Below are positions 1 to 64,000 of a stretch of 64,000 bases of DNA, one piece after another. Within the stretch, counting starts at the first letter, position 1. The number at the start of each line of letters is the position of its first letter. The position numbers were made by a program, and so were the translations under genes. Under the pieces are notes generated by a model that searched no databases, was not told the DNA's origin, and worked only from the letters and a program-made list of their open reading frames with translations. Source of the stretch: Cupriavidus sp. WKF15 (GTDB taxonomy: Bacteria > Pseudomonadota > Gammaproteobacteria > Burkholderiales > Burkholderiaceae); contig NZ_CP119574.1 of the NCBI RefSeq assembly GCF_029278605.1, forward strand, positions 1-64,000, read 5' to 3'.

Positions 1-150
1 ATGCCATTGCTGGAAGTCCGCACAGGCTATCTGGAGGCGTCACTGCAAGCCATCGACAAGGAATGGGGCGGTACAGCCCGCTTCTTACGTGAGGCACTGT
101 CAGTGGACGTGCAGCGTCTTCAGGTGCATTTCTTGGATGAAGCTGTATGA
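1..150 (+). CDS. C-terminal end of a tyrosine-phosphatase-like protein (partial, cut by window edge)
   Basis: The first reading frame is open from base 1 to a TGA at 148-150 and gives 49 residues. The segment YLEASLQAIDKEWGG followed by ARFLREAL resembles the extreme C-terminus of bacterial dual-specificity/tyrosine phosphatases, which end in a helix of the type YLEAAFAAIDEEYG..YLREGL. The catalytic Cys loop would lie upstream, outside the window. The ATG at base 1 may be internal, so this is treated as a partial gene. The assignment rests on a short tail only. Confidence 0.45.
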   Translation: MPLLEVRTGYLEASLQAIDKEWGGTARFLREALSVDVQRLQVHFLDEAV

Positions 151-535
151 TCAGCTAGTGGCGTGAGGGCTCGTCGGAGATGCGACGGCCAGTTCTGCAC
201 GCAAGGACCGCCGTCTAGCACAGAGCGGCCATTTGAATGTCCGCGTGCGTGTGTGGGCTAACGTCCGTGAATGGCCGCCCTCTGACGTCGGCCCACCTGT
301 CCAAGGGTGTGCTGGCGCCAGAGGCAACTACCGACCCGGTTGCGCCGCCGGCTTCTGCGCCATGCGGACGGCCGCTCTATGGCACAAAAGAAGATCAACA
401 GTGTCGCCTTGGAACCGTGCCATGGTCCGACCTGGAGTTGGTCCCAAGAGAGCCTCGCTGTCCAATTGCCGTAGCTCCCCTTCAACGCGAGGGGCGCCTT
501 TGTTTTGGCGGAGTTCAGCAACTGCGGTCATACCA
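151..535. other. Intergenic region, no gene recognised
   Basis: About 385 bases separate the phosphatase tail from the stop of the minus-strand cupin gene. Short overlapping open frames exist on both strands, but none has a ribosome binding site or recognisable protein sequence. Confidence 0.5.
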
Positions 536-1000
536 TCAACCCTTCTTCTTTTCCTCGAGATAATGGATATCGAACGGCCCCATTCCGTGAATCTCGACAA
601 TGGTTGCCCGCTTCGTAAAGGCGTAATGCTGCGCCTTGCCAGGTAGATGGTGGAAGCCGCCGGACACTAGCTGGTGTGCCTTATTGATATCATATCTGTC
701 ACCTGACCCAAGATAGAGTGCACCAGAGAGAATCGTCAGGTTCTCGTCCTGCGCGTGCCAATGGGGTGGGATCTCATATCCGGCCGGCAGCTTCAGCCGG
801 ATCACATACGAACCCTCCTTCATCGGGTCGCCGTACAGCACAGCAATCTTGGCTCCCTTTGGGAGCGCGTCGGGCGCATCTGTCCATTTGAGGGTCGCGG
901 CATTCAACATTTCCATCTTGTCGACCGGAGCAGCCTCCTGGCCGAACAGAGGAGGCGCAATGGCCAAGGCAAGCAACAGAGCACATTCCAGCCGTTTCAT
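536..1000 (-). CDS. Secreted cupin-domain protein
   Basis: The 154-residue protein begins with a signal peptide (MKRLECALLLALAIAPPLFG, cleavage near residue 20), so it is probably periplasmic. The rest is a single small cupin barrel. Motif 1 carries His80, His82 and Glu86 (PPHWHAQDE), and a later His125 in the KAQHYAF segment completes the usual 3-His/1-Glu metal site. Proteins of this kind are often annotated as cupins of unknown substrate (DUF4437-like). It stands alone on the minus strand, about 500 bases downstream of an AraC-type regulator. The substrate cannot be inferred. Confidence 0.75.
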   Translation of the reverse strand: MKRLECALLLALAIAPPLFGQEAAPVDKMEMLNAATLKWTDAPDALPKGAKIAVLYGDPMKEGSYVIRLKLPAGYEIPPHWHAQDENLTILSGALYLGSGDRYDINKAHQLVSGGFHHLPGKAQHYAFTKRATIVEIHGMGPFDIHYLEEKKKG

Positions 1001-1503
1001 TTTTAGCCTCCCAGATCCGGTTTCCGTAATCGCTGACTGTCAGCGCGGATTGCCTTCATGTTAGGAAAGAAGCATGACGATACAAGCCGCGGCGCCGCAA
1101 CTCAGGAACGGAAAGGCGCCAGGGGAGGGACATTCTGGACGCCATCACGATCATGAAACCTTGTCCCGCTGTCAGACGCTTCTTAGCTGGGCCAGGAGGG
1201 GCGCGTCGCGCTGCCGATCTAAAACGACTTCTGTCGCTGAGTGCCCAGCCTTGGGTACGCGCGCCGACGAAATCGACGTTGGTCTCCCCGAATCAGGCTG
1301 GATTCGGGTGCGGATGGGATGTGCGAATGTCCGAGCGATGAAGCAAGCGAATGATGCTGCATGGCCGCTGTCGGTCGGCTGCCGCGGCGGAACTCCGGCC
1401 GTCTCTGATCGACCCGGCGGCGTCATTCGAGTTCGCGAGGCTCCAAAGTCAGCTTTCGAAGTACAGCGGTCACCCCGTCATACTCGATAGCCAGCGAGTT
1501 CCA
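1001..1503. other. Intergenic region, no gene recognised
   Basis: Roughly 500 bases lie between the start of the cupin gene and the stop of the AraC gene. Several open frames of 60-140 codons occur because of high GC, but their translations are Arg/Pro/Ser-rich, overlap each other and match nothing I recognise. The cupin promoter must lie within about the first 100 bases upstream of 1000. Confidence 0.45.
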
Positions 1504-2421
1504 TCATGCCGCGGATTGCGATTGCCGGTAGCGCCCTGGACTTTGCCCAACGATCCGTTTGAACGCGGAATTGAAGGCAGCCTCTGAACCATAGCCGATG
1601 CTTTCGGCGACCGAAGCTATACTTTTCCCTTCTCGCAGCGCGGCGCCAGCTTTTGCGATACGCCAATCGGTCAGATAATCGATGGGCGTCATGCCGACTA
1701 GCGTCCTGAAGCGCTCGGCAAACGTCGTGCGCGACATGGCCACCGCCGCCGCCAATTCATCGACTTTCCAACGCCGGGCTACGTCCTCATGGATGAGGGC
1801 AAGGGCGGTCCCGATCTTTGGATCGGCCAGCGCGCCAAGCCAACCCGGCGCATGCGCTCCCGACGCCAAATATTCGCGCAGGACTTGCACAAGTACCATG
1901 TTCGCGAGGCCCGCTGCGACAACCGACGCGCCCGGGCGGAGCGTCTCCGTTTCAAGTCGCAGCAGATCGAGCATGGCCCGCAGCGCCGGAGCTGTTTCAG
2001 AAGCAGCCGGAACATGGATAAGCGGCGGCAAGGACTTCAGCAAGAGTTCGCTGGTATCGGCGTCGAACACGAAGCGCCCTCCGGCTGCACTGACCTTCTC
2101 CCCGCTGCGGCCATAACGCACGATCCCGTCTGCACAAAGGCTCGTGGCAAGCACTTCACGGCCGTCGACGGGAGGAAGTGAAGGGTCGCTTCCGGTGCAG
2201 TACGCCTGCCCTTGAGTCAACAGATAGAAATCGCCCGCCCTTAGCTCGACCGGCGGTGCGCCATCTTCGAACCATAGCCAGAAAGCACCTTCCAGGATGC
2301 CACCGAACTTGATGTGTTCATAAGCCGAAAAGCGCAGCGACCAGGGGCCATACACTTCCAGCCGTGCCGCCAGCACGCTGTCGACTTTGAGCAGGTGAAA
2401 GACATCCGAGAGCGGGTCCAT
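1504..2421 (-). CDS. AraC-family regulator with N-terminal cupin (AraC_binding/Cupin_6) domain
   Basis: The protein has 305 residues. The N-terminal 180 residues form a cupin-like sensing domain (MDPLSDVFHLLKVDSVLAAR start, AGDFYLLTQGQAYC turn). The C-terminal 100 residues hold the two helix-turn-helix motifs of AraC/XylS proteins: LAAAVAMSRTTFAERF and the conserved second motif SIGYGSEAAFNSAFKR. The gene is divergent from a short-chain dehydrogenase starting 140 bases away. This is the usual arrangement for such cupin-AraC regulators, so it probably controls that gene, with an unknown small-molecule inducer. Length and domain order are normal. Confidence 0.88.
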   Translation of the reverse strand: MDPLSDVFHLLKVDSVLAARLEVYGPWSLRFSAYEHIKFGGILEGAFWLWFEDGAPPVELRAGDFYLLTQGQAYCTGSDPSLPPVDGREVLATSLCADGIVRYGRSGEKVSAAGGRFVFDADTSELLLKSLPPLIHVPAASETAPALRAMLDLLRLETETLRPGASVVAAGLANMVLVQVLREYLASGAHAPGWLGALADPKIGTALALIHEDVARRWKVDELAAAVAMSRTTFAERFRTLVGMTPIDYLTDWRIAKAGAALREGKSIASVAESIGYGSEAAFNSAFKRIVGQSPGRYRQSQSAA

Positions 2422-2560
2422 CCAAATCCGTACGATCGATAAATAAATACGTTGATTCGATTATAGATTAGACGGCCCTCCTAGACGAACATGGGATGTG
2501 CAGAGCGTGCGAGGCCATTTCATGATTCTCGCCCCTTGGACAAGCGATGAGGAAAATATC

Positions 2561-3298
2561 ATGTCGACAATCAAGGACAAGGTCGTTGTCATCACCGGTG
2601 CAAGCAGCGGAATCGGCGAGGCAGCGGCACTGCTACTGGCTGAGCGCGGGGCGAAGGTGGTGCTGGGCGCCCGTGGGGAGCATCGACTGCGCGACCTCGC
2701 CGATCGCCTTGCCAAGGCGCGGGGACTATGTGCTTGGGCATGCACAGACGTTAGGCGCCGAGAAGACATGTCGCAACTCGTGAAACTGGCATGCGAGCGA
2801 TTCGGTCAGCTCGACGTGCTGATCAACAACGCTGGTGTCGGGCCGATTTCTCCTCTCGACGAGCTGCGCGTGGACGATTGGGAAGACATGATCGACGTGA
2901 ACATCAAAGGCGTGCTGAACGGCATTGCAGCGGCGTTACCGCTCTTTCGTAGGCAGGGCTTCGGCCACTTCATCAATACCGCCTCTACCGCCGCCCATCG
3001 CATCGCGCCGAACATGGCGGTCTACGCCGCGACCAAGAGTGCGGTGCGCGCGATCTCGGAGGGGTTAAGGCAGGAGGCGGGAGACAAACTGCGTGTAACG
3101 GTCATTTCACCCGGCTTCACGCGGACGAATTTTGCAGAATCGATGACCAACCCGGAAGCCAAGGCGCAAATCTCCGCCTCGATGGATAAATTCGCCATGT
3201 CGCCGGACGCCATAGCCCGGGCGATTGCGTTTGCAATCGAGCAACCGGCCGATGTTGACGTGGGCGAGATTATCGTCCGCCCCACAGCGCAGGGATAG
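2561..3298 (+). CDS. Short-chain dehydrogenase/reductase (SDR)
   Basis: A classical SDR of 245 residues. The NAD(P)-binding glycine motif TGASSGIG is at residues 12-19, NNAG follows LDVLI, and the catalytic pair Tyr155 and Lys159 lies in VYAATK with Ser/Thr upstream (NTASTAAH). It probably reduces or oxidises a carbonyl/alcohol with NADP(H). I chose the ATG at 2561 because GAGG stands about 10 bases upstream and the first residues (MSTIKDKVVVITG) are the normal SDR N-terminus; an in-frame start at 2498 adds 21 unlikely residues. It is divergent from the AraC gene, its probable activator. Confidence 0.88.
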   Translation: MSTIKDKVVVITGASSGIGEAAALLLAERGAKVVLGARGEHRLRDLADRLAKARGLCAWACTDVRRREDMSQLVKLACERFGQLDVLINNAGVGPISPLDELRVDDWEDMIDVNIKGVLNGIAAALPLFRRQGFGHFINTASTAAHRIAPNMAVYAATKSAVRAISEGLRQEAGDKLRVTVISPGFTRTNFAESMTNPEAKAQISASMDKFAMSPDAIARAIAFAIEQPADVDVGEIIVRPTAQG

Positions 3299-3301
3299 GT
3301 T

Positions 3302-3795
3302 GCTGCCGCCGCAGCCGGCATTATCGCTTCTGGCTGGTAGCTGACATTTCAACAAACTGGTCGGGTCGTTCGCATTGGCCGATGCGATGGGCATCGGCTA
3401 ATGCGAACGGCTGGAAACTGAACGGAGCCGACACCTGAATGTCAGTTCCGCGACACTAGCGGACGGCTCTTCATGGCCGAACCCGGCCGTCGGATCTTCG
3501 GTCTCTTCCGGGAATCGGCGGCGAACCGAATTTGCCCCACGCGCTGGTTCCCGCTACTGGTGTGAGGAACCGGAATTCGCCGGTAGCGTGACATGTCATT
3601 GACCGTGCATTGCTTTTTCGCCTATGACGGAGCGTCAACACGCAACTTTAGTGCTGCTGGTCACGGACATGGTATTAGCCCGACGGTGGTGTGGGGATTG
3701 TTCGAACAATGAAATCTGAAAGGCCTTGACCACCTCCGCAGCTTTGTCGGACAGCGCCCGATACCGACGTGGACCAAGCGCGCACAGGCTGTCAG
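3302..3795. other. Intergenic region with one copy of a dispersed palindromic motif
   Basis: No gene is recognised between the dehydrogenase stop and the cytochrome leader. The stretch contains one copy of the motif CTTCATGGCCGNNNNCGGCC (3469-3488), listed separately, inside degenerate GC-rich sequence. Confidence 0.45.
3469..3488. repeat. Dispersed intergenic motif CTTCATGGCCG-N4-CGGCC, copy 1
   Basis: This 20-base motif with an internal inverted repeat (GGCCG-N4-CGGCC) is found in three intergenic regions of the window, at 3469, 14461 and 57232. Bases outside the N4 are identical in all three. Function unknown. Confidence 0.5.
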
Positions 3796-3846
3796 CATAA
3801 GCATGCAGGAGACAGCCATGCCAGGGAAGAACATCCATGTCGTGCC
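3796..3846 (+). repeat. Leader/start-codon repeat, copy 1 (front of cytochrome c gene)
   Basis: A 51-base block contains a ribosome binding site (GCAGGAGACAG), an ATG and ten codons (MPGKNIHVVP). It recurs at 4658-4709 with only three differences: one inserted A and two G/A changes. In this copy the block runs straight into the signal sequence of the cytochrome gene. Confidence 0.8.
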
Positions 3847-4435
3847 TACGCGGCGTCTTGTCGTGCCCGTCGTGCTTGGCGCATTGGCTGGGCTGGCAGG
3901 AGCTGCCGGCGACGCGCGCGCGGACGTCGCCGCGGGCCAGTCCAAGGCACAGGCCTGCTTCGCCTGCCACGGACCGCAAGGCAACTCTACCAACCCCGCC
4001 TATCCGGTGCTGGCCGGCCAGACGGCACGGTACCTCTACCTGCAGTTGCGCGACTTCAAGGAAAAGCGGCGCAGCGACCCGGCCATGTCACCGATGGCGG
4101 CGCCGTTGTCGCGCGAAGACATGCAGGACCTGGCGGACTACTTCGCGGCGCAGAAGCCGCTGCCCTCGAGCTACAAGGTCGAAGCCGCGCGCGTGGATGC
4201 CGGAGAAAAAAAGGCTGACGAAGTGCTTTGCATGACGTGCCACTTGGGCGGCTTCTCCGGGCAGAACGAGATCCCCCGCGTCGCCGGCCAAAAGTACGCG
4301 TACATCGTCAAGCAGCTCGAGGATTTCCGTGCGAAGCGGCGCACCAACGATGCCGGCAACATGACCAGCGTGTCACGCAACCTGACCGACGACGACATCA
4401 AGAACCTGGCCAGCTACATCACCAACCTGAACTGA
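3818..4435 (+). CDS. Di-haem cytochrome c4/c553-type, with a borrowed N-terminus
   Basis: The protein has 205 residues from the ATG at 3818. Two c-type haem motifs are visible, CFACH (residues 47-51) and CMTCH (138-142), each followed by a domain with candidate axial Met residues (AMSPMA; GNMTSV). This is the two-domain layout of periplasmic cytochrome c4-like electron carriers. A signal peptide (RRLVVPVVLGALAGLAGA, cleavage near DARA) directs export. The first ten residues, MPGKNIHVVP, do not belong to a cytochrome: they match the N-terminus of DUF2188 proteins and are repeated in the broken DUF2188 gene 240 bases downstream. I infer the original start was replaced by recombination. A start five codons earlier (3803) is possible but has a worse ribosome binding site. 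Confidence 0.85.
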   Translation: MPGKNIHVVPTRRLVVPVVLGALAGLAGAAGDARADVAAGQSKAQACFACHGPQGNSTNPAYPVLAGQTARYLYLQLRDFKEKRRSDPAMSPMAAPLSREDMQDLADYFAAQKPLPSSYKVEAARVDAGEKKADEVLCMTCHLGGFSGQNEIPRVAGQKYAYIVKQLEDFRAKRRTNDAGNMTSVSRNLTDDDIKNLASYITNLN

Positions 4436-4657
4436 GCCGCCGCCTGGAAAGGCCGCACGCATCAAGCCTTGGGCGCAGCAGCTTTCGGACACGCTGGGAG
4501 AAGCCCCTTACTTGACGAGAAAGCGTGAATAGCCGGACTGCAATGCAGGCTGCGCACTTCCGTTGCGGTCCGCGCCAAACCAGGCCCCTTGAAAAGATAG
4601 AGTCAAGCGCCAAGCCTGGCAAAAATCTCCCCGTTGCCGCACATTCCTGACAATCTC

Positions 4658-4709
4658 CATAAGCAATGCAGGGGACAGCCATGCCAGGGAAAAACATCCA
4701 TGTCGTGCC
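4658..4709 (+). repeat. Leader/start-codon repeat, copy 2 (front of DUF2188 pseudogene)
   Basis: Second copy of the block at 3796-3846, covering the ribosome binding site and the first ten codons of the DUF2188 remnant. Here the block is in its natural context, because KNIHVVP is the expected beginning of a DUF2188 protein. Confidence 0.8.
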
Positions 4710-4894
4710 GACAATAACGGCTGGGCCGTTGAAGCAGAGGGCGGCGTTGCGGTCAGCAGTAATACGGCCGCGCCGGAAGACGCCATCGCCGCTGGGACGG
4801 AACGAGCCAGGCGAGAACAGGTAGAGCTGCTGATCCACGGTCGCGACGCCTAGATCCGCGATTCGGTCACGACCCGCGCGACATCAAGGGATGA
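4681..4894 (+). pseudogene. Broken DUF2188-family gene
   Basis: The ATG at 4681 gives MPGKNIHVVP. The sequence then must lose one base to continue as NNGWAVEAEGGVAVSSN and AAPEDAIAAGTERARREQ, then VELLIHGRDA, the typical DUF2188 body. An in-frame TAG follows at 4851, and a second frame change is needed to reach GHDPRDIKG and the expected stop at 4892-4894. The small protein family (about 70 residues) has no known reaction. With two frameshifts and a nonsense codon this copy is clearly inactive. Its first 29 bases of coding sequence and leader are shared with the upstream cytochrome gene. Confidence 0.8.
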
Positions 4895-5332
4895 TGCCGT
4901 GACCAGCCGGCTCTCGCATTTCCGGCTGGACGGTAGGCGACAGCCTGGGCAGAGCGACCAGCCCCACATAATCCGAAGCATGAAGGTCTCGGAGCGGACC
5001 GGTCACCTGAATGATTGCATGACCGCGAGAGCGAACGGCCGAGAATGGCTTCAGGCGACCAAGAGGGGGGAGGGAGTTGGTCGGCGCTCCCCGACCCGTT
5101 GCCGTCACTCGGGCAAACGCATCAATAGTGGCGGTTTTCATAGCTCCAGCGGTCATCCGCTAGCGCAAGGTGACTTGATTTGCGACTCGTCGGCCATCTT
5201 GCTGGCGAGCCGTGCACCTAACCGCCACTAATGGGATATCGATTCCGCCGAGGATGATGGCGCCAAAGGTACTGCGATAATCAATCGCATAACGACAAAC
5301 CAGGACCGGGCGCTGCGCGGCCGACCAATCGC
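4895..5332. other. Intergenic region, no gene recognised
   Basis: About 440 bases between the DUF2188 remnant and the stop of the TetR gene. Open frames on both strands have no start signals or recognisable motifs. Confidence 0.45.
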
Positions 5333-6037
5333 TCACTGTAGGTTGGTCGAGTGCTCGCTATTGTTTATACGGGCAATCATCGCTAGCGTTGGTTGGGACG
5401 GTGCCGCTTCCATGACGGCCTCCAGGGTGTCTATCACATTGGAAACACTGTAGGCAGGCTCCCAGAACCGGCTTCCGCCGGTCGAATCCGCGGCAGCCTC
5501 CCATGCAGCCCAGGCGGAACTGCCATAAATGCCGACCAGCGTTAGACGCTGGTGGAGAACCTCCGATGGGATATCGTGGAGCAGTTGCCTAAGGTGCGCC
5601 AGGCAGCGCCGGTAGCCCGTATTCCATGTGTCGCCCACCGCTTCACGGAGTACCTCTCGGTCGGTGAGTTGCACGGTCGCGATCATGCGAATGTAGGTGT
5701 ACTGCCCTGTCTTCTTGCCCAGCTCGAGCAGCGGATACGCAAGTGCCTCAATTACGCCGCGCACTGTCAACGTCTTTGTTGCCTCCATCTGGTCAAGCAT
5801 CTCTTGGCGACGTGCGTCAATAAGCTGGGCACCGTCGAGGACTAGCTCCTTGAGCAGCTCGCGCTTGGATCCGAAGTGGTAATGGAGCGCGGCGCTGTTT
5901 CGCTGGCCGGCTGCCGACACGATTTCCTGCACCGTCACCCCTTCTACACCACGTAAGGCAAACAGACGCTGCGCTGCCTCCTTCAGGCGAGCGCGCGTCT
6001 CCAGACCATCGGCCCTGAGGGTTTTCACTGATGTCAT
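5333..6037 (-). CDS. TetR-family transcriptional regulator
   Basis: A 234-residue protein with a TetR N-terminal helix-turn-helix over residues 13-60 (RLKEAAQRLFALRGVEGV, then VQEIVSAAG and ALHYHFGSKRELL). The remaining 170 residues form an all-helical ligand-binding domain with no close motif. It is divergent from the monooxygenase-hydrolase gene, with 64 bases between the start codons, so it most likely represses that gene and perhaps the downstream transport and CoA-ligase genes. The AT-rich gap carries two 11-base direct repeats (see next entry). Confidence 0.88.
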   Translation of the reverse strand: MTSVKTLRADGLETRARLKEAAQRLFALRGVEGVTVQEIVSAAGQRNSAALHYHFGSKRELLKELVLDGAQLIDARRQEMLDQMEATKTLTVRGVIEALAYPLLELGKKTGQYTYIRMIATVQLTDREVLREAVGDTWNTGYRRCLAHLRQLLHDIPSEVLHQRLTLVGIYGSSAWAAWEAAADSTGGSRFWEPAYSVSNVIDTLEAVMEAAPSQPTLAMIARINNSEHSTNLQ

Positions 6038-6041
6038 CTCG

Positions 6042-6070
6042 AATTAAGCGAAGTACATTAATTAAACGAA
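6042..6070. promoter_or_regulatory. Candidate TetR operator: direct repeat in divergent promoter
   Basis: The 11-mer AATTAARCGAA occurs at 6042-6052 (R=G) and 6060-6070 (R=A), starts 18 bases apart, in the short AT-rich gap between the divergent TetR and monooxygenase start codons. The position fits an operator, although TetR proteins usually bind palindromes. TTAATTAA at 6058-6065 is itself palindromic. Confidence 0.45.
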
Positions 6071-6101
6071 AACACTTACTTGTGGTCAAGGAGCGTATCA
6101 A

Positions 6102-8258
6102 ATGAGAGTAGTTATTGTAGGCGCGGGCATCGGCGGCCTCTGCGCGGCCATCTCGTTGCGGCAACGTGGCATCGACGTGACTGTGCTGGAACAGGCTGAA
6201 AGGCTGTCAGAGGTAGGTGCAGGAATCCAAATTGCGAGCAATGGAGCACTTTTGCTGCGTGAACTGGGCGTTGAGGAAGATCTTGCTGCCATTGCCACCC
6301 AGCCTGATGCCTTTGACTATCGTGATCTCGCAACTGGCAAGCGACTCTACCTGGCACCCCTCGGCCCAGAGGCTGCCGAGCGCTATGGTGCGCCGATGTA
6401 CAACGTCCATCGCGCCGACCTGATCGACATCCTTGCGCGGGCCTTGCCTTCGGACGTTGTCCGGGTTGGTGCCAAAGTTGCTGGGGTCGGGCAGAACTCT
6501 CAGCGAGCGTGGGTGGATCTCGTCAATGGTGAACGGGTCGAGGCTGACGCGGTCGTCGGAGCCGATGGCATTCACTCCGCAGTGCGCGCCGCGCTGCGGG
6601 GACCGGAAAAGACACAGTTCGCCAACATCCTGATGTGGCGTGCGCTAATCCCAGCTCACAAGCTCAAGGGTTTGTCGCTTCCCGTACGCGGCAACAACTG
6701 GTTCGGACCAGGTCGTACGATTATTTCGTATTGGGTGCGCCCGGATCTGTACAGCATTCTCGCCTCCGTGCCGGCGGCGGAAGTGCATCGCGAAAGCTGG
6801 AGTGCCAGCGGCGATGTTGAGGAGCTGCGACGATCATTTGAGGGCGCGGAGCCGACGGTCACTGCCTTGCTGGACCAAGTGGAAACCAGCTTTATCACCG
6901 GGATGTACTACCGGGACCCGATTGAGCAATGGACCACTGGGCGCATCACGCTCCTTGGCGATGCGGCGCACGCCATGGTGCCTTTTCTGGCGCAGGGCGC
7001 ATGCCAGTCCATCGAGGACGCATGGACACTGGCGACTACCCTCGCACGGGTGGGCGAAGCGAGTATCCCCGAACGGTTGCTTGAATATGAACGACGCAGG
7101 CAACCACGCACGACGCGCGTACAGTCCGGCGCCCGCGCCATTGTGAAGATGGTGCACGAGTCGGATCCTGGGCGTGTGCGAGTTCGGAACGGCCGGTGGA
7201 AAGGCATGGCTCGAATCGATCCGCTTGCGGAGACATCCTGGGCCTTTGTATGGGGCCACGACGAACGCCTCGCAGCTCAGCGGGCTCCAGGCGAAGTGGT
7301 AGGCCTCGCCAACGCCCGGGAGGGAAGGCGCATGCAGCGGGCCGAGAGCCAGCGTGCATTTGATATCTGGAAGAGTACCTTCTCACCGGAAGACGTGGCT
7401 CGCGGCCATGATGGCATGCGCGAGGCCTACGAGCGAATGCTCCTCACTCATTTTCCGGCACCGCGCCATGCCTCTGTAGAGGATGTCGAGCTTAACGGCG
7501 TCCAGGCACTGCGCGTCCGGGCGGCTGAGGCTTCGCGGTCCAACCCCGTTGTGTTGCACTTTCACGGCGGCGCGTATGTTCTCGGCTCGGCGCACAGTTC
7601 GCTGGAGTACGCACACCGCATTGCCGAGGCAGTCGATGGGGACTGCTACACAGTGGAATACCGGCTTGCACCCGAGCATCCGTATCCCGCGGCCATCGAT
7701 GATGCGCTGGATGCCTACCGCGGTCTTCTGGCTTCCGGTGTTTCCCCTGAACAGATCATGCTCAGTGGCGAATCGTGCGGCGGTGGACTGGCCCTGGCCC
7801 TGGCCATAGCAATCCGCGACGCCGGCCTGCCCGCACCCGCTGGTGTCTTCGCGGTTTGTCCCTTTACCGACCTGACGTTGAGCGGCCCGACTGTTCAGGC
7901 GCACTCCGGAGATGACCCGGCAGCCCACCGTGACTCGCTCAGCCTGCTCGGCGCCTCGTACTTCCAGGGGCACGAACCAACCGATCCACGCGTGTCGCCG
8001 TTGTTCGGGAACCTTCGTGGCCTACCGCCGCTTTTCCTTGCGGCTGTCGAAGGAGAGGTGCTCTTGAGCGATACCACGCGATTGGCCGACAAAGCTGTGG
8101 CAAGCGGGGTCGATACGACTCTGCGCGTGATCGAGGACTCTGTGCATGTCTTCACGCTATTCCCGTTCTTGCCCGAAGCACGGCAAATTTTTGCTGAATT
8201 CGCTGCCTGGAGCCATGAGCGCATCAATGTCTCAACTCATGCGCTGCCGACGGCCTGA
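6102..8258 (+). CDS. FAD-dependent aromatic monooxygenase fused to an alpha/beta hydrolase (HSL-type esterase)
   Basis: One uninterrupted 718-residue frame contains two enzymes. Residues 1-390 are a salicylate-hydroxylase/3-hydroxybenzoate-6-hydroxylase-like flavoprotein: VGAGIGGLCAA Rossmann motif at 5-15, DG motif (VVGADGIHS), and GDAAHAM FAD-ribityl motif near 286-292. After a linker, residues 440-710 are a hormone-sensitive-lipase-type hydrolase: oxyanion motif HFHGGAYV near 486, nucleophile elbow GESCGGG near 555, and a late VHVF histidine. The elbow has Cys where GDSAGG normally has Ala. The likely role is hydrolysis of an aryl ester and ring hydroxylation of the product, or the reverse order; the substrate is unknown. 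It is divergent from TetR and leads the transport/CoA-ligase genes. Confidence 0.85.
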   Translation: MRVVIVGAGIGGLCAAISLRQRGIDVTVLEQAERLSEVGAGIQIASNGALLLRELGVEEDLAAIATQPDAFDYRDLATGKRLYLAPLGPEAAERYGAPMYNVHRADLIDILARALPSDVVRVGAKVAGVGQNSQRAWVDLVNGERVEADAVVGADGIHSAVRAALRGPEKTQFANILMWRALIPAHKLKGLSLPVRGNNWFGPGRTIISYWVRPDLYSILASVPAAEVHRESWSASGDVEELRRSFEGAEPTVTALLDQVETSFITGMYYRDPIEQWTTGRITLLGDAAHAMVPFLAQGACQSIEDAWTLATTLARVGEASIPERLLEYERRRQPRTTRVQSGARAIVKMVHESDPGRVRVRNGRWKGMARIDPLAETSWAFVWGHDERLAAQRAPGEVVGLANAREGRRMQRAESQRAFDIWKSTFSPEDVARGHDGMREAYERMLLTHFPAPRHASVEDVELNGVQALRVRAAEASRSNPVVLHFHGGAYVLGSAHSSLEYAHRIAEAVDGDCYTVEYRLAPEHPYPAAIDDALDAYRGLLASGVSPEQIMLSGESCGGGLALALAIAIRDAGLPAPAGVFAVCPFTDLTLSGPTVQAHSGDDPAAHRDSLSLLGASYFQGHEPTDPRVSPLFGNLRGLPPLFLAAVEGEVLLSDTTRLADKAVASGVDTTLRVIEDSVHVFTLFPFLPEARQIFAEFAAWSHERINVSTHALPTA

Positions 8259-8449
8259 CCACTACTACTGAACGGGCACAAATGTGCCAAACATCGGCGG
8301 CACCCCATTCCTTCGTGCATTTGGGGCGCCGCCCACCTTTGCGAGGTTGCAACCCTGAAGGGAACTTATGGCCGCGCAATTTCAGTCCCGATGTGTTCAA
8401 CGGTAGACCAGCGCGTTGAGACGCGAAACAAAATGAAAGGAGACAAGCC

Positions 8450-8764
8450 ATGCCCACTTCATCACCCTCGCAATGCATCCGAGAGCATCCTCGGTTCCGA
8501 GAGCTGACCGCTCGCAAGTCGCGCCTTTCACGCACTCTCCTTGTCATCGTCCTCCTACCTTACTACGTGCTCCTCGCACTTGTAGCCTTTGGTCCGAACA
8601 CACTGCGTCACTTGATTGGGCCTGGTACGACGATCAACGTGGGCATCCTCTTTGCCATTCTCAATATTGTTCTTGGATGGACGGCTACGGCGATCTATGT
8701 TCACCGTGCCAACAAGGACTTTGACGAGGTCAACAGCCAGATTCTGAGAGAGGTGGGACGATGA
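8450..8764 (+). CDS. DUF485 small membrane protein
   Basis: The 104-residue protein has two hydrophobic segments (LLVIVLLPYYVLLALVAFGP, then a second around NVGILFAILNIVLGW). The ending HRANKDFDEVNSQILREV is typical of DUF485/YjcH proteins. Members are almost always encoded just before an acetate/monocarboxylate SSS-family permease, as here: its stop overlaps the start of the next gene by four bases. It has a strong AAAGGAG ribosome binding site. Its exact role is unknown; it probably assists the permease. Confidence 0.85.
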   Translation: MPTSSPSQCIREHPRFRELTARKSRLSRTLLVIVLLPYYVLLALVAFGPNTLRHLIGPGTTINVGILFAILNIVLGWTATAIYVHRANKDFDEVNSQILREVGR

Positions 8765-10427
8765 GAACATCGGTGACGAAGTCCATCGCTACCGCGGCGA
8801 TGCTGACAAGCAGCCCTGCATGGACAGCTACCACGACCGAGACCACGAAAGCCAAACCTCTCAACGTCCTGGCAATCGCCATGTTTCTTGTGTTTGTGGG
8901 AATCACATTAGTGATCACCCGCTGGGCGACCCGCCGGTCCAGGACAGCCAACGATTTTTTTACCGCAGGCGGGGGCATTACCGGGCTACAGAATGGATTG
9001 GCAATCGCTGGGGATTCTGTCTCGGCAGCGACGATGCTCGGTATGGTGAGCCTCGTATATGCCCACGGCTTCGACGGCGTACTGTACGTCGTAGGATTCT
9101 TTGTTGGTTGGCCGGTCATGTTGCTGCTCATGGCCGAGCGAGTGCGCAATCTGGGAAAGTTCACGTTCGTCGACATCATTTCGGATCGTCTCGACCCAAT
9201 CAGCACGCGCTGGATGGCCGCAGCGAGTTCGCTAACAGTGGTCTTTCTCTACCTGATTGTCCAGATGCTCGGCGCGGGCGAGCTTATTCAGCTTTTGTTT
9301 GGGCTGGACTACGACTACGCCGTGGTTAGCGTTGGCGCCTTGATGATGGTTTATGTTTCCTTCGGTGGAATGGTCGCCACAACCTGGGTCCAGATCATCA
9401 AGGCGGTGCTGATGCTGGCCGGTGGTACCGTGCTGCTGTTGTTGGCGCTGGCTCAATTCGGATTCAGCTTCGAGGCATTGTTTGCTCAGGTCGTGTCCGT
9501 TCACAAGCGTGGGATAGCGTTCATAGAGCCGGGCCAACTCATGGCCGATCCCGTCTCGGCACTATCGCTCTCGATTGCGGCGGTTTTTGGGCTTTGCGGG
9601 CTGCCGCACATCCTTATGCGCTTCTTTACCGTGCCGAACGCGCGGGAAGCTCGCAAGAGTGTCTTCGTCGCAAGCTCCGCAATTATATGTACGTGGCGAT
9701 GTGTGTCATCGGGCTGGCGAGCGTCGCGATCGTGGGCAACGATCCGCAATTCTTTGATGGCGGCAATGTTGGCGGCAAGCTGCTGGGTGGCGCCAACATG
9801 ATTACCATGAACATGGCAAAGGCACTGGGGGGCGATGTATTCTTCGGCTTCCTGGCTGCCGTGGCGTTCGCCACCATCCTGGCGGTCGTCTCGGGTCTTG
9901 TGCTGGCGGGAGCTTCCGCAATTTCCCATGACCTTTACGCAAATGTACTGCGCAGAGGTACAGCGAGCGAGGCGTCGCAACTACGCGTCACCAAGCAAGC
10001 CACTATCGTCATCGGCGCAATCGCGATCATGTTGGGCCTCCTGTTTAGAGGCCAGAATCTGGCCTTCCTGATAGCGCTCGTGTTCAGCGTCGCCGCTTCC
10101 GCCAACTTCCCGCCGCTGATCCTTTCCATGTATTGGAGAGGTTTGACCAGTCGAGGCGCGGTTTGGGGAGGGCTGACCGGCCTCATGTCGTCGGTCGGAC
10201 TCGTCATTCTGTCTCCGGCCATCTGGAAGTCAATGCTGGGCCATCCGCAGGCAATCTTCCCTTACGAGTATCCCGCGGTAATCTCCATGCCGCTCGCCTT
10301 CTTGGTGACTTGGCTTGTCTCCAGGCTCGACCGCAGCGCGAGAGCCGAATCTGAGCAAGGCAGATTCGACGACCAGTTCGTGCGTGCACAGACGGGCTTC
10401 GGTGCAGCGCAAGCCACCGACCATTGA
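8761..10427 (+). pseudogene. Sodium/solute (SSS, ActP-like) symporter, single-base frameshift
   Basis: The first frame (8761 to about 9685) encodes an N-terminal segment and the ActP-type core: TANDFFTAGGGITG, NGLAIAGDSVSAAT, GLPHILMRFFTV. The family continues with no gap in another frame from about 9681 to 10427 (MYVAMCVIGLASVAIVGN, AAVAFATILAVVSGLVLAGA, ALVFSVAASANFPPLIL). One missing base near 9681-9690 accounts for the change. Otherwise it is full length (about 555 residues) and follows DUF485 as expected for cation/acetate or monocarboxylate symporters. It would import a carboxylate, perhaps the substrate of the cluster. Either it is recently inactivated or the base call is wrong. Confidence 0.8.
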
Positions 10428-10592
10428 TCCCCTGAAACTATCTGGCCCTGCGGAGCGATTGGGTGGCTCGTTGCAGATGAGGTCGACTTGGACCGCATCG
10501 CCTTGGCAAGGCTCTTCATCGCCCACGATGAAGCAGCCCATCCGACTTGACTCCGACATACCACTACATCTTTGCTGCACTGGACTGAAAAC

Positions 10593-12269
10593 ATGATGAC
10601 GACCTCACCGCATTGGCCTCATGGCTTGCCCGACCATCTCTCGGCACCGGAGACTTCCCTGTATGCCAACCTGGAAGTCGCCGCCACCCGCTATCCGGAA
10701 AAAGCAGCCTTGCTCTATTACGGCAGCGCGATGAGCTATCGCCGTCTGCGTAGCGAGGTTGATGCAATGGCTGGGTTCCTGCAGCAACACTGCGGCCTGA
10801 CCCGCGGCGACCGTGTGGTGCTGTATATGCAGAACAGTCCTCAGTTCATCATCGCGTTCTACGCGATCCTGCGGGCCGATGCCGTCGTTGTTCCCGTCAA
10901 TCCCATGAACCTGACTGCGGAGCTCCAATACATCGTCGAGGACAGCGGAGCCAAGATAGCCTTTGTCGGCGACGAACTTCTTTCAAATGTCGAGCCGCTA
11001 TTTGACCATCAACTGGATACTGTCGTTGGTGTGCGCTACGCCGATTATCTATTCGCGGAGACCGACCTGGCGTTGCCCGATGTCATAACCCCAGTCAAAC
11101 GCCAAGCACCGCAATCGATGAACTCGCGATGCAACGTCGTCGACTGGGTGGACGCACTGCACCATCAGTGCGTACCACGGCAACACGATGCCGGTCCCAA
11201 CGATCTGGCAGTGATTCCTTATACCTCTGGGACGACCGGCCGACCAAAAGGATGCATGCATACTCACCGTACCACGATGCATGTCGCCGTTTCGTGCGCG
11301 GAATGGCCTTCAGTTCCGAAAGACACCATTTCTCTGTGCTCCTTGCCGCTGTTTCATGTGACGGGCATGCAGAATTGCATGAATATGCCGATCTTCCTCG
11401 GGGCTACGGTGGTGTTGATGACACGCTGGGACGCGAGGTGTGCGGCCCAGTTGATTGAGCGTCATCGGGTACGGACGTGGGTCACGATTCCGACCATGCT
11501 GATCGACCTCCTGAATCAGCCAGACGTCGGGAAGTTCGACCTGAGTTCGCTGTCGTACCTGAGCGGTGGGGGCGCTGCAATGCCGCAGGCGCTGGCCAAA
11601 CAGATTCGCGAGCGATGGAATATTCCATATGTGGAGGGATATGGACTGTCGGAAACCATGTCGGCGACGCATATCAATCCGCCCCGGCGCAGTAAGGAAC
11701 AGTGTCTCGGCATTCCGATCTTCGATACGGAATCGATGGTCGTCGACCCATCCACCTTTGAGCCTGCTGACGTGGGTGCCATCGGCGAAATACTGGTCCA
11801 TGGGCCACAGGTTTTCGAAGGATACTGGCGGGCTCCGGATGCCACGCAAGACGCCTTCGTCGAAATGGATGGCAAGCAGTACTTGCGCACCGGTGACCTC
11901 GGCTATGTCGATGCCGATGGCTATTTCTTCATGGTTGACCGCGTCAAGCGGATGATCAACGCGTCCGGGTACAAGGTATGGCCCGCCGAAGTCGAGACAA
12001 TGCTGTTCGAGCACCCGGCAATCCAGGAGGCCTGTGTGATTTCTGCACGCGATGTACGTCGTGGAGAATCAGTCAAGGCAGTCGTCGTCGTGCGCGATGG
12101 CTTCACTGTTACCGAAGAACAGCTCATTGCCTGGGCGCGCGAGCGAATGGCGTCATATAAGGTCCCGCGGCTCATCCAGTTCGCCTCTTCCCTGCCCCGT
12201 ACAGCGAGCGGAAAGGTTCAATGGAGATTGCTGCAGGAAGCAGAGTTCCAGGGAGGCGAAGCATCATGA
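10593..12269 (+). CDS. Acyl-CoA synthetase (AMP-forming, long-chain fatty-acid CoA ligase-like)
   Basis: The 558-residue AMP-binding enzyme shows the P-loop-like YTSGTTGRPKG near residue 210, the GYGLSETM segment, the TGDLGYVDADGY hinge and a C-terminal PRTASGKVQWR lysine. It activates a carboxylic acid to its CoA thioester via an acyl-adenylate. Among bacterial paralogs it looks most like class-I fatty-acid/aryl ligases; the substrate is not readable. I prefer the ATG at 10593 (MMTTSPHWPHGLPD) over one seven codons upstream. It lies in the TetR-flanked cluster, downstream of the symporter, and ends in an ATGA overlap with a small open frame. Confidence 0.88.
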   Translation: MMTTSPHWPHGLPDHLSAPETSLYANLEVAATRYPEKAALLYYGSAMSYRRLRSEVDAMAGFLQQHCGLTRGDRVVLYMQNSPQFIIAFYAILRADAVVVPVNPMNLTAELQYIVEDSGAKIAFVGDELLSNVEPLFDHQLDTVVGVRYADYLFAETDLALPDVITPVKRQAPQSMNSRCNVVDWVDALHHQCVPRQHDAGPNDLAVIPYTSGTTGRPKGCMHTHRTTMHVAVSCAEWPSVPKDTISLCSLPLFHVTGMQNCMNMPIFLGATVVLMTRWDARCAAQLIERHRVRTWVTIPTMLIDLLNQPDVGKFDLSSLSYLSGGGAAMPQALAKQIRERWNIPYVEGYGLSETMSATHINPPRRSKEQCLGIPIFDTESMVVDPSTFEPADVGAIGEILVHGPQVFEGYWRAPDATQDAFVEMDGKQYLRTGDLGYVDADGYFFMVDRVKRMINASGYKVWPAEVETMLFEHPAIQEACVISARDVRRGESVKAVVVVRDGFTVTEEQLIAWARERMASYKVPRLIQFASSLPRTASGKVQWRLLQEAEFQGGEAS

Positions 12270-12403
12270 TGTTCTACGAAATTCGTGTCGCCCACCAGGC
12301 TTCCGCCCTGAACGACGACGGCATTGTGGCTCGCACTCTAAAGCAATGTCACGAGAATGATTTACCAGTTGCGTGTAAGCCGATAGCACCTTGCCAACCA
12401 TGA
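12266..12403 (+). CDS. Small open frame translationally coupled on both sides
   Basis: The frame encodes 45 residues beginning MMFYEIRVAHQ. Its ATG overlaps the synthetase stop (ATGA) and its TGA overlaps the start of the next gene (ATGA at 12400). The first residues recall NIPSNAP-domain starts (MFYEIRTY-type), but the rest does not continue that fold. It may be a truncated gene kept because it couples translation, or a genuine small protein. Function unknown. Confidence 0.4.
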   Translation: MMFYEIRVAHQASALNDDGIVARTLKQCHENDLPVACKPIAPCQP

Positions 12404-13431
12404 AAAACCATCCGCAGCAACTTGATCTCGCCAGGCTGGCGGACTATCTCGAAGACCATCTTCCGGGTATCGAAGGGCCGATCGTTGCGGAGAAATTCTC
12501 CGGCGGTCAGTCGAATCCGACCTTTCTGTTACACGCTCGAAGTGGGCGGTACGTGCTCAGGCGGCAGCCGCCGGGGATGCTGCTGAAGTCTGCGCATGCG
12601 GTGGACCGCGAGTTCCGCATGCTGTCCGCACTGACGGGCACGGCGGTGCCGGTTGCACAACCCTATCACCTCTGCGAGGACCGCGAGGTAATTGGCAGCA
12701 TGTTTTATGTGATGAGCTTCGAAGAGGGGCGAATCTTTTGGAATCCCGCGCTGCCGGAGGTTCCCAGGCTGGACCGTGCTTCATGCTACGAAGCGATGCT
12801 GGTAGCCATGGCGGCGTTGCACGATATCGATGTCAATGCTGCTGGCCTAGGCGATTTCGGTCGTCCCGGTAACTATTTCGAACGGCAGATCGGCATTTGG
12901 ACGAAGCAGTATCGGGCGGCGGAAACGGAGCGGCTCAGCGCAATGGAGGCACTCATTGAATGGCTGCCGACAGCCTGTCCGCCAGAGCGGGGGCAAACGG
13001 GCCTTTTGCATGGCGATTTCCGGATAGACAACGTGATGTTTGAATCGGGCAATCATCGGGTGAAGGCCATACTCGACTGGGAGCTGTCGACGCTCGGAGA
13101 TCCGCTCGCAGACCTGGCGTACTTTTGCATGTGCCTGCGACTGCCATCGGACGGATACATCACGGGGCTAGCAGGCCAAGACCGTACTGCGCTTGGAGTG
13201 CCGCAAGAAGACCAGCTCGTCGCACGTTATTGCGAACTACGTGGCATTGGGCCGATCCAGAACTGGCATTTCTATCTCGCATTCAGTTTCTTCCGTCTTG
13301 CGGCCATTGCGCAAGGCGTAAGGCAGCGTGCGCTCATGGGCAACGCGTCAAGCACAGAGGCTCTGCGGGCCGGGGCAATGGCAGGATCGCTGGCGGAAGA
13401 GGCGGTGCGGCTGATCGATGCTTGCCACTGA
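12400..13431 (+). CDS. Aminoglycoside-phosphotransferase-like kinase (acyl-CoA metabolism type)
   Basis: A 343-residue APH-fold protein. It has an N-terminal lysine-bearing strand (YVLRRQPPG, as in ACAD10-type proteins), the catalytic-loop motif HGDFRIDNVMF near residue 203, and the metal-binding ILDWELSTLGDPLADLAYF. These features match the bacterial phosphotransferases that accompany acyl-CoA dehydrogenases and ligases in fatty-acid and hydroxy-acid catabolism; they are thought to phosphorylate a hydroxyacyl substrate. The ATG at 12400 overlaps the upstream TGA; a TTG three codons earlier is less likely. It forms a block with the acyl-CoA synthetase. Confidence 0.85.
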   Translation: MKNHPQQLDLARLADYLEDHLPGIEGPIVAEKFSGGQSNPTFLLHARSGRYVLRRQPPGMLLKSAHAVDREFRMLSALTGTAVPVAQPYHLCEDREVIGSMFYVMSFEEGRIFWNPALPEVPRLDRASCYEAMLVAMAALHDIDVNAAGLGDFGRPGNYFERQIGIWTKQYRAAETERLSAMEALIEWLPTACPPERGQTGLLHGDFRIDNVMFESGNHRVKAILDWELSTLGDPLADLAYFCMCLRLPSDGYITGLAGQDRTALGVPQEDQLVARYCELRGIGPIQNWHFYLAFSFFRLAAIAQGVRQRALMGNASSTEALRAGAMAGSLAEEAVRLIDACH

Positions 13432-13484
13432 AGCAAGCGGAGAAATATCGGCCCCGAACCAATTTGAATTACGTCCCACTCCAA

Positions 13485-14195
13485 ATGAAAGTCCTAATTG
13501 TTCACGCCCATCCAGAACCGAAGTCATTCAGTTCTGCGCTAAAAGACCTTGCAGTAAACGAACTTCAAAAGGCAGGCCACGAAATAGTGCTTTCCGATCT
13601 CTACGCGATGAAGTTTAATCCGGTTGCGTCTTCGGCAGATTTTGGAAAAAGAGTAGACCCGGACTATTGTGTCTATGCGCTGGAACAGCGCAACGGCGTA
13701 TCCTCTAGCACAATAAGCGCGGACATTCAACAAGAGCTTGACAAGCTCCTGCAGTGTGATCTCCTTGTGCTGAACTTTCCGCTGTTCTGGTTTTCGACAC
13801 CAGCTATCCTGAAGGGCTGGATTGACCGAGTGCTGGTGTCGGGTAGGGTGTACGGCGGTAAGCGTTTCTATGATCGTGGAGGCCTTCGCGGAAAGCGTGT
13901 CTTAGTAAGCATCACGCTGGGTGGTCAACAGCATATGTTTGCTAAAAATGGAGTCCATGGGCCGCTCGATGACATGCTCAAACACCTATTGCGGGGCACG
14001 CTGGCCTACACTGGGCTTGCGGTGCTACCCCCGTTTGTTGCATGGCATGTTCCGTACGTTACCCACGACGATCGCGTTGCCATGTTGGCGTCCTGGCGGG
14101 AACACATTCTCTCCCTTAACGAGCAGATTCCTCTATCATTTCCGAGCCTCAATGACTTCGATGACTTACTTCACCCGCTTAGAGACGTCGAGTAG
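13485..14195 (+). CDS. NAD(P)H dehydrogenase (quinone)-like flavodoxin-fold protein
   Basis: A 236-residue protein of the NQO1/MdaB/KefF flavodoxin-fold family. It starts MKVLIVHAHPEPKSFS, has the FMN/FAD-contact segment LNFPLFWFSTPAILKGWIDRV and then GGLRGKRVLVSITLGG. These enzymes make two-electron reductions of quinones or related electrophiles with NAD(P)H. The start at 13485 gives the canonical N-terminus; much longer upstream frames overlap the phosphotransferase and are spurious. It is less GC-rich in codon use than its neighbours. It may detoxify quinones produced by the monooxygenase of this cluster, which is inference from position. Confidence 0.85.
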   Translation: MKVLIVHAHPEPKSFSSALKDLAVNELQKAGHEIVLSDLYAMKFNPVASSADFGKRVDPDYCVYALEQRNGVSSSTISADIQQELDKLLQCDLLVLNFPLFWFSTPAILKGWIDRVLVSGRVYGGKRFYDRGGLRGKRVLVSITLGGQQHMFAKNGVHGPLDDMLKHLLRGTLAYTGLAVLPPFVAWHVPYVTHDDRVAMLASWREHILSLNEQIPLSFPSLNDFDDLLHPLRDVE

Positions 14196-14763
14196 GGCGA
14201 GTTGAACCACCCCGGGAACCGTGGCTCCTGGAGCGGACTCACCGGCTTCCAGCGTCATGGTCTTGTAGCGGGTTTTCGCATAAACAAAACAGGGCGCAGC
14301 CTCAGAAGAGAAAGCTGCACCATATTCCATATGCGGAACCGGTCCAGCCCAACTTGGCCGCGATGCTCTCTGCAGTCGGCCGCGCACACCTGAAGCGAAT
14401 GACCGCATGCTGAGTGGTTCTGCCATCCGAATGTCTCGAAGACACAGCGGACGAGGGTCGCTTCATGGCCGACTGCGGCCCGACGCCGAGCACAGCCGAG
14501 CGTTCCTCCTGGACCGGTCCGCGTAGGGCAGAAGACGACCCATCTCTGCCGTTGCGAATACGAAACCCGAATGGCCGCTTGCGAAGTACAACCGCCATCG
14601 CCTCGCTTACAGCGTTAATCAGGTCATTGACCGAAGCAAATGTAAATGTAAGCCGAACTGCAGGATAGAAGCAATCGAGGCACGCGGATTTTCCGCGACT
14701 TTATCCAACTCTGCGCGCCTCCTTTCCCAATAGACACTAACATGTAGCCATCTCAGTGATGTT
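14196..14763. other. Intergenic region with one dispersed motif copy
   Basis: About 570 bases without a recognisable gene between the quinone reductase and the LysR gene. It contains the palindromic motif at 14461-14480. Short Arg/Ser-rich frames on both strands are not convincing. The LysR promoter must lie close to 14700-14760, where the sequence turns AT-rich. Confidence 0.45.
14461..14480. repeat. Dispersed intergenic motif CTTCATGGCCG-N4-CGGCC, copy 2
   Basis: Same 20-base motif as at 3469 and 57232; the variable centre here is ACTG. Confidence 0.5.
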
Positions 14764-15726
14764 ATGGAGCTCGAAATCAAAGCACGCAAAGTTACCCAGG
14801 AAGCTGGCCTGGCCCGGCTGGGCAAGATTGACTTTCATACCCTGTACGCGTTTGCTGCTCTCTTGCGGTGCCGTAGCGTCTCGCGTGCCGCGGCTCTAAT
14901 GGAAGTCTCACAGCCGGCTATGAGTCGAACGCTCGACCGTCTGCGCAATATATTCCAGGATGCTCTACTAGTGCGTGAGGGGAACCATATGCTGCTGACT
15001 TCGCACGGCAAGGAGTTGCTGCCAATCGTGGAAAAGCTGCTGGAAACCACGACGCAGTTGGCCGGTGTCAACGCGCCTTTCGATGCATCCACTCATGTGC
15101 GACATTTTTCACTGGCGTGCAATGAACATATTCAGCTCTCGCTGGCTCCTCCCTTACTGATCGCCCTGCGCACCGCAGCCCCCTCCATCACCGCGCAGTT
15201 CAGTCCATTGCATCGGAGTGGCGCCGTCGATGGCTTGGCAAGCGGCGAGCTCGATCTATGCGTTGGTTCCGCCTTTCCCTCTGCGCCGGGCATCCGTACT
15301 CGGTTGCTGTACTCCGAAAAGTTCGTCTGCATCATGCGCAAGCCGCGCCGTACCGGGGGAATTGCCAGGATCAGCCTAAAGGACTTCTGCAGCCTGCCTC
15401 ACTTGGATGTCTCGCCCACTGGCCTTACCTTGCTGGGCGAACTGATCAACCGCGCTATCCGCAAGCAAGGCGGATCTCGGCAGGTCGTGTACACCATTTC
15501 CAGCTTCATGGCAGCGCCGCAGATCGTCAGCGAGACCGACATGATCTGCGCCATCCCGGCAAGGACAGCCAAGCGGCTGGCTTTGCCGGATAACGTTGTG
15601 GTGGCCGAGCTTGCCTTTGAGGCGCCTGCCACGGATGTCTCGATGTTCTGGCACAACCTTACCGACCGCGACGCAGCTTGTGCTTGGCTGCGCACCGAGA
15701 TCCGCCGCGCGCTACCCGCACAATAA
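14764..15726 (+). CDS. LysR-family transcriptional regulator
   Basis: A 320-residue LysR protein. The winged helix-turn-helix covers residues 20-80 (DFHTLYAFAALLRCRSVSRA, VSQPAMSRTLDRLR, LVREGNHMLLTSHGKEL). The effector-binding domain follows (ELDLCVGSAFPSAPGIRTR etc.). An N-terminal extension of about 18 residues precedes the usual start, so translation might begin further in. It is encoded immediately upstream of, and in the same direction as, the Bug-CaiB-crotonase genes and probably activates them in response to their substrate or an intermediate. Confidence 0.88.
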   Translation: MELEIKARKVTQEAGLARLGKIDFHTLYAFAALLRCRSVSRAAALMEVSQPAMSRTLDRLRNIFQDALLVREGNHMLLTSHGKELLPIVEKLLETTTQLAGVNAPFDASTHVRHFSLACNEHIQLSLAPPLLIALRTAAPSITAQFSPLHRSGAVDGLASGELDLCVGSAFPSAPGIRTRLLYSEKFVCIMRKPRRTGGIARISLKDFCSLPHLDVSPTGLTLLGELINRAIRKQGGSRQVVYTISSFMAAPQIVSETDMICAIPARTAKRLALPDNVVVAELAFEAPATDVSMFWHNLTDRDAACAWLRTEIRRALPAQ

Positions 15727-15859
15727 GAGTTACAAGGTCATACCAGTGTTGGTATGACTGATATAGACCGCCCCCGATTGGTGCCGTGTCTGTGGCTGCC
15801 TATTCTGCAGCCATGCGAGCCAGACGAGCTCGCCCTCGATAAGTTAGCGTGGAGACAGG

Positions 15860-16828
15860 ATGAACAGACGCACCTCACTGCGCCTGGCCGGAGCGGCCGC
15901 ATTGCTCTTGCTGGCACTGCCCTTCAGCGCGGGCGCATACCCCGATAAGGCAATCCGACTGGTAGTTTCGTTCCCGCCCGGCAGCGGTGCCGATACCACT
16001 GCGCGCTATGTCGCGCAGAAGCTCGGTGAGCGGCTGGGCAAACCGGTAGTCGTGGAGAATCGCCCGGGAGCCAACAGCTTCATCGCCGCTCAGGCAGTGG
16101 CCGGTGCTGACGCCGACGGCCACACGATCTTTCTGGCCAGCAATTCTCCAATGGCGACCAATGTAGCCATCTTCAAGCGTTTGCCATATGACCCCGTGAA
16201 AGACTTCGCACCGGTGGCCCGGCTGTCGAGTGGTGTGATGGCGGTGGTGGTGCCAGCCTCTTCGGATGTGAAGACTATCGACGAGTTGGCAACGCGCAGC
16301 CGGGCCCAACCTGGCGTGCTCAACTATGGCGCGGGCGCGGCCTCGTATCAGATCGCCGCCGAACTCTTCCTCCATCTGGCGGGTGGCCGTGCTACGCCGG
16401 TGCCGTACAAGGGTGTGGCGCCGGCCTTGTCGGACCTGGCGGGCGGCCAGCTCGACTTCGCCTTTGCCGATCTCGGCGCCGCCGTTCCTTTTCTCCAGTC
16501 CGGCAAGGTTCGGATGCTGGCTGTGAGCGGCGACCGACGCTTTGATGCCTTTCCCAAGGTGCCAACGCTCCAGGAATCGGGCTTCAGGGACTACTACATG
16601 GTCAACTGGACCGGCGCTTTCGTTCCGGTCCGTACGCCGGCGTCCATCATCGAGCTGCTCAGCAAAGAGCTGCAGGCGATTTACCGCTTGCCCGAAACAG
16701 CGGTGAAGGTACGGCAATCCTACGGCGAGCCCTTTGTTGGCGATGCCAACGAACTGAGGCGCTTTCAGCTTGAGGAAATCAGCCGCTGGGAGCGGGCAGC
16801 CAGGCAGGCCGGAATGCAGAAACAATGA
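15860..16828 (+). CDS. Bug-family (tripartite tricarboxylate transporter type) periplasmic binding protein
   Basis: A 322-residue periplasmic solute receptor. The signal peptide is MNRRTSLRLAGAAALLLLAL ending near SAGA, followed by the family hallmark YPDKAIRLVVSFPPGSGADT and VVENRPGANS. Bug receptors bind carboxylates, amino acids or nicotinate-like molecules. The membrane subunits (TctA/TctB) are not encoded here, which is usual for the hundreds of orphan Bug proteins in Cupriavidus/Bordetella relatives. It is followed after 10 bases by the CoA-transferase gene, so it likely delivers or senses the acid that enters this pathway. Confidence 0.9.
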   Translation: MNRRTSLRLAGAAALLLLALPFSAGAYPDKAIRLVVSFPPGSGADTTARYVAQKLGERLGKPVVVENRPGANSFIAAQAVAGADADGHTIFLASNSPMATNVAIFKRLPYDPVKDFAPVARLSSGVMAVVVPASSDVKTIDELATRSRAQPGVLNYGAGAASYQIAAELFLHLAGGRATPVPYKGVAPALSDLAGGQLDFAFADLGAAVPFLQSGKVRMLAVSGDRRFDAFPKVPTLQESGFRDYYMVNWTGAFVPVRTPASIIELLSKELQAIYRLPETAVKVRQSYGEPFVGDANELRRFQLEEISRWERAARQAGMQKQ

Positions 16829-16838
16829 GAGCCATATC

Positions 16839-18062
16839 ATGACGACGAACTTGACCCATAGCGATACCGAACAATTTCCCGTCCGCCAGCTTCCCCTTGC
16901 TGGCCTGACGGTTCTCGATCTGGGCCAGATCTATCAGGGACCCTATTGCGGCTTCCTTCTGGCTATGGCCGGTGCCGATGTGATCAAGATCGAACCTCCA
17001 CATGGCGAGCCGGTGCGCGCGCGCCGCGAGTCGTTGCTGCCCTTGGCCATGCTCAACTCCAATAAGCGTGGCATTACGCTGAACTTCAAAACAGAGAAAG
17101 GCCGCAGCGTTTTCCGCGATCTCGTGGCCAAGGCGGACGTCGTGCTGGAGAACTTCATGCCGGGCGTGATGGAGCGCCTCGGCCTCGGCGCCGAAGCGCT
17201 GCTGGAGATCAATCCACGCTTGATCTATGCGTCTGCCTCGGGCTACGGCACCAGCGGGCCGAATCGTGATCATCTTGCGATGGACCTGACGATTCAGGCC
17301 ATGAGCGGGGCCATGTACGTGACCGGCTATCCCGATCGTGCCCCGGTCAAGGCAGGGCCGGCTATCAGCGACTTCCTGGGCGGCATCCATCTGTATGGCG
17401 CCATCGTCACTGCCTTGTTCGAGCGCGAGCGGACCGGTCGTGGACGGATTGCCGAGATCGCCATGCAAGACGCGATGTATCCCACTCTCGCCTCCAACCT
17501 GACGCTGTACTACGAGGATCCGGAGCGAAATCCGCGCACCGGAAACAAGCACGGAGCGCTCGCAATGTCGCCCTACAACACCTACGCGGCGAAGGATGGC
17601 TACATCGCCATTATTTGCGTCACCGAAGGTCACTGGCCGGCGCTGTGCCGGGCCATGGGGCGCCCGGACTTGGGCGGCCAGGAGCGCTACGCCACCCACG
17701 CCGCGCGTTGTGCGGTCATGGGCGAGGTGGACGAAATGGTTGCCGCCTGGGCTTGCGACCTGACACGAGCCGAGATCATGGCGGCTGGCCAAGCCCATCA
17801 TTTTCCCTGCGCGCCAGTACGCACGCTCGATGAGGTTGTGCATGACCGTCATATGCACGAGCGCGGCATGCTGAACTATGTCACGCATCCCAAGCTGGGC
17901 GAGGTGGTCCTACCCAACAGCCCCTTGCGCTTTCATCAGTCCCCGCCGTTGGCGCTGAAGGCCAACCCGGACCTGGGCGAGCACAACGAGGACGTGCTGA
18001 GCGAGCTGCTCGGACTGTCGGCCGAGACAATCGATTCCCTGCGCCAGCAAGGTGCGTTCTGA
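16839..18062 (+). CDS. CaiB/BaiF family CoA-transferase
   Basis: A 407-residue class III CoA-transferase. It starts with PLAGLTVLDLGQIYQGPYCG and has ADVIKIEPPHGEPVR and the NSNKRGITLNFKT loop. An Asp near residue 149 (AMDLTIQAMSGAM) sits where the catalytic aspartate forms the acyl-enzyme anhydride. It transfers CoA from a donor such as succinyl-CoA to an organic acid. The ATG at 16839 is chosen over an overlapping upstream start because the latter runs into the Bug gene. It is part of a Bug-CaiB-crotonase-crotonase operon. Confidence 0.9.
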   Translation: MTTNLTHSDTEQFPVRQLPLAGLTVLDLGQIYQGPYCGFLLAMAGADVIKIEPPHGEPVRARRESLLPLAMLNSNKRGITLNFKTEKGRSVFRDLVAKADVVLENFMPGVMERLGLGAEALLEINPRLIYASASGYGTSGPNRDHLAMDLTIQAMSGAMYVTGYPDRAPVKAGPAISDFLGGIHLYGAIVTALFERERTGRGRIAEIAMQDAMYPTLASNLTLYYEDPERNPRTGNKHGALAMSPYNTYAAKDGYIAIICVTEGHWPALCRAMGRPDLGGQERYATHAARCAVMGEVDEMVAAWACDLTRAEIMAAGQAHHFPCAPVRTLDEVVHDRHMHERGMLNYVTHPKLGEVVLPNSPLRFHQSPPLALKANPDLGEHNEDVLSELLGLSAETIDSLRQQGAF

Positions 18063-18100
18063 AGCAACAACCGACTTCCTGCCAATAGAACCTTCCAGCT

Positions 18101-18883
18101 ATGTCAGATTTCGTCCAGATTGTTCGAGAGGACGGCATCGCCGTCGTTACGCTAAATCACCCTCATACCCGCAACGCCATTGCTGACGAATCCTGCATCC
18201 AGGCCATTGTCACGGCGCTTTCGGAAGTCTCCGCGGATCCGGCGCTGCGGGCTGCCATTCTGACCGGCGTCGGGCCCGCGTTCTGCGCAGGCGGCAGCCT
18301 GCAGTCGCTTGGCCAGTTCGCCGCGGGCGAGCCAGTTGCCAACGAGCACCGCTACCGCAGTGGCATCCAGCGCATTCCGCGAGCCTTCCAGCAAATTGAC
18401 ATACCGGTGATCGCTGCGGTCAATGGTCCCGCCATTGGCGCCGGACTGGACTTGGCCTGCATGTGCGACATCCGCATCGCCTCGACCCGCGCGACCTTTG
18501 CGGAAAGCTTCGTCAAACTTGGCCTGGTGGCGGGAGACGGCGGCGCCTGGTTGCTGGCACGAATCCTGCCGCTGGCGCGCGCCTATGAGATGGCGCTCAC
18601 TGGCAATGCGATCGATGCGCAGCAGGCGATGGATTGGGGCCTCGTATCGCGCCTGGCAGAACCTGAAAATTTGATGGAGACTGCGCTGACACTCGCGCGC
18701 GCCATCGCCGCGAACCCTGGGCACGCAGTCAGAATGACGAAGCGCCTGGTGGACGCGTCCCTGCTGAACACGCTGGACTCAGTACTCAGTCTCTCCGCCT
18801 GCATGCAGGCTCTGGCACATACTACGGAAACGCACCGCCAAGCGCTACGCCTGATGACTGAACGAGTGGGGACCAAATCGTGA
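18101..18883 (+). CDS. Enoyl-CoA hydratase/isomerase (crotonase) family protein 1
   Basis: A 260-residue crotonase with the two oxyanion-hole segments GPAFCAGG and GPAIGAGLDLACMCDIRIA. The classical ECH glutamates are not evident: the first position is Asp (GLDLAC), and the second falls in FAESFVKLG, followed by VAGDGG. It probably acts on a CoA thioester made by the CaiB enzyme, but hydration, isomerisation or retro-aldol chemistry cannot be distinguished. Its stop overlaps the next start by four bases (GTGA). Confidence 0.85.
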   Translation: MSDFVQIVREDGIAVVTLNHPHTRNAIADESCIQAIVTALSEVSADPALRAAILTGVGPAFCAGGSLQSLGQFAAGEPVANEHRYRSGIQRIPRAFQQIDIPVIAAVNGPAIGAGLDLACMCDIRIASTRATFAESFVKLGLVAGDGGAWLLARILPLARAYEMALTGNAIDAQQAMDWGLVSRLAEPENLMETALTLARAIAANPGHAVRMTKRLVDASLLNTLDSVLSLSACMQALAHTTETHRQALRLMTERVGTKS

Positions 18884-19728
18884 GCGCGGCCAGCCCGAAC
18901 ACCAATGACACCATTCGCTGCGAAGTAGCGGACCGAATTGCCGTCATTACGCTCAACCGACCCGAACAGCTAAACGCCTGGAACCCTGAGATGGATGCGG
19001 GACTGCGGGCTGCTCTCGATCGATGCCGAGATGATCGCGAGGTCCGTGTGATCGTATTGACCGGGGCCGGCAAGGCCTTCTGCGCCGGAGCAGATTTGTC
19101 GGCCGCGCGTGCGCGCCAGGCGGAGTCCAGCCCGTCAAGCGACAGCGGTGTTGGGACCCTCAAGCAAAATGAGGTCAACCCCAGGGGGGACTTTGAGCAA
19201 CGCTACAGCTATTTCTTGGCCATCGGCAAGCCAATCATCTGCGCCCTGAACGGGGCGGCCGCTGGCGTGGGGCTGGTCCTCTCTCTCTATTGCGATATCC
19301 GCTACGCCAGCCGAGAAGCGCGACTGGTACCGGCCTTTGTGCGGCGCGGACTGGCCGCCGAACACGGTATTGCGTGGATTCTGCCCAGGCTGATCGGCGT
19401 GTCTCGTGCGCTCGAATGGCTGATCAGCGGCAGGTCAATGAACGCGCGGGAGGCGGAGCAGGCCGGCCTCGTTTCGGCCGTGTTCGAGGCAGATAGCTTC
19501 ATGTCGGAGATCCTCGAACGCGCCGCCGTATTGGCTACCCTGTGCTCGCCCAGTGCAATGGCGGCGACCAAGCGACAGTCATATCTTGCGCTGGGTCAGA
19601 CTCTGAGTGAAAGCGTGGCCCTGGCCGAACGCGAGGTGGCGGCTTCATTGCAGGGGGGTGACTTCCGTGAGGGCGTGGCGGCCTTCCTCGAGAAGCGCCG
19701 GCCTTCGTTCTCGGGACTGGGGCACTGA
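18880..19728 (+). CDS. Enoyl-CoA hydratase/isomerase (crotonase) family protein 2
   Basis: A 282-residue crotonase paralog with GTG start at 18880, overlapping the previous stop. Oxyanion motifs GAGKAFCAGADLS and NGAAAGVGLVLSLYCDIRYA are clear. It has a 40-residue insert after the first motif (QAESSPSSDSGVG region). The first catalytic-Glu position is Leu and the second lies in LVPAFVRRGLAAEHG, so it is not a standard hydratase. Two successive crotonases after a CoA-transferase suggest stepwise degradation of an unsaturated or cyclic acyl-CoA. The substrate is unknown. Confidence 0.85.
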   Translation: MSAASPNTNDTIRCEVADRIAVITLNRPEQLNAWNPEMDAGLRAALDRCRDDREVRVIVLTGAGKAFCAGADLSAARARQAESSPSSDSGVGTLKQNEVNPRGDFEQRYSYFLAIGKPIICALNGAAAGVGLVLSLYCDIRYASREARLVPAFVRRGLAAEHGIAWILPRLIGVSRALEWLISGRSMNAREAEQAGLVSAVFEADSFMSEILERAAVLATLCSPSAMAATKRQSYLALGQTLSESVALAEREVAASLQGGDFREGVAAFLEKRRPSFSGLGH

Positions 19729-19742
19729 ACGGACTGCGTGGG

Positions 19743-19766
19743 GGCGAGGCTCGCACACGCCTCGCC
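19743..19766 (+). terminator. Strong hairpin after the crotonase operon
   Basis: A perfect 8-base stem (GGCGAGGC/GCCTCGCC) with an 8-base loop stands 14 bases after the crotonase stop. A run of five T follows about 15 bases later, so it may be an imperfect intrinsic terminator. Confidence 0.45.
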
Positions 19767-20031
19767 GCTATGAGGTGCGCCTTTTTCCTCAGCGTTATGC
19801 GGGTGATCCTTCGAGGGCCGGCAGGCTCGAATCGAATGGGTGCTTGCTGACCAGAAGAGCCTTCTGGGTGTCTAGGCTGTGATGTTAGCGAACGCCTGCT
19901 CTTGGCCGGGACCGGTCGTAGCGACTTGGCGCGAAGGGCCGGAGGTCGATCGTTCCCGGAGTTCAATGCGTCGGAAGTGATGGCGCCGCCAACCCGCAGG
20001 CCGCGGCTGGACGACGCCGCGGCCAGGATCT

Positions 20032-21741
20032 TCACAGACCGAGTGCCATTCCGTCACTGCGTGGATCATGTGCCCCGGTCATGCGTCCGTCCGCATCGAT
20101 GCGGATCGCCCCGGGATGGCCGGCAAGCTGACTCTGAGCCGGGAGTCGGCTGAGTTCGTGTCCACGCCTTGCAAGTTCCGTGAACACCGGCATGCCGGCG
20201 TCCTGCTCCAGCTTGAGGCTGTCCCGGCTGTCGGAGAACGTCTTGCCCAGCAGGAAGCGCGGGCGGCGCAGGGCGGTGAGCGGGTCCATGCCGTAGTCGA
20301 TCAGCCGTGTCAGGACTGCAGCCAGAGTCTGTGGCTGGCCATCGGCCCCCTGCGTGCCGTAGAGCAGGTGTGGCTGCCCGTTCTTCAGGTACATGCCAGG
20401 GTTCAGGGTGTGGAACGGACGCTTGCCGCCCCGCAATACGTTTGGGCTCGCCGGGTCGAGACTGAACGCCGCACCGCGGTTGTGCCAGAGGATGCCAGTA
20501 TCCCCTGCGACAACGCCACTGCCCCAGTCGAAATAGACCGTCTGGAGCATGCTGACGCAGTTGCCGTGATTATCGGCCGCGCCGATATAGACGGTGTCGC
20601 CCGGCTTGAACACCTGCGGCCAGGGCATCGCCTTGTCCATGCGTATGCGCTTTGCGTGGGCGTCCAGGTTCTGGCTGGACAGCAACCGGTCCACCGGTAC
20701 GTCGGCAAAATCCGGATCGGCAACATACTGGTTTCGGTCGAGGAAGGCCAGCTTCACGGCTTCCACGAGCAGGTGATAGTAATCGGCGCTGCCTTCCGGG
20801 ACCGAGGCAAGGTCGAAACGGTTGAGGATGCCCATGATCTCCAGCGTGGTCACACCCTGGGTGGGCGGCCGCAGGCCCAGCAGTTCGCCGTCCCGATAGG
20901 GTACCCGCAGCGGTACCTCGTCCCGCGCGCGGCAGCGGGCCAGGTCCGCGGCTGTCAGCGGCGATCCGGCCTGCTTCAGGCCAGCGGCGATGCGGCCGGC
21001 GAGATCGCCTTCGTAGAATTCGCGCCCACCATACGTTGCCAACCTGTCCAGCGTGCGGGCAAGTTCCGGCTGCCTGAAGGTCTCTCCAGCGGCCGGAATC
21101 CTGCCCTGAGGCATGAAGACGCGGCCGAAGCCCGGCCAGTCGGCCAGGTCCGCGGCGCGAAACTCCTGCCAGAAGCGCTGCGATGGCGTCACCGCGAAGC
21201 CGTTGGCCGCATATTCGGTGGCTCTGGAGAACAGCGAGGACCATGCCTGCTTGCCGCCCCATGTCTTGCGGCTGAACTCGAATGCCTGCTCCCAGGTGGC
21301 CACCGTGGCCGCGGCGGTCACGGTGGCGCCGGGGCCACGGGTCGGAATGGCGCTGCCGAATGCAGGCGGGCGCATTGCCGCCTGGCCGATGCCGGAAAGC
21401 GTGCGTACATTGTCATGGCGGTCGCTGATGACCAGGAATGCGTCGCCGCCCACACCCGTAAAGTGCGGGTACGTGACGCTCAGCACGGCCCCGATGGCGA
21501 TGGCCGCTTCGATCGCATTGCCCCCGGCCTGCAGCACTTCCAGCCCCGCGCGGCTGGCGAGTTCGTGCGGACTGGTCACCATGCCGTGTGTAGAGCGCGC
21601 CAGCCTTCGCTGTTCGGGCGGCGTGTCCGCCTGCCCGTTGCACGGCAGCACGGCCGCACCCGCCATGGCGGCAGAGCCGACCAGAAACTCCCGGCGCGTG
21701 GTGCCCGCGCCGGCCGGAAATGCGTCGTCAAGAAAACCCAT
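20032..21741 (-). CDS. Gamma-glutamyltransferase-family protein (Tat-exported Ntn hydrolase)
   Basis: A 569-residue GGT-fold proenzyme. A twin-arginine motif (TRREFLVGS) and hydrophobic stretch near residues 14-35 indicate Tat export. The autocleavage/nucleophile Thr is recognisable in GDTVYIGAADNHGNCVS, although the classical TTH is TVY. The GSGVVAGDTGILWHN segment follows and the end is AHDPRSDGMALG. GGTs hydrolyse or transfer gamma-glutamyl groups; this branch also includes acylases of unknown substrate. It is third in a leftward operon behind the deaminase-like gene and DUF1097, so it may release or process the same nitrogen compound. Confidence 0.88.
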   Translation of the reverse strand: MGFLDDAFPAGAGTTRREFLVGSAAMAGAAVLPCNGQADTPPEQRRLARSTHGMVTSPHELASRAGLEVLQAGGNAIEAAIAIGAVLSVTYPHFTGVGGDAFLVISDRHDNVRTLSGIGQAAMRPPAFGSAIPTRGPGATVTAAATVATWEQAFEFSRKTWGGKQAWSSLFSRATEYAANGFAVTPSQRFWQEFRAADLADWPGFGRVFMPQGRIPAAGETFRQPELARTLDRLATYGGREFYEGDLAGRIAAGLKQAGSPLTAADLARCRARDEVPLRVPYRDGELLGLRPPTQGVTTLEIMGILNRFDLASVPEGSADYYHLLVEAVKLAFLDRNQYVADPDFADVPVDRLLSSQNLDAHAKRIRMDKAMPWPQVFKPGDTVYIGAADNHGNCVSMLQTVYFDWGSGVVAGDTGILWHNRGAAFSLDPASPNVLRGGKRPFHTLNPGMYLKNGQPHLLYGTQGADGQPQTLAAVLTRLIDYGMDPLTALRRPRFLLGKTFSDSRDSLKLEQDAGMPVFTELARRGHELSRLPAQSQLAGHPGAIRIDADGRMTGAHDPRSDGMALGL

Positions 21742-21861
21742 GAACGTTCCCCAGAAAATCTGCTTCGTCTGCCGGATTGATTACCGAGACGCTTGCCACA
21801 CATGACTGCCGGGCAGCGGCACGCAGCGCCAACTCACCGCATGCCTCGCCCGCTCGAGGAC

Positions 21862-22398
21862 TCAAGCCTCCTGTTGCCATCCTCTCCATGACTTCTTGCC
21901 ACTGCCCTCGGGGGCCGAGTAACGCTCCTTGAGCCAAGCGTATGCCGGCCCGAGCGCGTTCATCGCCACCACGGCGCCCAGGGCGGCAACCGGATCGTGC
22001 GGCACCGGTCCGAAGCCTCCGAACAGGGTGGCAAAGTACGATGCGAAGCCGAAGAACATCCCCGGAATAAAGCTGAGTCGCGGGAAGACGCGGGCCAGGA
22101 ACATCATGCTGCCGTTCAGGGAGAAGAGGATCACCATCTGCGCGACGATGAAAGACGTGCCCGTGAACTGCGTCGAGGCTTGACGGAAGCACAACACAAT
22201 CAGGAACGCGAACACCGATCCGACCGGCAAGGTCGGCCAGATCTTCTTCAGGTTCTCCGCCGTCGGCCCGCCCATGGCGAAGGTGGCGGCCCAACTGATG
22301 AAGATCGCCCACGGCGGCAGGTGGTAGGGTGGCAAGGCAATCAGGACCGTGGTGATGGCGAGCAACGACGCAACGATCTCTGCAGGCAGCTTCTTCAT
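21862..22398 (-). CDS. DUF1097 integral membrane protein
   Basis: A 178-residue protein with five or so hydrophobic segments: IVASLLAITTVLIALPPYHL, AIFISWAATFAMGG, VFAFLIVLCF, FIVAQMVILFSL and others. The conserved GGPTAENLKK loop and PRLSFIPGMFFGFASYFAT are typical of DUF1097. A strong GGAGGAGACC ribosome binding site precedes the ATG at 22398. It sits 26 bases after the amidohydrolase stop, so the two are in one operon. Members are probably permeases or transport accessories; the substrate is unknown. Confidence 0.85.
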   Translation of the reverse strand: MKKLPAEIVASLLAITTVLIALPPYHLPPWAIFISWAATFAMGGPTAENLKKIWPTLPVGSVFAFLIVLCFRQASTQFTGTSFIVAQMVILFSLNGSMMFLARVFPRLSFIPGMFFGFASYFATLFGGFGPVPHDPVAALGAVVAMNALGPAYAWLKERYSAPEGSGKKSWRGWQQEA

Positions 22399-22424
22399 GG
22401 TGGTCTCCTCCTGATCAGGACAAT

Positions 22425-23693
22425 TCAGTGCGCACAGCACTGGTGGCGGTGGATTTCACAGCGATGCTGGGTCACGACGGTGATCCTTCCGCGCTTGACG
22501 ACCCAGAGCCTAGGCGGAATATCTAGCAATGCGTCGGCCACCCTGAAGGTGTCAAGGATGACAAGGTCGGCATCCTTGCCTACGGCGAGGCCATATTGCT
22601 CGTCCAGCCCGATGGCGCGGGCCGCGTTGTATGTCCCCATGTCGAGCACTGCGAGCTGGTGCTCGGGCACGCCGAATTGCGCGACATGCGCGAGCATGTT
22701 GCCGATCTGCAGCATGTCGGCCGTGCCAAAAGGCGTGAAGGCGTTGCGGACGTTGTTCGATGAATAGGCGACATTGACGCCGGCACTGTGCAGCGCTTTC
22801 ACCGGGGTCAGTCCGCGGCGCTGGCTCCCGCGATCCTTGCGACCGCCCAGGTAGAGGTCCGTGGCCGGAAGGGTCACGATGCTGATGCCGGCTTCGCGCA
22901 CCAGCTCGATCAGCGGCGCGAGTTCATCGGGGTCGAGGGCGCCCAGACTGGTAACGTGGCCGAGCGCCACCTTCCCCTGGTACCCGGTCTCGATGGTCTT
23001 CTGCGCGATGTACGATACGGCGGCGAAGCGCTGGTCGCTGGCATCGTCCGCAAAGTCGGCGTGGAGATCGACCGGCGCGCCAAAGCGCTGGGCCAGTTCG
23101 AACACCATGTCGATATGGCGCCGGGTGTCGGCCCACGTCAGTTCATTGTATGGGCAGCCGCCAACCACGTCGGCGCCCAGTTGCATGGCCTCGACCATCA
23201 GCTCGTAGGTGCCGCTCGATTTCAGGATGCCTTCCTGTGGGAAGGCGACAATCTGGAGATCAAGCAGATCGTGGTACTCCTGCTTCAACTCCAGCAGCGT
23301 TTCCACGCCGATGAGGCCCTGGATCAGATCCACGTCCGGATGCGCGCGAACGGCCACGGTGCCATTCCTGACCGCCATGTCGAGTACCTGCCGCGAGCGG
23401 TCGAGCACGTCCGTGCGTTCCTGTTTGCCCTTGAGGATGCCGGTGACGCGAATGGCTTCGTCGAGGGTGCCGAACCGGGCCGGCAGGCGCCGATGCAGCA
23501 GCGCCTTGTCGAGGTGCAGGTGCGCCTCGATCAATCCGGGAATGACGGCACGGCCTCCGGCATCGATGATCTCGTCCGCATGGACGTCGATGCCGGCTTC
23601 CAGGGCCACTATCCTGCCGTTGGTGATGGCGATGTCGGTCAGCGGTGCGTCATCGCGGACGCAGGCGTTCCGAATCAGCAGATCTGTCTGCAT
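22425..23693 (-). CDS. Cytosine-deaminase-like metal-dependent amidohydrolase
   Basis: A 422-residue TIM-barrel amidohydrolase of the CodA/AtzC type. Metal motifs are EAHLHLDKA (residues about 58-66), HADFADD, and GHVTSLG. At the last metal-ligand position CodA has Asp (HDD), but this protein reads SSNNVRNAF, with Asn. It is either a subfamily trait or a loss of metal binding. Flanking PFGTADMLQIGNM is conserved. The start at 23693 (MQTDLLIRNA) is normal; a start 22 codons upstream lacks support. It is first gene of the leftward operon with DUF1097 and GGT, probably hydrolysing a cyclic amide/amidine. Confidence 0.85.
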   Translation of the reverse strand: MQTDLLIRNACVRDDAPLTDIAITNGRIVALEAGIDVHADEIIDAGGRAVIPGLIEAHLHLDKALLHRRLPARFGTLDEAIRVTGILKGKQERTDVLDRSRQVLDMAVRNGTVAVRAHPDVDLIQGLIGVETLLELKQEYHDLLDLQIVAFPQEGILKSSGTYELMVEAMQLGADVVGGCPYNELTWADTRRHIDMVFELAQRFGAPVDLHADFADDASDQRFAAVSYIAQKTIETGYQGKVALGHVTSLGALDPDELAPLIELVREAGISIVTLPATDLYLGGRKDRGSQRRGLTPVKALHSAGVNVAYSSNNVRNAFTPFGTADMLQIGNMLAHVAQFGVPEHQLAVLDMGTYNAARAIGLDEQYGLAVGKDADLVILDTFRVADALLDIPPRLWVVKRGRITVVTQHRCEIHRHQCCAH

Positions 23694-23897
23694 GAGCGTC
23701 TCCTCATTTTTGGTTCTAATCTGGTTGCCTGCTGTCTTCGCAGGCGGCGCGGCGCCCATGTCCGTGGGTGTTTCATGCGGTCGCCGCCAGATCTGCGGCG
23801 GATGGGGAACAACCGGCAGGAGGCCGGATGACGGGCGCTGCGTTGACTCAAGCCTAGATGGGCGGACGATCCCCTTGTATCGGGATCGGCTGGTTTT

Positions 23898-23919
23898 CGT
23901 CTAAGGATTTTCTTAGACG
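23898..23919. promoter_or_regulatory. Perfect inverted repeat upstream of the amidohydrolase operon
   Basis: CGTCTAAG at 23898-23905 and CTTAGACG at 23912-23919 form an 8-base palindrome with a 6-base AT-rich centre. It lies in the 260-base gap between the response-regulator stop and the amidohydrolase start, about 205 bases upstream of the latter. No T-run follows on either strand, so an operator (perhaps for the adjacent NarL-type regulator) is likelier than a terminator. Confidence 0.5.
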
Positions 23920-23954
23920 GACGCGAGCATTCCGGGGCCACGGCGATACGTGGC

Positions 23955-24608
23955 TCAGGACCAGCCCCCGGGCGCCTCGCCAATCAGGCCGTGATGGATG
24001 GCGTAGTGCACGAGACCAGCCATCGACGCGATTTCCATCTTGTGATGGATATTGGCCTTGTGTGTGCTGACGGTCTTGTTGCTCAGCGACAGCGCGTGCG
24101 CGATTTCGTTGATGCATCTGCCCTCTGCCAGCATCTGGAAGATCTGGAACTCGCGAGCAGTCAGGCTGGCATGTGGCAGCGCGGCCTCTGGCCGCTGCAC
24201 CTGACGAATCAGCTTCTCGGAAATCTGGGGGGATACGACTGTTCCGCCTTGCGCGATCTTGCGAATGGCGTCGACGAGCTGGTCGGTCTCCGTGTTCTTG
24301 GTGAGATAGCCTGCGGCGCCGGCGCGGATGGCCTGTACGGCATACTGCGATTCCCTGTACATGCTCAGGATCAGGATGGGCAGGGCAGGACGGCAGGCGC
24401 GGATCTGCTGTATCAGCGCTATCCCGCTTTTTCCGGGCATCGACATGTCGAGCAGCAAGATATCGGCGGCGGTCTTGCGCAGCCTGGCGAGCACATCGCT
24501 ACCGTCGACGGCTTCGTCCACGACGCACATTTCGGGCACGGTCGAGATGATCTGCTTCAGGCCATCGCGAATAATTGCGTGGTCGTCGGCAATCATGATC
24601 CGGATCAT
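23955..24608 (-). CDS. NarL/FixJ-family response regulator
   Basis: A 217-residue two-domain regulator. The receiver domain has the acidic pair DD (residues 8-9), phospho-acceptor Asp54 in DILLLDMSMPGKSG, and Lys near 104 (YLTKNTETDQ). The C-terminal LuxR-type helix-turn-helix reads LTAREFQIFQMLAEGRCINE and SLSNKTVSTHKANIHHKM. It lies four bases after its histidine kinase and upstream of the amidohydrolase operon in the same direction, which it probably controls. Confidence 0.92.
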   Translation of the reverse strand: MIRIMIADDHAIIRDGLKQIISTVPEMCVVDEAVDGSDVLARLRKTAADILLLDMSMPGKSGIALIQQIRACRPALPILILSMYRESQYAVQAIRAGAAGYLTKNTETDQLVDAIRKIAQGGTVVSPQISEKLIRQVQRPEAALPHASLTAREFQIFQMLAEGRCINEIAHALSLSNKTVSTHKANIHHKMEIASMAGLVHYAIHHGLIGEAPGGWS

Positions 24609-24612
24609 GGCA

Positions 24613-26205
24613 TCAACCTCCTTGCGCCTTGTGTGCGATAGGGATCTCCGCTTCGACGCGGGTTCCCCCCGCTTCCTGATTGCAGACTGTCAGCCGGCCG
24701 CCGAGCATCCATGCGCGTTCGCGCATGCCGAGCAGGCCAAGGCTGCCGCGCGGTGTGGCCTGCGACGCATCGATGCCGCAGCCGTTATCGGCAATGACCA
24801 CATGCAGCATCCCCGCCCGTTCGTCGAGCGATACCGATACCGCTGTCGCGTTGCCATGGCGGCGGGCGTTGGTGAGCGCTTCCTGCACGATGCGGAAGAC
24901 GCCTGTGCTGATCTCCGGCCCGAAGTCGCGCTCCCGTTGCGGGAGTTGCAATGCGCAGTGCAAGCCGGTTCGCTCCGCAAAGGATTCGGCGAGCCATTCG
25001 ATGGCCGAACCCAGCCCGAGTTCATCCAGCACGGCAGGGCGCAAGTCGGCGGCGATGCGCTGCACCGATTCCACGGTGGAGTCAGCGATTTCCTTGAGCC
25101 TGCACACGTGCTGCTGCCAGGCAGGGTCCTCGGCGGCCGGTCGACATGTTTCAAGGAAGTTCAGCCCCAGTCGCAGTGCGGTCAGCGACTGCCCCAATTC
25201 ATCATGAAGTTCGCGCGAGATACGGGTTCGCTCGGCTTCCCGCACCGTTTGCAGGTAGGCCGACAGCTCGCGCAAGCGGGAACGGGATTCCAGCAACTCC
25301 TCGCGCGCCTGCCGACCCCGGGCCGCCTCGGCGATATAGTCCAGCGAGAATGAGAGATCGCGCGACAGGGCCCCGACGAGCCGTGCGATATCGGGGCTGA
25401 AGAAATTGGCATCCCGTGCGAACAGGAGACAGTAGCCGGCGGGCTTTCCGGACTGGGTCAGGGGCAGCGCGGCAAAGCTGCCCATCCCCAGGGAACGGGC
25501 CACGCGGGCCTGGGAGCTGAAGCGGCGCGGTCTCGCAATATCCCGGCACACGTATGCGCGCGGTTCGGCGGGAAAATACCCGCCGAGGCCATGCCAGCCG
25601 GCCTCCGCGCCGGCCATGAACTGTTCTTGCAGCGCCTGCGTGCTGGCGTGGCAGGCCACCCACGGAGTGGCATCCCCCGGCAGGCAGATCCACGCCAGTT
25701 GCAGTCCGCCAGCCTCGACGGCGATCCGGCAGGCCCTGGAAAGTAACTCGTCGGGCTGCCCGATTTGCGTGATTGCCTTGTTGATCCCGCTGCGCAGGGC
25801 GTAGAGACGGTTCAGCCGCGCCAGCTCGCGCTCGAAGCGCTTGCGGTCGGTGATATCCCGCGAGATGCCGACAGTGCCGATGACGGTGCCGTCGGCGTCG
25901 CGGATGGGCGTCTTGATGGTGTCGAACCACCTCGGCACGCCGTCTGCGGAGATGCGGCTTTCCTCGTAGCGGCTGCGTCGGCCGCTCGACACGACGGCCT
26001 GATCGGTGCGCATGTACACCTGTGCCCACTCCGTCGACCACACCTTGTCCGGCGTGCGGCCCAGGATCTCGTGTTCCGGGTGGCCACATGCCGCCATGAA
26101 GGCCTCGTTCACGAGGACGTAGCGAGAGTTCTTGTCTTTCAGCCAGGCCTGATCGGGAATGTTGTTGAGTATGGTGCGCTGCAATTCCCCGTAGATGTCC
26201 ACCAT
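24613..26205 (-). CDS. Soluble PAS-GAF sensor histidine kinase (HisKA_3 family)
   Basis: A 530-residue kinase without transmembrane segments, so it senses a cytoplasmic signal. A PAS domain spans residues about 8-120 (NNIPDQAWLKDKNSRYVLVN; ending TVGISRDITDRK), then a GAF domain about 140-295. The dimerisation/phosphoacceptor helix has His334 in SRELHDELGQS, followed by an HATPase_c domain (FRIVQEALTNARRHG, VVIADNGCGID, GSLGLLGMRERA). It partners the NarL-type regulator 4 bases downstream. The gene is divergent from the GntR regulator. Confidence 0.92.
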   Translation of the reverse strand: MVDIYGELQRTILNNIPDQAWLKDKNSRYVLVNEAFMAACGHPEHEILGRTPDKVWSTEWAQVYMRTDQAVVSSGRRSRYEESRISADGVPRWFDTIKTPIRDADGTVIGTVGISRDITDRKRFERELARLNRLYALRSGINKAITQIGQPDELLSRACRIAVEAGGLQLAWICLPGDATPWVACHASTQALQEQFMAGAEAGWHGLGGYFPAEPRAYVCRDIARPRRFSSQARVARSLGMGSFAALPLTQSGKPAGYCLLFARDANFFSPDIARLVGALSRDLSFSLDYIAEAARGRQAREELLESRSRLRELSAYLQTVREAERTRISRELHDELGQSLTALRLGLNFLETCRPAAEDPAWQQHVCRLKEIADSTVESVQRIAADLRPAVLDELGLGSAIEWLAESFAERTGLHCALQLPQRERDFGPEISTGVFRIVQEALTNARRHGNATAVSVSLDERAGMLHVVIADNGCGIDASQATPRGSLGLLGMRERAWMLGGRLTVCNQEAGGTRVEAEIPIAHKAQGG

Positions 26206-26390
26206 TTCTCCCGATCAGGCGTCGTTGCGCGTCAAGCAGGCGCGTTGCCCGCGGGGCGTATCCGGGCGGGGCGATGTGTCATGGCAGTCAGGGCAGCGGC
26301 CCTGTGTCCCGGCGCATGGTGCCAGCCGGGCGGCAGGGCCGCCAGCCGAGGATTGGGCTTCATCGGGGGACAGTCTGCTCGGTGCATTTA

Positions 26391-26419
26391 GTCAACCAAG
26401 TCTAGCCAATTTGGTTGAC
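26391..26419. promoter_or_regulatory. Inverted-repeat operator candidate upstream of the GntR gene
   Basis: GTCAACCAA (26391-26399) and TTGGTTGAC (26411-26419) are perfect 9-base inverted repeats separated by 11 bases. The right arm extends into TGGTTGACCA, itself a TGG-N4-CCA palindrome like many GntR/FadR sites. It lies in the 300-base divergent region between kinase and GntR genes, about 90 bases before the GntR start. A further GGTTGG half-like element follows at about 26426. Confidence 0.6.
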
Positions 26420-26506
26420 CATTGTGGTTGGTAATTTCCCCAAGGGATGGATGGCCAAAGCTTATATCTCCTACAATCGAGCCGGCTGTCACTTCGGAAC
26501 CGTCAC

Positions 26507-27250
26507 ATGTCGACGTCGATTGTTTCCCCCAACGTCGCCGGCCCTCAACGCCAGGCAACGCCTGAGCCGGTTGCTGAGCCGGGTGTGGAAGACCGCGTCT
26601 ATGCGGCCATCAGCGCCGCGTTGCTGGGCGGCAAGCTGCGCCCCGGCATGCCGCTGCGCGAGCGCAGCCTCGCGGAAGCCTTCCACTGCACTCGCGGTGC
26701 GGTGCGCAAGGTGCTGGCGCGGCTGGGCGCCGAGGGCAAGCTGGACCTGGAGCCCAATCGGGGCGCCTACGTGCCGCGGCCCTCGGTGGAGGACATCCGG
26801 CAGGTCTATTGCGCTCGCCGCGCTGTCGAGGCAGGCATCGTGGCAACGCTGTGCGGTCGTCTTACCGACGCGCAGTTTGCCCGGTTGTGGCAGCACGTAG
26901 AGGCGGAGGAGGCGGCGCTGCACGCGCATCGCCGCGAGGAATCGATCCCCCTTGCCGGTGGCTTCCACGCGCTGCTCGCCGAAATGGTTGACAGCGCCGA
27001 CCTGCTGGCATTCGTGCGGCGGCTGATCACCAAGACCGAGCTCTACAAAGCGCTCTATGATCCTGCGGAATTCATCGGATGCGCGCCGATCGAGCATCGT
27101 GAGCTGGTCGAGGCGCTGCGGACCGGGAGCGTGCAGGTCACCATCGACATGATGAGCGCGCACCTCCACGACATCGAAAGGCGAGTCGTCGAGCAAGCGC
27201 AGCGCGCCGAGGAAGTTCCCGACGTGAAGGCAATCTTCGCCGGCGGCTAG
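26507..27250 (+). CDS. GntR-family regulator (FCD/FadR-type)
   Basis: A 247-residue protein. The N-terminal winged helix reads VYAAISAALLGGKLRPGMPL, RSLAEAFHCTRGAVRKVLAR and LEPNRGAYVPRPSVEDIRQV, followed by a helical FCD ligand-binding domain. The metal-binding histidines expected in FCD domains are seen in HALLAEMVD and in SAHLHDIERR near the end. The ATG at 26507 gives the normal start. The gene faces away from the two-component system, and its 5' region carries a clear inverted repeat, suggesting autoregulation and control of the neighbouring genes. Confidence 0.9.
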   Translation: MSTSIVSPNVAGPQRQATPEPVAEPGVEDRVYAAISAALLGGKLRPGMPLRERSLAEAFHCTRGAVRKVLARLGAEGKLDLEPNRGAYVPRPSVEDIRQVYCARRAVEAGIVATLCGRLTDAQFARLWQHVEAEEAALHAHRREESIPLAGGFHALLAEMVDSADLLAFVRRLITKTELYKALYDPAEFIGCAPIEHRELVEALRTGSVQVTIDMMSAHLHDIERRVVEQAQRAEEVPDVKAIFAGG

Positions 27251-27842
27251 ATGAATGCCCCGGCCACGTTCTCGATGGCACAGGGTTCGGTGCGGAGGTT
27301 CGGTGCGGAGGTAGCGCCGCCGTCGGCCAGATTCCGTCATCCGTCCATGCACCGGTGGTCGGCTGCATCGGCCGAACGCGGTTATCCGCTTCGAAATGGC
27401 CGAAGGCCGTAGCCGACCCTGAACTGCCCTTCAACTCGGGGCTGCCCCTACGGCTGCTTCCGTGGTCAAACGGTCGTACGTGAGGGCACGTCAGCCAAAG
27501 GCGCACAAGGAGCTCAACGGGAAACTTAAGCGATCGCGCCGACTGTGTAACTCCGCTGTGCGCATGGATCGGAAGTGCCCGCAAAGAGCGAAGAGAACAC
27601 TGCGCGCCGTTCTCCCGATTGCTGTCATTTCGCCCTTGACCGATCTGAAGGGTGGAATACGCAAATGACGCTGGTGCTCCTGCTGAATTTGAATGGCCGC
27701 CCGGTCCTCTGGCTAGCCGACTGACACCGAGCAGCGACTAATGCGGCTGATGGGCCGCATGCCGCCGGGTGCCTGCGGGCCTGAAGTGCTGCTGGCGTTG
27801 CACGCGGTCCTTGGCTTTCGTTGACGTGAATCAGGTATTCAA
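27251..27842. other. Intergenic region upstream of the IS element
   Basis: No gene is recognised. A perfect tandem duplication of the 13-mer GGTTCGGTGCGGA occupies 27284-27309. The rest is degenerate sequence with small frames on both strands. The right end was joined to the region at 29042 before the IS element inserted. Confidence 0.45.
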
Positions 27843-27846
27843 TTAG

Positions 27847-29037
27847 GGATGCTCTGCACAAACGCGAATCGAGTGTGCTTGGCCGTTTAACAGGAAGCTG
27901 AATGCGCCACGACGCCAACCTGTCAGCCCGGGGCGAAGCTGTCTGGCACGCGCGGAGCAGCACTCGCGGGCTACGCGCGAGGCATCGGCATGAGCCTGAA
28001 ACGCGCTCATGCCTCAGCAGCCAGCAGTTTGCCGCGCGCCATCCACAAGTTGGACAGCGCGAACAAGGTCATGACTTGCGCGGTGTTCTTCCTCAGCCCT
28101 CGATAGCGGACCTTGGTGTAGCCGAACTGCCGCTTGATGACCCGGAACGGATGCTCGACCTTGGCCCGGATGCCCGCCTTGATTCGCTCGACTTGATCGA
28201 CGAGCGCGCCAAGCGGTTTGCTTTGGTCCAGAACGCGACGTTTGCCTGGCTTCATCGCCACGTGCCAGTTCACGTCCGCCCGCGCGTCAGGACGCTTCTC
28301 CACGCCCTGATAACCCGCATCGCCAAACGCGTCGGTTTCCTCGCCATGCAGCAGGCTGTTGGCCTCAACCACGTCGTTGATGTTGCCAGCCGTGCCCCGC
28401 ACCGTGTGCACCAGCCCGCTTTCGGCGTCCACGCCAATGTGCGCTTTCATGCCGAAATACCACTGGTTTCCTTTCTTACTCTGGTGCATCTCCGGGTCGC
28501 GTTCGCCCGACGCATTCTTGGTCGAACTCGGTGCGCTGATCAGCGTCGCGTCCACCACCGTGCCCGCGCGCAGCATCAATCCCTTGTCGCGAAGGATGTC
28601 GTTTACCAGCGCGAGAATCTGAGCGGCCAGCTTGTGCCTCTCCAGCAGGTGACGGAACCGCAGGATGGTGCTCTCGTCGGGCAGCCTCACCGTCCAGTTG
28701 TCCAGCCCGGCGAACTCCCGATACAGCGGCACGTCGTGCAGCGCTTCTTCCATCGCCGGGTCCGACAGGCCGAACCATTGTTGAAGAAAGTGGATGCGCA
28801 GCATTGCCTCGACCGCGAACGGGGGACGGCCGCGCTTGCCCTCCGGGGCGTACGGAGCGATCAGCATCACCAGATCGGCCCACGGCACCACGCGGTTCAT
28901 CTCGTCCAGAAATTCGCGCTTGCGGGTGCGCTTGGTCGACAAGTTCAGTCCAAGGTCAGTTTGCTTCATGCGCTACATGCTCGCTGGCTCGACGATTCAT
29001 TGCAAGCACATCCGCCGGCTAATTGTGCAGAGCATCC
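27847..29037 (-). mobile_element. Complete IS5-family insertion sequence (1191 bp)
   Basis: The ends are exact inverted repeats for at least 15 bases (GGATGCTCTGCACAA at 27847 and its complement ending at 29037). They are flanked by identical TTAG at 27843-27846 and 29038-29041, which fits the YTAR target duplication of IS5-family elements. It encodes one full-length transposase. Intact ends and target duplication indicate a recent, potentially active insertion, 87 bases upstream of the gene at 29124. Confidence 0.92.
28007..28969 (-). CDS. IS5-family transposase
   Basis: A 320-residue DDE transposase. It starts MKQTDLGLNLSTKRTRKREF, contains FLQQWFGLSDPAMEEALHD and the first catalytic Asp in GTVVDATLISAPSST. 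The second Asp is in AFGDAGYQGVEKR, and the C-terminal YREK-like region with catalytic Glu is in KVEHPFRVIKRQFGYTKVRY. Length is normal and no frameshift is present. It is contained in the element 27847-29037. Confidence 0.94.
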   Translation of the reverse strand: MKQTDLGLNLSTKRTRKREFLDEMNRVVPWADLVMLIAPYAPEGKRGRPPFAVEAMLRIHFLQQWFGLSDPAMEEALHDVPLYREFAGLDNWTVRLPDESTILRFRHLLERHKLAAQILALVNDILRDKGLMLRAGTVVDATLISAPSSTKNASGERDPEMHQSKKGNQWYFGMKAHIGVDAESGLVHTVRGTAGNINDVVEANSLLHGEETDAFGDAGYQGVEKRPDARADVNWHVAMKPGKRRVLDQSKPLGALVDQVERIKAGIRAKVEHPFRVIKRQFGYTKVRYRGLRKNTAQVMTLFALSNLWMARGKLLAAEA

Positions 29038-29123
29038 TTAGCTGTTGCCCTTGAATATAAGCGCGGCATCGCCGCCCATGAAGATCCGCTCCATAAGACA
29101 CAAACTCCTCAAGGAGGTAATCA

Positions 29124-29909
29124 ATGGCTTCCCTTATCAGATCTGCCATGCTTGGTCTCGCCTTCTGTACCGCCCTACCTGCCGCCCTTGCCCAGGGCCC
29201 CGGCCCCGCAGGCCCGGGCATGGGTCACGGCGTGGGCATGGGTCCGGCCGCGGGCGCCAGCGGCCCGTCCGCGATGCCAATGGGGTCGGGCGGGCGTCAG
29301 CATGGGCCCTATGCCGGCATAGAGATGCTGACACCGGACGAACGCACCGACTTTTGTGGGCGGATGCGTGCCAGCCGGACGTCCGCAGAGCGGCAGCAGA
29401 TCAGCACGCAGATGCATGAACTGATGCAAGCCCGTGCGCAGGAGCGCGGCGTGACGCTGTCTGAAGGTCACCATATGGGCACAGGAATGGACTGCCAGCC
29501 GCGCACGGCCGCACCGGCTCGGGCTGCGCCGGCTGCCCCCGCAGAAACCACTGCTGCCGCCCCCACGGACGGCGTCCCACCGGTCCGCCATGTGGGCGAA
29601 ATCGCCTACCAGACCGGCGGCGTCGGCGTAGACGAGGTAGCAGCGATGCGGCGCACCGCGTCTGAATACAACCTGAGGCTGACGTTTTCGGGACGCGGGG
29701 GCGAGTCCCTGGCCGGCGTGAACACCAGCATCCTCGGCGCCAAGGGGCAGGAAGTCTTCTCTGCCGTATCGGACGGCCCCCTCCTGTATGTGAGGATGCC
29801 GCCTGGCGCATACCGGGTCGTTGTGACCGCCGACGGCGTGGAAAAGAAGACCTCGGTGACAGTGCCCAGGCGAGGCGCCGTCAGCCGTTCGTTCAACTGG
29901 CCGTCGTGA
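29124..29909 (+). CDS. Secreted protein with C-terminal carboxypeptidase-regulatory-like domain
   Basis: A 261-residue protein with signal peptide (LIRSAMLGLAFCTALPAALA). A Gly/Met/Pro-rich low-complexity segment (residues 25-60, many GMG/GPAG repeats) and a helical segment follow. An Ala/Pro linker (RAAPAAPAETTAAAP) leads to a C-terminal beta domain (residues about 150-261, with GESLAGVNTSILGAKGQEVF and MPPGAYRVVVTADGVEKKT) resembling CarboxypepD_reg/transthyretin-like folds. The ribosome binding site AGGAGG is strong. The domain probably binds protein or sugar in the periplasm; function unknown. The IS5 element lies directly upstream and may have cut its native promoter. Confidence 0.75.
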   Translation: MASLIRSAMLGLAFCTALPAALAQGPGPAGPGMGHGVGMGPAAGASGPSAMPMGSGGRQHGPYAGIEMLTPDERTDFCGRMRASRTSAERQQISTQMHELMQARAQERGVTLSEGHHMGTGMDCQPRTAAPARAAPAAPAETTAAAPTDGVPPVRHVGEIAYQTGGVGVDEVAAMRRTASEYNLRLTFSGRGGESLAGVNTSILGAKGQEVFSAVSDGPLLYVRMPPGAYRVVVTADGVEKKTSVTVPRRGAVSRSFNWPS

Positions 29910-29975
29910 GCACTGACGCGCCGGCGCTCTCGATGGTGAGCGGCGGCGTCTACGTCATGACATGGATCAATCCGT

Positions 29976-30000
29976 GCTCCCATGGGGCAGCTATTTTTTT
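29976..30000 (+). terminator. Probable intrinsic terminator
   Basis: A stem GCTCCCA/TGGGGCAGC with a small asymmetry is followed directly by TA and seven T. It lies 67 bases after the secreted-protein stop and before the SulP gene. Confidence 0.55.
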
Positions 30001-30099
30001 CTTGTGGGCCTTTCGGCAAGGGGCCCGATTGTCTCGGGAAGCGGCTCGGCTCGATCTTAGTCGTACCGGGCCCAGGGGCATCGTATAAGGAGAGGCGCC

Positions 30100-31908
30100 A
30101 TGGGCAGGAACGCTTTGGGGGCCGGGGAACCGGCGGATGGCGGGCGCAATGAATGCGATGGGGACGGCAGGACCGTCGACAACGGGACTGGGGAGACCCA
30201 CGACTGGCGCGCCGTGTTTCCCCCGGCCCGCTGGCTGCCCGCCTACCAGGCGCAGTGGTTGCGGCACGACGTGATTGCCGGGGTGACGCTGGCCGCCTAC
30301 GGCATTCCCGTCTCCCTCGCCTACGCGTCCCTTGCCGGATTGCCGCCGCAGTATGGGATCTATTGCTACCTGGTCGGCGGCCTCGCCTACGCGCTCTTTG
30401 GCTCGTCGCGCCAGCTTGCTATCGGACCGACTTCAGCGATCTCGATGCTGGTGGGCGTCACTGTGGCGGGCATGGCGGGGGGCGATCCGGCGCGCTGGAC
30501 ATCCATCGCGGCGCTGACGGCGTTGCTGATCGCGGCCATGTGCGTGGTGGCGTGGCTGCTGCGGCTGAGTTCGCTGGTGAACTTCATCAGCGAGACAATC
30601 CTGCTCGGCTTCAAGGCCGGCGCGGCGCTGACCATTGCACTGACGCAGCTTCCCAAGCTGTTCGGGGTCAAGGGCGGCGGCGAGTCCTTCTTCGAGCGGA
30701 TTTCCATCCTCGCCGGCCAGATTCCCGACACCAACCTGGCCGTTCTCGCCTTCGGATTGGTGGCGCTGGCCGTGCTTTTGATGGGCGAGAAGTTCCTGCC
30801 AGGGCGCCCCGTGGCGCTGCTCGTGGTGGTGGTTTCCATCATCGTGCTGTCGGTGACACCGCTGGGCGCGCTGGGCTTCAAGGTGGTCGGTGCGCTGCCG
30901 CAGGGGCTGCCGGCGTTCCGCCTGCCGGGCCTGCAGCCGAGCGACGTGGACGGAGTGATTCCGCTGGCGTTCGCGTGCCTGCTGCTGTCCTACGTGGAGA
31001 GCGTGTCGGCGGCGCGCGCGCTGGCACAGTCGCACGGCGACGAGGTTGACCCGCGCCAGGAACTGCTGGGCCTCGGGATGGCGAACCTGGCCGCCGGCCT
31101 GTTCCAGGCCTATCCGGTGGCGGGTGGCCTCTCGCAGTCGTCGGTAAACGACAAGGCCGGCGCCCGCTCGCCGCTCGCGCTGGTGTTCGCCTCGGTGACG
31201 ATCGGCCTGTGCCTGATGTTCCTGACCCGTCTGCTCGCCAATCTGCCGAACGTGGTGCTGGCCGCGATCGTGCTGGTGGCAGTCAAGGGGCTGATCAACC
31301 TCAGCGAACTGCGCCATGTCTGGCGTGTGAGCCGGTTCGAGTTCACGGTGTCGATGGTCGCGTTCGCTGCCGTGCTGCTGCTAGGGATCCTGAAGGGGGT
31401 GATCGTGGCGGTCCTCGTGTCGATGCTCCTGCTGATCCGTCGCGCCGCCCATCCGCACGTGGCCATCCTTGGCCGTATTCCCGGCACGCGCATCTTCTCC
31501 GACATGGAGCGCCACCCGGACAACCAGCCCGTTGCGGGTGTGATGATCTTCCGGCCCGAGGCGTCGCTGCTCTATTTCAACGCGGAACATATTCGCGCAG
31601 CCATCCGGGCGCGGGTTCGGGCTGGCACCGGCGCGGTGCGGTTGGTGATCTGCGATCTCTCCCTCAGTCCTGTGGTCGACCTGGCGGGTGCACGCATGCT
31701 GTTGGCCCTGCATGAGGAACTGCAGACGGCCAGCGCCATGCTGCGCGTTGTCGGTGCACATGCCGCCGCGCGCGACATGCTGCGCGCCGAAGGGATGGAG
31801 GAGCAGTTGGGTCGTCTCGAGCGCCACCTGACGGTGGCTGACGCGGTCGATGCTTTCCAGGACAGCGCACGTGCAGCCACCGGCGGCAATGTGACGGCTG
31901 CCGCATAG
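30100..31908 (+). CDS. SulP-family anion transporter with STAS domain
   Basis: A 602-residue SulP protein. A hydrophilic N-terminal 45 residues is followed by about 10-12 membrane helices, including the family signature GVTLAAYGIPVSLAYASLAG and YCYLVGGLAYALFGSSRQLA, with ESVSAARALAQSHGDEVDPR in the second half. A C-terminal STAS domain occupies residues about 460-585 (GVMIFRPEASLLYFNAEHIR, LVICDLSLSPVVDLAGARML). SulP proteins carry sulfate, bicarbonate or dicarboxylates in symport with H+ or Na+. A clear AAGGAGAGG site precedes the ATG. It is followed 39 bases later by DUF2252. Confidence 0.9.
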   Translation: MGRNALGAGEPADGGRNECDGDGRTVDNGTGETHDWRAVFPPARWLPAYQAQWLRHDVIAGVTLAAYGIPVSLAYASLAGLPPQYGIYCYLVGGLAYALFGSSRQLAIGPTSAISMLVGVTVAGMAGGDPARWTSIAALTALLIAAMCVVAWLLRLSSLVNFISETILLGFKAGAALTIALTQLPKLFGVKGGGESFFERISILAGQIPDTNLAVLAFGLVALAVLLMGEKFLPGRPVALLVVVVSIIVLSVTPLGALGFKVVGALPQGLPAFRLPGLQPSDVDGVIPLAFACLLLSYVESVSAARALAQSHGDEVDPRQELLGLGMANLAAGLFQAYPVAGGLSQSSVNDKAGARSPLALVFASVTIGLCLMFLTRLLANLPNVVLAAIVLVAVKGLINLSELRHVWRVSRFEFTVSMVAFAAVLLLGILKGVIVAVLVSMLLLIRRAAHPHVAILGRIPGTRIFSDMERHPDNQPVAGVMIFRPEASLLYFNAEHIRAAIRARVRAGTGAVRLVICDLSLSPVVDLAGARMLLALHEELQTASAMLRVVGAHAAARDMLRAEGMEEQLGRLERHLTVADAVDAFQDSARAATGGNVTAAA

Positions 31909-31947
31909 CAGGGCGATGCCGGGAGTCATTCAATACAAGGACCAGCC

Positions 31948-33375
31948 ATGAACAAAGCAGACAAACGCATTCACAGCCTGGATTACAGCAAGAGCCCAAC
32001 GGAGCCCTACCTGACCGCCGACGAACGCGCCGCCAAGGGGCGGGTGCTGCGCGACGCGGTGCCACGCGCCTCGCAAGCCGGATGGACGCCGGCGCCCGAC
32101 CGCCGTGATCCGGTGACGCTTCTGGAAGAATCGAATTCAGGCCGGATGATGCAATTAGTGCCGATTCGCTTCGGCCGCATGTCGGCCTCGCCCTTCGCCT
32201 TCTACCGAGGCGCAGCGGCGATCATGGCGGCGGATCTGGCCACCACGCCCACGAGCGGCATCCTGGTGCAAGCCTGCGGGGACGCGCACCTGATGAACTT
32301 CGGCGGCTTCGCCACGCCGGAGCGCAATGTGATCTTCGACATCAACGACCTCGACGAGACGCTGCCAGCACCCTTCGAGTGGGACCTGAAGCGGCTGGCG
32401 GCCAGCATCGTGATCGCGGCGGACCATCTCGCGCTGCCCAAGAGCGATGCGGCCCGCGTGGTGACCGACGCCGTGCGCGAGTACCGCGAGCGGGTGCACA
32501 ACTACGGCTGGATGCGCGCGCTCGACGTCTGGTACGACCGCATCGACCTGCAGAAGTACGAAGACCGCTCGGGCGACCCCGACATTGTCGCGGCGGCGCG
32601 CAAACGACTGGCCGAGCGCATCGAGGCGGAACGGCACAAGTCCGTGCCCGATCACCTGTATCCCAAGCTCGTCTCGGAAGAGGGCGAGAGGCCCAGGATC
32701 AAGGATGAGCCGCCGCTGATCTTCCATCCGTCAGTGGAACTCGCCCCCGGGCTGACGTCGGGCTACGATGAAGCTATTCGGTCATACCGCGAGAGCCTGG
32801 CAGAACATACGCGGGTATTGTTCGACCGCTTCCACTTCTTCGACATGGCCATCAAGGTGGTCGGCGTCGGTAGCGTCGGCACGATGTGCGGCGTGGGGCT
32901 GTTCATGGCCGCGGACAACGACCCGCTGTTCCTGCAGGTGAAGGAGGCGCGGGCGTCGGTGCTGGAGCCGTATGCCGGCAAGAGCGTGTATCCCAACCAT
33001 GGGCAGCGCGTGATCGTCGGCCAGCGGCTGATGCAGTCGGCCAGCGATGTGTTCCTGGGCTGGACCCGCGGCAAGAACGGGCGCGACTTCTATATCCGCC
33101 AGTTGCGCGATATGAAGATGTCCGCCGTGATCGAGGACTGGGATGCCGGTATGCTGAGGCAGTACGGCCGGATGTGCGCGCACGCGCTGGCCCGCGCGCA
33201 CGCGCGGTCGGGCGACGCCGCTATGATCGCGGGGTACCTGGGCTCCGGGCAGACCTTTGACGATGCGATCTGCGAGTTCGCGACCGAATACTGCTCGCAG
33301 AACCGGAGCGATTTCCGGGCCTTCATCGCCGCGATCCGCGAGGGGCGCATCGAGGCGAAGATCGAGGAGATTTAG
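31948..33375 (+). CDS. DUF2252 family protein
   Basis: A 475-residue member of DUF2252, a kinase-like (APH-related) family of unknown substrate. The hallmark segments are visible: MSASPFAFYRGAAAIMAADL, CGDAHLMNFGGFATPERNVI, FDINDLDETLPAPFEWDLKR, VGVGSVGTMCGVGLFM and QLRDMKMSAVIED. The GDAHLMNFG and FDINDLDE motifs correspond to the catalytic loop and metal-binding residues of the APH fold, suggesting a small-molecule kinase. It is co-directional with and close to the SulP gene (39 bases), probably one operon. Confidence 0.9.
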   Translation: MNKADKRIHSLDYSKSPTEPYLTADERAAKGRVLRDAVPRASQAGWTPAPDRRDPVTLLEESNSGRMMQLVPIRFGRMSASPFAFYRGAAAIMAADLATTPTSGILVQACGDAHLMNFGGFATPERNVIFDINDLDETLPAPFEWDLKRLAASIVIAADHLALPKSDAARVVTDAVREYRERVHNYGWMRALDVWYDRIDLQKYEDRSGDPDIVAAARKRLAERIEAERHKSVPDHLYPKLVSEEGERPRIKDEPPLIFHPSVELAPGLTSGYDEAIRSYRESLAEHTRVLFDRFHFFDMAIKVVGVGSVGTMCGVGLFMAADNDPLFLQVKEARASVLEPYAGKSVYPNHGQRVIVGQRLMQSASDVFLGWTRGKNGRDFYIRQLRDMKMSAVIEDWDAGMLRQYGRMCAHALARAHARSGDAAMIAGYLGSGQTFDDAICEFATEYCSQNRSDFRAFIAAIREGRIEAKIEEI

Positions 33376-33406
33376 GCAGACCAGCGGCCGACGGCGGGCG
33401 TCTGCC

Positions 33407-34321
33407 TCATGGATCTAACCACTGGTATTGGAGCGTCAGCGTGAGCGCCTTGTAGTCGCCCCCCGCGCGGGTCATGAATCCCTTTGACGCCCCAAGCTTG
33501 GCCGACCACCCCGCCGCCATTGGCACCGATAGCGTGATGCCATAACGCGAGTTCTGCTGCCGGTCGGCGTTGGCGATGCCATTCACCGAGGTGTTGCCGC
33601 CGGTGTAGAAGCCAACATCGGTCGCAATCCACAAGGCAGGCCGAAACTGATAGCCAGCGTGCAACTGGAATACCCAGAGGGGCGATTGTGAACGCCGGTT
33701 GCTGCCGAGGAAATCCGGGTTGTCGCCAAAGAACCACACGCCCGCGGAAACCTCTGCAAACCAGTTGCGCAAGGGCTGCGACAATCCGATTTCCGGCTTG
33801 ACGGCCCAACGATTGGCACCAATGTTGATCAGGTGGTTCGCATTGAATTGCCCGGTTGGTGCAATGACTGTCACGCTTCCGCCCAGCGTGGTAGCAGGTG
33901 TCCTTTTCAGGAAATCAGCCGGTTTCAGTGCGGAGCCGCCCAGGAAATTGACGGCCAGTCGCATACGGGTGTCGCCAATTCCTGCTCGATGGACCGAGTT
34001 CGGTGCATCGAACACGTTTCCACCGACATCGGCGCTCGCAAACGGCATGAAAATGCCAATCGATGCCGTTCGTCCAAAGAGGTCAAACGCGCGCACGTAG
34101 CCCGCCCCATAGATGGATATTCTGGCTCGCACATCCGAGATAGGCAGGGACGGGTCGGTCAGCACATCGCCAGTCAGTAACGAATAGGTGGCGGCGAGGA
34201 AGTTGGCGCCAACAGGCAAGGCGGAATAGGCGCGAGGTTCCAACTCCTGCGCGTGGGCGACCGTCAGAGCCCAGGGAGCAAGCCAAATCCACCAGGTAAA
34301 GGTACGCTCACGTGCTGGCAT
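33407..34321 (-). CDS. Outer-membrane Phenol_MetA_deg-like channel protein
   Basis: About 304 residues from the preferred ATG at 34321. The signal peptide FTWWIWLAPWALTVAHAQ precedes the start ELEPRAYSALPVGANFLAATY, which is characteristic of the MetA-pathway phenol-degradation/transporter beta-barrel family. Alternating amphipathic strands run to the aromatic C-terminus (LQYQWLDP). Such proteins are presumed outer-membrane channels for hydrophobic compounds. The start 34321 is chosen because GAAGG stands seven bases upstream; 34327 and 34354 are alternatives. No obvious substrate partner is adjacent. Confidence 0.78.
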   Translation of the reverse strand: MPARERTFTWWIWLAPWALTVAHAQELEPRAYSALPVGANFLAATYSLLTGDVLTDPSLPISDVRARISIYGAGYVRAFDLFGRTASIGIFMPFASADVGGNVFDAPNSVHRAGIGDTRMRLAVNFLGGSALKPADFLKRTPATTLGGSVTVIAPTGQFNANHLINIGANRWAVKPEIGLSQPLRNWFAEVSAGVWFFGDNPDFLGSNRRSQSPLWVFQLHAGYQFRPALWIATDVGFYTGGNTSVNGIANADRQQNSRYGITLSVPMAAGWSAKLGASKGFMTRAGGDYKALTLTLQYQWLDP

Positions 34322-34601
34322 GACCATGCCTTCGATCCCGTTGAGCCTACACACGATTATGGATGAGACCGAAAGGCGTGCTTCCCGAATGTGCTCGATC
34401 TTGTCCTAAAGACCACAGAATTGCCCCTTTTAACCACGCTCCCGAGAGCGGATTTTTGCACTGCCGCAACAACACATGCTCCAAGTCCCAGCACGGCGTA
34501 TCGCAATAGCTTGGGGAGTTGCTCTTGATCAAGTGGCACCGTCTGAGTGCTGATATCAATAAGTTCAAACGGCATGCTCGTGTCGGCAGGGCTATAGCTG
34601 T

Positions 34602-34949
34602 GTGGGGTTGCCCCGTTTCATCGGACAGATTCGCATTGGAATCCAGGCCAAGCGGAAAGGACTGAACGAGTATGGCACGCTGGCGGAACGCTACGTGCGC
34701 GAATTCGATACCAAGTGGCTGCGTGGCGGCGCATCGGCCGACGAACCGTTGGTCGGCAGCAGCGACATTCAGTCGCTTGCTGATTTGGGCAATAGCTTCG
34801 AAGTGGTGCGGGGCATGCGTCTGGCCCCGATCACCAGGGATGCCATCGTGCAACTTGCGGCGGCCGTACTGATTCCGGTTATGCCATTGGCACTGACCAT
34901 GATGCCCCTTGAGGAACTGCTGAAACGCCTATTCGGGCTCTTGTTCTAG
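34602..34949 (+). pseudogene. C-terminal remnant of a multi-pass membrane protein
   Basis: The frame reads MGLPRFIGQIRIG joined to AKRKGLNEYGTLAERYVREF, DTKWLRGG, VGSSDIQSLADLGNSFEVVR and MMPLEELLKRLF. The second part matches the conserved C-terminal third of a family of about 350-residue bacterial membrane proteins (EYG..LA..YV..FD.KW.RG; SDIQSLADLGNSFEVV; PLEELL). The first ten residues look like an earlier segment of the same family, so a large internal deletion has probably joined them. No ribosome binding site is evident. I regard it as a dead remnant. Confidence 0.6.
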
Positions 34950-34988
34950 ACCGACATGTTCCGCTCCGGGGCGTCGAGTGCGCGCCAG

Positions 34989-35251
34989 CCAGACCCGCTG
35001 ACGGAGCTTGGGAACCGACGCCACCTTGACCGGCGAGGCAAAGGGGGAGTGGAAGCGTACGCGCAGGAAAAGGGTCCCCTGTCCTACTCATGATCGATAT
35101 TGACTGCTTCAAGCAGTACAACGACCGATATGGCCCCGCCGCAGGCCACAAGGTGCTACCGGAAGTCGCCGCAACCATCAAGCGCACGGTATCGCGACGA
35201 GGAGCCGGCAAAGAGGCCACTCTCGTAAGTCGCGCTGCCACGATGCGTTGA
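34989..35251 (+). pseudogene. GGDEF-domain (diguanylate cyclase) remnant
   Basis: The start of a GGDEF domain is recognisable across three frames. DPLTELGNRRHLDR is followed by EWKRTRRK in another frame, and then LMIDIDCFKQYNDRYGPAAG and HKVLPEVAATIKRTVSR in a third. The sequence stops before any GGDEF signature. At least two frameshifts and a 3' truncation make it non-functional. Confidence 0.65.
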
Positions 35252-35339
35252 CGCCTGTCAACTGACTGAGTTGGCACGCGCCTAGATTCATCAGGAAGCC
35301 AAGCATCGGCCAGTTCCCCGTCTGAGAAAGGATCTCACC

Positions 35340-35887
35340 ATGTCCGAGTCTTCTCCTGATTGCCTGAGCGGGCGGCACCTGTTGCTGTTCGGATCAATCG
35401 TCCATCGGTTCGCACGCTACGAAGTGACCATGGAGGCACTGATGCTGCGGTTTCCGGTGCCAGCTTCGCCGATATCATGCTGCTCACGCGCCGTCTGGAT
35501 TTCGGTGGTCGGCGCGAGGCGCTACTTGATGTGTTGCGCCACCATGGCACGCCGATGGATCAGTTCGATTGCATTTGCGGCTACCCGCTGGTCCCGCATA
35601 CGCACATGCCCTTGTGGCACGACATCGTTCACTCCGCATGGCGCTGCGGCCGGCTTGCGGAGTCCATCCAGCCAAACTGGATATTGAACCTGCCATCGAC
35701 CATCACGGCCGTGACGGATGACCCATATCGGCCCAGCGAGCAGGAGATGACGCGCGATGATCGCGAGTTTACGTACTCCGTTGACGACCTGGAGGATATC
35801 GTGCGACTTCTGGCGGACAACCACGGCGCCATGTCGAAGTACCCGGGCGAAGCAGGCCTGCTTCGGAATGCAGCTAGCCGTCCGTAG
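35340..35887 (+). pseudogene. Conserved hypothetical gene with one-base deletion
   Basis: From the ATG at 35340 (site GAAAGGAT) the frame gives MSESSPDCLSGRHLLLFGSI and VHRFARYEVTMEALML, then shifts. Restoring one G in the GG at about 35450 joins it to SGASFADIMLLTRRLDFGGR and REALLDVLRHHGTPMDQFD, ending near LLADNHGAMSKYPGEAGLL at 35887. The joined product is about 180 residues, hydrophilic, with a conserved-looking NDIVHSAW-type segment (HDIVHSAWRCGR). I do not recognise a named family or function. It could be a pseudogene or contain a sequencing error. Confidence 0.6.
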
Positions 35888-35897
35888 TCTGGATACT

Positions 35898-35938
35898 TTG
35901 ATCCAGCCCAAATCGCGGCCTCCGGGGGGAACTAGTCT
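35898..35938 (+). promoter_or_regulatory. FNR/CRP-like box plus -10, copy A (universal stress operon)
   Basis: TTGATCCAGCCCAA at 35898-35911 is followed by exactly 21 bases and TAGTCT (35933-35938). The same 14-mer plus ATC, at the same spacing to a -10-like TACCTT, occurs upstream of the gene at 42411 and the stress gene at 58184. A 14-base TTGAT-N4-NNCAA site placed 21-22 bases before the -10 matches class II FNR-activated promoters. The stress-protein start is 135 bases downstream. Confidence 0.65.
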
Positions 35939-36072
35939 GATAAGGAAGTCACTGCCGCAATGGCCACAGTGAGGTTTCCGCAAGCGGCCGTCGTGGTCAG
36001 CAAGGGCGAGGGCGGCAGGCTCCACTTGCATGCGGTAGTCATACCCGCTCTTAGCTCTAGCAAGGAGCAGAC

Positions 36073-36567
36073 ATGTACCAACGCATCCTGGTAGCCCTTG
36101 ACGGCGGCACAGCTTCCGAGGCCGCGCTGGACGATGCCATTCCACTTGCGCAGGCCATGGGTGCCGAGGTGGAGGTGATCTATGTGGTCGATGACAGCAG
36201 CCCGTTCCTTGACGTTACGGGGATGGACCCCGTCAGGCTGATCGATGACCTGGTTATGGTGGGGGAAAGCGTGCTCTCGGCCGCAGCGAACAAGCTCGGG
36301 CGGGCTGGCGTACGTCATTGCACGCGCTTGCTGAGCAAACACATGATCCGGGACGACATCGCAACGACCATCGTGGCGGAAGCTGCCGCATGGCCTGCAG
36401 ACCTGATCGTAATGGGCACGCACGGACGCCGTGGCGCACGCAGGCTAATCATGGGCAGCGTGTCCCGGGGCGTCATGGTCCGGACAACCCTGCCAGTGCT
36501 GCTGGTCTGTCAGGCCAGGGATGGCATCCACAGCCCGATTTCGTCTCACGGCAAGGAGTTAGCATGA
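36073..36567 (+). CDS. Universal stress protein (UspA family), ATP-binding type
   Basis: A 164-residue single-domain Usp. It starts MYQRILVALDGGTASEAALD and has the ATP-binding G-2X-G-9X-G(S) motif in GTHGRRGARRLIMGSVSRGV near residues 117-136. Such proteins bind ATP and support survival under energy or oxygen limitation. It follows FNR-like box A and overlaps the next gene by four bases (ATGA), so at least two Usp genes are cotranscribed. Confidence 0.92.
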   Translation: MYQRILVALDGGTASEAALDDAIPLAQAMGAEVEVIYVVDDSSPFLDVTGMDPVRLIDDLVMVGESVLSAAANKLGRAGVRHCTRLLSKHMIRDDIATTIVAEAAAWPADLIVMGTHGRRGARRLIMGSVSRGVMVRTTLPVLLVCQARDGIHSPISSHGKELA

Positions 36568-37400
36568 ACTACAGCAGCATCCTGGTTCATCTGGACCGCA
36601 ACAGGCACACGGCGAGCCGCCTTGCGCTCGCGTCGCAACTGGCGAACTCACATGACTGTCCGCTAATCGGCATCATGGGAGGCTTCGTTCCCGATCCGGC
36701 ATGGTTCTATCTGATGGACAATGCCGCGCTCTACATCGAAGCGGACCGGCAGCGCCGCCAGTTGGCAAAGGAAAGCATTCGTGACCAGTTCCACGAGGCG
36801 ACGAAACACCTGTCCGCCGGCGTGGAGTGGCGGTCGGCCGAGCATGATGTGCTGTCGATGGTGCTCCGGGAGTCGCGCGAGGCGGGCCTGATCATTGCTG
36901 GCCAGTACGATGCAAATGGCGAGGAGGGTCCAATCGCAACCCAGATACTCGAGGCCTTGCTGTTGGAAAGCGGCCGTCCGGTTCTTGTCGTCCCGTGTGA
37001 CGGGCGATTCCCTGCAACAGGTTCGCGTGTAATATTGGCATGGAATGGAAGCCGGGAAGCTACGCGAGCATTGCACGATGCGTTACCGATGATCGGCGGA
37101 GCGAAGGCACGCGTGGTATGCGCCCAGACTGCGGCCAAGGAGGCAAGGCCGGACGCGACGCCGGTTGCCCATGCCGTGCGTGTCCTCGAACGTCACGGTG
37201 TAGCGGTGGAAGTTGAACAAGGCCCCGGCGGTTCGGACCTGACCATTGGTGAACTGCTGCTGTCGCGAGCCGCCGACTTCGATGCGGACCTGATCGTCAT
37301 GGGCGCTTACGGCCACGGGCGGATGCGCGAGCTTGTACTGGGCGGCGTCACTCGCACCTTGCTGTCGTCGATGACGGTACCAGTATTGTTCTCGCATTGA
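36564..37400 (+). CDS. Tandem-domain universal stress protein
   Basis: A 278-residue protein with two Usp domains. The first (MNYSSILVHLDRNRHTASRL) has a degenerate nucleotide loop ending RPVLVVPCDG; the second (SRVILAWNGSREATRALHDA) ends with GAYGHGRMRELVLGGVTRT, an intact G-2X-G-9X-G motif. The ATG at 36564 overlaps the upstream stop and has GCAAGGAG before it. Longer in-frame extensions upstream overlap the first Usp gene and are not real. Likely part of the low-oxygen stress response. Confidence 0.92.
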   Translation: MNYSSILVHLDRNRHTASRLALASQLANSHDCPLIGIMGGFVPDPAWFYLMDNAALYIEADRQRRQLAKESIRDQFHEATKHLSAGVEWRSAEHDVLSMVLRESREAGLIIAGQYDANGEEGPIATQILEALLLESGRPVLVVPCDGRFPATGSRVILAWNGSREATRALHDALPMIGGAKARVVCAQTAAKEARPDATPVAHAVRVLERHGVAVEVEQGPGGSDLTIGELLLSRAADFDADLIVMGAYGHGRMRELVLGGVTRTLLSSMTVPVLFSH

Positions 37401-37428
37401 GTCCGGCATCGCTGCGCTGATGCCGGAC
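37401..37428. repeat. Perfect 10-base inverted repeat between stress genes
   Basis: GTCCGGCATC (37401-37410), loop GCTGCGCT, GATGCCGGAC (37419-37428) begins directly after the stop of the tandem Usp. There is no T-run, so it may be an mRNA 3'-stabilising or attenuating stem rather than a complete terminator. Confidence 0.55.
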
Positions 37429-37491
37429 CTTCGGCCGGCCGCAGTCTTGTGGCGGCACCTCACGGTTCGGGCATGCTGCGGGAGAAGCCAA

Positions 37492-37941
37492 ATGTATACG
37501 AGGATTTTAGTAGCGATCGACGGTAGTCACTGCGGCGGCCGTGGGCTGGATGAGGCCATAGGGCTTGCAGCGGCGAGTGGCACGGAACTGGACATTGTGC
37601 ACATTGTCGACGGTGGCTACGAGGAGCCAGAAGTACGTGCGAGCCTTGTACGGCAAGGGCACAGGCTTCTGGCAGAGGCACAGGCGCAGGCGCAGGCGGA
37701 GTCCAGACATGTGCGCAGCCAGGCAATCCGGATCGACGAGATCCTGACGCTTGGTGATACGGGCAAGCAGATTCAGCAGCTTGCGGAAGACCGCGGCGCC
37801 CAGATCATCGTGGCGGGTACGCACGGCCGCACAGGTATCGGGCGGGTATCGACGGGGAGCGTGGCGGAACGTTTGCTGCGCCATGGCAGCGTGCCCGCCT
37901 TGCTGATCAAGGCATCCCATCATGTCGGCGCGGCGCCCTGA
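37492..37941 (+). CDS. Universal stress protein (UspA family)
   Basis: A 149-residue Usp starting MYTRILVAIDGSHCGGRGLD, with the nucleotide motif GTHGRTGIGRVSTGSVAERL near residues 109-128. The start at 37492 gives the canonical N-terminus. It is separated from the tandem Usp by a stem-loop and about 90 bases, and is followed 43 bases later by a membrane-protein gene. Probably the same regulon. Confidence 0.92.
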   Translation: MYTRILVAIDGSHCGGRGLDEAIGLAAASGTELDIVHIVDGGYEEPEVRASLVRQGHRLLAEAQAQAQAESRHVRSQAIRIDEILTLGDTGKQIQQLAEDRGAQIIVAGTHGRTGIGRVSTGSVAERLLRHGSVPALLIKASHHVGAAP

Positions 37942-37984
37942 CTCCAGATCCCGCGGACATAGGACTCGGCATCCGAAGGCTAGT

Positions 37985-38773
37985 ATGGCGAATTCGTCCA
38001 TGGCGTCCGTGCAACCCCAAGGCGGGGAAGGGCGGGAGCCGGTGCTGGATGTGGTGGATCGTGTTTCCGAAATGTGCTTTGGTCTGTTTATGGCCCTGAC
38101 CTTTGTCGGCGCGGTCTCATCCGCGCGTGCCGGAGCAGATGCCAGCAGCGCAATGCTGCGTGCGGCACTGGGCTGCAACCTAGCCTGGGGGCTGGTTGAC
38201 GCAGTCATGTACCTCGTCCGCACGCTCGCAGGGAGAGGGCAGCGACTCACGCTTGCCATGGCCGTCAAGCATTCGGTAGATAGTCCAGCCGGCATCCGTC
38301 TCATTCGCGACACGCTCCCACGGGTCATGAAGACGCTGGTTCTCGATGCCGAACTGGAGGCCATTCGTGCCAGACTTGTCGCCGCAAGCCAGCCGGGGCG
38401 TCCCCGCCTGCATTGGGCCGATCTGCGTGGGGCGGTGCACATCTTCTGCATCGTTGTCCTGAGTACATTTCCAGTCGCACTGCCTTTCGTGCTGCTAAGC
38501 GACGTGCCGAAGGCCTTGCTTGTCTCGCGCGCATTGACGCTCGGCATGTTGTTTCTGGGAGGGATGGCGCTAGGACACTACTTAGGATTCGGGGCCACGG
38601 CGGCCGGACTCGGAATGACGGCTCTGGGGGGGGTCGCGCTGACCATGGCGATCATCGCGCTTGGGGCTGATGTGCGGCACGATTGCACGTATTCCCGCCG
38701 GATTCAGCAGAGAAACCATAGAGGCGTTTCTCAAATGGCCGGCAGCCGCTCACAGTACGAGTCGGGGGCGTGA
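37985..38773 (+). CDS. VIT1/CCC1-like integral membrane protein
   Basis: About 262 residues with four or five hydrophobic segments (CFGLFMALTFVGAVSSA, GCNLAWGLVDAVMYLVR, VHIFCIVVLSTFPVALPFVL, LTLGMLFLGGMALGHYLG, GMTALGGVALTMAIIALG). The first helix VSEMCFGLFMALTF and NLAWGLVDAVMYL resemble the iron/manganese VIT1 family, though conserved metal ligands are not obvious. The ATG at 37985 is taken. A basic 35-residue tail follows the last helix. The stop overlaps the next start (TGATG). A metal or stress role is inferred only. Confidence 0.65.
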   Translation: MANSSMASVQPQGGEGREPVLDVVDRVSEMCFGLFMALTFVGAVSSARAGADASSAMLRAALGCNLAWGLVDAVMYLVRTLAGRGQRLTLAMAVKHSVDSPAGIRLIRDTLPRVMKTLVLDAELEAIRARLVAASQPGRPRLHWADLRGAVHIFCIVVLSTFPVALPFVLLSDVPKALLVSRALTLGMLFLGGMALGHYLGFGATAAGLGMTALGGVALTMAIIALGADVRHDCTYSRRIQQRNHRGVSQMAGSRSQYESGA

Positions 38774-39129
38774 TGGGCCGATTGGGTGACTGTTATCGCG
38801 CGTATGTCATTTCCCGCCGAAGCGCGCAGGCAGCCGATCTCCTGTGGAGGTACTACGGTCTTAGGATCACCGACGAGATGCGTTACCGGTTGATGTGCCT
38901 CAGCGCTGGGGCCGGAGGGAAACTCGCGCCGCAAGCGCTAGCGATGCTTTACCTCACGGACATGCTGGATGAGTATGATGGCGATCCTCACGCCCCGATC
39001 ATCCACGCGAGCGTCGACTTTTTGCTGCGTCGCGCCACCGCCGCCAATACCCGGAACCTGCTGCGCGACTCCATCCGCTTTCAGCGCCTGCGGGAGATCG
39101 CAATGCGGAAATACGGCTGGGAGCCGTGA
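38773..39129 (+). CDS. Conserved hypothetical protein, coupled to the VIT1-like gene
   Basis: A 118-residue hydrophilic, largely helical protein (MGRLGDCYRAYVISRRSAQA, DLLWRYYGLRITDEMRYRLM, ending AMRKYGWEP). No domain is recognised. The ATG overlaps the previous TGA, which argues for a real, cotranscribed gene. Confidence 0.55.
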   Translation: MGRLGDCYRAYVISRRSAQAADLLWRYYGLRITDEMRYRLMCLSAGAGGKLAPQALAMLYLTDMLDEYDGDPHAPIIHASVDFLLRRATAANTRNLLRDSIRFQRLREIAMRKYGWEP

Positions 39130-39204
39130 TGTAGGCAATCATCTCCGGGCAAGGGACTGACGTTGGGAGAACATCGTATCCGCGATGCCCATTGGGAGCA
39201 AATC

Positions 39205-39676
39205 ATGGCTACCACCATCAAGGACTATCCCCTGTTGGTCTTCGTCGTGACGTTCTGTCTATTATGGCTGGCAGAAAAGATCGGAGCGATGGCCATCCGC
39301 GGTTTGCGCGGCCCGGCCGAAAATACCCGGCAGGACGCGGGTGTCATTCAGGCCGCGGTCCTGACATTGCTCGGGCTACTGATTGGCTTCTGCTTTGCGA
39401 TGGCGGTCAGTCGCTATGATCAGCGAAAATTCTATGAAGAGGCCGAGGCCAACGCCATTGGTACCGAATATGTCCGCGCGGGATTGCTGCCGGCGGCGGA
39501 TGCGGAGGCGGTGCGCGGCCTACTTCGCGAGTATCTGCAGCGTCGTCTGGAGTTCTTTACAATCCATGACACCGGCAGACTTCAGCAAATCGACTCCGGC
39601 GGCTCTGCACGCCCGTTTATGGTCGGTCGTGGAACGCAATGCCGCAGACCTTCCGGAGCAATTGCTGTCGGCGTAA
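39205..39676 (+). pseudogene. DUF4239-like membrane protein, N-terminal part, frameshifted and truncated
   Basis: From the ATG at 39205 the frame gives two membrane helices (DYPLLVFVVTFCLLWLAEKI; VIQAAVLTLLGLLIGFCFAM) and FYEEAEANAIGTEYVRAGLL, as in bestrophin-like DUF4239 proteins. One extra G near 39600 must be removed to continue as ALHARLWSVVERNAADLPEQ. The family should continue for another 80 or so residues with two more helices, but here the sequence changes to the tail of a TPM-domain gene at about 39660. The gene is therefore broken by both a frameshift and a deletion. Confidence 0.7.
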
Positions 39677-39948
39677 TGGCTGGCGCTATCGCGCTCTTCT
39701 TTACGATGTTTGGCGGCTCCCACATGGGCTTGCAGGGTTTCGGCGGTCGGGGCGGCTTCGGTGGTGGGTCTGGACGAAGCGGATTCGGTGGCGGCGGTAG
39801 TGGCTTTGGCGGCGGCGGCGCCTCGGGAAGTGGTGTTGGGGAATTTCCAGCGCATGGCGCGACATCTCCTGATGACGCACTGGCGAGTCATGCAGACCTT
39901 CCCGCGCGGATCCTTGCTCGCAGTCGAGCAGGCCATCGCGACCAGTGA
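39655..39948 (+). pseudogene. C-terminal tail of a TPM-domain (YgcG-like) membrane protein
   Basis: The segment AIAVGVMAGAIALFFTMFGG, followed by GGRGGFGGGSGRSGFGGGG and FGGGGASG, is the last membrane helix and glycine-rich tail typical of TPM_phosphatase-domain proteins. The catalytic-like TPM domain is missing. The normal stop after GGGGASGxW appears lost by a small indel, so the frame runs on to 39948 within the next gene. It is fused in sequence to the DUF4239 remnant. Confidence 0.7.
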
Positions 39949-40337
39949 GTCTACGCATATTGGTCAGCTTCGATTCGCTGTAGAGGGAGCGCTGAGCCTT
40001 TCAGCGCTTTAGTAAGGGGCTCACGGCACGTGAGCGTGCCATCGAGGTCTTTTTGCAGCTGCATGTTTGGGATACCGAACACAACAATGGCGTCTTGATC
40101 TACCTGTTGCTGGCAGACCGCAGCGTTGAGATTGTTGCTGACCGTAGGATCCGTGCGAGGGTGCAGCAAGGCGAGTGGGATGCCATTTGTCGAGAGATGG
40201 AGAACGCCTTTAGCCGGAACGAGTCGCCGCAGGGCGTGCTACGAGGCATAGCGGCCATTGGAGACCTCCTGGCAACACACTTTGCTGCGGGTGTTGGCGG
40301 TTCGGACAAATTACTCAACACGCCAGTGATTCTGTAG
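39854..40337 (+). pseudogene. Second TPM-domain gene with a one-base insertion
   Basis: The frame begins MARHLLMTHWRVMQTFPRGS and LLAVEQAIATSESTHIGQLR, then FAVEGALSLSAL and a TAG at 40010. Removing one T in the TTT at 40009-40011 continues it as SKGLTARERAIEVFLQLHVW, NNGVLIYLLLADRSVEIVAD and GVLRGIAAIGDLLATHF. That is the expected second TPM protein that usually follows the glycine-rich one. The total would be about 160 residues. Either a single-event pseudogene or a homopolymer sequencing error. Confidence 0.7.
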
Positions 40338-40572
40338 GCCGCGATAGATGACCAACCTGCTAGACAGCCCAAGATGAAGTCCGGAGCCTTGGGTGAATAG
40401 CGCCGGATAGGGGTCTGGCTGTGGGCTGTGCCGCCGTAGCACTCGACGCGACAGTTCTCCCAAGTTCTCGAACGTATCGATTGGCTGTATCCGTCAGCAG
40501 AACCCATGTTGACCTCGGGATGCTGCTCCGGCAGGTAATTGGCGTTGTAGGGGCGTCGGAGGAGGAGTGGCA

Positions 40573-40821
40573 ATGGATATGCACAATGCGGCACTGCGGG
40601 CCGCAACCGCGAGCGAGATCCGCGATGTCATCGGACCGATGGAGGATGAGGTGGTTGATAGGATCCTGAGCGAAGCGCCTACCACCGCCGAGGTTCTGGA
40701 AGCATTCACATGGCTCCGCTCTGACCAGCGACTGCAGCATCGTCCGGGCTTCGAACTGCAAGGCAAGGCTGCCCGTGTTCTGGAGATTCTGGAAAGCGAA
40801 GAGCCTGATTGGGGAGACTGA
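40573..40821 (+). CDS. Small conserved-looking hypothetical protein
   Basis: 82 residues (MDMHNAALRAATASEIRDVI, GPMEDEVVDRILSEAPTTAE, ending ESEEPDWGD). It is acidic and helical. A near-perfect GGAGGAG ribosome binding site lies 5 bases before the ATG, and coding character is good. The spacing of repeated Glu/Ala helices suggests a small DNA- or protein-associated factor, but no family is recognised. Confidence 0.6.
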   Translation: MDMHNAALRAATASEIRDVIGPMEDEVVDRILSEAPTTAEVLEAFTWLRSDQRLQHRPGFELQGKAARVLEILESEEPDWGD

Positions 40822-40945
40822 GCAGACTATAGCGCCATCACTCCCTGTGCCGACATGGGCCCGCCCTCCATTCGTCCGGGGTGGCGCTAGGCCAGATCGC
40901 GCGGCTCTCGACGGGGCGGTGGTGAATTCCCAATGGAAATGACAA

Positions 40946-40963
40946 TGGGGACCGAAGTCCCCA
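40946..40963. repeat. Stem-loop TGGGGAC-cgaa-GTCCCCA
   Basis: A perfect 7-base stem with a CGAA tetraloop, 125 bases after the small hypothetical gene. No T-run follows. Possibly an RNA processing or weak termination signal. Confidence 0.35.
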
Positions 40964-41097
40964 CCGGCTGTCTTCATCTACAAGGCTCCAGCGGCCCCGG
41001 CATTGGCCTTAGAAGCTGTTGCGAAATTACCAATAGGGTCTGTGAACTTTTTCGAGCCGGTGTTAACTTCCTGTCTTGTTTTGCCTGACAGGAAGCG

Positions 41098-41470
41098 ATG
41101 CCCGGAGAACTGATAGACGACGAACTGTGGTCACTCATCGAACCGTTGCTGCCGGCGAGAGCGCCGCGCAACCGCCGATATGCGGGACGCAAGCCGACGC
41201 CGGCATCGCCTGGAACCTTTTACCGCAAGAAATGGGCTGTGGCTCGGGCACCGCATGCTGGCGACGACTGGTTGCCTGGCAGGAGGCTGGCGTCTGGCAA
41301 CGCATCCACGAGACACTACTGTCCGAATTACGCCGTCGCGGCCAACTCGACATGGCGCGCGCCATAGTCGACAGCTCTTCGGTTCGCGCCATGCTGGCGG
41401 AAAAAAAACCGGCCCGAACCCAACGGCCAGGCGCAAGCTCGGCAGCAAGCATCACCTCATCGTCAACTAG
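41098..41470 (+). pseudogene. IS5-family transposase remnant (different element)
   Basis: The start MPGELIDDELWSLIEPLLP and APRNRRYAGRKP is a typical N-terminus of IS5/IS427-group orfA. The next frame supplies WNLLPQEMGCGSGTACWRRL, VWQRIHETLLSELRRRGQLD and VDSSSVRAM, and a third gives [20 protein letters not shown]. The catalytic core beyond SKHHLIV is missing. It abuts the alanine dehydrogenase fragment, so it is a frameshifted, 3'-truncated relic. Confidence 0.75.
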
Positions 41471-41841
41471 TGACGCGTGCGATGGTCGCCCGCATGAAGG
41501 CCAGCTCCGTTGTGGTGGACGTGGCGATCGATCAGGGGGGCTGCTTCGAGACCTCGCGCCCCCACCAGCCATACGGATCCGATCTATGTCGTGGACGGGG
41601 TGCTGCACTACTGCGTGACCAACATGCCGGCTGCCGTTGCCAGGACGTCCACCTTTGCTCTGAACAACGCCACCATCGGGGTATGCAATGGCGATCGCCG
41701 ACAAAGGCTGGTCCCGCGCACTCGGCGAGGATCCTTGCCTGCGAGCCGGTCTGAATATCTGTCGCGGTAACGTGACCTATGCGGCAATCGCGCGCGCCCA
41801 CGGCTTCGCGTATGTGCCAGCGGAACAGTTGCTGGCATGAA
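41468..41841 (+). pseudogene. Alanine dehydrogenase C-terminal fragment
   Basis: Pieces in different frames rebuild the last third of alanine dehydrogenase: [20 protein letters not shown] and [12 protein letters not shown], then [20 protein letters not shown] and [19 protein letters not shown], then [40 protein letters not shown] and AYVPAEQLLA with a stop at 41839-41841. The NAD-binding N-terminal two thirds are absent. The 5' break coincides with the end of the transposase relic, suggesting an IS-mediated deletion. Confidence 0.8.
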
Positions 41842-41916
41842 CCAGGCAGAAGCCGAACTCTGTTTTCCCGAGCTGATGTCGGCACAAGCCCAATTTTTGA
41901 ACTGGCTCTGGCGGCC

Positions 41917-42054
41917 CTCGATGCCCATCCGTTTTATCAGCGTCCCGACATGCCGACGGCCGGCCAGGATTCCCTCTAGCCCCAGAAGGCGAGACAGCAT
42001 GCGCGCCCCAGCGAACGGAGGCTCCAGGTGCAGTTCATCGATTCGGCGCATCAA
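41917..42054 (-). pseudogene. IS3-family transposase (OrfB) fragment
   Basis: On the minus strand about 46 residues read LMRRIDELHLEPPFAGARML, SRLLGLEGILAGRRHVGTLI, KRMGIE, which is the conserved N-terminal part of IS3-family OrfB. Neither flank continues the transposase. A small relic. Confidence 0.7.
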
Positions 42055-42262
42055 GCCACACTGCGTCGGCATGCCGAACGTGAGGCGAAGCACATTGATG
42101 TATGAGCGCCCCCTGTCTCCAAAATGGCGGCGCTGGAGAGTCCAATGCGCCCGTGAGCAGCGTAGGCGGGATGCTCGTCGCAGCATTCTCACCTCAAGGA
42201 TGCAAGGACCGGCTTCCTGCAAGCCGGCGAATGCGGCACGTACAGACGAAATGTCGGTCTTT

Positions 42263-42303
42263 TTGATCCAGCCCAAATCCGGGAGCCGCCCGCCAACTAC
42301 CTT
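42263..42303 (+). promoter_or_regulatory. FNR/CRP-like box plus -10, copy B (nitroreductase/exporter unit)
   Basis: TTGATCCAGCCCAA at 42263-42276, 21 bases, then TACCTT at 42298-42303. This is identical in box and spacing to copies at 35898 and 58018. It lies about 110 bases upstream of the nitroreductase-like start. Confidence 0.65.
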
Positions 42304-42410
42304 AGCTGCATGGGTCTTGCCGCCCGGGGCTCCGAGAGGATGACAGGCTTACGCCTTGCGTCCCGCCGAATCGGCGCGCTGGCATGGCCCCGGCAGTTCT
42401 GGAGACGAAC

Positions 42411-43016
42411 GTGACCCATCCTATTGTTTCAGCCGAAGCCGCCGTGGAGTTCGTGGACCTTCCCACGCCCCGGACCGAAGGTGGCATGCCGCTCCTTACG
42501 GCGCTTCACAACAGGCGCTCCACCAGAAGCTTCGCGCAGCGCCCCCTGGACGACGTGCTGCTGTCCACGCTGTTGTGGGCGGCCTTTGGCATCAGCCGTC
42601 CCGATAGCGGCCTGCGGACGGCGCCTTCGACCCTCAACTGGCAGGAGATCGATCTCTATGTCGCCTTGCCGGAGGGGCTCTACGTGCTCGAGCCTGTGGG
42701 CTGGCGGCTTCGCCTGGTGACCGGCGAAGACCTGCGGGCAGCCACCGGCTTGCAGGACTACGTGTCGACCGCGCCGCTGAATCTGGTCTATGTCAGCAGG
42801 TTGTCAAAGCTCGATGACGCCGATAAGCCGCTGCGCCGGTTCTATACGGCCCTGGATGCCGGTTACATCAGCCAGAACGTCTACCTGTTCTGTGCCGCGT
42901 CGGGCCTGGCGACGGTCGCACGAGGCCTGCTGGACCGCCGCGCGCTCGCAAGGGCAATGCGGCTGGATCCCGATCAGCGCGTCATCCTGGCCCAAAGCGT
43001 GGGCTTTCCCCCGTAA
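42411..43016 (+). CDS. Nitroreductase/SagB-type flavin oxidoreductase
   Basis: About 201 residues from a GTG at 42411 (GGAG six bases upstream); an ATG at 42384 is an alternative. The segment LLTALHNRRSTRSFAQRPLD is the typical nitroreductase FMN-contact start, followed by LLWAAFGISRPDSGLRTAPS, FYTALDAGYISQNVYLFCAA and GLATVARG. These FMN enzymes reduce nitro, enone or related groups, or oxidise peptide azolines in SagB relatives. It is first gene behind FNR-like box B and heads the phosphoribosyltransferase and exporter genes. Confidence 0.82.
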   Translation: MTHPIVSAEAAVEFVDLPTPRTEGGMPLLTALHNRRSTRSFAQRPLDDVLLSTLLWAAFGISRPDSGLRTAPSTLNWQEIDLYVALPEGLYVLEPVGWRLRLVTGEDLRAATGLQDYVSTAPLNLVYVSRLSKLDDADKPLRRFYTALDAGYISQNVYLFCAASGLATVARGLLDRRALARAMRLDPDQRVILAQSVGFPP

Positions 43017-43046
43017 CAGCCGGACAGATAACGCAAGGAGGCTGAC

Positions 43047-43673
43047 ATGTCTTTCATCGACAGGCAGGATGCCGCCAGGCAACTGGCGCGCGCGCTAAGC
43101 CGACACGCCGGCCAGCACCCGCTGGTGCTGGCCGTGCCGCGTGGCGCGGTGCCGATGGGCGCAGTCATTGCCGACGCCCTCGGGGCCGACCTTGACATCG
43201 TGCTGGTACACAAGCTCGGCGCGCCGGGCAATCCCGAGTTTGCCATCGGGGCCGTGGACGAGAGCGGCTGGACCTATCTGACATCTCATGCGGCCATGGC
43301 CGGTGCAGACCATGCATACGTCGACCGGGAGCGTGCAGCGCAACTCGAGGAGCTACGCCGCCGCCGCGCCCGCTACACACCGGGCCGCGAGGCAGTCAGC
43401 GCGGCAGGACGGCGGGTCATCGTCGTGGACGACGGCCTGGCCACCGGTGCATCGATGATTGCGGCTTTGCATTCTGCCAGAATGCAGAAGCCACTTCACC
43501 TGGTATGCGCGGTACCGGTGGCGCCGCCGCAGACGCTGGAGCGCCTGCGGCCGTATGCCGATGAAGTGGTGTGCCTCGAATCGCCACCGTCTTTCCGCGC
43601 GGTTGGTGAGTTCTATCGTGAGTTTCCCCAGGTCGATGACGAGCAGGTCGTGGCCGCCCTGAACGGGCGCTGA
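43047..43673 (+). CDS. Phosphoribosyltransferase-domain protein
   Basis: A 208-residue protein with the PRPP-binding motif RVIVVDDGLATGASMIAAL near residues 122-140 and an N-terminal ALSRHAGQHPLVLAVPRGAV segment. It belongs to the type I PRTase-like proteins often annotated as putative phosphoribosyl transferases and commonly found beside stress genes. The nucleobase substrate is unknown. AAGGAGG precedes the ATG. It lies 30 bases after the nitroreductase and 9 bases before the permease, so it is in the same operon. Confidence 0.88.
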   Translation: MSFIDRQDAARQLARALSRHAGQHPLVLAVPRGAVPMGAVIADALGADLDIVLVHKLGAPGNPEFAIGAVDESGWTYLTSHAAMAGADHAYVDRERAAQLEELRRRRARYTPGREAVSAAGRRVIVVDDGLATGASMIAALHSARMQKPLHLVCAVPVAPPQTLERLRPYADEVVCLESPPSFRAVGEFYREFPQVDDEQVVAALNGR

Positions 43674-43682
43674 GTCCGGAAT

Positions 43683-44879
43683 ATGCCGAACGCCGCCGAC
43701 CCCGCTCCCGGCCCTTCCACGGCGCACCCACAGTGGGCAGCCATTCCGGGCATCTTGCTGCTGGCTTACAAGCTGCTGGTCAATGACCGGGCCAAATTTA
43801 CGGGGCTGCTGGTCGGCATTACCTTCTCCGTGTTCCTGATGATCGAGATGACGTCGCTCTTTGCGGGCGTCCTGAACCGTTCGTCGTCCACGGTATTCAA
43901 CATAGGCGCCAGCATCTGGGTCATGGATCCGGCCGTCAACACGGTGGCCAACACAATTGGCATGCCTGACTATGTACTGGACGCCGTGCGCAGCATCGAC
44001 GGCGTACGCTTTGCGGTGCCGCTCTACTCGGGCGGCGCACTGGTGCGCCTGAACAGCGGTGTCTATCAGCCTGTGACCGTGGTCGGGATCGACGACACGA
44101 GCCTGTTCGGCCGCCCACGGGTCGTGCGCGGCAGCATCGATGACCTTTTTGCCGAGAATGCCTTTCTGGTTGTCAAGGACGCGGAATACCGAAAGCTGGA
44201 AAACCCGGATGTGGGTACGACGTTCGAGATCAATGACCATCGAGGCGTGATCGTTGGGCTTGCAGAGGTATCGAGCAGCGGACTGTTTGGCGTGCCGACG
44301 CTCTATACGACATACCGGCGCGCGATTCAGTACCTGCCTACCAGCCGTTACACGATCTCGTACATCCTGGTCGAGCCGAAGACGCCCGCGGACACGCCTC
44401 GCATCCAGCAGGCGGTCGGACGGCTTGGCTACACCGCGCTCACCAAGGACCAGTTTGTCGACCGCATTTCCGATTTCTACAAGTACCAGACCGGGCTGGG
44501 CACGAATATCCTGCTGATGACCGTCATCAGCTTTATCGTCGGATTGTCGATTTCAGGGCAGACCTTCTATACCTTCATCGTCGAGAACCTCGAGAAGTTC
44601 GGTGCGCTCAAGGCCATCGGCGCCAAAGGGCATGAGTTGGTGGCGATGATCCTGTTCCAGGCAACATTCGTGTCGCTGACCGGATATGGCCTTGGCATCG
44701 GGCTGTGCACCGTACTGATTGCCCTGGCGCGGCTGCGCATCCCCAATTATGCGGCGCTGATCACGTTCTACAACCTTGCCATGGCGCTGGCGATGGTCAT
44801 GGTGATCGCGGGCATATCGGGCTACATCGGCGTACGCAAGGTGCTACGTATCGAACCGTTCGACATCTTCCGGGCATGA
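43683..44879 (+). CDS. ABC exporter permease, FtsX/DevC type
   Basis: A 398-residue permease. One N-terminal helix (FTGLLVGITFSVFLMIEMTS) is followed by a large periplasmic domain (about residues 55-270). Three C-terminal helices follow (NILLMTVISFIVGLSISGQT, ELVAMILFQATFVSLTGYGL, NLAMALAMVMVIAGISGYIG). This matches FtsX/MacB/DevC export permeases. The stop overlaps the ATP-binding gene start (ATGA). Together with the next three genes it forms a tripartite exporter. Confidence 0.9.
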   Translation: MPNAADPAPGPSTAHPQWAAIPGILLLAYKLLVNDRAKFTGLLVGITFSVFLMIEMTSLFAGVLNRSSSTVFNIGASIWVMDPAVNTVANTIGMPDYVLDAVRSIDGVRFAVPLYSGGALVRLNSGVYQPVTVVGIDDTSLFGRPRVVRGSIDDLFAENAFLVVKDAEYRKLENPDVGTTFEINDHRGVIVGLAEVSSSGLFGVPTLYTTYRRAIQYLPTSRYTISYILVEPKTPADTPRIQQAVGRLGYTALTKDQFVDRISDFYKYQTGLGTNILLMTVISFIVGLSISGQTFYTFIVENLEKFGALKAIGAKGHELVAMILFQATFVSLTGYGLGIGLCTVLIALARLRIPNYAALITFYNLAMALAMVMVIAGISGYIGVRKVLRIEPFDIFRA

Positions 44880-45580
44880 CCATGGCACACGTCGCGATCT
44901 CGGCACAAGGTATCGAGAAGTGGTTCGGCGAAGGCGAGGCCAGAACCCACGCGCTACGTGACGTCAGCTTCGACGCCTACTTCGGCGAGATCCTGTTCGT
45001 TGTTGGTCCATCAGGCAGCGGCAAGACGACCTTGCTCAGCGTGATCTCCGGCATCCTGAGACCGGATGGGGGGCGCGTGATGATCGATGGCGTCGATGTA
45101 TGGCGCCTCACTGACGACGAGCTGGCCGCATTCCGGCTGGCCAAGGTGGGCTTCGTGTTTCAGGACTATCACCTGTTTCCCCGCCTCACGACTCTGGAGA
45201 ATGTCGCCATTCCTCTGGTCCTGCGCCGGCGTGACTGGGATGAAGCGCTGGCCGAAGCCCGCAAATACTTGCGGATTGTCGGCTTGGAAAATCGGGCACA
45301 GCTGCCTCCGGTCAAGCTCAGCGGTGGCGAGCAGCAGCGCGTCGCGATCGCGCGGGCTATTGTCAGCCAGCCCGATATCCTCATCCTTGACGAGCCCACC
45401 GCGTCGCTGGATGGCGAGACCGGCCGCACCATCATGACGTTCATTCGCAAGGAAATCCTCAATGACAGGCGTTGCATTGTCGTCGTGACGCACGATGCGC
45501 GGATTTTCGATATGGCATCTCGCATACTCGACATGGAGGACGGGCGACTCAAGGCCATTGAAGCAGGAACTGCACAATGA
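44876..45580 (+). CDS. ABC exporter ATP-binding protein (DevA/LolD/MacB type)
   Basis: A 234-residue ATPase. Walker A GPSGSGKTT (about residues 41-49), Q-loop VFQDYHLFP, signature [15 protein letters not shown], Walker B ILILDEPTAS, and H-loop VVVTHDARIF are all intact. The start at 44876 overlaps the permease stop; an internal ATG at 44882 is possible. It powers the DevC-type permease. Confidence 0.93.
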   Translation: MTMAHVAISAQGIEKWFGEGEARTHALRDVSFDAYFGEILFVVGPSGSGKTTLLSVISGILRPDGGRVMIDGVDVWRLTDDELAAFRLAKVGFVFQDYHLFPRLTTLENVAIPLVLRRRDWDEALAEARKYLRIVGLENRAQLPPVKLSGGEQQRVAIARAIVSQPDILILDEPTASLDGETGRTIMTFIRKEILNDRRCIVVVTHDARIFDMASRILDMEDGRLKAIEAGTAQ

Positions 45581-46668
45581 AGAAGAACCGCTGGCTCTTC
45601 CTGGTGTCCGCACTTGGCGCCCTGGTCGGCGTCGCGGCCGCGGTCTTTTACGCGCAGCAGAAGCCGCCCCTTCCGCCCGTATTCCAGCCGGCGGCCAATC
45701 CATATCGAAGTGGCATCTACGCCAACGGCATCGTGGAAAGCGAACAGGACAGCGGGGCCAACGTCAATGTTTACCCGGAGGTGACCGGCACCGTGGCCAG
45801 GATCGCCGTCCGGGAAGGTCAGGCCGTCAAGCGCGGCGACGAACTGCTGACCATCGAAGACTCGGTCCAACGCGCGCTCGCGCAGCAGCAGTCCGCGCAG
45901 GCGGATGCCGCTGATGCCCAGCTCGCGCAATTGCTGGCCCAGCCGCGCAAGGAAACCTTGGAGGTGGCGCAGGCACAGGTCGACGCCGCAGCCGCGAGCC
46001 TCAAGACGGTGGAGGACCAGTACGACAAACTGCACAAGTCGTGGCAGATTGATGCCAGGTCCGTCAGCCAGGACGCCATGGATAACGCCGCCAACGCTGT
46101 GGGGGTCGCACGCAGTTCCCTGGTGGTGGCACGTAGGCAACTGGCGCTGACGCGCGCCGGTGCATGGACGTACGACATTCGCAACCAGGAAAAGCAGCGC
46201 GATGCGTTGCGCAAGGCAGCCGATGCGGCCGATGCCCTGCTGCGGAAATACGTGGTGCGCGCCCCGATGGACGGGGTGGTGCTGTCGGTCAATACCGCCG
46301 TGGGGGCCTATGTATCGCCGCAAGGGACATATGACACCTATACGCAGGGCAATCAGCCCGTTGCCGTCCTGAGCAGCCAGCAGGACTGGCTGGCGGTCCG
46401 TGTCTACGTCGACGAGATTCTTGTGCACCGGCTGCAACTCAGCCGTGGCATGCAGGCGCGCATGTTCGTGCGCGGCACTGACACCAGCATCACGCTGGAA
46501 TTTGTCCGACTACAGCCATACCTGACCCCGAAGATCCAGCTCTCGGACCAGAGAACGGAGCGCGTTGATGTCCGCGTGCTGCCGGTGATCTTTCGCTTCA
46601 GGAGACCTTCGCAGCCAGCGATTTACCCGGGGCAACTGGTGGATGTGTATCTGGGCGGGGCACCGTGA
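45577..46668 (+). CDS. HlyD/DevB-family membrane fusion protein
   Basis: A 363-residue periplasmic adaptor. The N-terminal anchor helix is WLFLVSALGALVGVAAAVFY, then a biotinyl-lipoyl-like half (VNVYPEVTGTVARIAVREGQ), a coiled coil (residues about 85-205, QSAQADAADAQLAQLLAQPR), the second lipoyl half (VVRAPMDGVVLSVNTAVGAY) and a beta-barrel domain. It overlaps both neighbours by four bases. It links the inner-membrane ABC exporter with the NodT-type outer-membrane protein. Confidence 0.92.
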   Translation: MKKNRWLFLVSALGALVGVAAAVFYAQQKPPLPPVFQPAANPYRSGIYANGIVESEQDSGANVNVYPEVTGTVARIAVREGQAVKRGDELLTIEDSVQRALAQQQSAQADAADAQLAQLLAQPRKETLEVAQAQVDAAAASLKTVEDQYDKLHKSWQIDARSVSQDAMDNAANAVGVARSSLVVARRQLALTRAGAWTYDIRNQEKQRDALRKAADAADALLRKYVVRAPMDGVVLSVNTAVGAYVSPQGTYDTYTQGNQPVAVLSSQQDWLAVRVYVDEILVHRLQLSRGMQARMFVRGTDTSITLEFVRLQPYLTPKIQLSDQRTERVDVRVLPVIFRFRRPSQPAIYPGQLVDVYLGGAP

Positions 46669-48125
46669 GCTGGCAGCTCCACTACCGCAAGCCGCTTGCG
46701 GCGATGCTGGCGACCGCGCTTTGGGGTTGTGCGGTCGGGCCCGATTTCGTGTCACCGCCGGCGCCGGCGGTGACCGACTATGTGCGAAGCGGGGACGCCG
46801 CCGACACGCCGGCGGGCGAGGGACAGATCCAGCACTTTGCGTCCGGTGCGCCCGTGCCGGCGCACTGGTGGCACATGTTTGGCAGCGATGAGCTGGATCG
46901 CGCCCTGGAAGTGGCGTTGGCCGGGAATCCGAGCCTGCAGGTCGCCGAAGCCAACCTGCGGCAGGCCGACGCGGCCGCCCGTGCCGGCGCAGGCGTGTTC
47001 TATCCGCAGGTCGCGGTGCAGGCACAGGCGTCACGGCAGACCACGACGCCCGCGAGGCTCGGGAGCGTAGTCGCTCCCGGCATTTTCAATGTCTTCACGC
47101 TGGGGGCCACGGTCAGCTACGCGCTGGAGTTGTTCGGCGGCAACCGCAGGGCGGTGGAGGCCCTGTCGGCACGGGCGGAGGCGCAACGCTACGCGGTCGG
47201 CGCGGCCTGGCTCACGTTGACCGGGACGCTCGTCAACACCGCAATTGCTCGGGCCGGCTATGCGACGCAGATTGCCGCCACGGAGGCGTTGGTGAAGGTG
47301 GTGCGCGAGCAAGTGGAAGTCACGCGCGCGCAAGTCAGCGCCGGTACGGCAACCCACGCCAGCGAACTGAGCCTGCTGAGCCAGCTCGGTTCACTGGAGG
47401 CGACACTACCCCCGCTCGAACAGCGGCTGGACCAGGCCGATCATCTCGAGGCGACGCTGGGTGGACGCTTCCCTTCGGAGTCGGAGCCACTGGCCCTGTC
47501 CCTCGAATCGCTCGCATTGCCGACGGACCTGCCACGCGTGTTGCCCTCCGAACTGGTACGGCGCAGGCCGGATGTGCTTGCCGCGCAGGCTGAACTGCAT
47601 GTCGCGGCGGCGAACGTCGGCGTAGCCACTGCTGCCATGCTCCCGAGCATTGCGTTGAGCGCCACCTACGGGCGCGAGGGAACGCAGCCCGGAGCCCTGT
47701 TCGCCGCGGGCGGCGGCATCTGGGGCATGGCCGCCGCCGCCTTTGCGCCAGTATTCCAGGGCGGCACTCTGTACTACGGACGGCGCGCCGCTCTGGCGCA
47801 ATTCGAGGCGGCGCAGGCCAACTACCGGCAGGTTGTGCTGGCGGCCTTTGCCCAGGTGGCCGATGCGCTGCGGGCCCTGGAGCATGACGCGCTCACAGTG
47901 GATGCGCAGGATCGCGCGCGGCAGGCCGCGCTCCAGCTCATGTCCGAAGTCCAGGCCAATTACAGGGCCGGCACGACGGGATATCTTCAGGTTCTCGTTG
48001 CCAATGCCCAGTACCAGCAGGCAAGCATCGGCTACATACAGGCGCGCGCGCAGCGGCTGCAGGACACAGTGGCACTGTTCCTTGCGCTTGGCGGCGCCTG
48101 GCAAGACCAGCCCCCGCTCCCTTGA
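46665..48125 (+). CDS. NodT-family outer-membrane efflux lipoprotein
   Basis: A 486-residue RND/ABC-type outer-membrane factor with a GTG start overlapping the previous stop. A lipobox LWGC (Cys22) precedes VGPDFVSPPAPAV, the classic start of mature NodT lipoproteins. The two OEP repeats include ALEVALAGNPSLQVAEANLR and LVRRRPDVLAAQAELHVAAA. It completes the permease-ATPase-adaptor-outer-membrane set, making a full export path across both membranes. Confidence 0.93.
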   Translation: MSWQLHYRKPLAAMLATALWGCAVGPDFVSPPAPAVTDYVRSGDAADTPAGEGQIQHFASGAPVPAHWWHMFGSDELDRALEVALAGNPSLQVAEANLRQADAAARAGAGVFYPQVAVQAQASRQTTTPARLGSVVAPGIFNVFTLGATVSYALELFGGNRRAVEALSARAEAQRYAVGAAWLTLTGTLVNTAIARAGYATQIAATEALVKVVREQVEVTRAQVSAGTATHASELSLLSQLGSLEATLPPLEQRLDQADHLEATLGGRFPSESEPLALSLESLALPTDLPRVLPSELVRRRPDVLAAQAELHVAAANVGVATAAMLPSIALSATYGREGTQPGALFAAGGGIWGMAAAAFAPVFQGGTLYYGRRAALAQFEAAQANYRQVVLAAFAQVADALRALEHDALTVDAQDRARQAALQLMSEVQANYRAGTTGYLQVLVANAQYQQASIGYIQARAQRLQDTVALFLALGGAWQDQPPLP

Positions 48126-48290
48126 CGCATATCAACGGGCTGTCGGGACTTACCGCATACGCTGGGTCAAGGCGAGCTGTGTGAAGAAGCGTGAGGGCGA
48201 GCATGAATTGCCACGCGCGGCTTACCCGGACATGCGCCGGCTGGCGAAAAGCTCTGCGCTCTGCTGCACATCGACGAAATGAGGACGCAA

Positions 48291-48944
48291 ATGAAAGGCG
48301 ATATCCAACTGAAGCAGGACGTAACCGAAGAACTGACCTGGGACCCGTCAGTCAATGCGAGCGAGATCGGAGTGCAAGTGGTTGACGGCGTGGTGACTCT
48401 TACCGGGCATCTGCAGAATTTTGCCGAGAAGTATGCGGCCGAAGCCGCGGTGAAGCGGATTCCCGGCGTCAAGGCGTTGGCTGTCGAACTGGATGTGCGC
48501 CTGCCGGACGACTCACAGCGCACCGACAGCGATATTGCGCGGGCTGCCTCCAATGTCCTGTCCTGGCAAACTATGGTGCCGAGTGGCCGCATCAAGATCA
48601 TGGTCGAGCATGGCGTGATTACGCTGACCGGGGACGTCGACTGGAACTACCAGCGCGTGGCCGCGGAGCACGCTGTTGCCGGACTCTTCGGGGTGGCTAG
48701 CGTCACGAATGCAATTGCCGTGCGCCCGCTGGTCAACCAGGCCGACCTGAGCCAGCGGATCAAAGATGCCATCGAGCGGCAGGCGGTGCTGGATGCCAGC
48801 CACGTAACGGTGGCCGTATCGGAAGGGAACGTCAAGCTGGGTGGCAGCCTGCGGACCTGGTCCGAGCGGGAAGCGGCATACAACGCTGCGTGGTCGGCGC
48901 CCGGTGTGATTTCGGTCGAAAACAACATCAGCGTCAATCTTTGA
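48291..48944 (+). CDS. BON-domain protein with three repeats
   Basis: A 217-residue protein made of three BON modules (about residues 3-70, 75-143 and 148-215). Each has the pattern I/V.V.V.(D/E)G.V.L.G..(N/D).....AA...(P/A)GV..V.N.(I/L). Examples are IGVQVVDGVVTLTGHLQNFA, IKIMVEHGVITLTGDVDWNY and VTVAVSEGNVKLGGSLRTWS. BON domains bind membranes or phospholipids and respond to osmotic or other stress. There is no signal peptide, so it may be cytoplasmic. GAGG stands before the ATG at 48291; 48279 is an alternative. It probably belongs to the exporter operon. Confidence 0.88.
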   Translation: MKGDIQLKQDVTEELTWDPSVNASEIGVQVVDGVVTLTGHLQNFAEKYAAEAAVKRIPGVKALAVELDVRLPDDSQRTDSDIARAASNVLSWQTMVPSGRIKIMVEHGVITLTGDVDWNYQRVAAEHAVAGLFGVASVTNAIAVRPLVNQADLSQRIKDAIERQAVLDASHVTVAVSEGNVKLGGSLRTWSEREAAYNAAWSAPGVISVENNISVNL

Positions 48945-49146
48945 GCACCGGCGCGCGACGCCTTTCCCCACGGGCGCATGCGCAGCGCGTCGGCGGCACG
49001 CGCCAGGTCGATGAACGCTCGGGTCACGCTCACCGGACAGGCGCAGCAAGGACCTGTATCGGCGGCGCCGTCCAGGTGTGGCGGATGATTGGCCGCGGGT
49101 CCAGGCCGGCCACAAAGGCAGCCTCCGCGGAGTAGCCGCAAGTGAC

Positions 49147-49545
49147 TCAGTATTCCTCGCCGAACATCCCCGCCCCTCGCGCTGCTCCCTCGGCTGACGG
49201 GTAAGGAGCGCGCTCCAGGGCAATCATGCAGTCGGTGGTGAGCAGCAGCGATGCAATGGAAATGGCGTTCTGTAGCGCGGTGCGTACGACCTTGACCGGG
49301 TCGATCACACCCAGCTCGAGCATGCCGCCATAGCGCTCGCCGCCGGCATCATAGCCGAGCGTTCCCGAGCCCTCGCACACGCGGTGGACCACCCCATCGG
49401 CGTCAGCGCCGGCATTGGCGACGATCTGCCGCATCGGCGCTGCCAGCGCGGCGTGGACAATGCGCGCACCAGCAGCCGGCTCCGGATTTGGTGCCTGCCA
49501 CGCCTGCAGCGCGGTACGGGCACGTATCAGCGCCACGCCTCCGAA
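49147..49545 (-). pseudogene. GroEL (chaperonin) C-terminal fragment
   Basis: The minus-strand frame from FGGVALIRARTALQ through MRQIVANAGADADGVVHRV, GYDAGGERYGGMLELGVIDP and VKVVRTALQNAISIASLLLT, TDCMIALERAP matches the last 120-130 residues of GroEL, roughly positions 405-525. The equatorial ATP site and whole apical domain are missing. The tail ends MFGEEY instead of a GGM repeat, so it derives from a divergent paralog. Upstream lies the cyclase stop at 49614. It is a truncated relic. Confidence 0.8.
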
Positions 49546-49613
49546 AGTTATGTCCGAACGCGTTCCACCCAAGTTCCGTTCGTCAACTGCAACGGCGCCT
49601 TCTGTTTACCGAC

Positions 49614-51779
49614 CTACTTCAATCCGAGCAGTTCATATACTTCCAACGGCTTCTGCCGACCTTTCACCTGAATGACGGTCACCGGACGCACGATGACCTG
49701 ATTCTGCACGCGGGCGTAGACGGCGGCACTGATCAGGATTTGGTCGATCCCGGCATGTTCCTGGATGCGCTTGGCGATGTTCACATCGTCGCCGATCGCA
49801 GTGTATTCCATGCGCTGCTCGCCACCGACCAGCCCCAGCACTGCCTCGCCGACGTGCAGGCCGATCCCGACGGAGAGGTGAAACAACGGGGAGATCTGTT
49901 GGTACAGGGCCTGGATGGCCACGCGGATACCGAGTGCAGCGCGAAGTGCGCGCATTACGTGGTCGGGCTGGGGGAAAGGGGCATTGAACCAAGCCATCAC
50001 CGCATCGCCCAGGAACTTGTCGATCGTCCCTTCCTGCGCCAGTACGGCGTCCGTCATCACGCCGAGATAGCGGTTGAGCAAGCCGAACAGATCGTCCGGA
50101 TTCAGTTGCTCGCTGATGCTGGTGAAGCCGTGGATATCGGCGAACAGGGTGGTGATCTCGGTGCGCTTGCCCGCCGGCTGCAAATGCTCGGTATCGATCT
50201 GCGCCAAGATCGCCGGCGATACCATGCATTTCAGCAATTGCTGCTGGGCTTCCATCAGCCGCTTTTCCGTCACGTCGTCCAGCACGATCGCGATGCCCTG
50301 TGGCTGCTGCAAGCCTTTGAGCGTGGAGAGGTTGAAGCGCAGATAGACAGTACCGCGCCCGGTGACGGTGGGAGCGAGTTCAAGGCCGACTACCGCCTTG
50401 TCGGTGCGAGCGGTGCTCAGTACGTGCGACAGCAGGGTCGTCCCCAACGGAGGCTGGAGTTCAACGATATTGCGTCCGACCAGTTCTTCGGCATCCCGAT
50501 ACCCCAGGATGTGCAAGGCGGCCAGGTTACACAGCATGATTTTGCCTTGCAGATCAGTGGTGATCACTCCGCTTACGATGGAGGCGAACACATTGTCGAG
50601 CAGATCCTTCAATTCGGTGGTCTCGGTCAACGCGTGGCGCAATTGAGCCTGGTGTTCCTGCAGCCGCTCGGCCATCCGGTCGAAGGAGCAGGCCAACTGG
50701 CTCAATTCCCCGTGCCCCGGCAACAGCCCGGCGCGCGCTTGAAGATCGCCTTTCTCCAGCCGTTCGGTGGCCGCGAGCAGGGCGCGTGCCGGACGCAGGA
50801 TAAATACTGCGCCAAACCACCAGGCCGTGGCCAGAGCGAGCAAGGCGACTGCGCTGAAGAACAGCAGGCGGTAGGCGAAGGCGCGGTTGACCTGTGCGAA
50901 CGCCACCGAGGTGGGGATGCCGACCGCAAGGTACCCCTGCGTGGTGATGACCACCCCGCGTGTGCTGCGCAGCGGCGCGAACGCGAACAGGCTGGTGACG
51001 CCTTCCAGGTTGGGGAGCTCAACCGTGCCTTCCTCCTGGTGGGAGAGAATGGTTTCGACCAGCGCGTTACCCTTTGCGGCAACCCCCATCCAGCGTCGCC
51101 AATCCGGATGCTCGAAGAGCACGGTGCCGTGGCGGTCGAGCAAAATGAGCACGGCATCGGGCGGCAGACGCGCCTCAACAGCCAACTGATCGAGCCACCT
51201 CAGATCGAGTGCGGCGAATACCACCCCTTTGGGGGAGCCGGTCTCATCGAGGATCGGATAGCCGAAGTTCACACTAGCTTTGCGGCTAGTACGGCTGATC
51301 TGGTAATCCCCGATCGCCAGGCCTTTGTACTGCAGCGCACGCTGGAAATAGCCGCGGTCGGCGACATTCACCGGTTCGGCCAGGCGCAGTCCGCTGCAGT
51401 ACACATTGCCTTCCAGGTCCGCAGCGGCCAGATTGGCATAGAAGGGGTACTGCTTAAGGAAATTACCAAACAGAGTACTGCAGGCCGCCTCGGAGCGATC
51501 GTGCACCACCGGAATTTGGGCCAGCGCGATTAGCAATTGTCGTGACCCCTCGATGAGTCGCTCGTGCTGGCTGATCGTCAGGCGGAGGAGGCGTATGGTA
51601 CCGTCCTGGACGCGCTGCTCCGCAGCACGCCGCTCCTCAAGGTTCGTGGTAAGAATCAGCAGGAGCATCGGCAGAATGGCAAGCAGCACCAACAGCAGCA
51701 TCCGCACCCGCAGGCTACCGGTTTTACCGCTAACGGCAGCCCATCGGCGGAAGAGCCTTTTGAGGCGAGGGGCAGACAT
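49614..51779 (-). CDS. Membrane adenylate/guanylate-cyclase-type receptor (Cache-HAMP-PAS-CYCc)
   Basis: About 721 residues from MSAPRLKRLF. A first transmembrane helix (VRMLLLVLLAILPMLLLILT) leads to a large periplasmic Cache-like sensor (residues about 50-290). A second helix (LLFFSAVALLALATAWWFGA), a HAMP segment (RPARALLAATERLEKGDLQA) and a PAS domain (LLDNVFASIVSGVITTDLQG) follow. Last is a class III cyclase domain (ITTLFADIHGFTSISEQL; FLGDAVMAWFNAP) with both metal aspartates. It likely makes cAMP in response to an external small ligand. The ATG at 51779 is chosen over one 33 codons upstream. Confidence 0.88.
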   Translation of the reverse strand: MSAPRLKRLFRRWAAVSGKTGSLRVRMLLLVLLAILPMLLLILTTNLEERRAAEQRVQDGTIRLLRLTISQHERLIEGSRQLLIALAQIPVVHDRSEAACSTLFGNFLKQYPFYANLAAADLEGNVYCSGLRLAEPVNVADRGYFQRALQYKGLAIGDYQISRTSRKASVNFGYPILDETGSPKGVVFAALDLRWLDQLAVEARLPPDAVLILLDRHGTVLFEHPDWRRWMGVAAKGNALVETILSHQEEGTVELPNLEGVTSLFAFAPLRSTRGVVITTQGYLAVGIPTSVAFAQVNRAFAYRLLFFSAVALLALATAWWFGAVFILRPARALLAATERLEKGDLQARAGLLPGHGELSQLACSFDRMAERLQEHQAQLRHALTETTELKDLLDNVFASIVSGVITTDLQGKIMLCNLAALHILGYRDAEELVGRNIVELQPPLGTTLLSHVLSTARTDKAVVGLELAPTVTGRGTVYLRFNLSTLKGLQQPQGIAIVLDDVTEKRLMEAQQQLLKCMVSPAILAQIDTEHLQPAGKRTEITTLFADIHGFTSISEQLNPDDLFGLLNRYLGVMTDAVLAQEGTIDKFLGDAVMAWFNAPFPQPDHVMRALRAALGIRVAIQALYQQISPLFHLSVGIGLHVGEAVLGLVGGEQRMEYTAIGDDVNIAKRIQEHAGIDQILISAAVYARVQNQVIVRPVTVIQVKGRQKPLEVYELLGLK

Positions 51780-52140
51780 GCGGTCATTCCCTCCGCAGTA
51801 CTCGCCCGAGAGCGCTGAATGACGCGCCTTGGCCTTCCAGGGCCTGACCCCGTAGGATCGGCTGGGTGGCGCTGACATTCGGCATTCCTCGCTCCGCTCA
51901 TAGGAAGGTGTCTGTGATGTCTATCTTAGAGCGTTGCCCCGGCGCGTCGAAGTTTGCCGTCAGCCAGGCATCGGGAGGGCACTGTCAACTTGGCGCAATG
52001 GAAACTGGCCAGTGGCCGACATGCCCACTGCTCAGAAAGGAGACCGCGCGAAATCGGGGCAACGACGACGTTCGCCGCAGGGAGACTAATGAGCCACCTG
52101 CAATGCGCGCATGGCTTCCGATCCTGGGTCCGCGACTTCC
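51780..52140. other. Intergenic region, no gene recognised
   Basis: Upstream region of the cyclase gene and the start of a mosaic of gene fragments. No ribosome-binding-site-supported frame is seen. Confidence 0.4.
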
Positions 52141-52257
52141 GTCCAGCAACGCCGAATGGCTCTGCGCGGCTTGAGCCCGCTGGTCTGGCGGCGTGTGCTC
52201 ATTCCTGAGCACGTCACGCTGGCTCAGCTCCACGAGGTCATCCAGGCAGCTATAGGC
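52141..52257 (+). pseudogene. Plasmid pRiA4b ORF-3-like N-terminal fragment
   Basis: About 39 residues (VQQRRMALRGLSPLVWRRVL, IPEHVTLAQLHEVIQAAIG) match the N-terminus of pRiA4b ORF-3-like proteins, often associated with Tn3/IS elements. The frame then changes abruptly to unrelated sequence. A relic. Confidence 0.6.
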
Positions 52258-52386
52258 TGCACGATCCGCGTAGTCGTGGCTGACTGTCGAGCCCATGTCC
52301 ATGCCGATGTCCAGCGTTTCGGCCGCCGGGAAGCGCGCCGGGACGACAGCGTCGAGCATTTGCTGGCCGACTGGCTGGTCATTCAG
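52258..52386 (-). pseudogene. Arylsulfatase-like C-terminal fragment
   Basis: The minus strand reads LNDQPVGQQMLDAVVPARFP and AAETLDIGMDMGSTVSHDYA, DRA, resembling the C-terminal beta-domain of arylsulfatases (ETFDIG.D.GSPVS..Y). No sulfatase active-site motif is nearby. It abuts the pRiA4b-like relic exactly, which marks a recombination joint. Confidence 0.5.
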
Positions 52387-53524
52387 GTAAGGCGTAGCCG
52401 GACCGCCGGTAAGCCTCTTCAGGAACTTGAGCGGCTACTGCCCAGACCAGTGCGCCTTCGCGTCGCTGCCGGCCTCCTGGTCCAACTGTGCGGCGGCCTT
52501 GGCCACCCCCAATGGCAAGTTGGCCAATCTACTGCCTTCGATCTGCAAGGAAGGATTGCACCCGCTATATCCGGCCATTCTTGCATCACTTCCCGCCAGT
52601 ACCCTCGGAACAAGCCGGCCTATCGTGTGGAGAAGCATCCTCGGACTGACGGCAACAACGACACTCCTACGCCACGACTCGCGAGGAGCGTTGTCTATCG
52701 CGTCAGGCGCTGGCGACAGCGTTTCCCGTCCTGAGTCATCCATCGCTTGCCGGTTGCAACCTCGTCGTTGAACACCAGGCGGACGACCAGATCGTCTACA
52801 CGCTGCTATGCCGGGGAAACGGCGGCAAGATTTCCGAGACCACGGGCAGCGCGCTGTGGCACCTGAACGCCGCCGGGAGCAATGGACTTCTGATGGTCAA
52901 GCTGGGGGGAAGAACATGACGTTCTCTCAGCATGTCACGGCCCGATACCTGGGCAACGGCATGCCCGCACCGCATTGAGCGCCAGCGCGGGCTGCACAGC
53001 AACGCCGTTTTGCACGCCTTTCAACACGCCGCCTGACTCGCCCCCCTCCCGTGGCCGAGAGGCCGACGCGACACTGCAAATGGCCGGCGTGACGCGCGCC
53101 GATATCGGATCACGCCGATGGTGAAGTGGTCGTAGATCTGCACCACGTTCCTCGTGAAGCTCGCCACTTTGAGCCGATGCCCGGGATCGACCCGTTTGCG
53201 CCGTTCGTGTTTACGCCGCCTCAATGGCGACTAACCGGGTCCAACGGTCATCCGCGCACACATTCGCTCCGGCAGTTGGTCGGCCGAACCGGCCGCTCCA
53301 ACTTTCCCAGGTGCAGCCGGTCGACGAAGTCCGTTTCCATATATCGCGAGTGGGTAGTCTCGCCCCCTAGCCGCCAGTGCGCGGTCTCATCCACAGATGT
53401 TCCCCTCGCTTCAGGCGACCAGCCACGATGGACATGCTCGCATGGAAGCCCCATGCAGCCGGGCTACGCCGAACTTGATGGGGCATCTGGTTGCCATGAT
53501 CAGGATCTTCGTTGATCAACGAGC
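52387..53524. other. Gene-poor mosaic region
   Basis: Over 1.1 kb without a supported gene. A short plus-strand stretch near 52750-52917 (LVVEHQADDQIVYTLLCRGN, ending WHLNAAGSNGLLMVKLGG) has the look of a DUF3617-type tail, but it lacks a start and most of the domain. Other frames are low-quality. I see no complete gene, RNA or repeat here. Confidence 0.4.
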
Positions 53525-54565
53525 TTATGAGGCCATGATCGGCGCGAGCGCGGCGCCGATTCGCGCCCCTTGGACTGGCGTGATCATCCCGTTCAGCAAT
53601 GCGTCGAAACGTGGAATTTGCACGCCCGACACGATGTACTGCCAGCGATACGCGGCAAGAACAGTGGCATTTACGGCTTCGGCCTCAAGCGCCGTCATTG
53701 GTCGACGACAGATTTCGACGAAGTAGCGCGTGTCGGCTGCAGATTGGTCCTGCAGGATTCCGTCGATGGCGCCTACCAGTGCGATCACATCCTCCACGGC
53801 CGCATCGCGTGCCTGGGCTATAAGCTTTGCGTTCTCGCGCACCCATTCCAGCTCGTCCAGGATCGCGTGCTGCGACTCCTCCTTCCAGTGAAACAGGAAC
53901 ACGTCCTTGAACACCGGGCAAAGGTCGTTGTCCGGCGCGATGCTGGCCCGGTAGTGCTCCTGAGTGAATAGCTCGATGAGGCAGGTCAGCGCCAGCACCG
54001 ACCAGGTCGACTTGCTCAGTACGACCGACGCGACGTCGTTCGGTCGCGGCAGGAACGTATACCCCGCCGGCATCCCGGCGCCGATTAGAATTTCCATTCG
54101 CCGAAACAACTCTTGGTGCTTCAGCTCTTCGTCGGTGAAGCGAACCAGCGCCTCGAGCGCAGTCTGGTCGCCGAGCCAGTGGTCGTGGCTCACCTCGAGG
54201 ATCTTGGCGCCTATGAAGCGCTCGACCAGACCGAAGATATTGACGTACGAGCGTCCCTGGATTTGCGACAACAGGCGGCGCTCGTCGGAGCCGAGGAACG
54301 GCAACCGGTCAACGAATGACAAGCCGTCAGGCAGGAATTTCTTTGTAAAGTCGAGTTCGCGATGGCGAATGACGTCGCGATTGATGTCCCACCGGATGCG
54401 CTTGGAGACCTCGATGCACTTGGCGTAATGGGCGGAACTGAAGTGGGGTTGCAAGATGGATTGCGCAACGGGCATGGACGTTCTCCGTGAGGGTTGGGTG
54501 AGTACGGCTGCGGCATCGCCGAATCCGTCGGCGGCAGGGGCGTGGCTAATGTCTTGCGTGTTCAT
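53525..54565 (-). CDS. Ferritin-like diiron protein (putative oxygenase), unknown substrate
   Basis: A 346-residue, mostly helical protein. Candidate iron ligands are spaced as in ferritin-like diiron enzymes: Glu115 (FGLVERFIGA), Glu147-x-x-His150 (TDEELKHQELF), Glu199/Glu203-His204 (LIELFTQEHYR) and Glu230-x-x-His233 (WKEESQHAILDE). This resembles AurF/CmlI-type N-oxygenases and related oxidases, but the exact family is not assigned. The ATG at 54565 (MNTQDISHAP) is preferred over a start 24 codons upstream. It is co-directional with a methyltransferase gene 240 bases upstream. Confidence 0.7.
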   Translation of the reverse strand: MNTQDISHAPAADGFGDAAAVLTQPSRRTSMPVAQSILQPHFSSAHYAKCIEVSKRIRWDINRDVIRHRELDFTKKFLPDGLSFVDRLPFLGSDERRLLSQIQGRSYVNIFGLVERFIGAKILEVSHDHWLGDQTALEALVRFTDEELKHQELFRRMEILIGAGMPAGYTFLPRPNDVASVVLSKSTWSVLALTCLIELFTQEHYRASIAPDNDLCPVFKDVFLFHWKEESQHAILDELEWVRENAKLIAQARDAAVEDVIALVGAIDGILQDQSAADTRYFVEICRRPMTALEAEAVNATVLAAYRWQYIVSGVQIPRFDALLNGMITPVQGARIGAALAPIMAS

Positions 54566-54806
54566 GGTGGGGATTCCTTTTTCGGGTACAAAAGCTCCCG
54601 CCCGCAGCAGTGCAGGTGCGGAAAGTGCGATGCGCATTTTGGTGACGCGACGTAAAGCTCTAGCGATACTGCAAAGCGGATTTCTCTCGGTCTGTATCGA
54701 CCCCGATTTTGTTATCGCCGCGCTAGCCTCGGTTGGCGTCGTTGTTGCACGTAAACCATCTTGCTGATGTAGGGTTGCTCAGCGGACTGATGACCGCTGG
54801 AAGGCA

Positions 54807-55640
54807 TCACTTCCGCTCGATCACCACTTCGAGGTACTCGCTCGGCAGCACCAGCGTGCCGTCGTCCGAGCGGTTGTCGCGCGCCATGAGCGCAAGCAAG
54901 TCCCGGGTGAAGGCAGCCTGCTTCTCGGCATCAAGCGCGTCGAAGGTCTTGGTCACGGGGCCGTAGTAGGTGCGGAACACTTCGATCCAGTGCGCGGGCG
55001 AGCGGTAGCGGAAGGCGAACTCGCGGGTGGTTGTGCAGATCTGCCGTGCGGTTTTTCCGAAGAGCTCCTCAAGCCTTCCCTTCGTGCCCCAAAGTCCCGG
55101 CGATTTGACGCCTGGCGCCGGGGGAATGTATTTGCCGATCGTCTTGAACACTTGTCCAATGAAACTCTCGGGCGTCCAGTTCGCCAGGCCGATCCTGCCG
55201 CCGGGCTTGCAAACACGCGCGAGCTCGCTCGCCGCCTTGTTCTGGTTCGGGGTGAACATCACACCGAAGGTGGACATCACCGCGTCGAACGCTGCGTCTG
55301 GAAACGGTAGGTTCTCAGCGTCGGCTTCCTGGAACTGGATCGTGTGGCCTTCGGCCTGCGCGCGCGCCCGCCCGGACTCGAGCAGCGAGGACACATAGTC
55401 GGTGGAGGTCACATCGCACCAGCGGCGCGCGGCCGCAAGCGTGGCGTTGCCGTTGCCGGCGGCGACGTCGAGCACGCACGCACCGGAACGCAGATCGAGT
55501 GCTTCGCACAGGTTCTCTCCGACGATCTGAAGCGTGGTGCCTACCACGGCATAGTTGCCCGTGGGCCAGGCGGCTTGCTGACGGGTCTTGACTGAGGCGA
55601 GGTCGATGGCGGGCGAGGACGTTGTGGCGAGGGCGGGCAT
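54807..55640 (-). CDS. Class I SAM-dependent methyltransferase (UbiE-like)
   Basis: A 277-residue methyltransferase. Motif I is VLDVAAGNGNATLAAAR, motif II/post-I is VTSTDYVSSLLESGRARA, and EADAENLPFPDAAFDAVMST is motif IV. KPGGRIGLANWTPESFIGQV is motif VI. It methylates a small molecule; the acceptor is unknown. It is divergent from the AraC/cupin regulator and upstream of the diiron protein, so the three may form one metabolite-modifying unit. Confidence 0.88.
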   Translation of the reverse strand: MPALATTSSPAIDLASVKTRQQAAWPTGNYAVVGTTLQIVGENLCEALDLRSGACVLDVAAGNGNATLAAARRWCDVTSTDYVSSLLESGRARAQAEGHTIQFQEADAENLPFPDAAFDAVMSTFGVMFTPNQNKAASELARVCKPGGRIGLANWTPESFIGQVFKTIGKYIPPAPGVKSPGLWGTKGRLEELFGKTARQICTTTREFAFRYRSPAHWIEVFRTYYGPVTKTFDALDAEKQAAFTRDLLALMARDNRSDDGTLVLPSEYLEVVIERK

Positions 55641-55900
55641 AGCGACACTCCTAATGGCATTCAGGGGGATTTGTTTCGGTGCAGAAACGCATTAGTCGGA
55701 CGGCGTCTCGGCTGGCCGGTGCGTGCCTCGCGACAACCTGCGAAGTGCCTTCCACATTCGACTCCTTCGCCCGGATATTGCCGGTTTGCGGTCCTCTGGC
55801 ACGGCGCCAGTGGTGCTAGTATTGGCGCAGCAGGAACGACATTGAATAACCGGGCGTCCAACTTTCTTGCGCGCGACGCCGCGATTGCACAATCGCCACG

Positions 55901-56932
55901 ATGGATGCCCTCTCCGACGTACTGCGCGTCGTCCAGTTGACCGGCGCCGTCTATCTCGACGGTTCATTTTCGGCGCCATGGTGCGTCATTGGTCACGCAG
56001 ATTCAGCACTTTGCTCGGCCTATCTGCCGGCCTCCGAGCGCGTCGTCTCGTTCCATCTGGTAACAGAAGGAGGGTGCTGGGCGATGTTGCCAAACGATCC
56101 CGGTAGCGCATTGCAGGTGGAATCAGGTGATGTCATCGTGGTGCCGCAAGGCGAAACCCACGTGCTCTGTAGTTCCACTGACCTGTCACCTGAACTCTTG
56201 GCGCCGTTATTGGCGAATCAAGTGGACACAATGCAGGGTGAAGTCATGAGGCTCGTCCACGGCGGCGGCGGGGCGGCCACTCGAATGGTCTGCGGTTTTC
56301 TCGCGGCGCAGAACATTTCGAGAAATCCCTTGCTTTGCGCGCTGCCGCGTCTGTTCAAGGTCGGCATGCGCGGGTCCAGGGCGTCATGGCTTGAATCGTC
56401 GCTGCGCTTCGCGACCGAGGAAGCAGCCTCAGCGCATGCCGGTAGTGCAACGGTGCTGGCCAAACTTGCGGAGCTGGTGTTCGTCGAGGCGGTGCGGCGT
56501 TACGTCGACACGATGCCCGACGATCGCAAGGGGTGGCTAGCGGGATTGCGCGATCGCCTCGTCGCTCGCGTGCTTGCGCTGATGCATGCGCGCCCGGCGC
56601 ACCCGTGGACCGTGGAAGACCTCGCCCACGAAGTTGGCATGTCGCGTTCCGCGCTTGCGCAGCGTTTCGCCGACCTGCTCGGGGTGCCGCCGATGCAATA
56701 CCTGGCGCAGTGGCGCTTGCAACTCGCCGCGCAGCAACTGCGCCTCACCGATCGGCCGCTCGTGTCAGTTGCGGAGGATGTTGGTTACGAATCCGAAGCC
56801 GCATTCAATCGCGCGTTCAAGCGCGAGTTCGGTGTGCCGCCGGCGACTTGGCGCAGGAACGCCGCGGGCACTGCGACTCGCGATCAGGGTGATGCGAGCC
56901 ACGCCGTGTCGAGCGGCACTGCATCTGACTGA
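55901..56932 (+). CDS. AraC-family regulator with N-terminal cupin domain
   Basis: A 343-residue regulator. The N-terminal cupin_6-type domain (MDALSDVLRVVQLTGAVYLD; VESGDVIVVPQGETHVLCS) is followed by an AraC helix-turn-helix pair (LAHEVGMSRSALAQRFADLL and SVAEDVGYESEAAFNRAFKR). It has the same architecture as the regulator at 1504-2421 but is only distantly similar in the sensor part. It faces away from the methyltransferase gene, which it probably controls. Confidence 0.88.
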   Translation: MDALSDVLRVVQLTGAVYLDGSFSAPWCVIGHADSALCSAYLPASERVVSFHLVTEGGCWAMLPNDPGSALQVESGDVIVVPQGETHVLCSSTDLSPELLAPLLANQVDTMQGEVMRLVHGGGGAATRMVCGFLAAQNISRNPLLCALPRLFKVGMRGSRASWLESSLRFATEEAASAHAGSATVLAKLAELVFVEAVRRYVDTMPDDRKGWLAGLRDRLVARVLALMHARPAHPWTVEDLAHEVGMSRSALAQRFADLLGVPPMQYLAQWRLQLAAQQLRLTDRPLVSVAEDVGYESEAAFNRAFKREFGVPPATWRRNAAGTATRDQGDASHAVSSGTASD

Positions 56933-58017
56933 CGCGCCCGCGACAGCGGCACGCATGGCACTCCGGATAGTGTCGCGTCCTGGCTTCACCGCCTCGGCTG
57001 CCCGCGCCGGGTGCCCATTCGGGCGCGCCCGGCGACTGCAGTTCCGCGGAACATGGCCACAGTGGCGGTGGCGTATGTTGGCCATCACTCCATAGAACCG
57101 TCATTCGGTGGCAATCCGAGGCGGGATGCGAGGGCCGGAAAGGCCGATGAAGCGACTTGTGCCAGCGAAAGTCCGTTAGCCTGGCCGGCGCCGACGTTCG
57201 AACGACCGAGTGATCGCGCGGATCTACGACGCTTCATGGCCGGTCACGGCCGGCTATCCCCTCCAGGTCGAGGCCGTCTCTGCCCGACCCGGAGCCGCCG
57301 TTCGGGATTGGGCCATAGCAACGGCGGATTCCGGGCGTACTGCTGCCATTCGCAAGTTGAGTTAATCGTTGAGTAATCGGCTATCTCAGTCCCACCTATA
57401 GAAGGGCCATACCTTCTGACCGTCGACTTATTAATAGCTCCCGGCAGGAGATCCCATCGAGGATCCAGACCATGCGTTCCTGGCGAACTGTAACCGGCAC
57501 GGGGTAGTCGTCGATGAAACTAGAGCCGTCGAGGGAACTGAAATGCTTTTGCATAATGGCTTTTTCTTCATCACGATTGGAATTACGTCCTAACGGCTGG
57601 CTTCCTCGGACTGGTGGCCTTGAGCTAGCATGCGCGCCACCTTATGACCGCCGCGTAGCCACGGCCAAATCCATCTCACTGACGGACACAGAGAAAGCCT
57701 GCCCCCCTGCCCGGCGATGGATTTGCTCGGCTTGCTGACATTTGTATCGCGCGTCGGCGGAGCCGTGGTCATATCCTGTTGCGACCTCCTCGAGGTATCC
57801 AGGAGGAAATTGTTGCTCTGGCGTGACCTGGGGAACTCCTCGCGCCATGGCGGTCTCGGCCAGATCCCTTACCCTACGCTATGGCGCCAACCCGATGATG
57901 GTGGCTGGATCTCCGGTGTGCGCCACCGAACGGCCGGGAGCGCGGCTCAGTCGGACAATAGTGATCTCTTCATAACGGTCCGGCCGTATAGCGCGACTTC
58001 TCGCGCTTACAGCTTCT
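56933..58017. other. Gene-poor region before the second stress operon
   Basis: About 1.1 kb with no supported gene. It contains the third copy of the dispersed palindromic motif (57232-57251). A minus-strand frame of 68 codons at 57642-57848 (VTPEQQFPPGYLEEVATGYD) looks more protein-like than its surroundings but has no ribosome binding site or recognised family. An AT-rich patch at 57415-57440 (TTATTAATAG) could be promoter-like. Confidence 0.4.
57232..57251. repeat. Dispersed intergenic motif CTTCATGGCCG-N4-CGGCC, copy 3
   Basis: Same 20-base motif as at 3469 and 14461; the variable centre here is GTCA. Confidence 0.5.
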
Positions 58018-58058
58018 TTGATCCAGCCCAAATCCGTGAATGGTTCATCACCTACCTT
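58018..58058 (+). promoter_or_regulatory. FNR/CRP-like box plus -10, copy C (second stress/exporter unit)
   Basis: TTGATCCAGCCCAA at 58018-58031, then 21 bases and TACCTT at 58053-58058. The same box and spacing occur at 35898 and 42263. It lies 125 bases before the universal stress gene. Copies B and C also share ACTACCTTA-like sequence around the -10. Confidence 0.65.
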
Positions 58059-58183
58059 ACGAACATGACCATGTGACTTGTGCGGTAGAAGTGAGTCGCA
58101 GAGGCCTGTGATCAGTCGCGCTTCGCGATGCCCTGCGGCCAAACTTACGATCGTCGCCGTCTTTGCCATTCAAGGAGAAAGTG

Positions 58184-58621
58184 ATGCAAATCGTACTTGC
58201 GACCGATGGCTCGACGTACAGTGATGCGGCGGCACAATGTGTGGCTGCCGGGACATTATTGAAGGGGCCATTGCTCGTACACCTGGTTCATTGCATGCCA
58301 GACGTGTCGGGAGAGGTGAAGTCCTACATCAGCGCCGCGGATCTTGCGGCATGGCACTCGGACGAGAGTGGGCGGACGATGCGCTCCGCCGCTGAGATCC
58401 TGAGCGCAGCGGGTGTTCCGTTCGAACAGCACGCGCTGACGGGTTTTGCACCAGAGCGCATCGTCGAGTTTGCACGCTCTGTCAATGCGGCAGCGATCGT
58501 GATGGGCACACACGGCCGGGGTGCATTCCTGGATGCCATTGTCGGTTCCGTAGCGGGCCGCGTCATTGCTCACGCCCCATGCCCCGTCATTCTGGTGAAG
58601 GCTGGCACTGCCAGTAGCTAA
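58184..58621 (+). CDS. Universal stress protein (UspA family)
   Basis: A 145-residue Usp (MQIVLATDGSTYSDAAAQCV) with the nucleotide motif GTHGRGAFLDAIVGSVAGRV near residues 108-127. A strong AAGGAGAAAG site precedes the ATG at 58184. It lies behind FNR-like box C and upstream of a MacB-like ABC exporter in the same direction, mirroring the first stress/exporter unit. Confidence 0.92.
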   Translation: MQIVLATDGSTYSDAAAQCVAAGTLLKGPLLVHLVHCMPDVSGEVKSYISAADLAAWHSDESGRTMRSAAEILSAAGVPFEQHALTGFAPERIVEFARSVNAAAIVMGTHGRGAFLDAIVGSVAGRVIAHAPCPVILVKAGTASS

Positions 58622-58672
58622 TGACTGGGAATGCCATACGGAATGACCCCCGGTAATGAGGTCAGCTCTGCT

Positions 58673-59389
58673 ATGTCCAACGATCGCAGTCCGCTCTTTC
58701 GCGTGCGCGACGTCTACAAGACGTATCAAGCGGGCGAGGTGGTCGTCCACGCGCTGAACGGTGTGGACCTCGACCTTTATGACCGGGAGTTTGTCGTCCT
58801 ATTGGGAGCATCAGGAAGCGGAAAATCGACGTTGCTGCATATTCTTGGCGGACTGGACCGCCCGACGACAGGGACCATCGAATACCGGGACCATGACCTG
58901 GCACACGCCGATGAGGCTGGTCTTACCCTTTACCGCCGCGAGCACGTCGGCTTTGTATTTCAGTTCTACAATCTCATTCCGAGCTTGACGGCCCTGGAAA
59001 ACGTCGCACTGGTGGCCGATATCGCCGACCATCCCATGAATCCGCTCGATGCCCTTGAGTTGGTAGGGCTATCGGCGCGCAAGGGCCACTTTCCAGCGCA
59101 ACTCTCCGGCGGAGAACAGCAGCGCATCGCCATTGCCCGTGCCGTCGTCAAGCAGCCGGACATTCTTCTATGCGACGAGCCGACTGGAGCGCTGGACTAC
59201 AGCACGGGGAGGCCTGTACTTGAGGTTCTTCAGCGCGTAAATACGGAGCAGGGGGCAATCACTGCCGTTATCACCCATAACACAGCCATAGCTGCAATGG
59301 CTGACCGGGTGCTGCACATCAGCAGTGGCCGCATCACGGAGATTGAGCAGCATGCAACCCGGGCAAATCCATCGGAGCTGCGATGGTAG
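58673..59389 (+). CDS. ABC exporter ATP-binding protein (MacB/LolD type)
   Basis: A 238-residue ATPase with Walker [11 protein letters not shown]-loop [10 protein letters not shown], signature [15 protein letters not shown], Walker [13 protein letters not shown] and H-loop VITHNTAIA. The start at 58673 ([18 protein letters not shown]) is preferred over a start 14 codons upstream. Its end overlaps the permease start by seven bases. Confidence 0.92.
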
Positions 59390-61749
59390 CCGCACGCTTC
59401 ACCATGCTATCGCGCGAGTTGTGGCGGCTTCGTGCCCAGGCTATTGCCGCGGCGCTGGTCGTCGCATGCGGCATAGCCGTGCTAGTCGCGATGAATGGGG
59501 CATGGCGCTCTCTTGCATCCGCCAAGGACCGTTACTACGAGATGCAGCGCTTTGCCGACGTGTTTGCCAACGTGAAACGTGCGCCGGTTTCCCTCGAAGG
59601 ACCCATTCGGGCCATCCCGGGCGTGCGGGAAGTCCTCATGCGCATCGTCCATGACGTTAATGCGGATGTACCGAGCACGCGCGAGCCGGCCACACTTCGC
59701 CTGATTTCCCTGCCAGCCGTTGGCAAGGCCGGCATCAATGCGCTATGGGTTTCACGGGGCCGACTTCCCGACCCTTCCCATGACGACGAAGCCGTCCTTA
59801 GTGTCGCCTTCGCAAATGCCAATGCACTGGATGTCGGGGGACACGTGACGGCCATACTCAATGGTCATGCCCGCCGGTTGACGATCACTGGCCTTGGAAT
59901 GTCACCAGAGTACGTCTATGAGGTAGGGCAGGGCATGGTGTTTCCGGACAACCGTCGGTTCGGCGTCATGTGGATGGGGCAGGCCGCAATGGAATCCGCC
60001 TTCGATATGGAGGGGGGCTTCAATGATCTGGCTATCCTGCTTGACGCGGAGGCCCGCCCCCAGGAGGTCGTCACAAGGCTGGACCGGATGCTTCTCCGTT
60101 ACGGCTGCCTCGGGGCGTATGAACGGACGCTGCAACAATCGAATCGATTCCTTAGCGATGAACTCGACGAGATCCGCGTGATCGCCAACTATGTCCCGGC
60201 CCTATTCTTGGCGGTGGCGGCTTTCCTGTTGTATACGTTGCTGAGTCGCCTCGTTACCTTGCAGCGGGCTGAAGTTGGTTTGTTGAAGGCGTTTGGCTAC
60301 AGCACCGGGACCGTGGCGATCCAATATGTGTATTTTGGTCTGGCGACGGTATTGCTTGGGGTGCTGCTCGGCGTGCCTGGCGGCCTGTATCTGGAGGAAT
60401 TGCTGGTCGGCCTATACCGCCAGTATTTCCACTTCCCCGTGCTGAACGCCGAGCTCTCTCCTGGGATCGTGGTCGGCGCTGTCATGGCTAGTGTGTGTGC
60501 GGCCTCCGTGGGCAGTGCATCGGCCGCCCTGCGCGCAGGCCGCTTGTCACCGGTCGAAGCAATGCGACCTGAGTTACCCCTCGGCTTCCGGGCGAGCTTT
60601 CTCGACCGTGCAGGCCTTCTGGCGGTGCTGCCCATTCCCCTGCGGCTGATTTTGCGCAATCTGGCTCGTAGGCCGGCCAAGGCCTTGATGTCCATCACCG
60701 CCATCGCGCTGGCCGTGGGTTTGACCATCGTCGGACGGTTCGGCCTCGACGGCGTCAATACGATTCTCAACCTCCAGTTCGGCCGCGTTCAGCATGAAGA
60801 TGTGACGTTGATCTTCAACGAGCCGCGCTCCCTGCGGGTCGCCCATGACCTGGCCCAGATGCCGGGAGTCCTGCGAGTCGAGCCATTTCGAATTGTGCCG
60901 GTATGGTTGCGCAATGCGAATCGCTCCAAGCGCACCGAAATCACAGGCCTGGAAACCACGGGCGAGTTACATGAGGTTGTGGGCTACACCTCTGGACGTC
61001 ATCCGATTGCTTCGGACGGGCTTGTACTCTCGGCAAGACTGGCGGCGGAGCTCGGCTTATCGGTGGGTGAACGTGTTGAGGTTGAAGTGCTCGAGGGCCG
61101 CCGCAACAGTCTGGTCATGCGGGTAGCGGATGTCGTCGATGACCTGCTGGGCGCCGCTGCCTACATGGACCACAAGGCATCGTCCCGCTTGCTGGGCGAA
61201 GCGCCGGCAATCAGTGGGGCGTACCTCCGCGTCGACGCCGACAAGGCACAATCTCTGTACCAAAGGCTCAAGAGCCTGCCCGTCGTGAGTTCTGTGATCA
61301 TACGCTCCGCTGTGATCGCCAGCATCGAAAGAACACTTGATCGGACGTTCGTCGTCTCCAGTCTTGTGCTGGCGGCCTTTGCCACGGTCATCGTGGCTGG
61401 GGTCGTTTACAACAACTTTCGCATTGCGCTGTCCGAGCGCGGGAATGAACTGGCCAGTCTGCGGGTACTTGGTTTTTCCCAGCAAGAGGTTTCTGGGATT
61501 CTGCTTGGCGAGCAGTTCTTTCTGACGGTTTTGTCGTTACCGGTCGGGATCGCCGTGGGCTATGGCTTGTGCGCCTTGCTCGTCCCCATGTTCGACCGAG
61601 AGGCCTTTCGCATCCCGCTCAGCCTGAGCAGGCAAACACTGGCGCAGGCATTGCTGCCAGCCATCGGCGCTGCGGCCGTGGCCGGACTGCTTGTCCAGCA
61701 GCGGCTGCGACGGCTGGACCTGATCGCAGTGCTGAAATCCAGAGAGTAG
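59383..61749 (+). CDS. ABC exporter permease with two FtsX modules
   Basis: A 788-residue permease with duplicated FtsX architecture. There is an N-terminal helix ([20 protein letters not shown]), a periplasmic domain, and three helices around residues 265-385 ([20 protein letters not shown] etc.). A second periplasmic domain follows, then a terminal three-helix bundle ([60 protein letters not shown]). This resembles the YbbP/LolC-like duplicated permeases that export lipophilic molecules or peptides. It works with the ATPase before it and the adaptor after it (4-base gap). Confidence 0.9.
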
Positions 61750-61753
61750 GGCG

Positions 61754-62941
61754 ATGCGCTGGTCAAAAGCCAAGACGTTCCTGATGGTGGCCGCTGTCGT
61801 GGTTGCGGCGGGCCTTGGCTATCTGCTCATGCCAGAGCCAGTGGATGTCGAGGTGGTGCGATCCTCCGTTGGCGCGATGGCAGTCACCACTACCGAGGAG
61901 GGAGAGACCCGCAGTAGGGAGCGCTATGTTGTTGCCGCGCCTGCCGCAGGAAAACTGATGCGGATCAGCTTGCGGGAGGGCGACTGGGTGCATGAGGGCG
62001 AAGTGGTGGCGGAACTTGCGCCACTGCCACTGACGGCCCAGGAACGCGAAGAAGCCGAAGCAAGGGTCGCTGCGGCGCGTGCGGCATACCGTGAGGCGCA
62101 GGAGCGCGTCCGGCATGCCGCCGAAGACTACACTCAGGCGCAGCGCGAACTGCAGCGTGTGGAGAGGCTGGTGCGGGAGCGCTTCCTGTCTCCTCAGGCC
62201 GGGGAGCAGGCCGCCAACGCCACCATTACCGCCGGCAATGATCTCGCCGCAGCGCGCGCCCGCGCCAGCGCCGCCTTGCAGGAGGTCCGCGTGGCAGAGG
62301 CCGGCCTGCTGGCCATCGAGGAGCACAAACGTGGGCGCTGGCCGGTCGTGCCGGTTCATGCACCGTTCACCGGCGCCGTATTGTCCATTCCGGAGCGCAG
62401 CGAGCGGGTTGTCGCTGCGGGCGAGCCCCTGCTGACGATCGGCAATCCACATGACCTGGAGATCGTGGTCGAGCTACTGTCAACGGAAGCAGTCAAGGTG
62501 CGGCCGCAGATGCCGGCGAGGCTGGAAGGATGGGGCGGCGAGCAAGTAGTACAAGGCAAGGTTAGGCTCGTGGAGCCCCATGCGTTCACCAAGGTATCCG
62601 CCCTGGGCATAGAAGAAAAGCGAACCCGGGTGATTATCGACGTTTTTGATCCACCCTCTGGACTGGGTGACGGATTTCGCGTCATCGCGAGCATTGTGCT
62701 GTGGCAGACCGATCACGCGACAAAGTTGCCCGCGAGTTCGCTGTTCCGCTGCGAGACTGCGCATTGGTGTGTGTTTCGGATTGAGGGCGATCGGGTGCGG
62801 AGGACGGAGGTCAGGATTAGCCACCGGAATTCGGATGAGGCGGAACTGCTTTCTCCCTTGACCGACAGCGTACAAGTGGTTCGATATCCGCAAAGCAGCC
62901 TTCATGATGGCCAGCGGGTAAAGCTGCGTACCGGCCCCTAG
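61754..62941 (+). CDS. HlyD-like periplasmic adaptor (membrane fusion protein)
   Basis: A 395-residue adaptor. The N-terminal anchor helix is TFLMVAAVVVAAGLGYLLMP. The first lipoyl half is VVAAPAAGKLMRISLREGDW, a coiled coil covers about residues 95-185 (REEAEARVAAARAAYREAQE), and the second lipoyl half is VVPVHAPFTGAVLSIPERSE. A beta-barrel and membrane-proximal domain follow to the end. It completes a MacA/MacB-like pump, but no outer-membrane factor is encoded here; it may share the NodT protein at 46665. Confidence 0.9.
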   Translation: MRWSKAKTFLMVAAVVVAAGLGYLLMPEPVDVEVVRSSVGAMAVTTTEEGETRSRERYVVAAPAAGKLMRISLREGDWVHEGEVVAELAPLPLTAQEREEAEARVAAARAAYREAQERVRHAAEDYTQAQRELQRVERLVRERFLSPQAGEQAANATITAGNDLAAARARASAALQEVRVAEAGLLAIEEHKRGRWPVVPVHAPFTGAVLSIPERSERVVAAGEPLLTIGNPHDLEIVVELLSTEAVKVRPQMPARLEGWGGEQVVQGKVRLVEPHAFTKVSALGIEEKRTRVIIDVFDPPSGLGDGFRVIASIVLWQTDHATKLPASSLFRCETAHWCVFRIEGDRVRRTEVRISHRNSDEAELLSPLTDSVQVVRYPQSSLHDGQRVKLRTGP

Positions 62942-63186
62942 TCCATTGTGTCATTCGAAATGTACCCCGATTCGACTGCGCCCCCCAGGGTTACATGCCA
63001 TGTCGCCGATGTTCGCAACGGCCGCGCCGTTGCCGCGGATTGCGCTTAGTGTACGGTGCCGGAGGTGCAGCTTTCCGGTGCGGTTACTCTGGCGCCGTGG
63101 GCGAATGAAGGCTGGTTGTCTTCCATGGTTGCCGCCGCCGGCCCGGGTTGGTTGAGGTGTCCGCAGGCATTCAATTGCGGGTAATC

Positions 63187-63576
63187 TTAAGCATCTTGAC
63201 GTGAATTTTCTGTTCCGTCAGTCAGTGGTGATCGTGTCCCGGCACGAAGTTCAGGTTGTGTTAATTCTGCATGTCGTTGTGGCTCCCCGATCTCCTTCTG
63301 CTCGTCTATTAGGAACACATCAGCAGCCCTCCCGTTCTTGTAGCCCTCGATGAACGGCTCGACCGCAGCGGTGAGTTCGGCGGTCACCAGGCCATATGCG
63401 ACGCTCGCAAAATCAACGGGGTCTAGTTTTTGTTGGCACTTCTCATACAAGGCGTAGCGTTGCTCATTGGTCAGGATTGACGCCTTGCTCGCGCTCTGTT
63501 CATACGAATCAATCGAAATGGCTGTAGTCAGAACAGAAACGACAAAAGCTAACGAGAGTAAGGTTGCCAACACAGC
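63187..63576 (-). CDS. Small exported or membrane-anchored hypothetical protein
   Basis: 129 residues. A GTG start at 63576 is preceded six bases upstream by a perfect AGGAGG site, and the next codons are TTG GCA ACC. A hydrophobic N-terminus (LATLLSLAFVVSVLTTAISI) may be a signal peptide or anchor, followed by a hydrophilic helical region (TNEQRYALYEKCQQKLDPVD, FIEGYKNGRAADVFLIDEQK). No family is recognised. Confidence 0.55.
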   Translation of the reverse strand, partial: AVLATLLSLAFVVSVLTTAISIDSYEQSASKASILTNEQRYALYEKCQQKLDPVDFASVAYGLVTAELTAAVEPFIEGYKNGRAADVFLIDEQKEIGEPQRHAELTQPELRAGTRSPLTDGTENSRQDA

Positions 63577-64000
63577 TTGCCTCCTATTCCTTTGTGCTCA
63601 GTTCGGACTAGCGCCGGCTGCCGATGCGCAGATACACCTGGAAGGCTTGTGTGTCCTCGCAGCACGCTTCCCTGATCCCCGACCATGGCCCTCTCTGACA
63701 ACGCCTGTTGGCTTTATCCGTGATCCTGTAAGGGGATAGGTCATAGCGAGCTTTTCCCCTCGTCCCTTGACTTCCGCAACTACCTCCGTCGATGACTGGG
63801 GGACTGACAGAAGGGCGCCAGTGTGGTCGTTTTTGGATTCCGGCTGCTGGATGATGGTGCTCCGCAATGTCCTTAATGCCACGATGAAGACGGGCCGACG
63901 CGGGCCGACGCAAGTCCTAGACTGCAACTGTTTCAGGAAGGCCAGCTCAAGTGCTGGGCGACGCCTCCCTTCGATGGGATCGTAACCTCCGTCTTACGCT
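63577..64000. other. Right-edge region, no gene recognised
   Basis: About 420 bases with overlapping short frames on both strands, none with a ribosome binding site or recognisable motif. A short direct duplication (GGGCCGACGC) occurs at about 63893-63912. Confidence 0.4.

Follow-up and report, generated by a model that had tools for sequence, protein, structure and literature searches.

An asymmetric FNR-type box shared by three stress and exporter units of Cupriavidus suggests a class II promoter set

Introduction

FNR/ANR-dependent class II promoters carry a box with the consensus TTGATNNNNATCAA, which is centred near -41.5. In Burkholderia cenocepacia, the lxa (low-oxygen-activated) locus clusters genes for universal stress proteins (Usp), nitroreductase-like proteins and other stress proteins near FNR-type regulators. 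The NnrR/DNR-type sites of the CRP family are built from TTGCG halves. Here we describe a site that precedes three units of stress and exporter genes in the window, a stretch of 64,000 nucleotides from Cupriavidus sp. WKF15.

The site resembles the FNR/ANR class II promoter in its TTGAT distal half, its CAA end and its length of 14 bases, as well as in the 21 bases to the -10 box, the missing -35 element and the Fe-S FNR homologues encoded in the genome. In contrast, its proximal half is CCCAA or GCCAA, which departs from the consensus at two positions, and its NCAG centre is conserved where the consensus leaves the centre free. None of the three copies in the window has the symmetric consensus; TCAA-type halves are confined to other genomes, where they stand at the orthologous promoters. 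Because of the CCCAA half, the site is classed as a variant box and not as a consensus box. As in the lxa locus, stress genes (Usp, nitroreductase-like) are clustered near FNR-type regulators, but this likeness is one of gene content, co-induction being a prediction, and the present sites belong to three replicons of a Cupriavidus-like genome. The TTG-N8-CAA frame is shared with NnrR/DNR-type sites; we know of no named consensus of these families with the TTGGG/TTGGC half seen here.

Results

The shared string and its spacing

An exact-match search of the whole window recovered TTGATCCAGCCCAAATC three times, on the + strand at 35898, 42263 and 58018, as an earlier note on this DNA had reported; its mean count in 100 dinucleotide shuffles of the window was 0.00. 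The 14-base box TTGATCCAGCCCAA within each copy (35898..35911, 42263..42276 and 58018..58031, all exact matches) is followed after exactly 21 bases by TAGTCT (35933..35938), TACCTT (42298..42303) and TACCTT (58053..58058), respectively, and the constant gap to a -10-like box claimed in that note therefore holds at all three sites. The flanks differ while the 14-mer and N21 stay constant. Inspection by eye revealed no TTGACA-like -35 element at the three sites, where the hexamers at 17 bp are AAATCG, AAATCC and AAATCC (1/6 matching). The pattern TTGAYNNNNNNCAA-N21-TANNNT matches the window four times and 100 shuffles not at all; the additional match is an ordinary FNR-like box, TTGACGCCTGTCAA (35248..35261, + strand), with N21 to TAGATT. 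The likely start codons lie 135 bases (36073), 81 or 108 bases (42384 or 42411) and 126 bases (58184) from the -10 boxes. The proposed distance of 80-140 bases to a gene is thus correct when measured between the -10 box and these starts, but not from the string itself (105-159 bases).

The three units

Sites and stress genes cluster together in the window, and all genes of the units are on the + strand. Unit 1 encodes a universal stress protein (36073..36567; PF00582, E 2.8e-28), a second Usp-type protein with a putative start codon (36573..37400; PF00582, E 8e-13) and a third Usp (37420..37941; PF00582, E 9.9e-27). Unit 2 begins with a nitroreductase-family protein (42384..43016, or from 42411; PF00881, E 2.8e-19) and a phosphoribosyltransferase-domain protein (43047..43673; PF00156, E 8e-16). 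These are followed by a MacB/FtsX-type ABC permease (43683..44879; PF12704, PF02687), an ABC ATPase (44705..45580 as the listed ORF, with the real start probably more downstream; PF00005), a HlyD-type membrane fusion protein (45577..46668; PF13437) and an outer membrane efflux protein (46665..48125; PF02321). The BON-domain gene (48279..48944, + strand; PF04972, E 3e-44) has its own FNR-like site, TTGACGCATATCAA (48122..48135, + strand), with N22 to TACGCT, and so need not be part of unit 2. Unit 3 comprises a universal stress protein (58184..58621; PF00582, E 7.4e-24), whose ATG follows AAGGAGA in an ORF listed from 58163, an ABC ATPase (58631..59389; PF00005), a FtsX-type permease (59383..61749; PF02687) and a HlyD-type protein (61754..62941; PF13437). 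The earlier note likened the genes to loci of Burkholderia; the nearest plasmid records are mostly from Cupriavidus (9 of 14).

Genome-, genus- and family-wide scans

In the whole genome, TTGATCCAGCCCAA occurs in eight copies, seven of them with N21-TANNNT, and its reversed control in none. Diverged second copies of segments of units 1 and 2 lie on the same replicon, at C3 621-630 kb (88.8% for 35696-37427 and 84.9% for 42108-44131). The genome copies are therefore not all independent and amount to about six independent flanks. The looser pattern TTGATNNNNNNCAA with N19-23 to a -10 box gave 28 matches in the source genome versus 3 in the reversed control. The shared site joins the separate units in one candidate regulon, as had been proposed, and its members are spread over all three replicons. 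Across 40 genomes of the genus, TTGATNNNNNNCAA-N21-TANNNT matched 240 times versus 5 times in the reversed control, and a local scan that allowed N20-22, run without a shuffled control, returned N21 in 40 of 46 rows. In 299 family genomes, TTGATNCAGSCCAA-N21-TANNNT gave 35 matches versus 0 reversed. A scan of 84,980 genomes yielded 55 matches, most of them in unrelated taxa and there in about the number expected by chance (about 30 by our own arithmetic); 15 of the 55 are Cupriavidus, Ralstonia or Burkholderiaceae records.

FNR-like proteins

Six FNR-like proteins are encoded in the genome; each has FNR-type cysteines (CxxC-x5-C) and an E-T-[VA]-S-R recognition helix, and the genes of three lie in or beside site clusters. 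One of these proteins, L038, can be aligned to solved FNR chains (E about 2e-52) with all four Fe-S cysteines matched, though it scores below the NCBIfam Fnr subfamily cut-off (219.5 bits versus 228). A further CRP/FNR-family protein, L045, has E-T-L-S-R and lacks the N-terminal cysteines. The exact motif was found in 13 of 32 genomes with an island-type FNR versus 1 of 28 without it (G018), at an E cut-off of 1e-70 chosen after the table was seen. This co-occurrence singles out no regulator, since the islands bring the target genes along with them.

Orthologous promoters and the inner bases

When orthologous promoters were fetched by their downstream gene, more distant relatives were seen to carry TCAA-type halves in place of the CCCAA/GCCAA half, and these positions kept N21 or N22. 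No accepted site was present at 5 of 12 phosphoribosyltransferase, 1 of 11 ABC and 3 of 21 chaperonin orthologous loci. Within one orthologous promoter set, TTGATNCAGSCCAA is conserved, with values of 0.77 for the inner six bases and 0.42 for the spacer; this comparison used 22 of 30 loci, with the 8 remotest ones, whose sites are TCAA-type, omitted, and 19 loci were left once near-identical ones were dropped. Conservation extends to the inner NCAG and to the C that precedes CAA, a point that the earlier note overlooked. Of the 169 FNR sites listed, the exact 14-mer is the most frequent form, occurring in 7 to 9 groups with unrelated flanks versus 0.007-0.022 expected. The CAG centre and a non-T base before CAA are associated (p 0.008, 0.0007 and 0.00005 at three grouping thresholds), an effect driven by the exact motif itself; when A at position 8 and AG were tested separately, p was 0.14 and 0.12, respectively. 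Given its conservation and over-representation, the asymmetric form is no random sample of FNR boxes, and we interpret TTGATNCAGSCCAA as an asymmetric subclass of the FNR box that the Cupriavidus-Ralstonia lineage has conserved.

The over-representation and the inner-base conservation of the 14-mer are left unexplained by the usual FNR specificity.

Discussion

The shared string is quite probably an FNR-type activator site in the class II position, predicting low-oxygen activation of the three units. The FNR-type site at class II spacing put forward in the earlier note is supported by N21 at all three sites, by the genus-wide excess, by the six FNR-like proteins and by the exchange with TCAA-type sites at orthologous promoters. 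Points against it are the L038 score below the subfamily cut-off, the two departures of the proximal half from the consensus, the unexplained features of the 14-mer, the orthologous loci with no accepted site, and the exact motif in G018. As oxygen falls, a dimer of a candidate Fe-S FNR homologue would bind the box, one subunit contacting the good distal half TTGAT and its partner the weak proximal half CCCAA. The bound dimer would overlap the missing -35 element and recruit sigma70 RNA polymerase to the -10 box that follows after 21 bases. The Usp, nitroreductase and ABC-exporter units would then be switched on along with the genome's remaining FNR promoters. The NCAG centre may compensate for the poor proximal half and tune the site to a lower affinity. 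We regard the regulon as probably genuine, though of a familiar type.

Two simpler accounts of the repeated string fare poorly. That it is a chance repeat devoid of regulatory meaning would suit the near-chance number of matches in unrelated taxa among the 84,980 genomes, but 15 of the 55 fall in Cupriavidus, Ralstonia or Burkholderiaceae, and both spacing and orthologue conservation contradict it. With the shuffles and the reversed control of the box at zero and the genome and family scans at 28 versus 3 and 35 versus 0, we reject chance, which we hold to be exceedingly improbable. Recent duplication of one promoter, which would make the sharing uninformative about function, has the duplicates of units 1 and 2 in its favour; the differing flanks around a constant 14-mer and N21 nevertheless lead us to reject it as the sole means of spread, and the identical 14-mer also precedes unrelated genes in records from Ralstonia and from other Cupriavidus. 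This account is very unlikely.

A stronger competitor, still rather improbable in our estimate, is that TTGATNCAGSCCAA is read by a distinct CRP/FNR regulator, by a heterodimer of FNR paralogues, or by FNR together with another protein that occupies the proximal half, forming a sub-regulon separate from that of ordinary FNR. The prevalence of the 14-mer among the listed FNR sites in unrelated flanks, the conservation of inner bases where the spacer is not conserved, and the existence of L045 speak for it. Against it, the same orthologous positions with the same N21 or N22 switch to TCAA-type halves, as one regulator type would allow, and by eye no FNR subclade was linked to the motif. The variant regulator for CCCAA that the earlier note considered possible is not needed, since the half exchanges with TCAA-type halves and the six FNR-like proteins with cysteines keep E-T-[VA]-S-R; a dedicated reader such as L045 keeps the small probability given above. 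Were it real, TTGATNCAGSCCAA would be a distinct directional element that splits the low-oxygen response of Cupriavidus/Ralstonia into two sub-regulons, a doubtful prospect at present.

The analysis provides a computed FNR-type promoter set with its spacing for a genome having six FNR-like proteins, which makes testable whether FNR paralogues divide their targets. It also defines a pair of site types, one with a TCAA-type and one with a CCAA-type half, that share an orthologous promoter, through which the tolerance or exploitation of a degenerate half-site becomes testable.

The mirror pattern TTGNNNNNNATCAA-N21-TANNNT gave 191 matches versus 8 in the reversed control, which indicates that degenerate halves are frequent at the distal position as well, where by eye most of them are TTGC-. 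At least three of the matches listed start with TTGG. Confinement of the CCAA form to the proximal side is therefore suggestive at most. By eye, TTGC-type halves also stand opposite ATCAA in the genus.

Three probable FNR-type promoters in the window

Three copies of the string TTGATCCAGCCCAAATC lie on the + strand of the window (35898, 42263 and 58018), and none appears in 100 shuffles. At all three sites, 21 bases separate TTGATCCAGCCCAA from a -10 box (TAGTCT or TACCTT), which bears out the earlier note's claim of three copies at N21 from a -10-like box. The -35 position (17 bp), read by eye, holds AAATCG, AAATCC and AAATCC, matching TTGACA in one of six bases, and no TTGACA-like -35 was seen there at the three sites. 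The composite TTGAYNNNNNNCAA-N21-TANNNT matches four times in the window and never in the shuffles; its fourth match, at 35248, is an ordinary box. The sites probably belong to a real FNR-type regulon of a known kind, made up of class II promoters and including a conserved subclass of asymmetric boxes that pair a good distal half (TTGAT) with a weak proximal half (CCCAA). Oxygen-dependent binding and activation are established FNR biology, and an FNR homologue would accordingly be predicted to bind the box and activate in dependence on oxygen.

Another FNR-like box (48122, N22) lies ahead of the BON gene, which may therefore have its own promoter. Between the nitroreductase and exporter unit (from 42384) and the second Usp unit (from 58184) lies a dCache-HAMP-PAS adenylate/guanylate cyclase gene (49614-51878, - strand), the DNA of which shows 94.5% identity to part of a plasmid of Cupriavidus necator H16.

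Genome and genus scans

A genome-wide scan with the general form TTGATNNNNNNCAA at N19-23 to TANNNT returned 28 matches versus 3 for the reversed control. At N21, this form has 240 matches in 40 genus genomes versus 5 reversed. N21 also accounts for 40 of the 46 rows listed by a local scan, which covered the window and 215 kb of fetched sequence, accepted ≤1 mismatch and N20-22, and had no shuffled control. The mirror form TTGCGNNNNATCAA at N21 is frequent in the genus; one such site (C1:2175788) precedes a Cpn60-type chaperonin gene, where the Ralstonia orthologue has TTGATCCAGCCCAA instead.

The window makes up the first 64 kb of a replicon of 0.90 Mb (C3); the genome totals 7.38 Mb and has two other replicons, of 3.75 and 2.73 Mb. 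For the window, 14 plasmid records match (Cupriavidus 9, Paraburkholderia 4, Caballeronia 1). The 14-mer has eight copies in the whole genome versus none reversed, seven of them followed by N21-TANNNT. The eighth, at C3:621695, lies in a duplicate of the first Usp unit (from 36073) and has GAGTCT in place of that unit's TAGTCT. The genes 3' of the five copies outside the window encode, as read from translations without profiles, a small secreted protein, a Usp, a PEP synthase-like protein, a Usp and a nitroreductase. The last two are part of diverged same-replicon duplicates of the first two units (35696-37427 versus C3:621501-623234, 88.8%; 42108-44131 versus C3:627800-629806, 84.9%).

The asymmetric box as a probable subclass

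Comparison of sequences indicates that the asymmetric form is more than a loose FNR box. Among promoters of a CxxC-protein gene, mean pairwise identity is 0.98 in TTGAT, 0.77 in the six inner bases and 0.96 in CAA, versus 0.42 in the spacer and 0.32 upstream; this set comprises 19 non-near-identical promoters from 22 of 30 loci, and its omission of eight loci with ordinary TCAA-type halves favours C before CAA, the inner C-A-G being free of such selection. The NCAG centre might offset the weak proximal half, to which the statistics point weakly. The 14-mer is the commonest form among 169 typed sites (of the 240), with 13 rows, seven from the window's own genome. Depending on which of three grouping thresholds is applied, it falls into 7, 7 or 9 groups, where independent columns would predict 0.007-0.015 and a first-order model 0.022. 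When each group contributes a single representative, the 14-mer is counted 3 times in one analysis and 5 to 9 times in another.

Across 299 genomes of the family, from 25 genera, TTGATNCAGSCCAA-N21-TANNNT matches 35 times, in 24 genomes and 4 genera, and its reversed control not once. A scan of 84,980 genomes gave 55 stretches, 15 of them in Cupriavidus (10), Ralstonia (3) and Burkholderiaceae (2) records; many of the remainder are probably chance, about 30 being expected by arithmetic. We know of no description of this asymmetric FNR-box subclass.

FNR-like proteins

Six FNR-like proteins are encoded in the genome (C1:2184117, C2:2686298, C3:427400, C1:1345119, C2:2195632 and C2:1440935), all with FNR-type cysteines (CxxC-x5-C) and E-T-[VA]-S-R. 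The first three, close paralogues on three replicons with 78-81% identity to the FNR-like protein L038, lie in or adjoin site clusters; the other three lie elsewhere. L038 matches solved FNR chains (E about 2e-52) with all four cysteines and scores 219.5 bits, below the NCBIfam Fnr cut-off of 228. One of the six, L039, has E-T-A-S-R in place of E-T-V-S-R in its recognition helix. With an analyst-chosen cut-off for island-type FNR, the exact motif is present in 13 of the 32 genomes of the genus that have such a protein and in 1 of the 28 that do not (Fisher p 0.0007), a co-occurrence that singles out no regulator because the target genes travel with islands.

Orthologous promoters

Orthologues were fetched by downstream gene to avoid motif-based choice of promoters; the CxxC-protein and chaperonin genes had themselves been chosen from motif hits. 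In this comparison of upstream regions, halves of the ordinary FNR type replace the asymmetric one at the same position in some loci. The CxxC gene has an FNR-like site at N21 with ≤1 mismatch in 27 of 30 loci, two mismatches being needed in three. Its proximal half is CCAA-type in 21 (12 CCCAA, 9 GCCAA), CTTAA in the window's own genome and TCAA-type in eight, all of them the least identical loci (≤46%). Across 11 loci, the ABC/Usp unit carries the exact motif in five, CTCAA in one, CTGAYGTGWATCAA at N21 with one mismatch in four and no site in one. For the phosphoribosyltransferase unit, the 12 of 30 loci with identity ≥63% were viewed: one is exact, five have TTGATCCATCCCAA at N22 (one -10 imperfect), one has TTGATCCACGCCAA at N21, and five lack an acceptable site. 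The chaperonin (21 loci) has the exact motif in four, all of one genus, TTGCGKTGCATCAA at N21 in three of the window's genus, TCAA-type candidates in ten (full TANNNT in two), a weak site in one and none in three. Asymmetric and ordinary halves thus exchange at one and the same promoter place, and a single regulator type for both would be the simplest interpretation.

The CxxC-containing protein (L167:5053-5556), with FNR-like promoters at N21, has no Pfam match and is present in 51 of 249 family genomes. The chaperonin is a second, divergent Cpn60-type protein (PF00118; L161:3341-4984 and 21 loci) found behind FNR-like sites in several genera.
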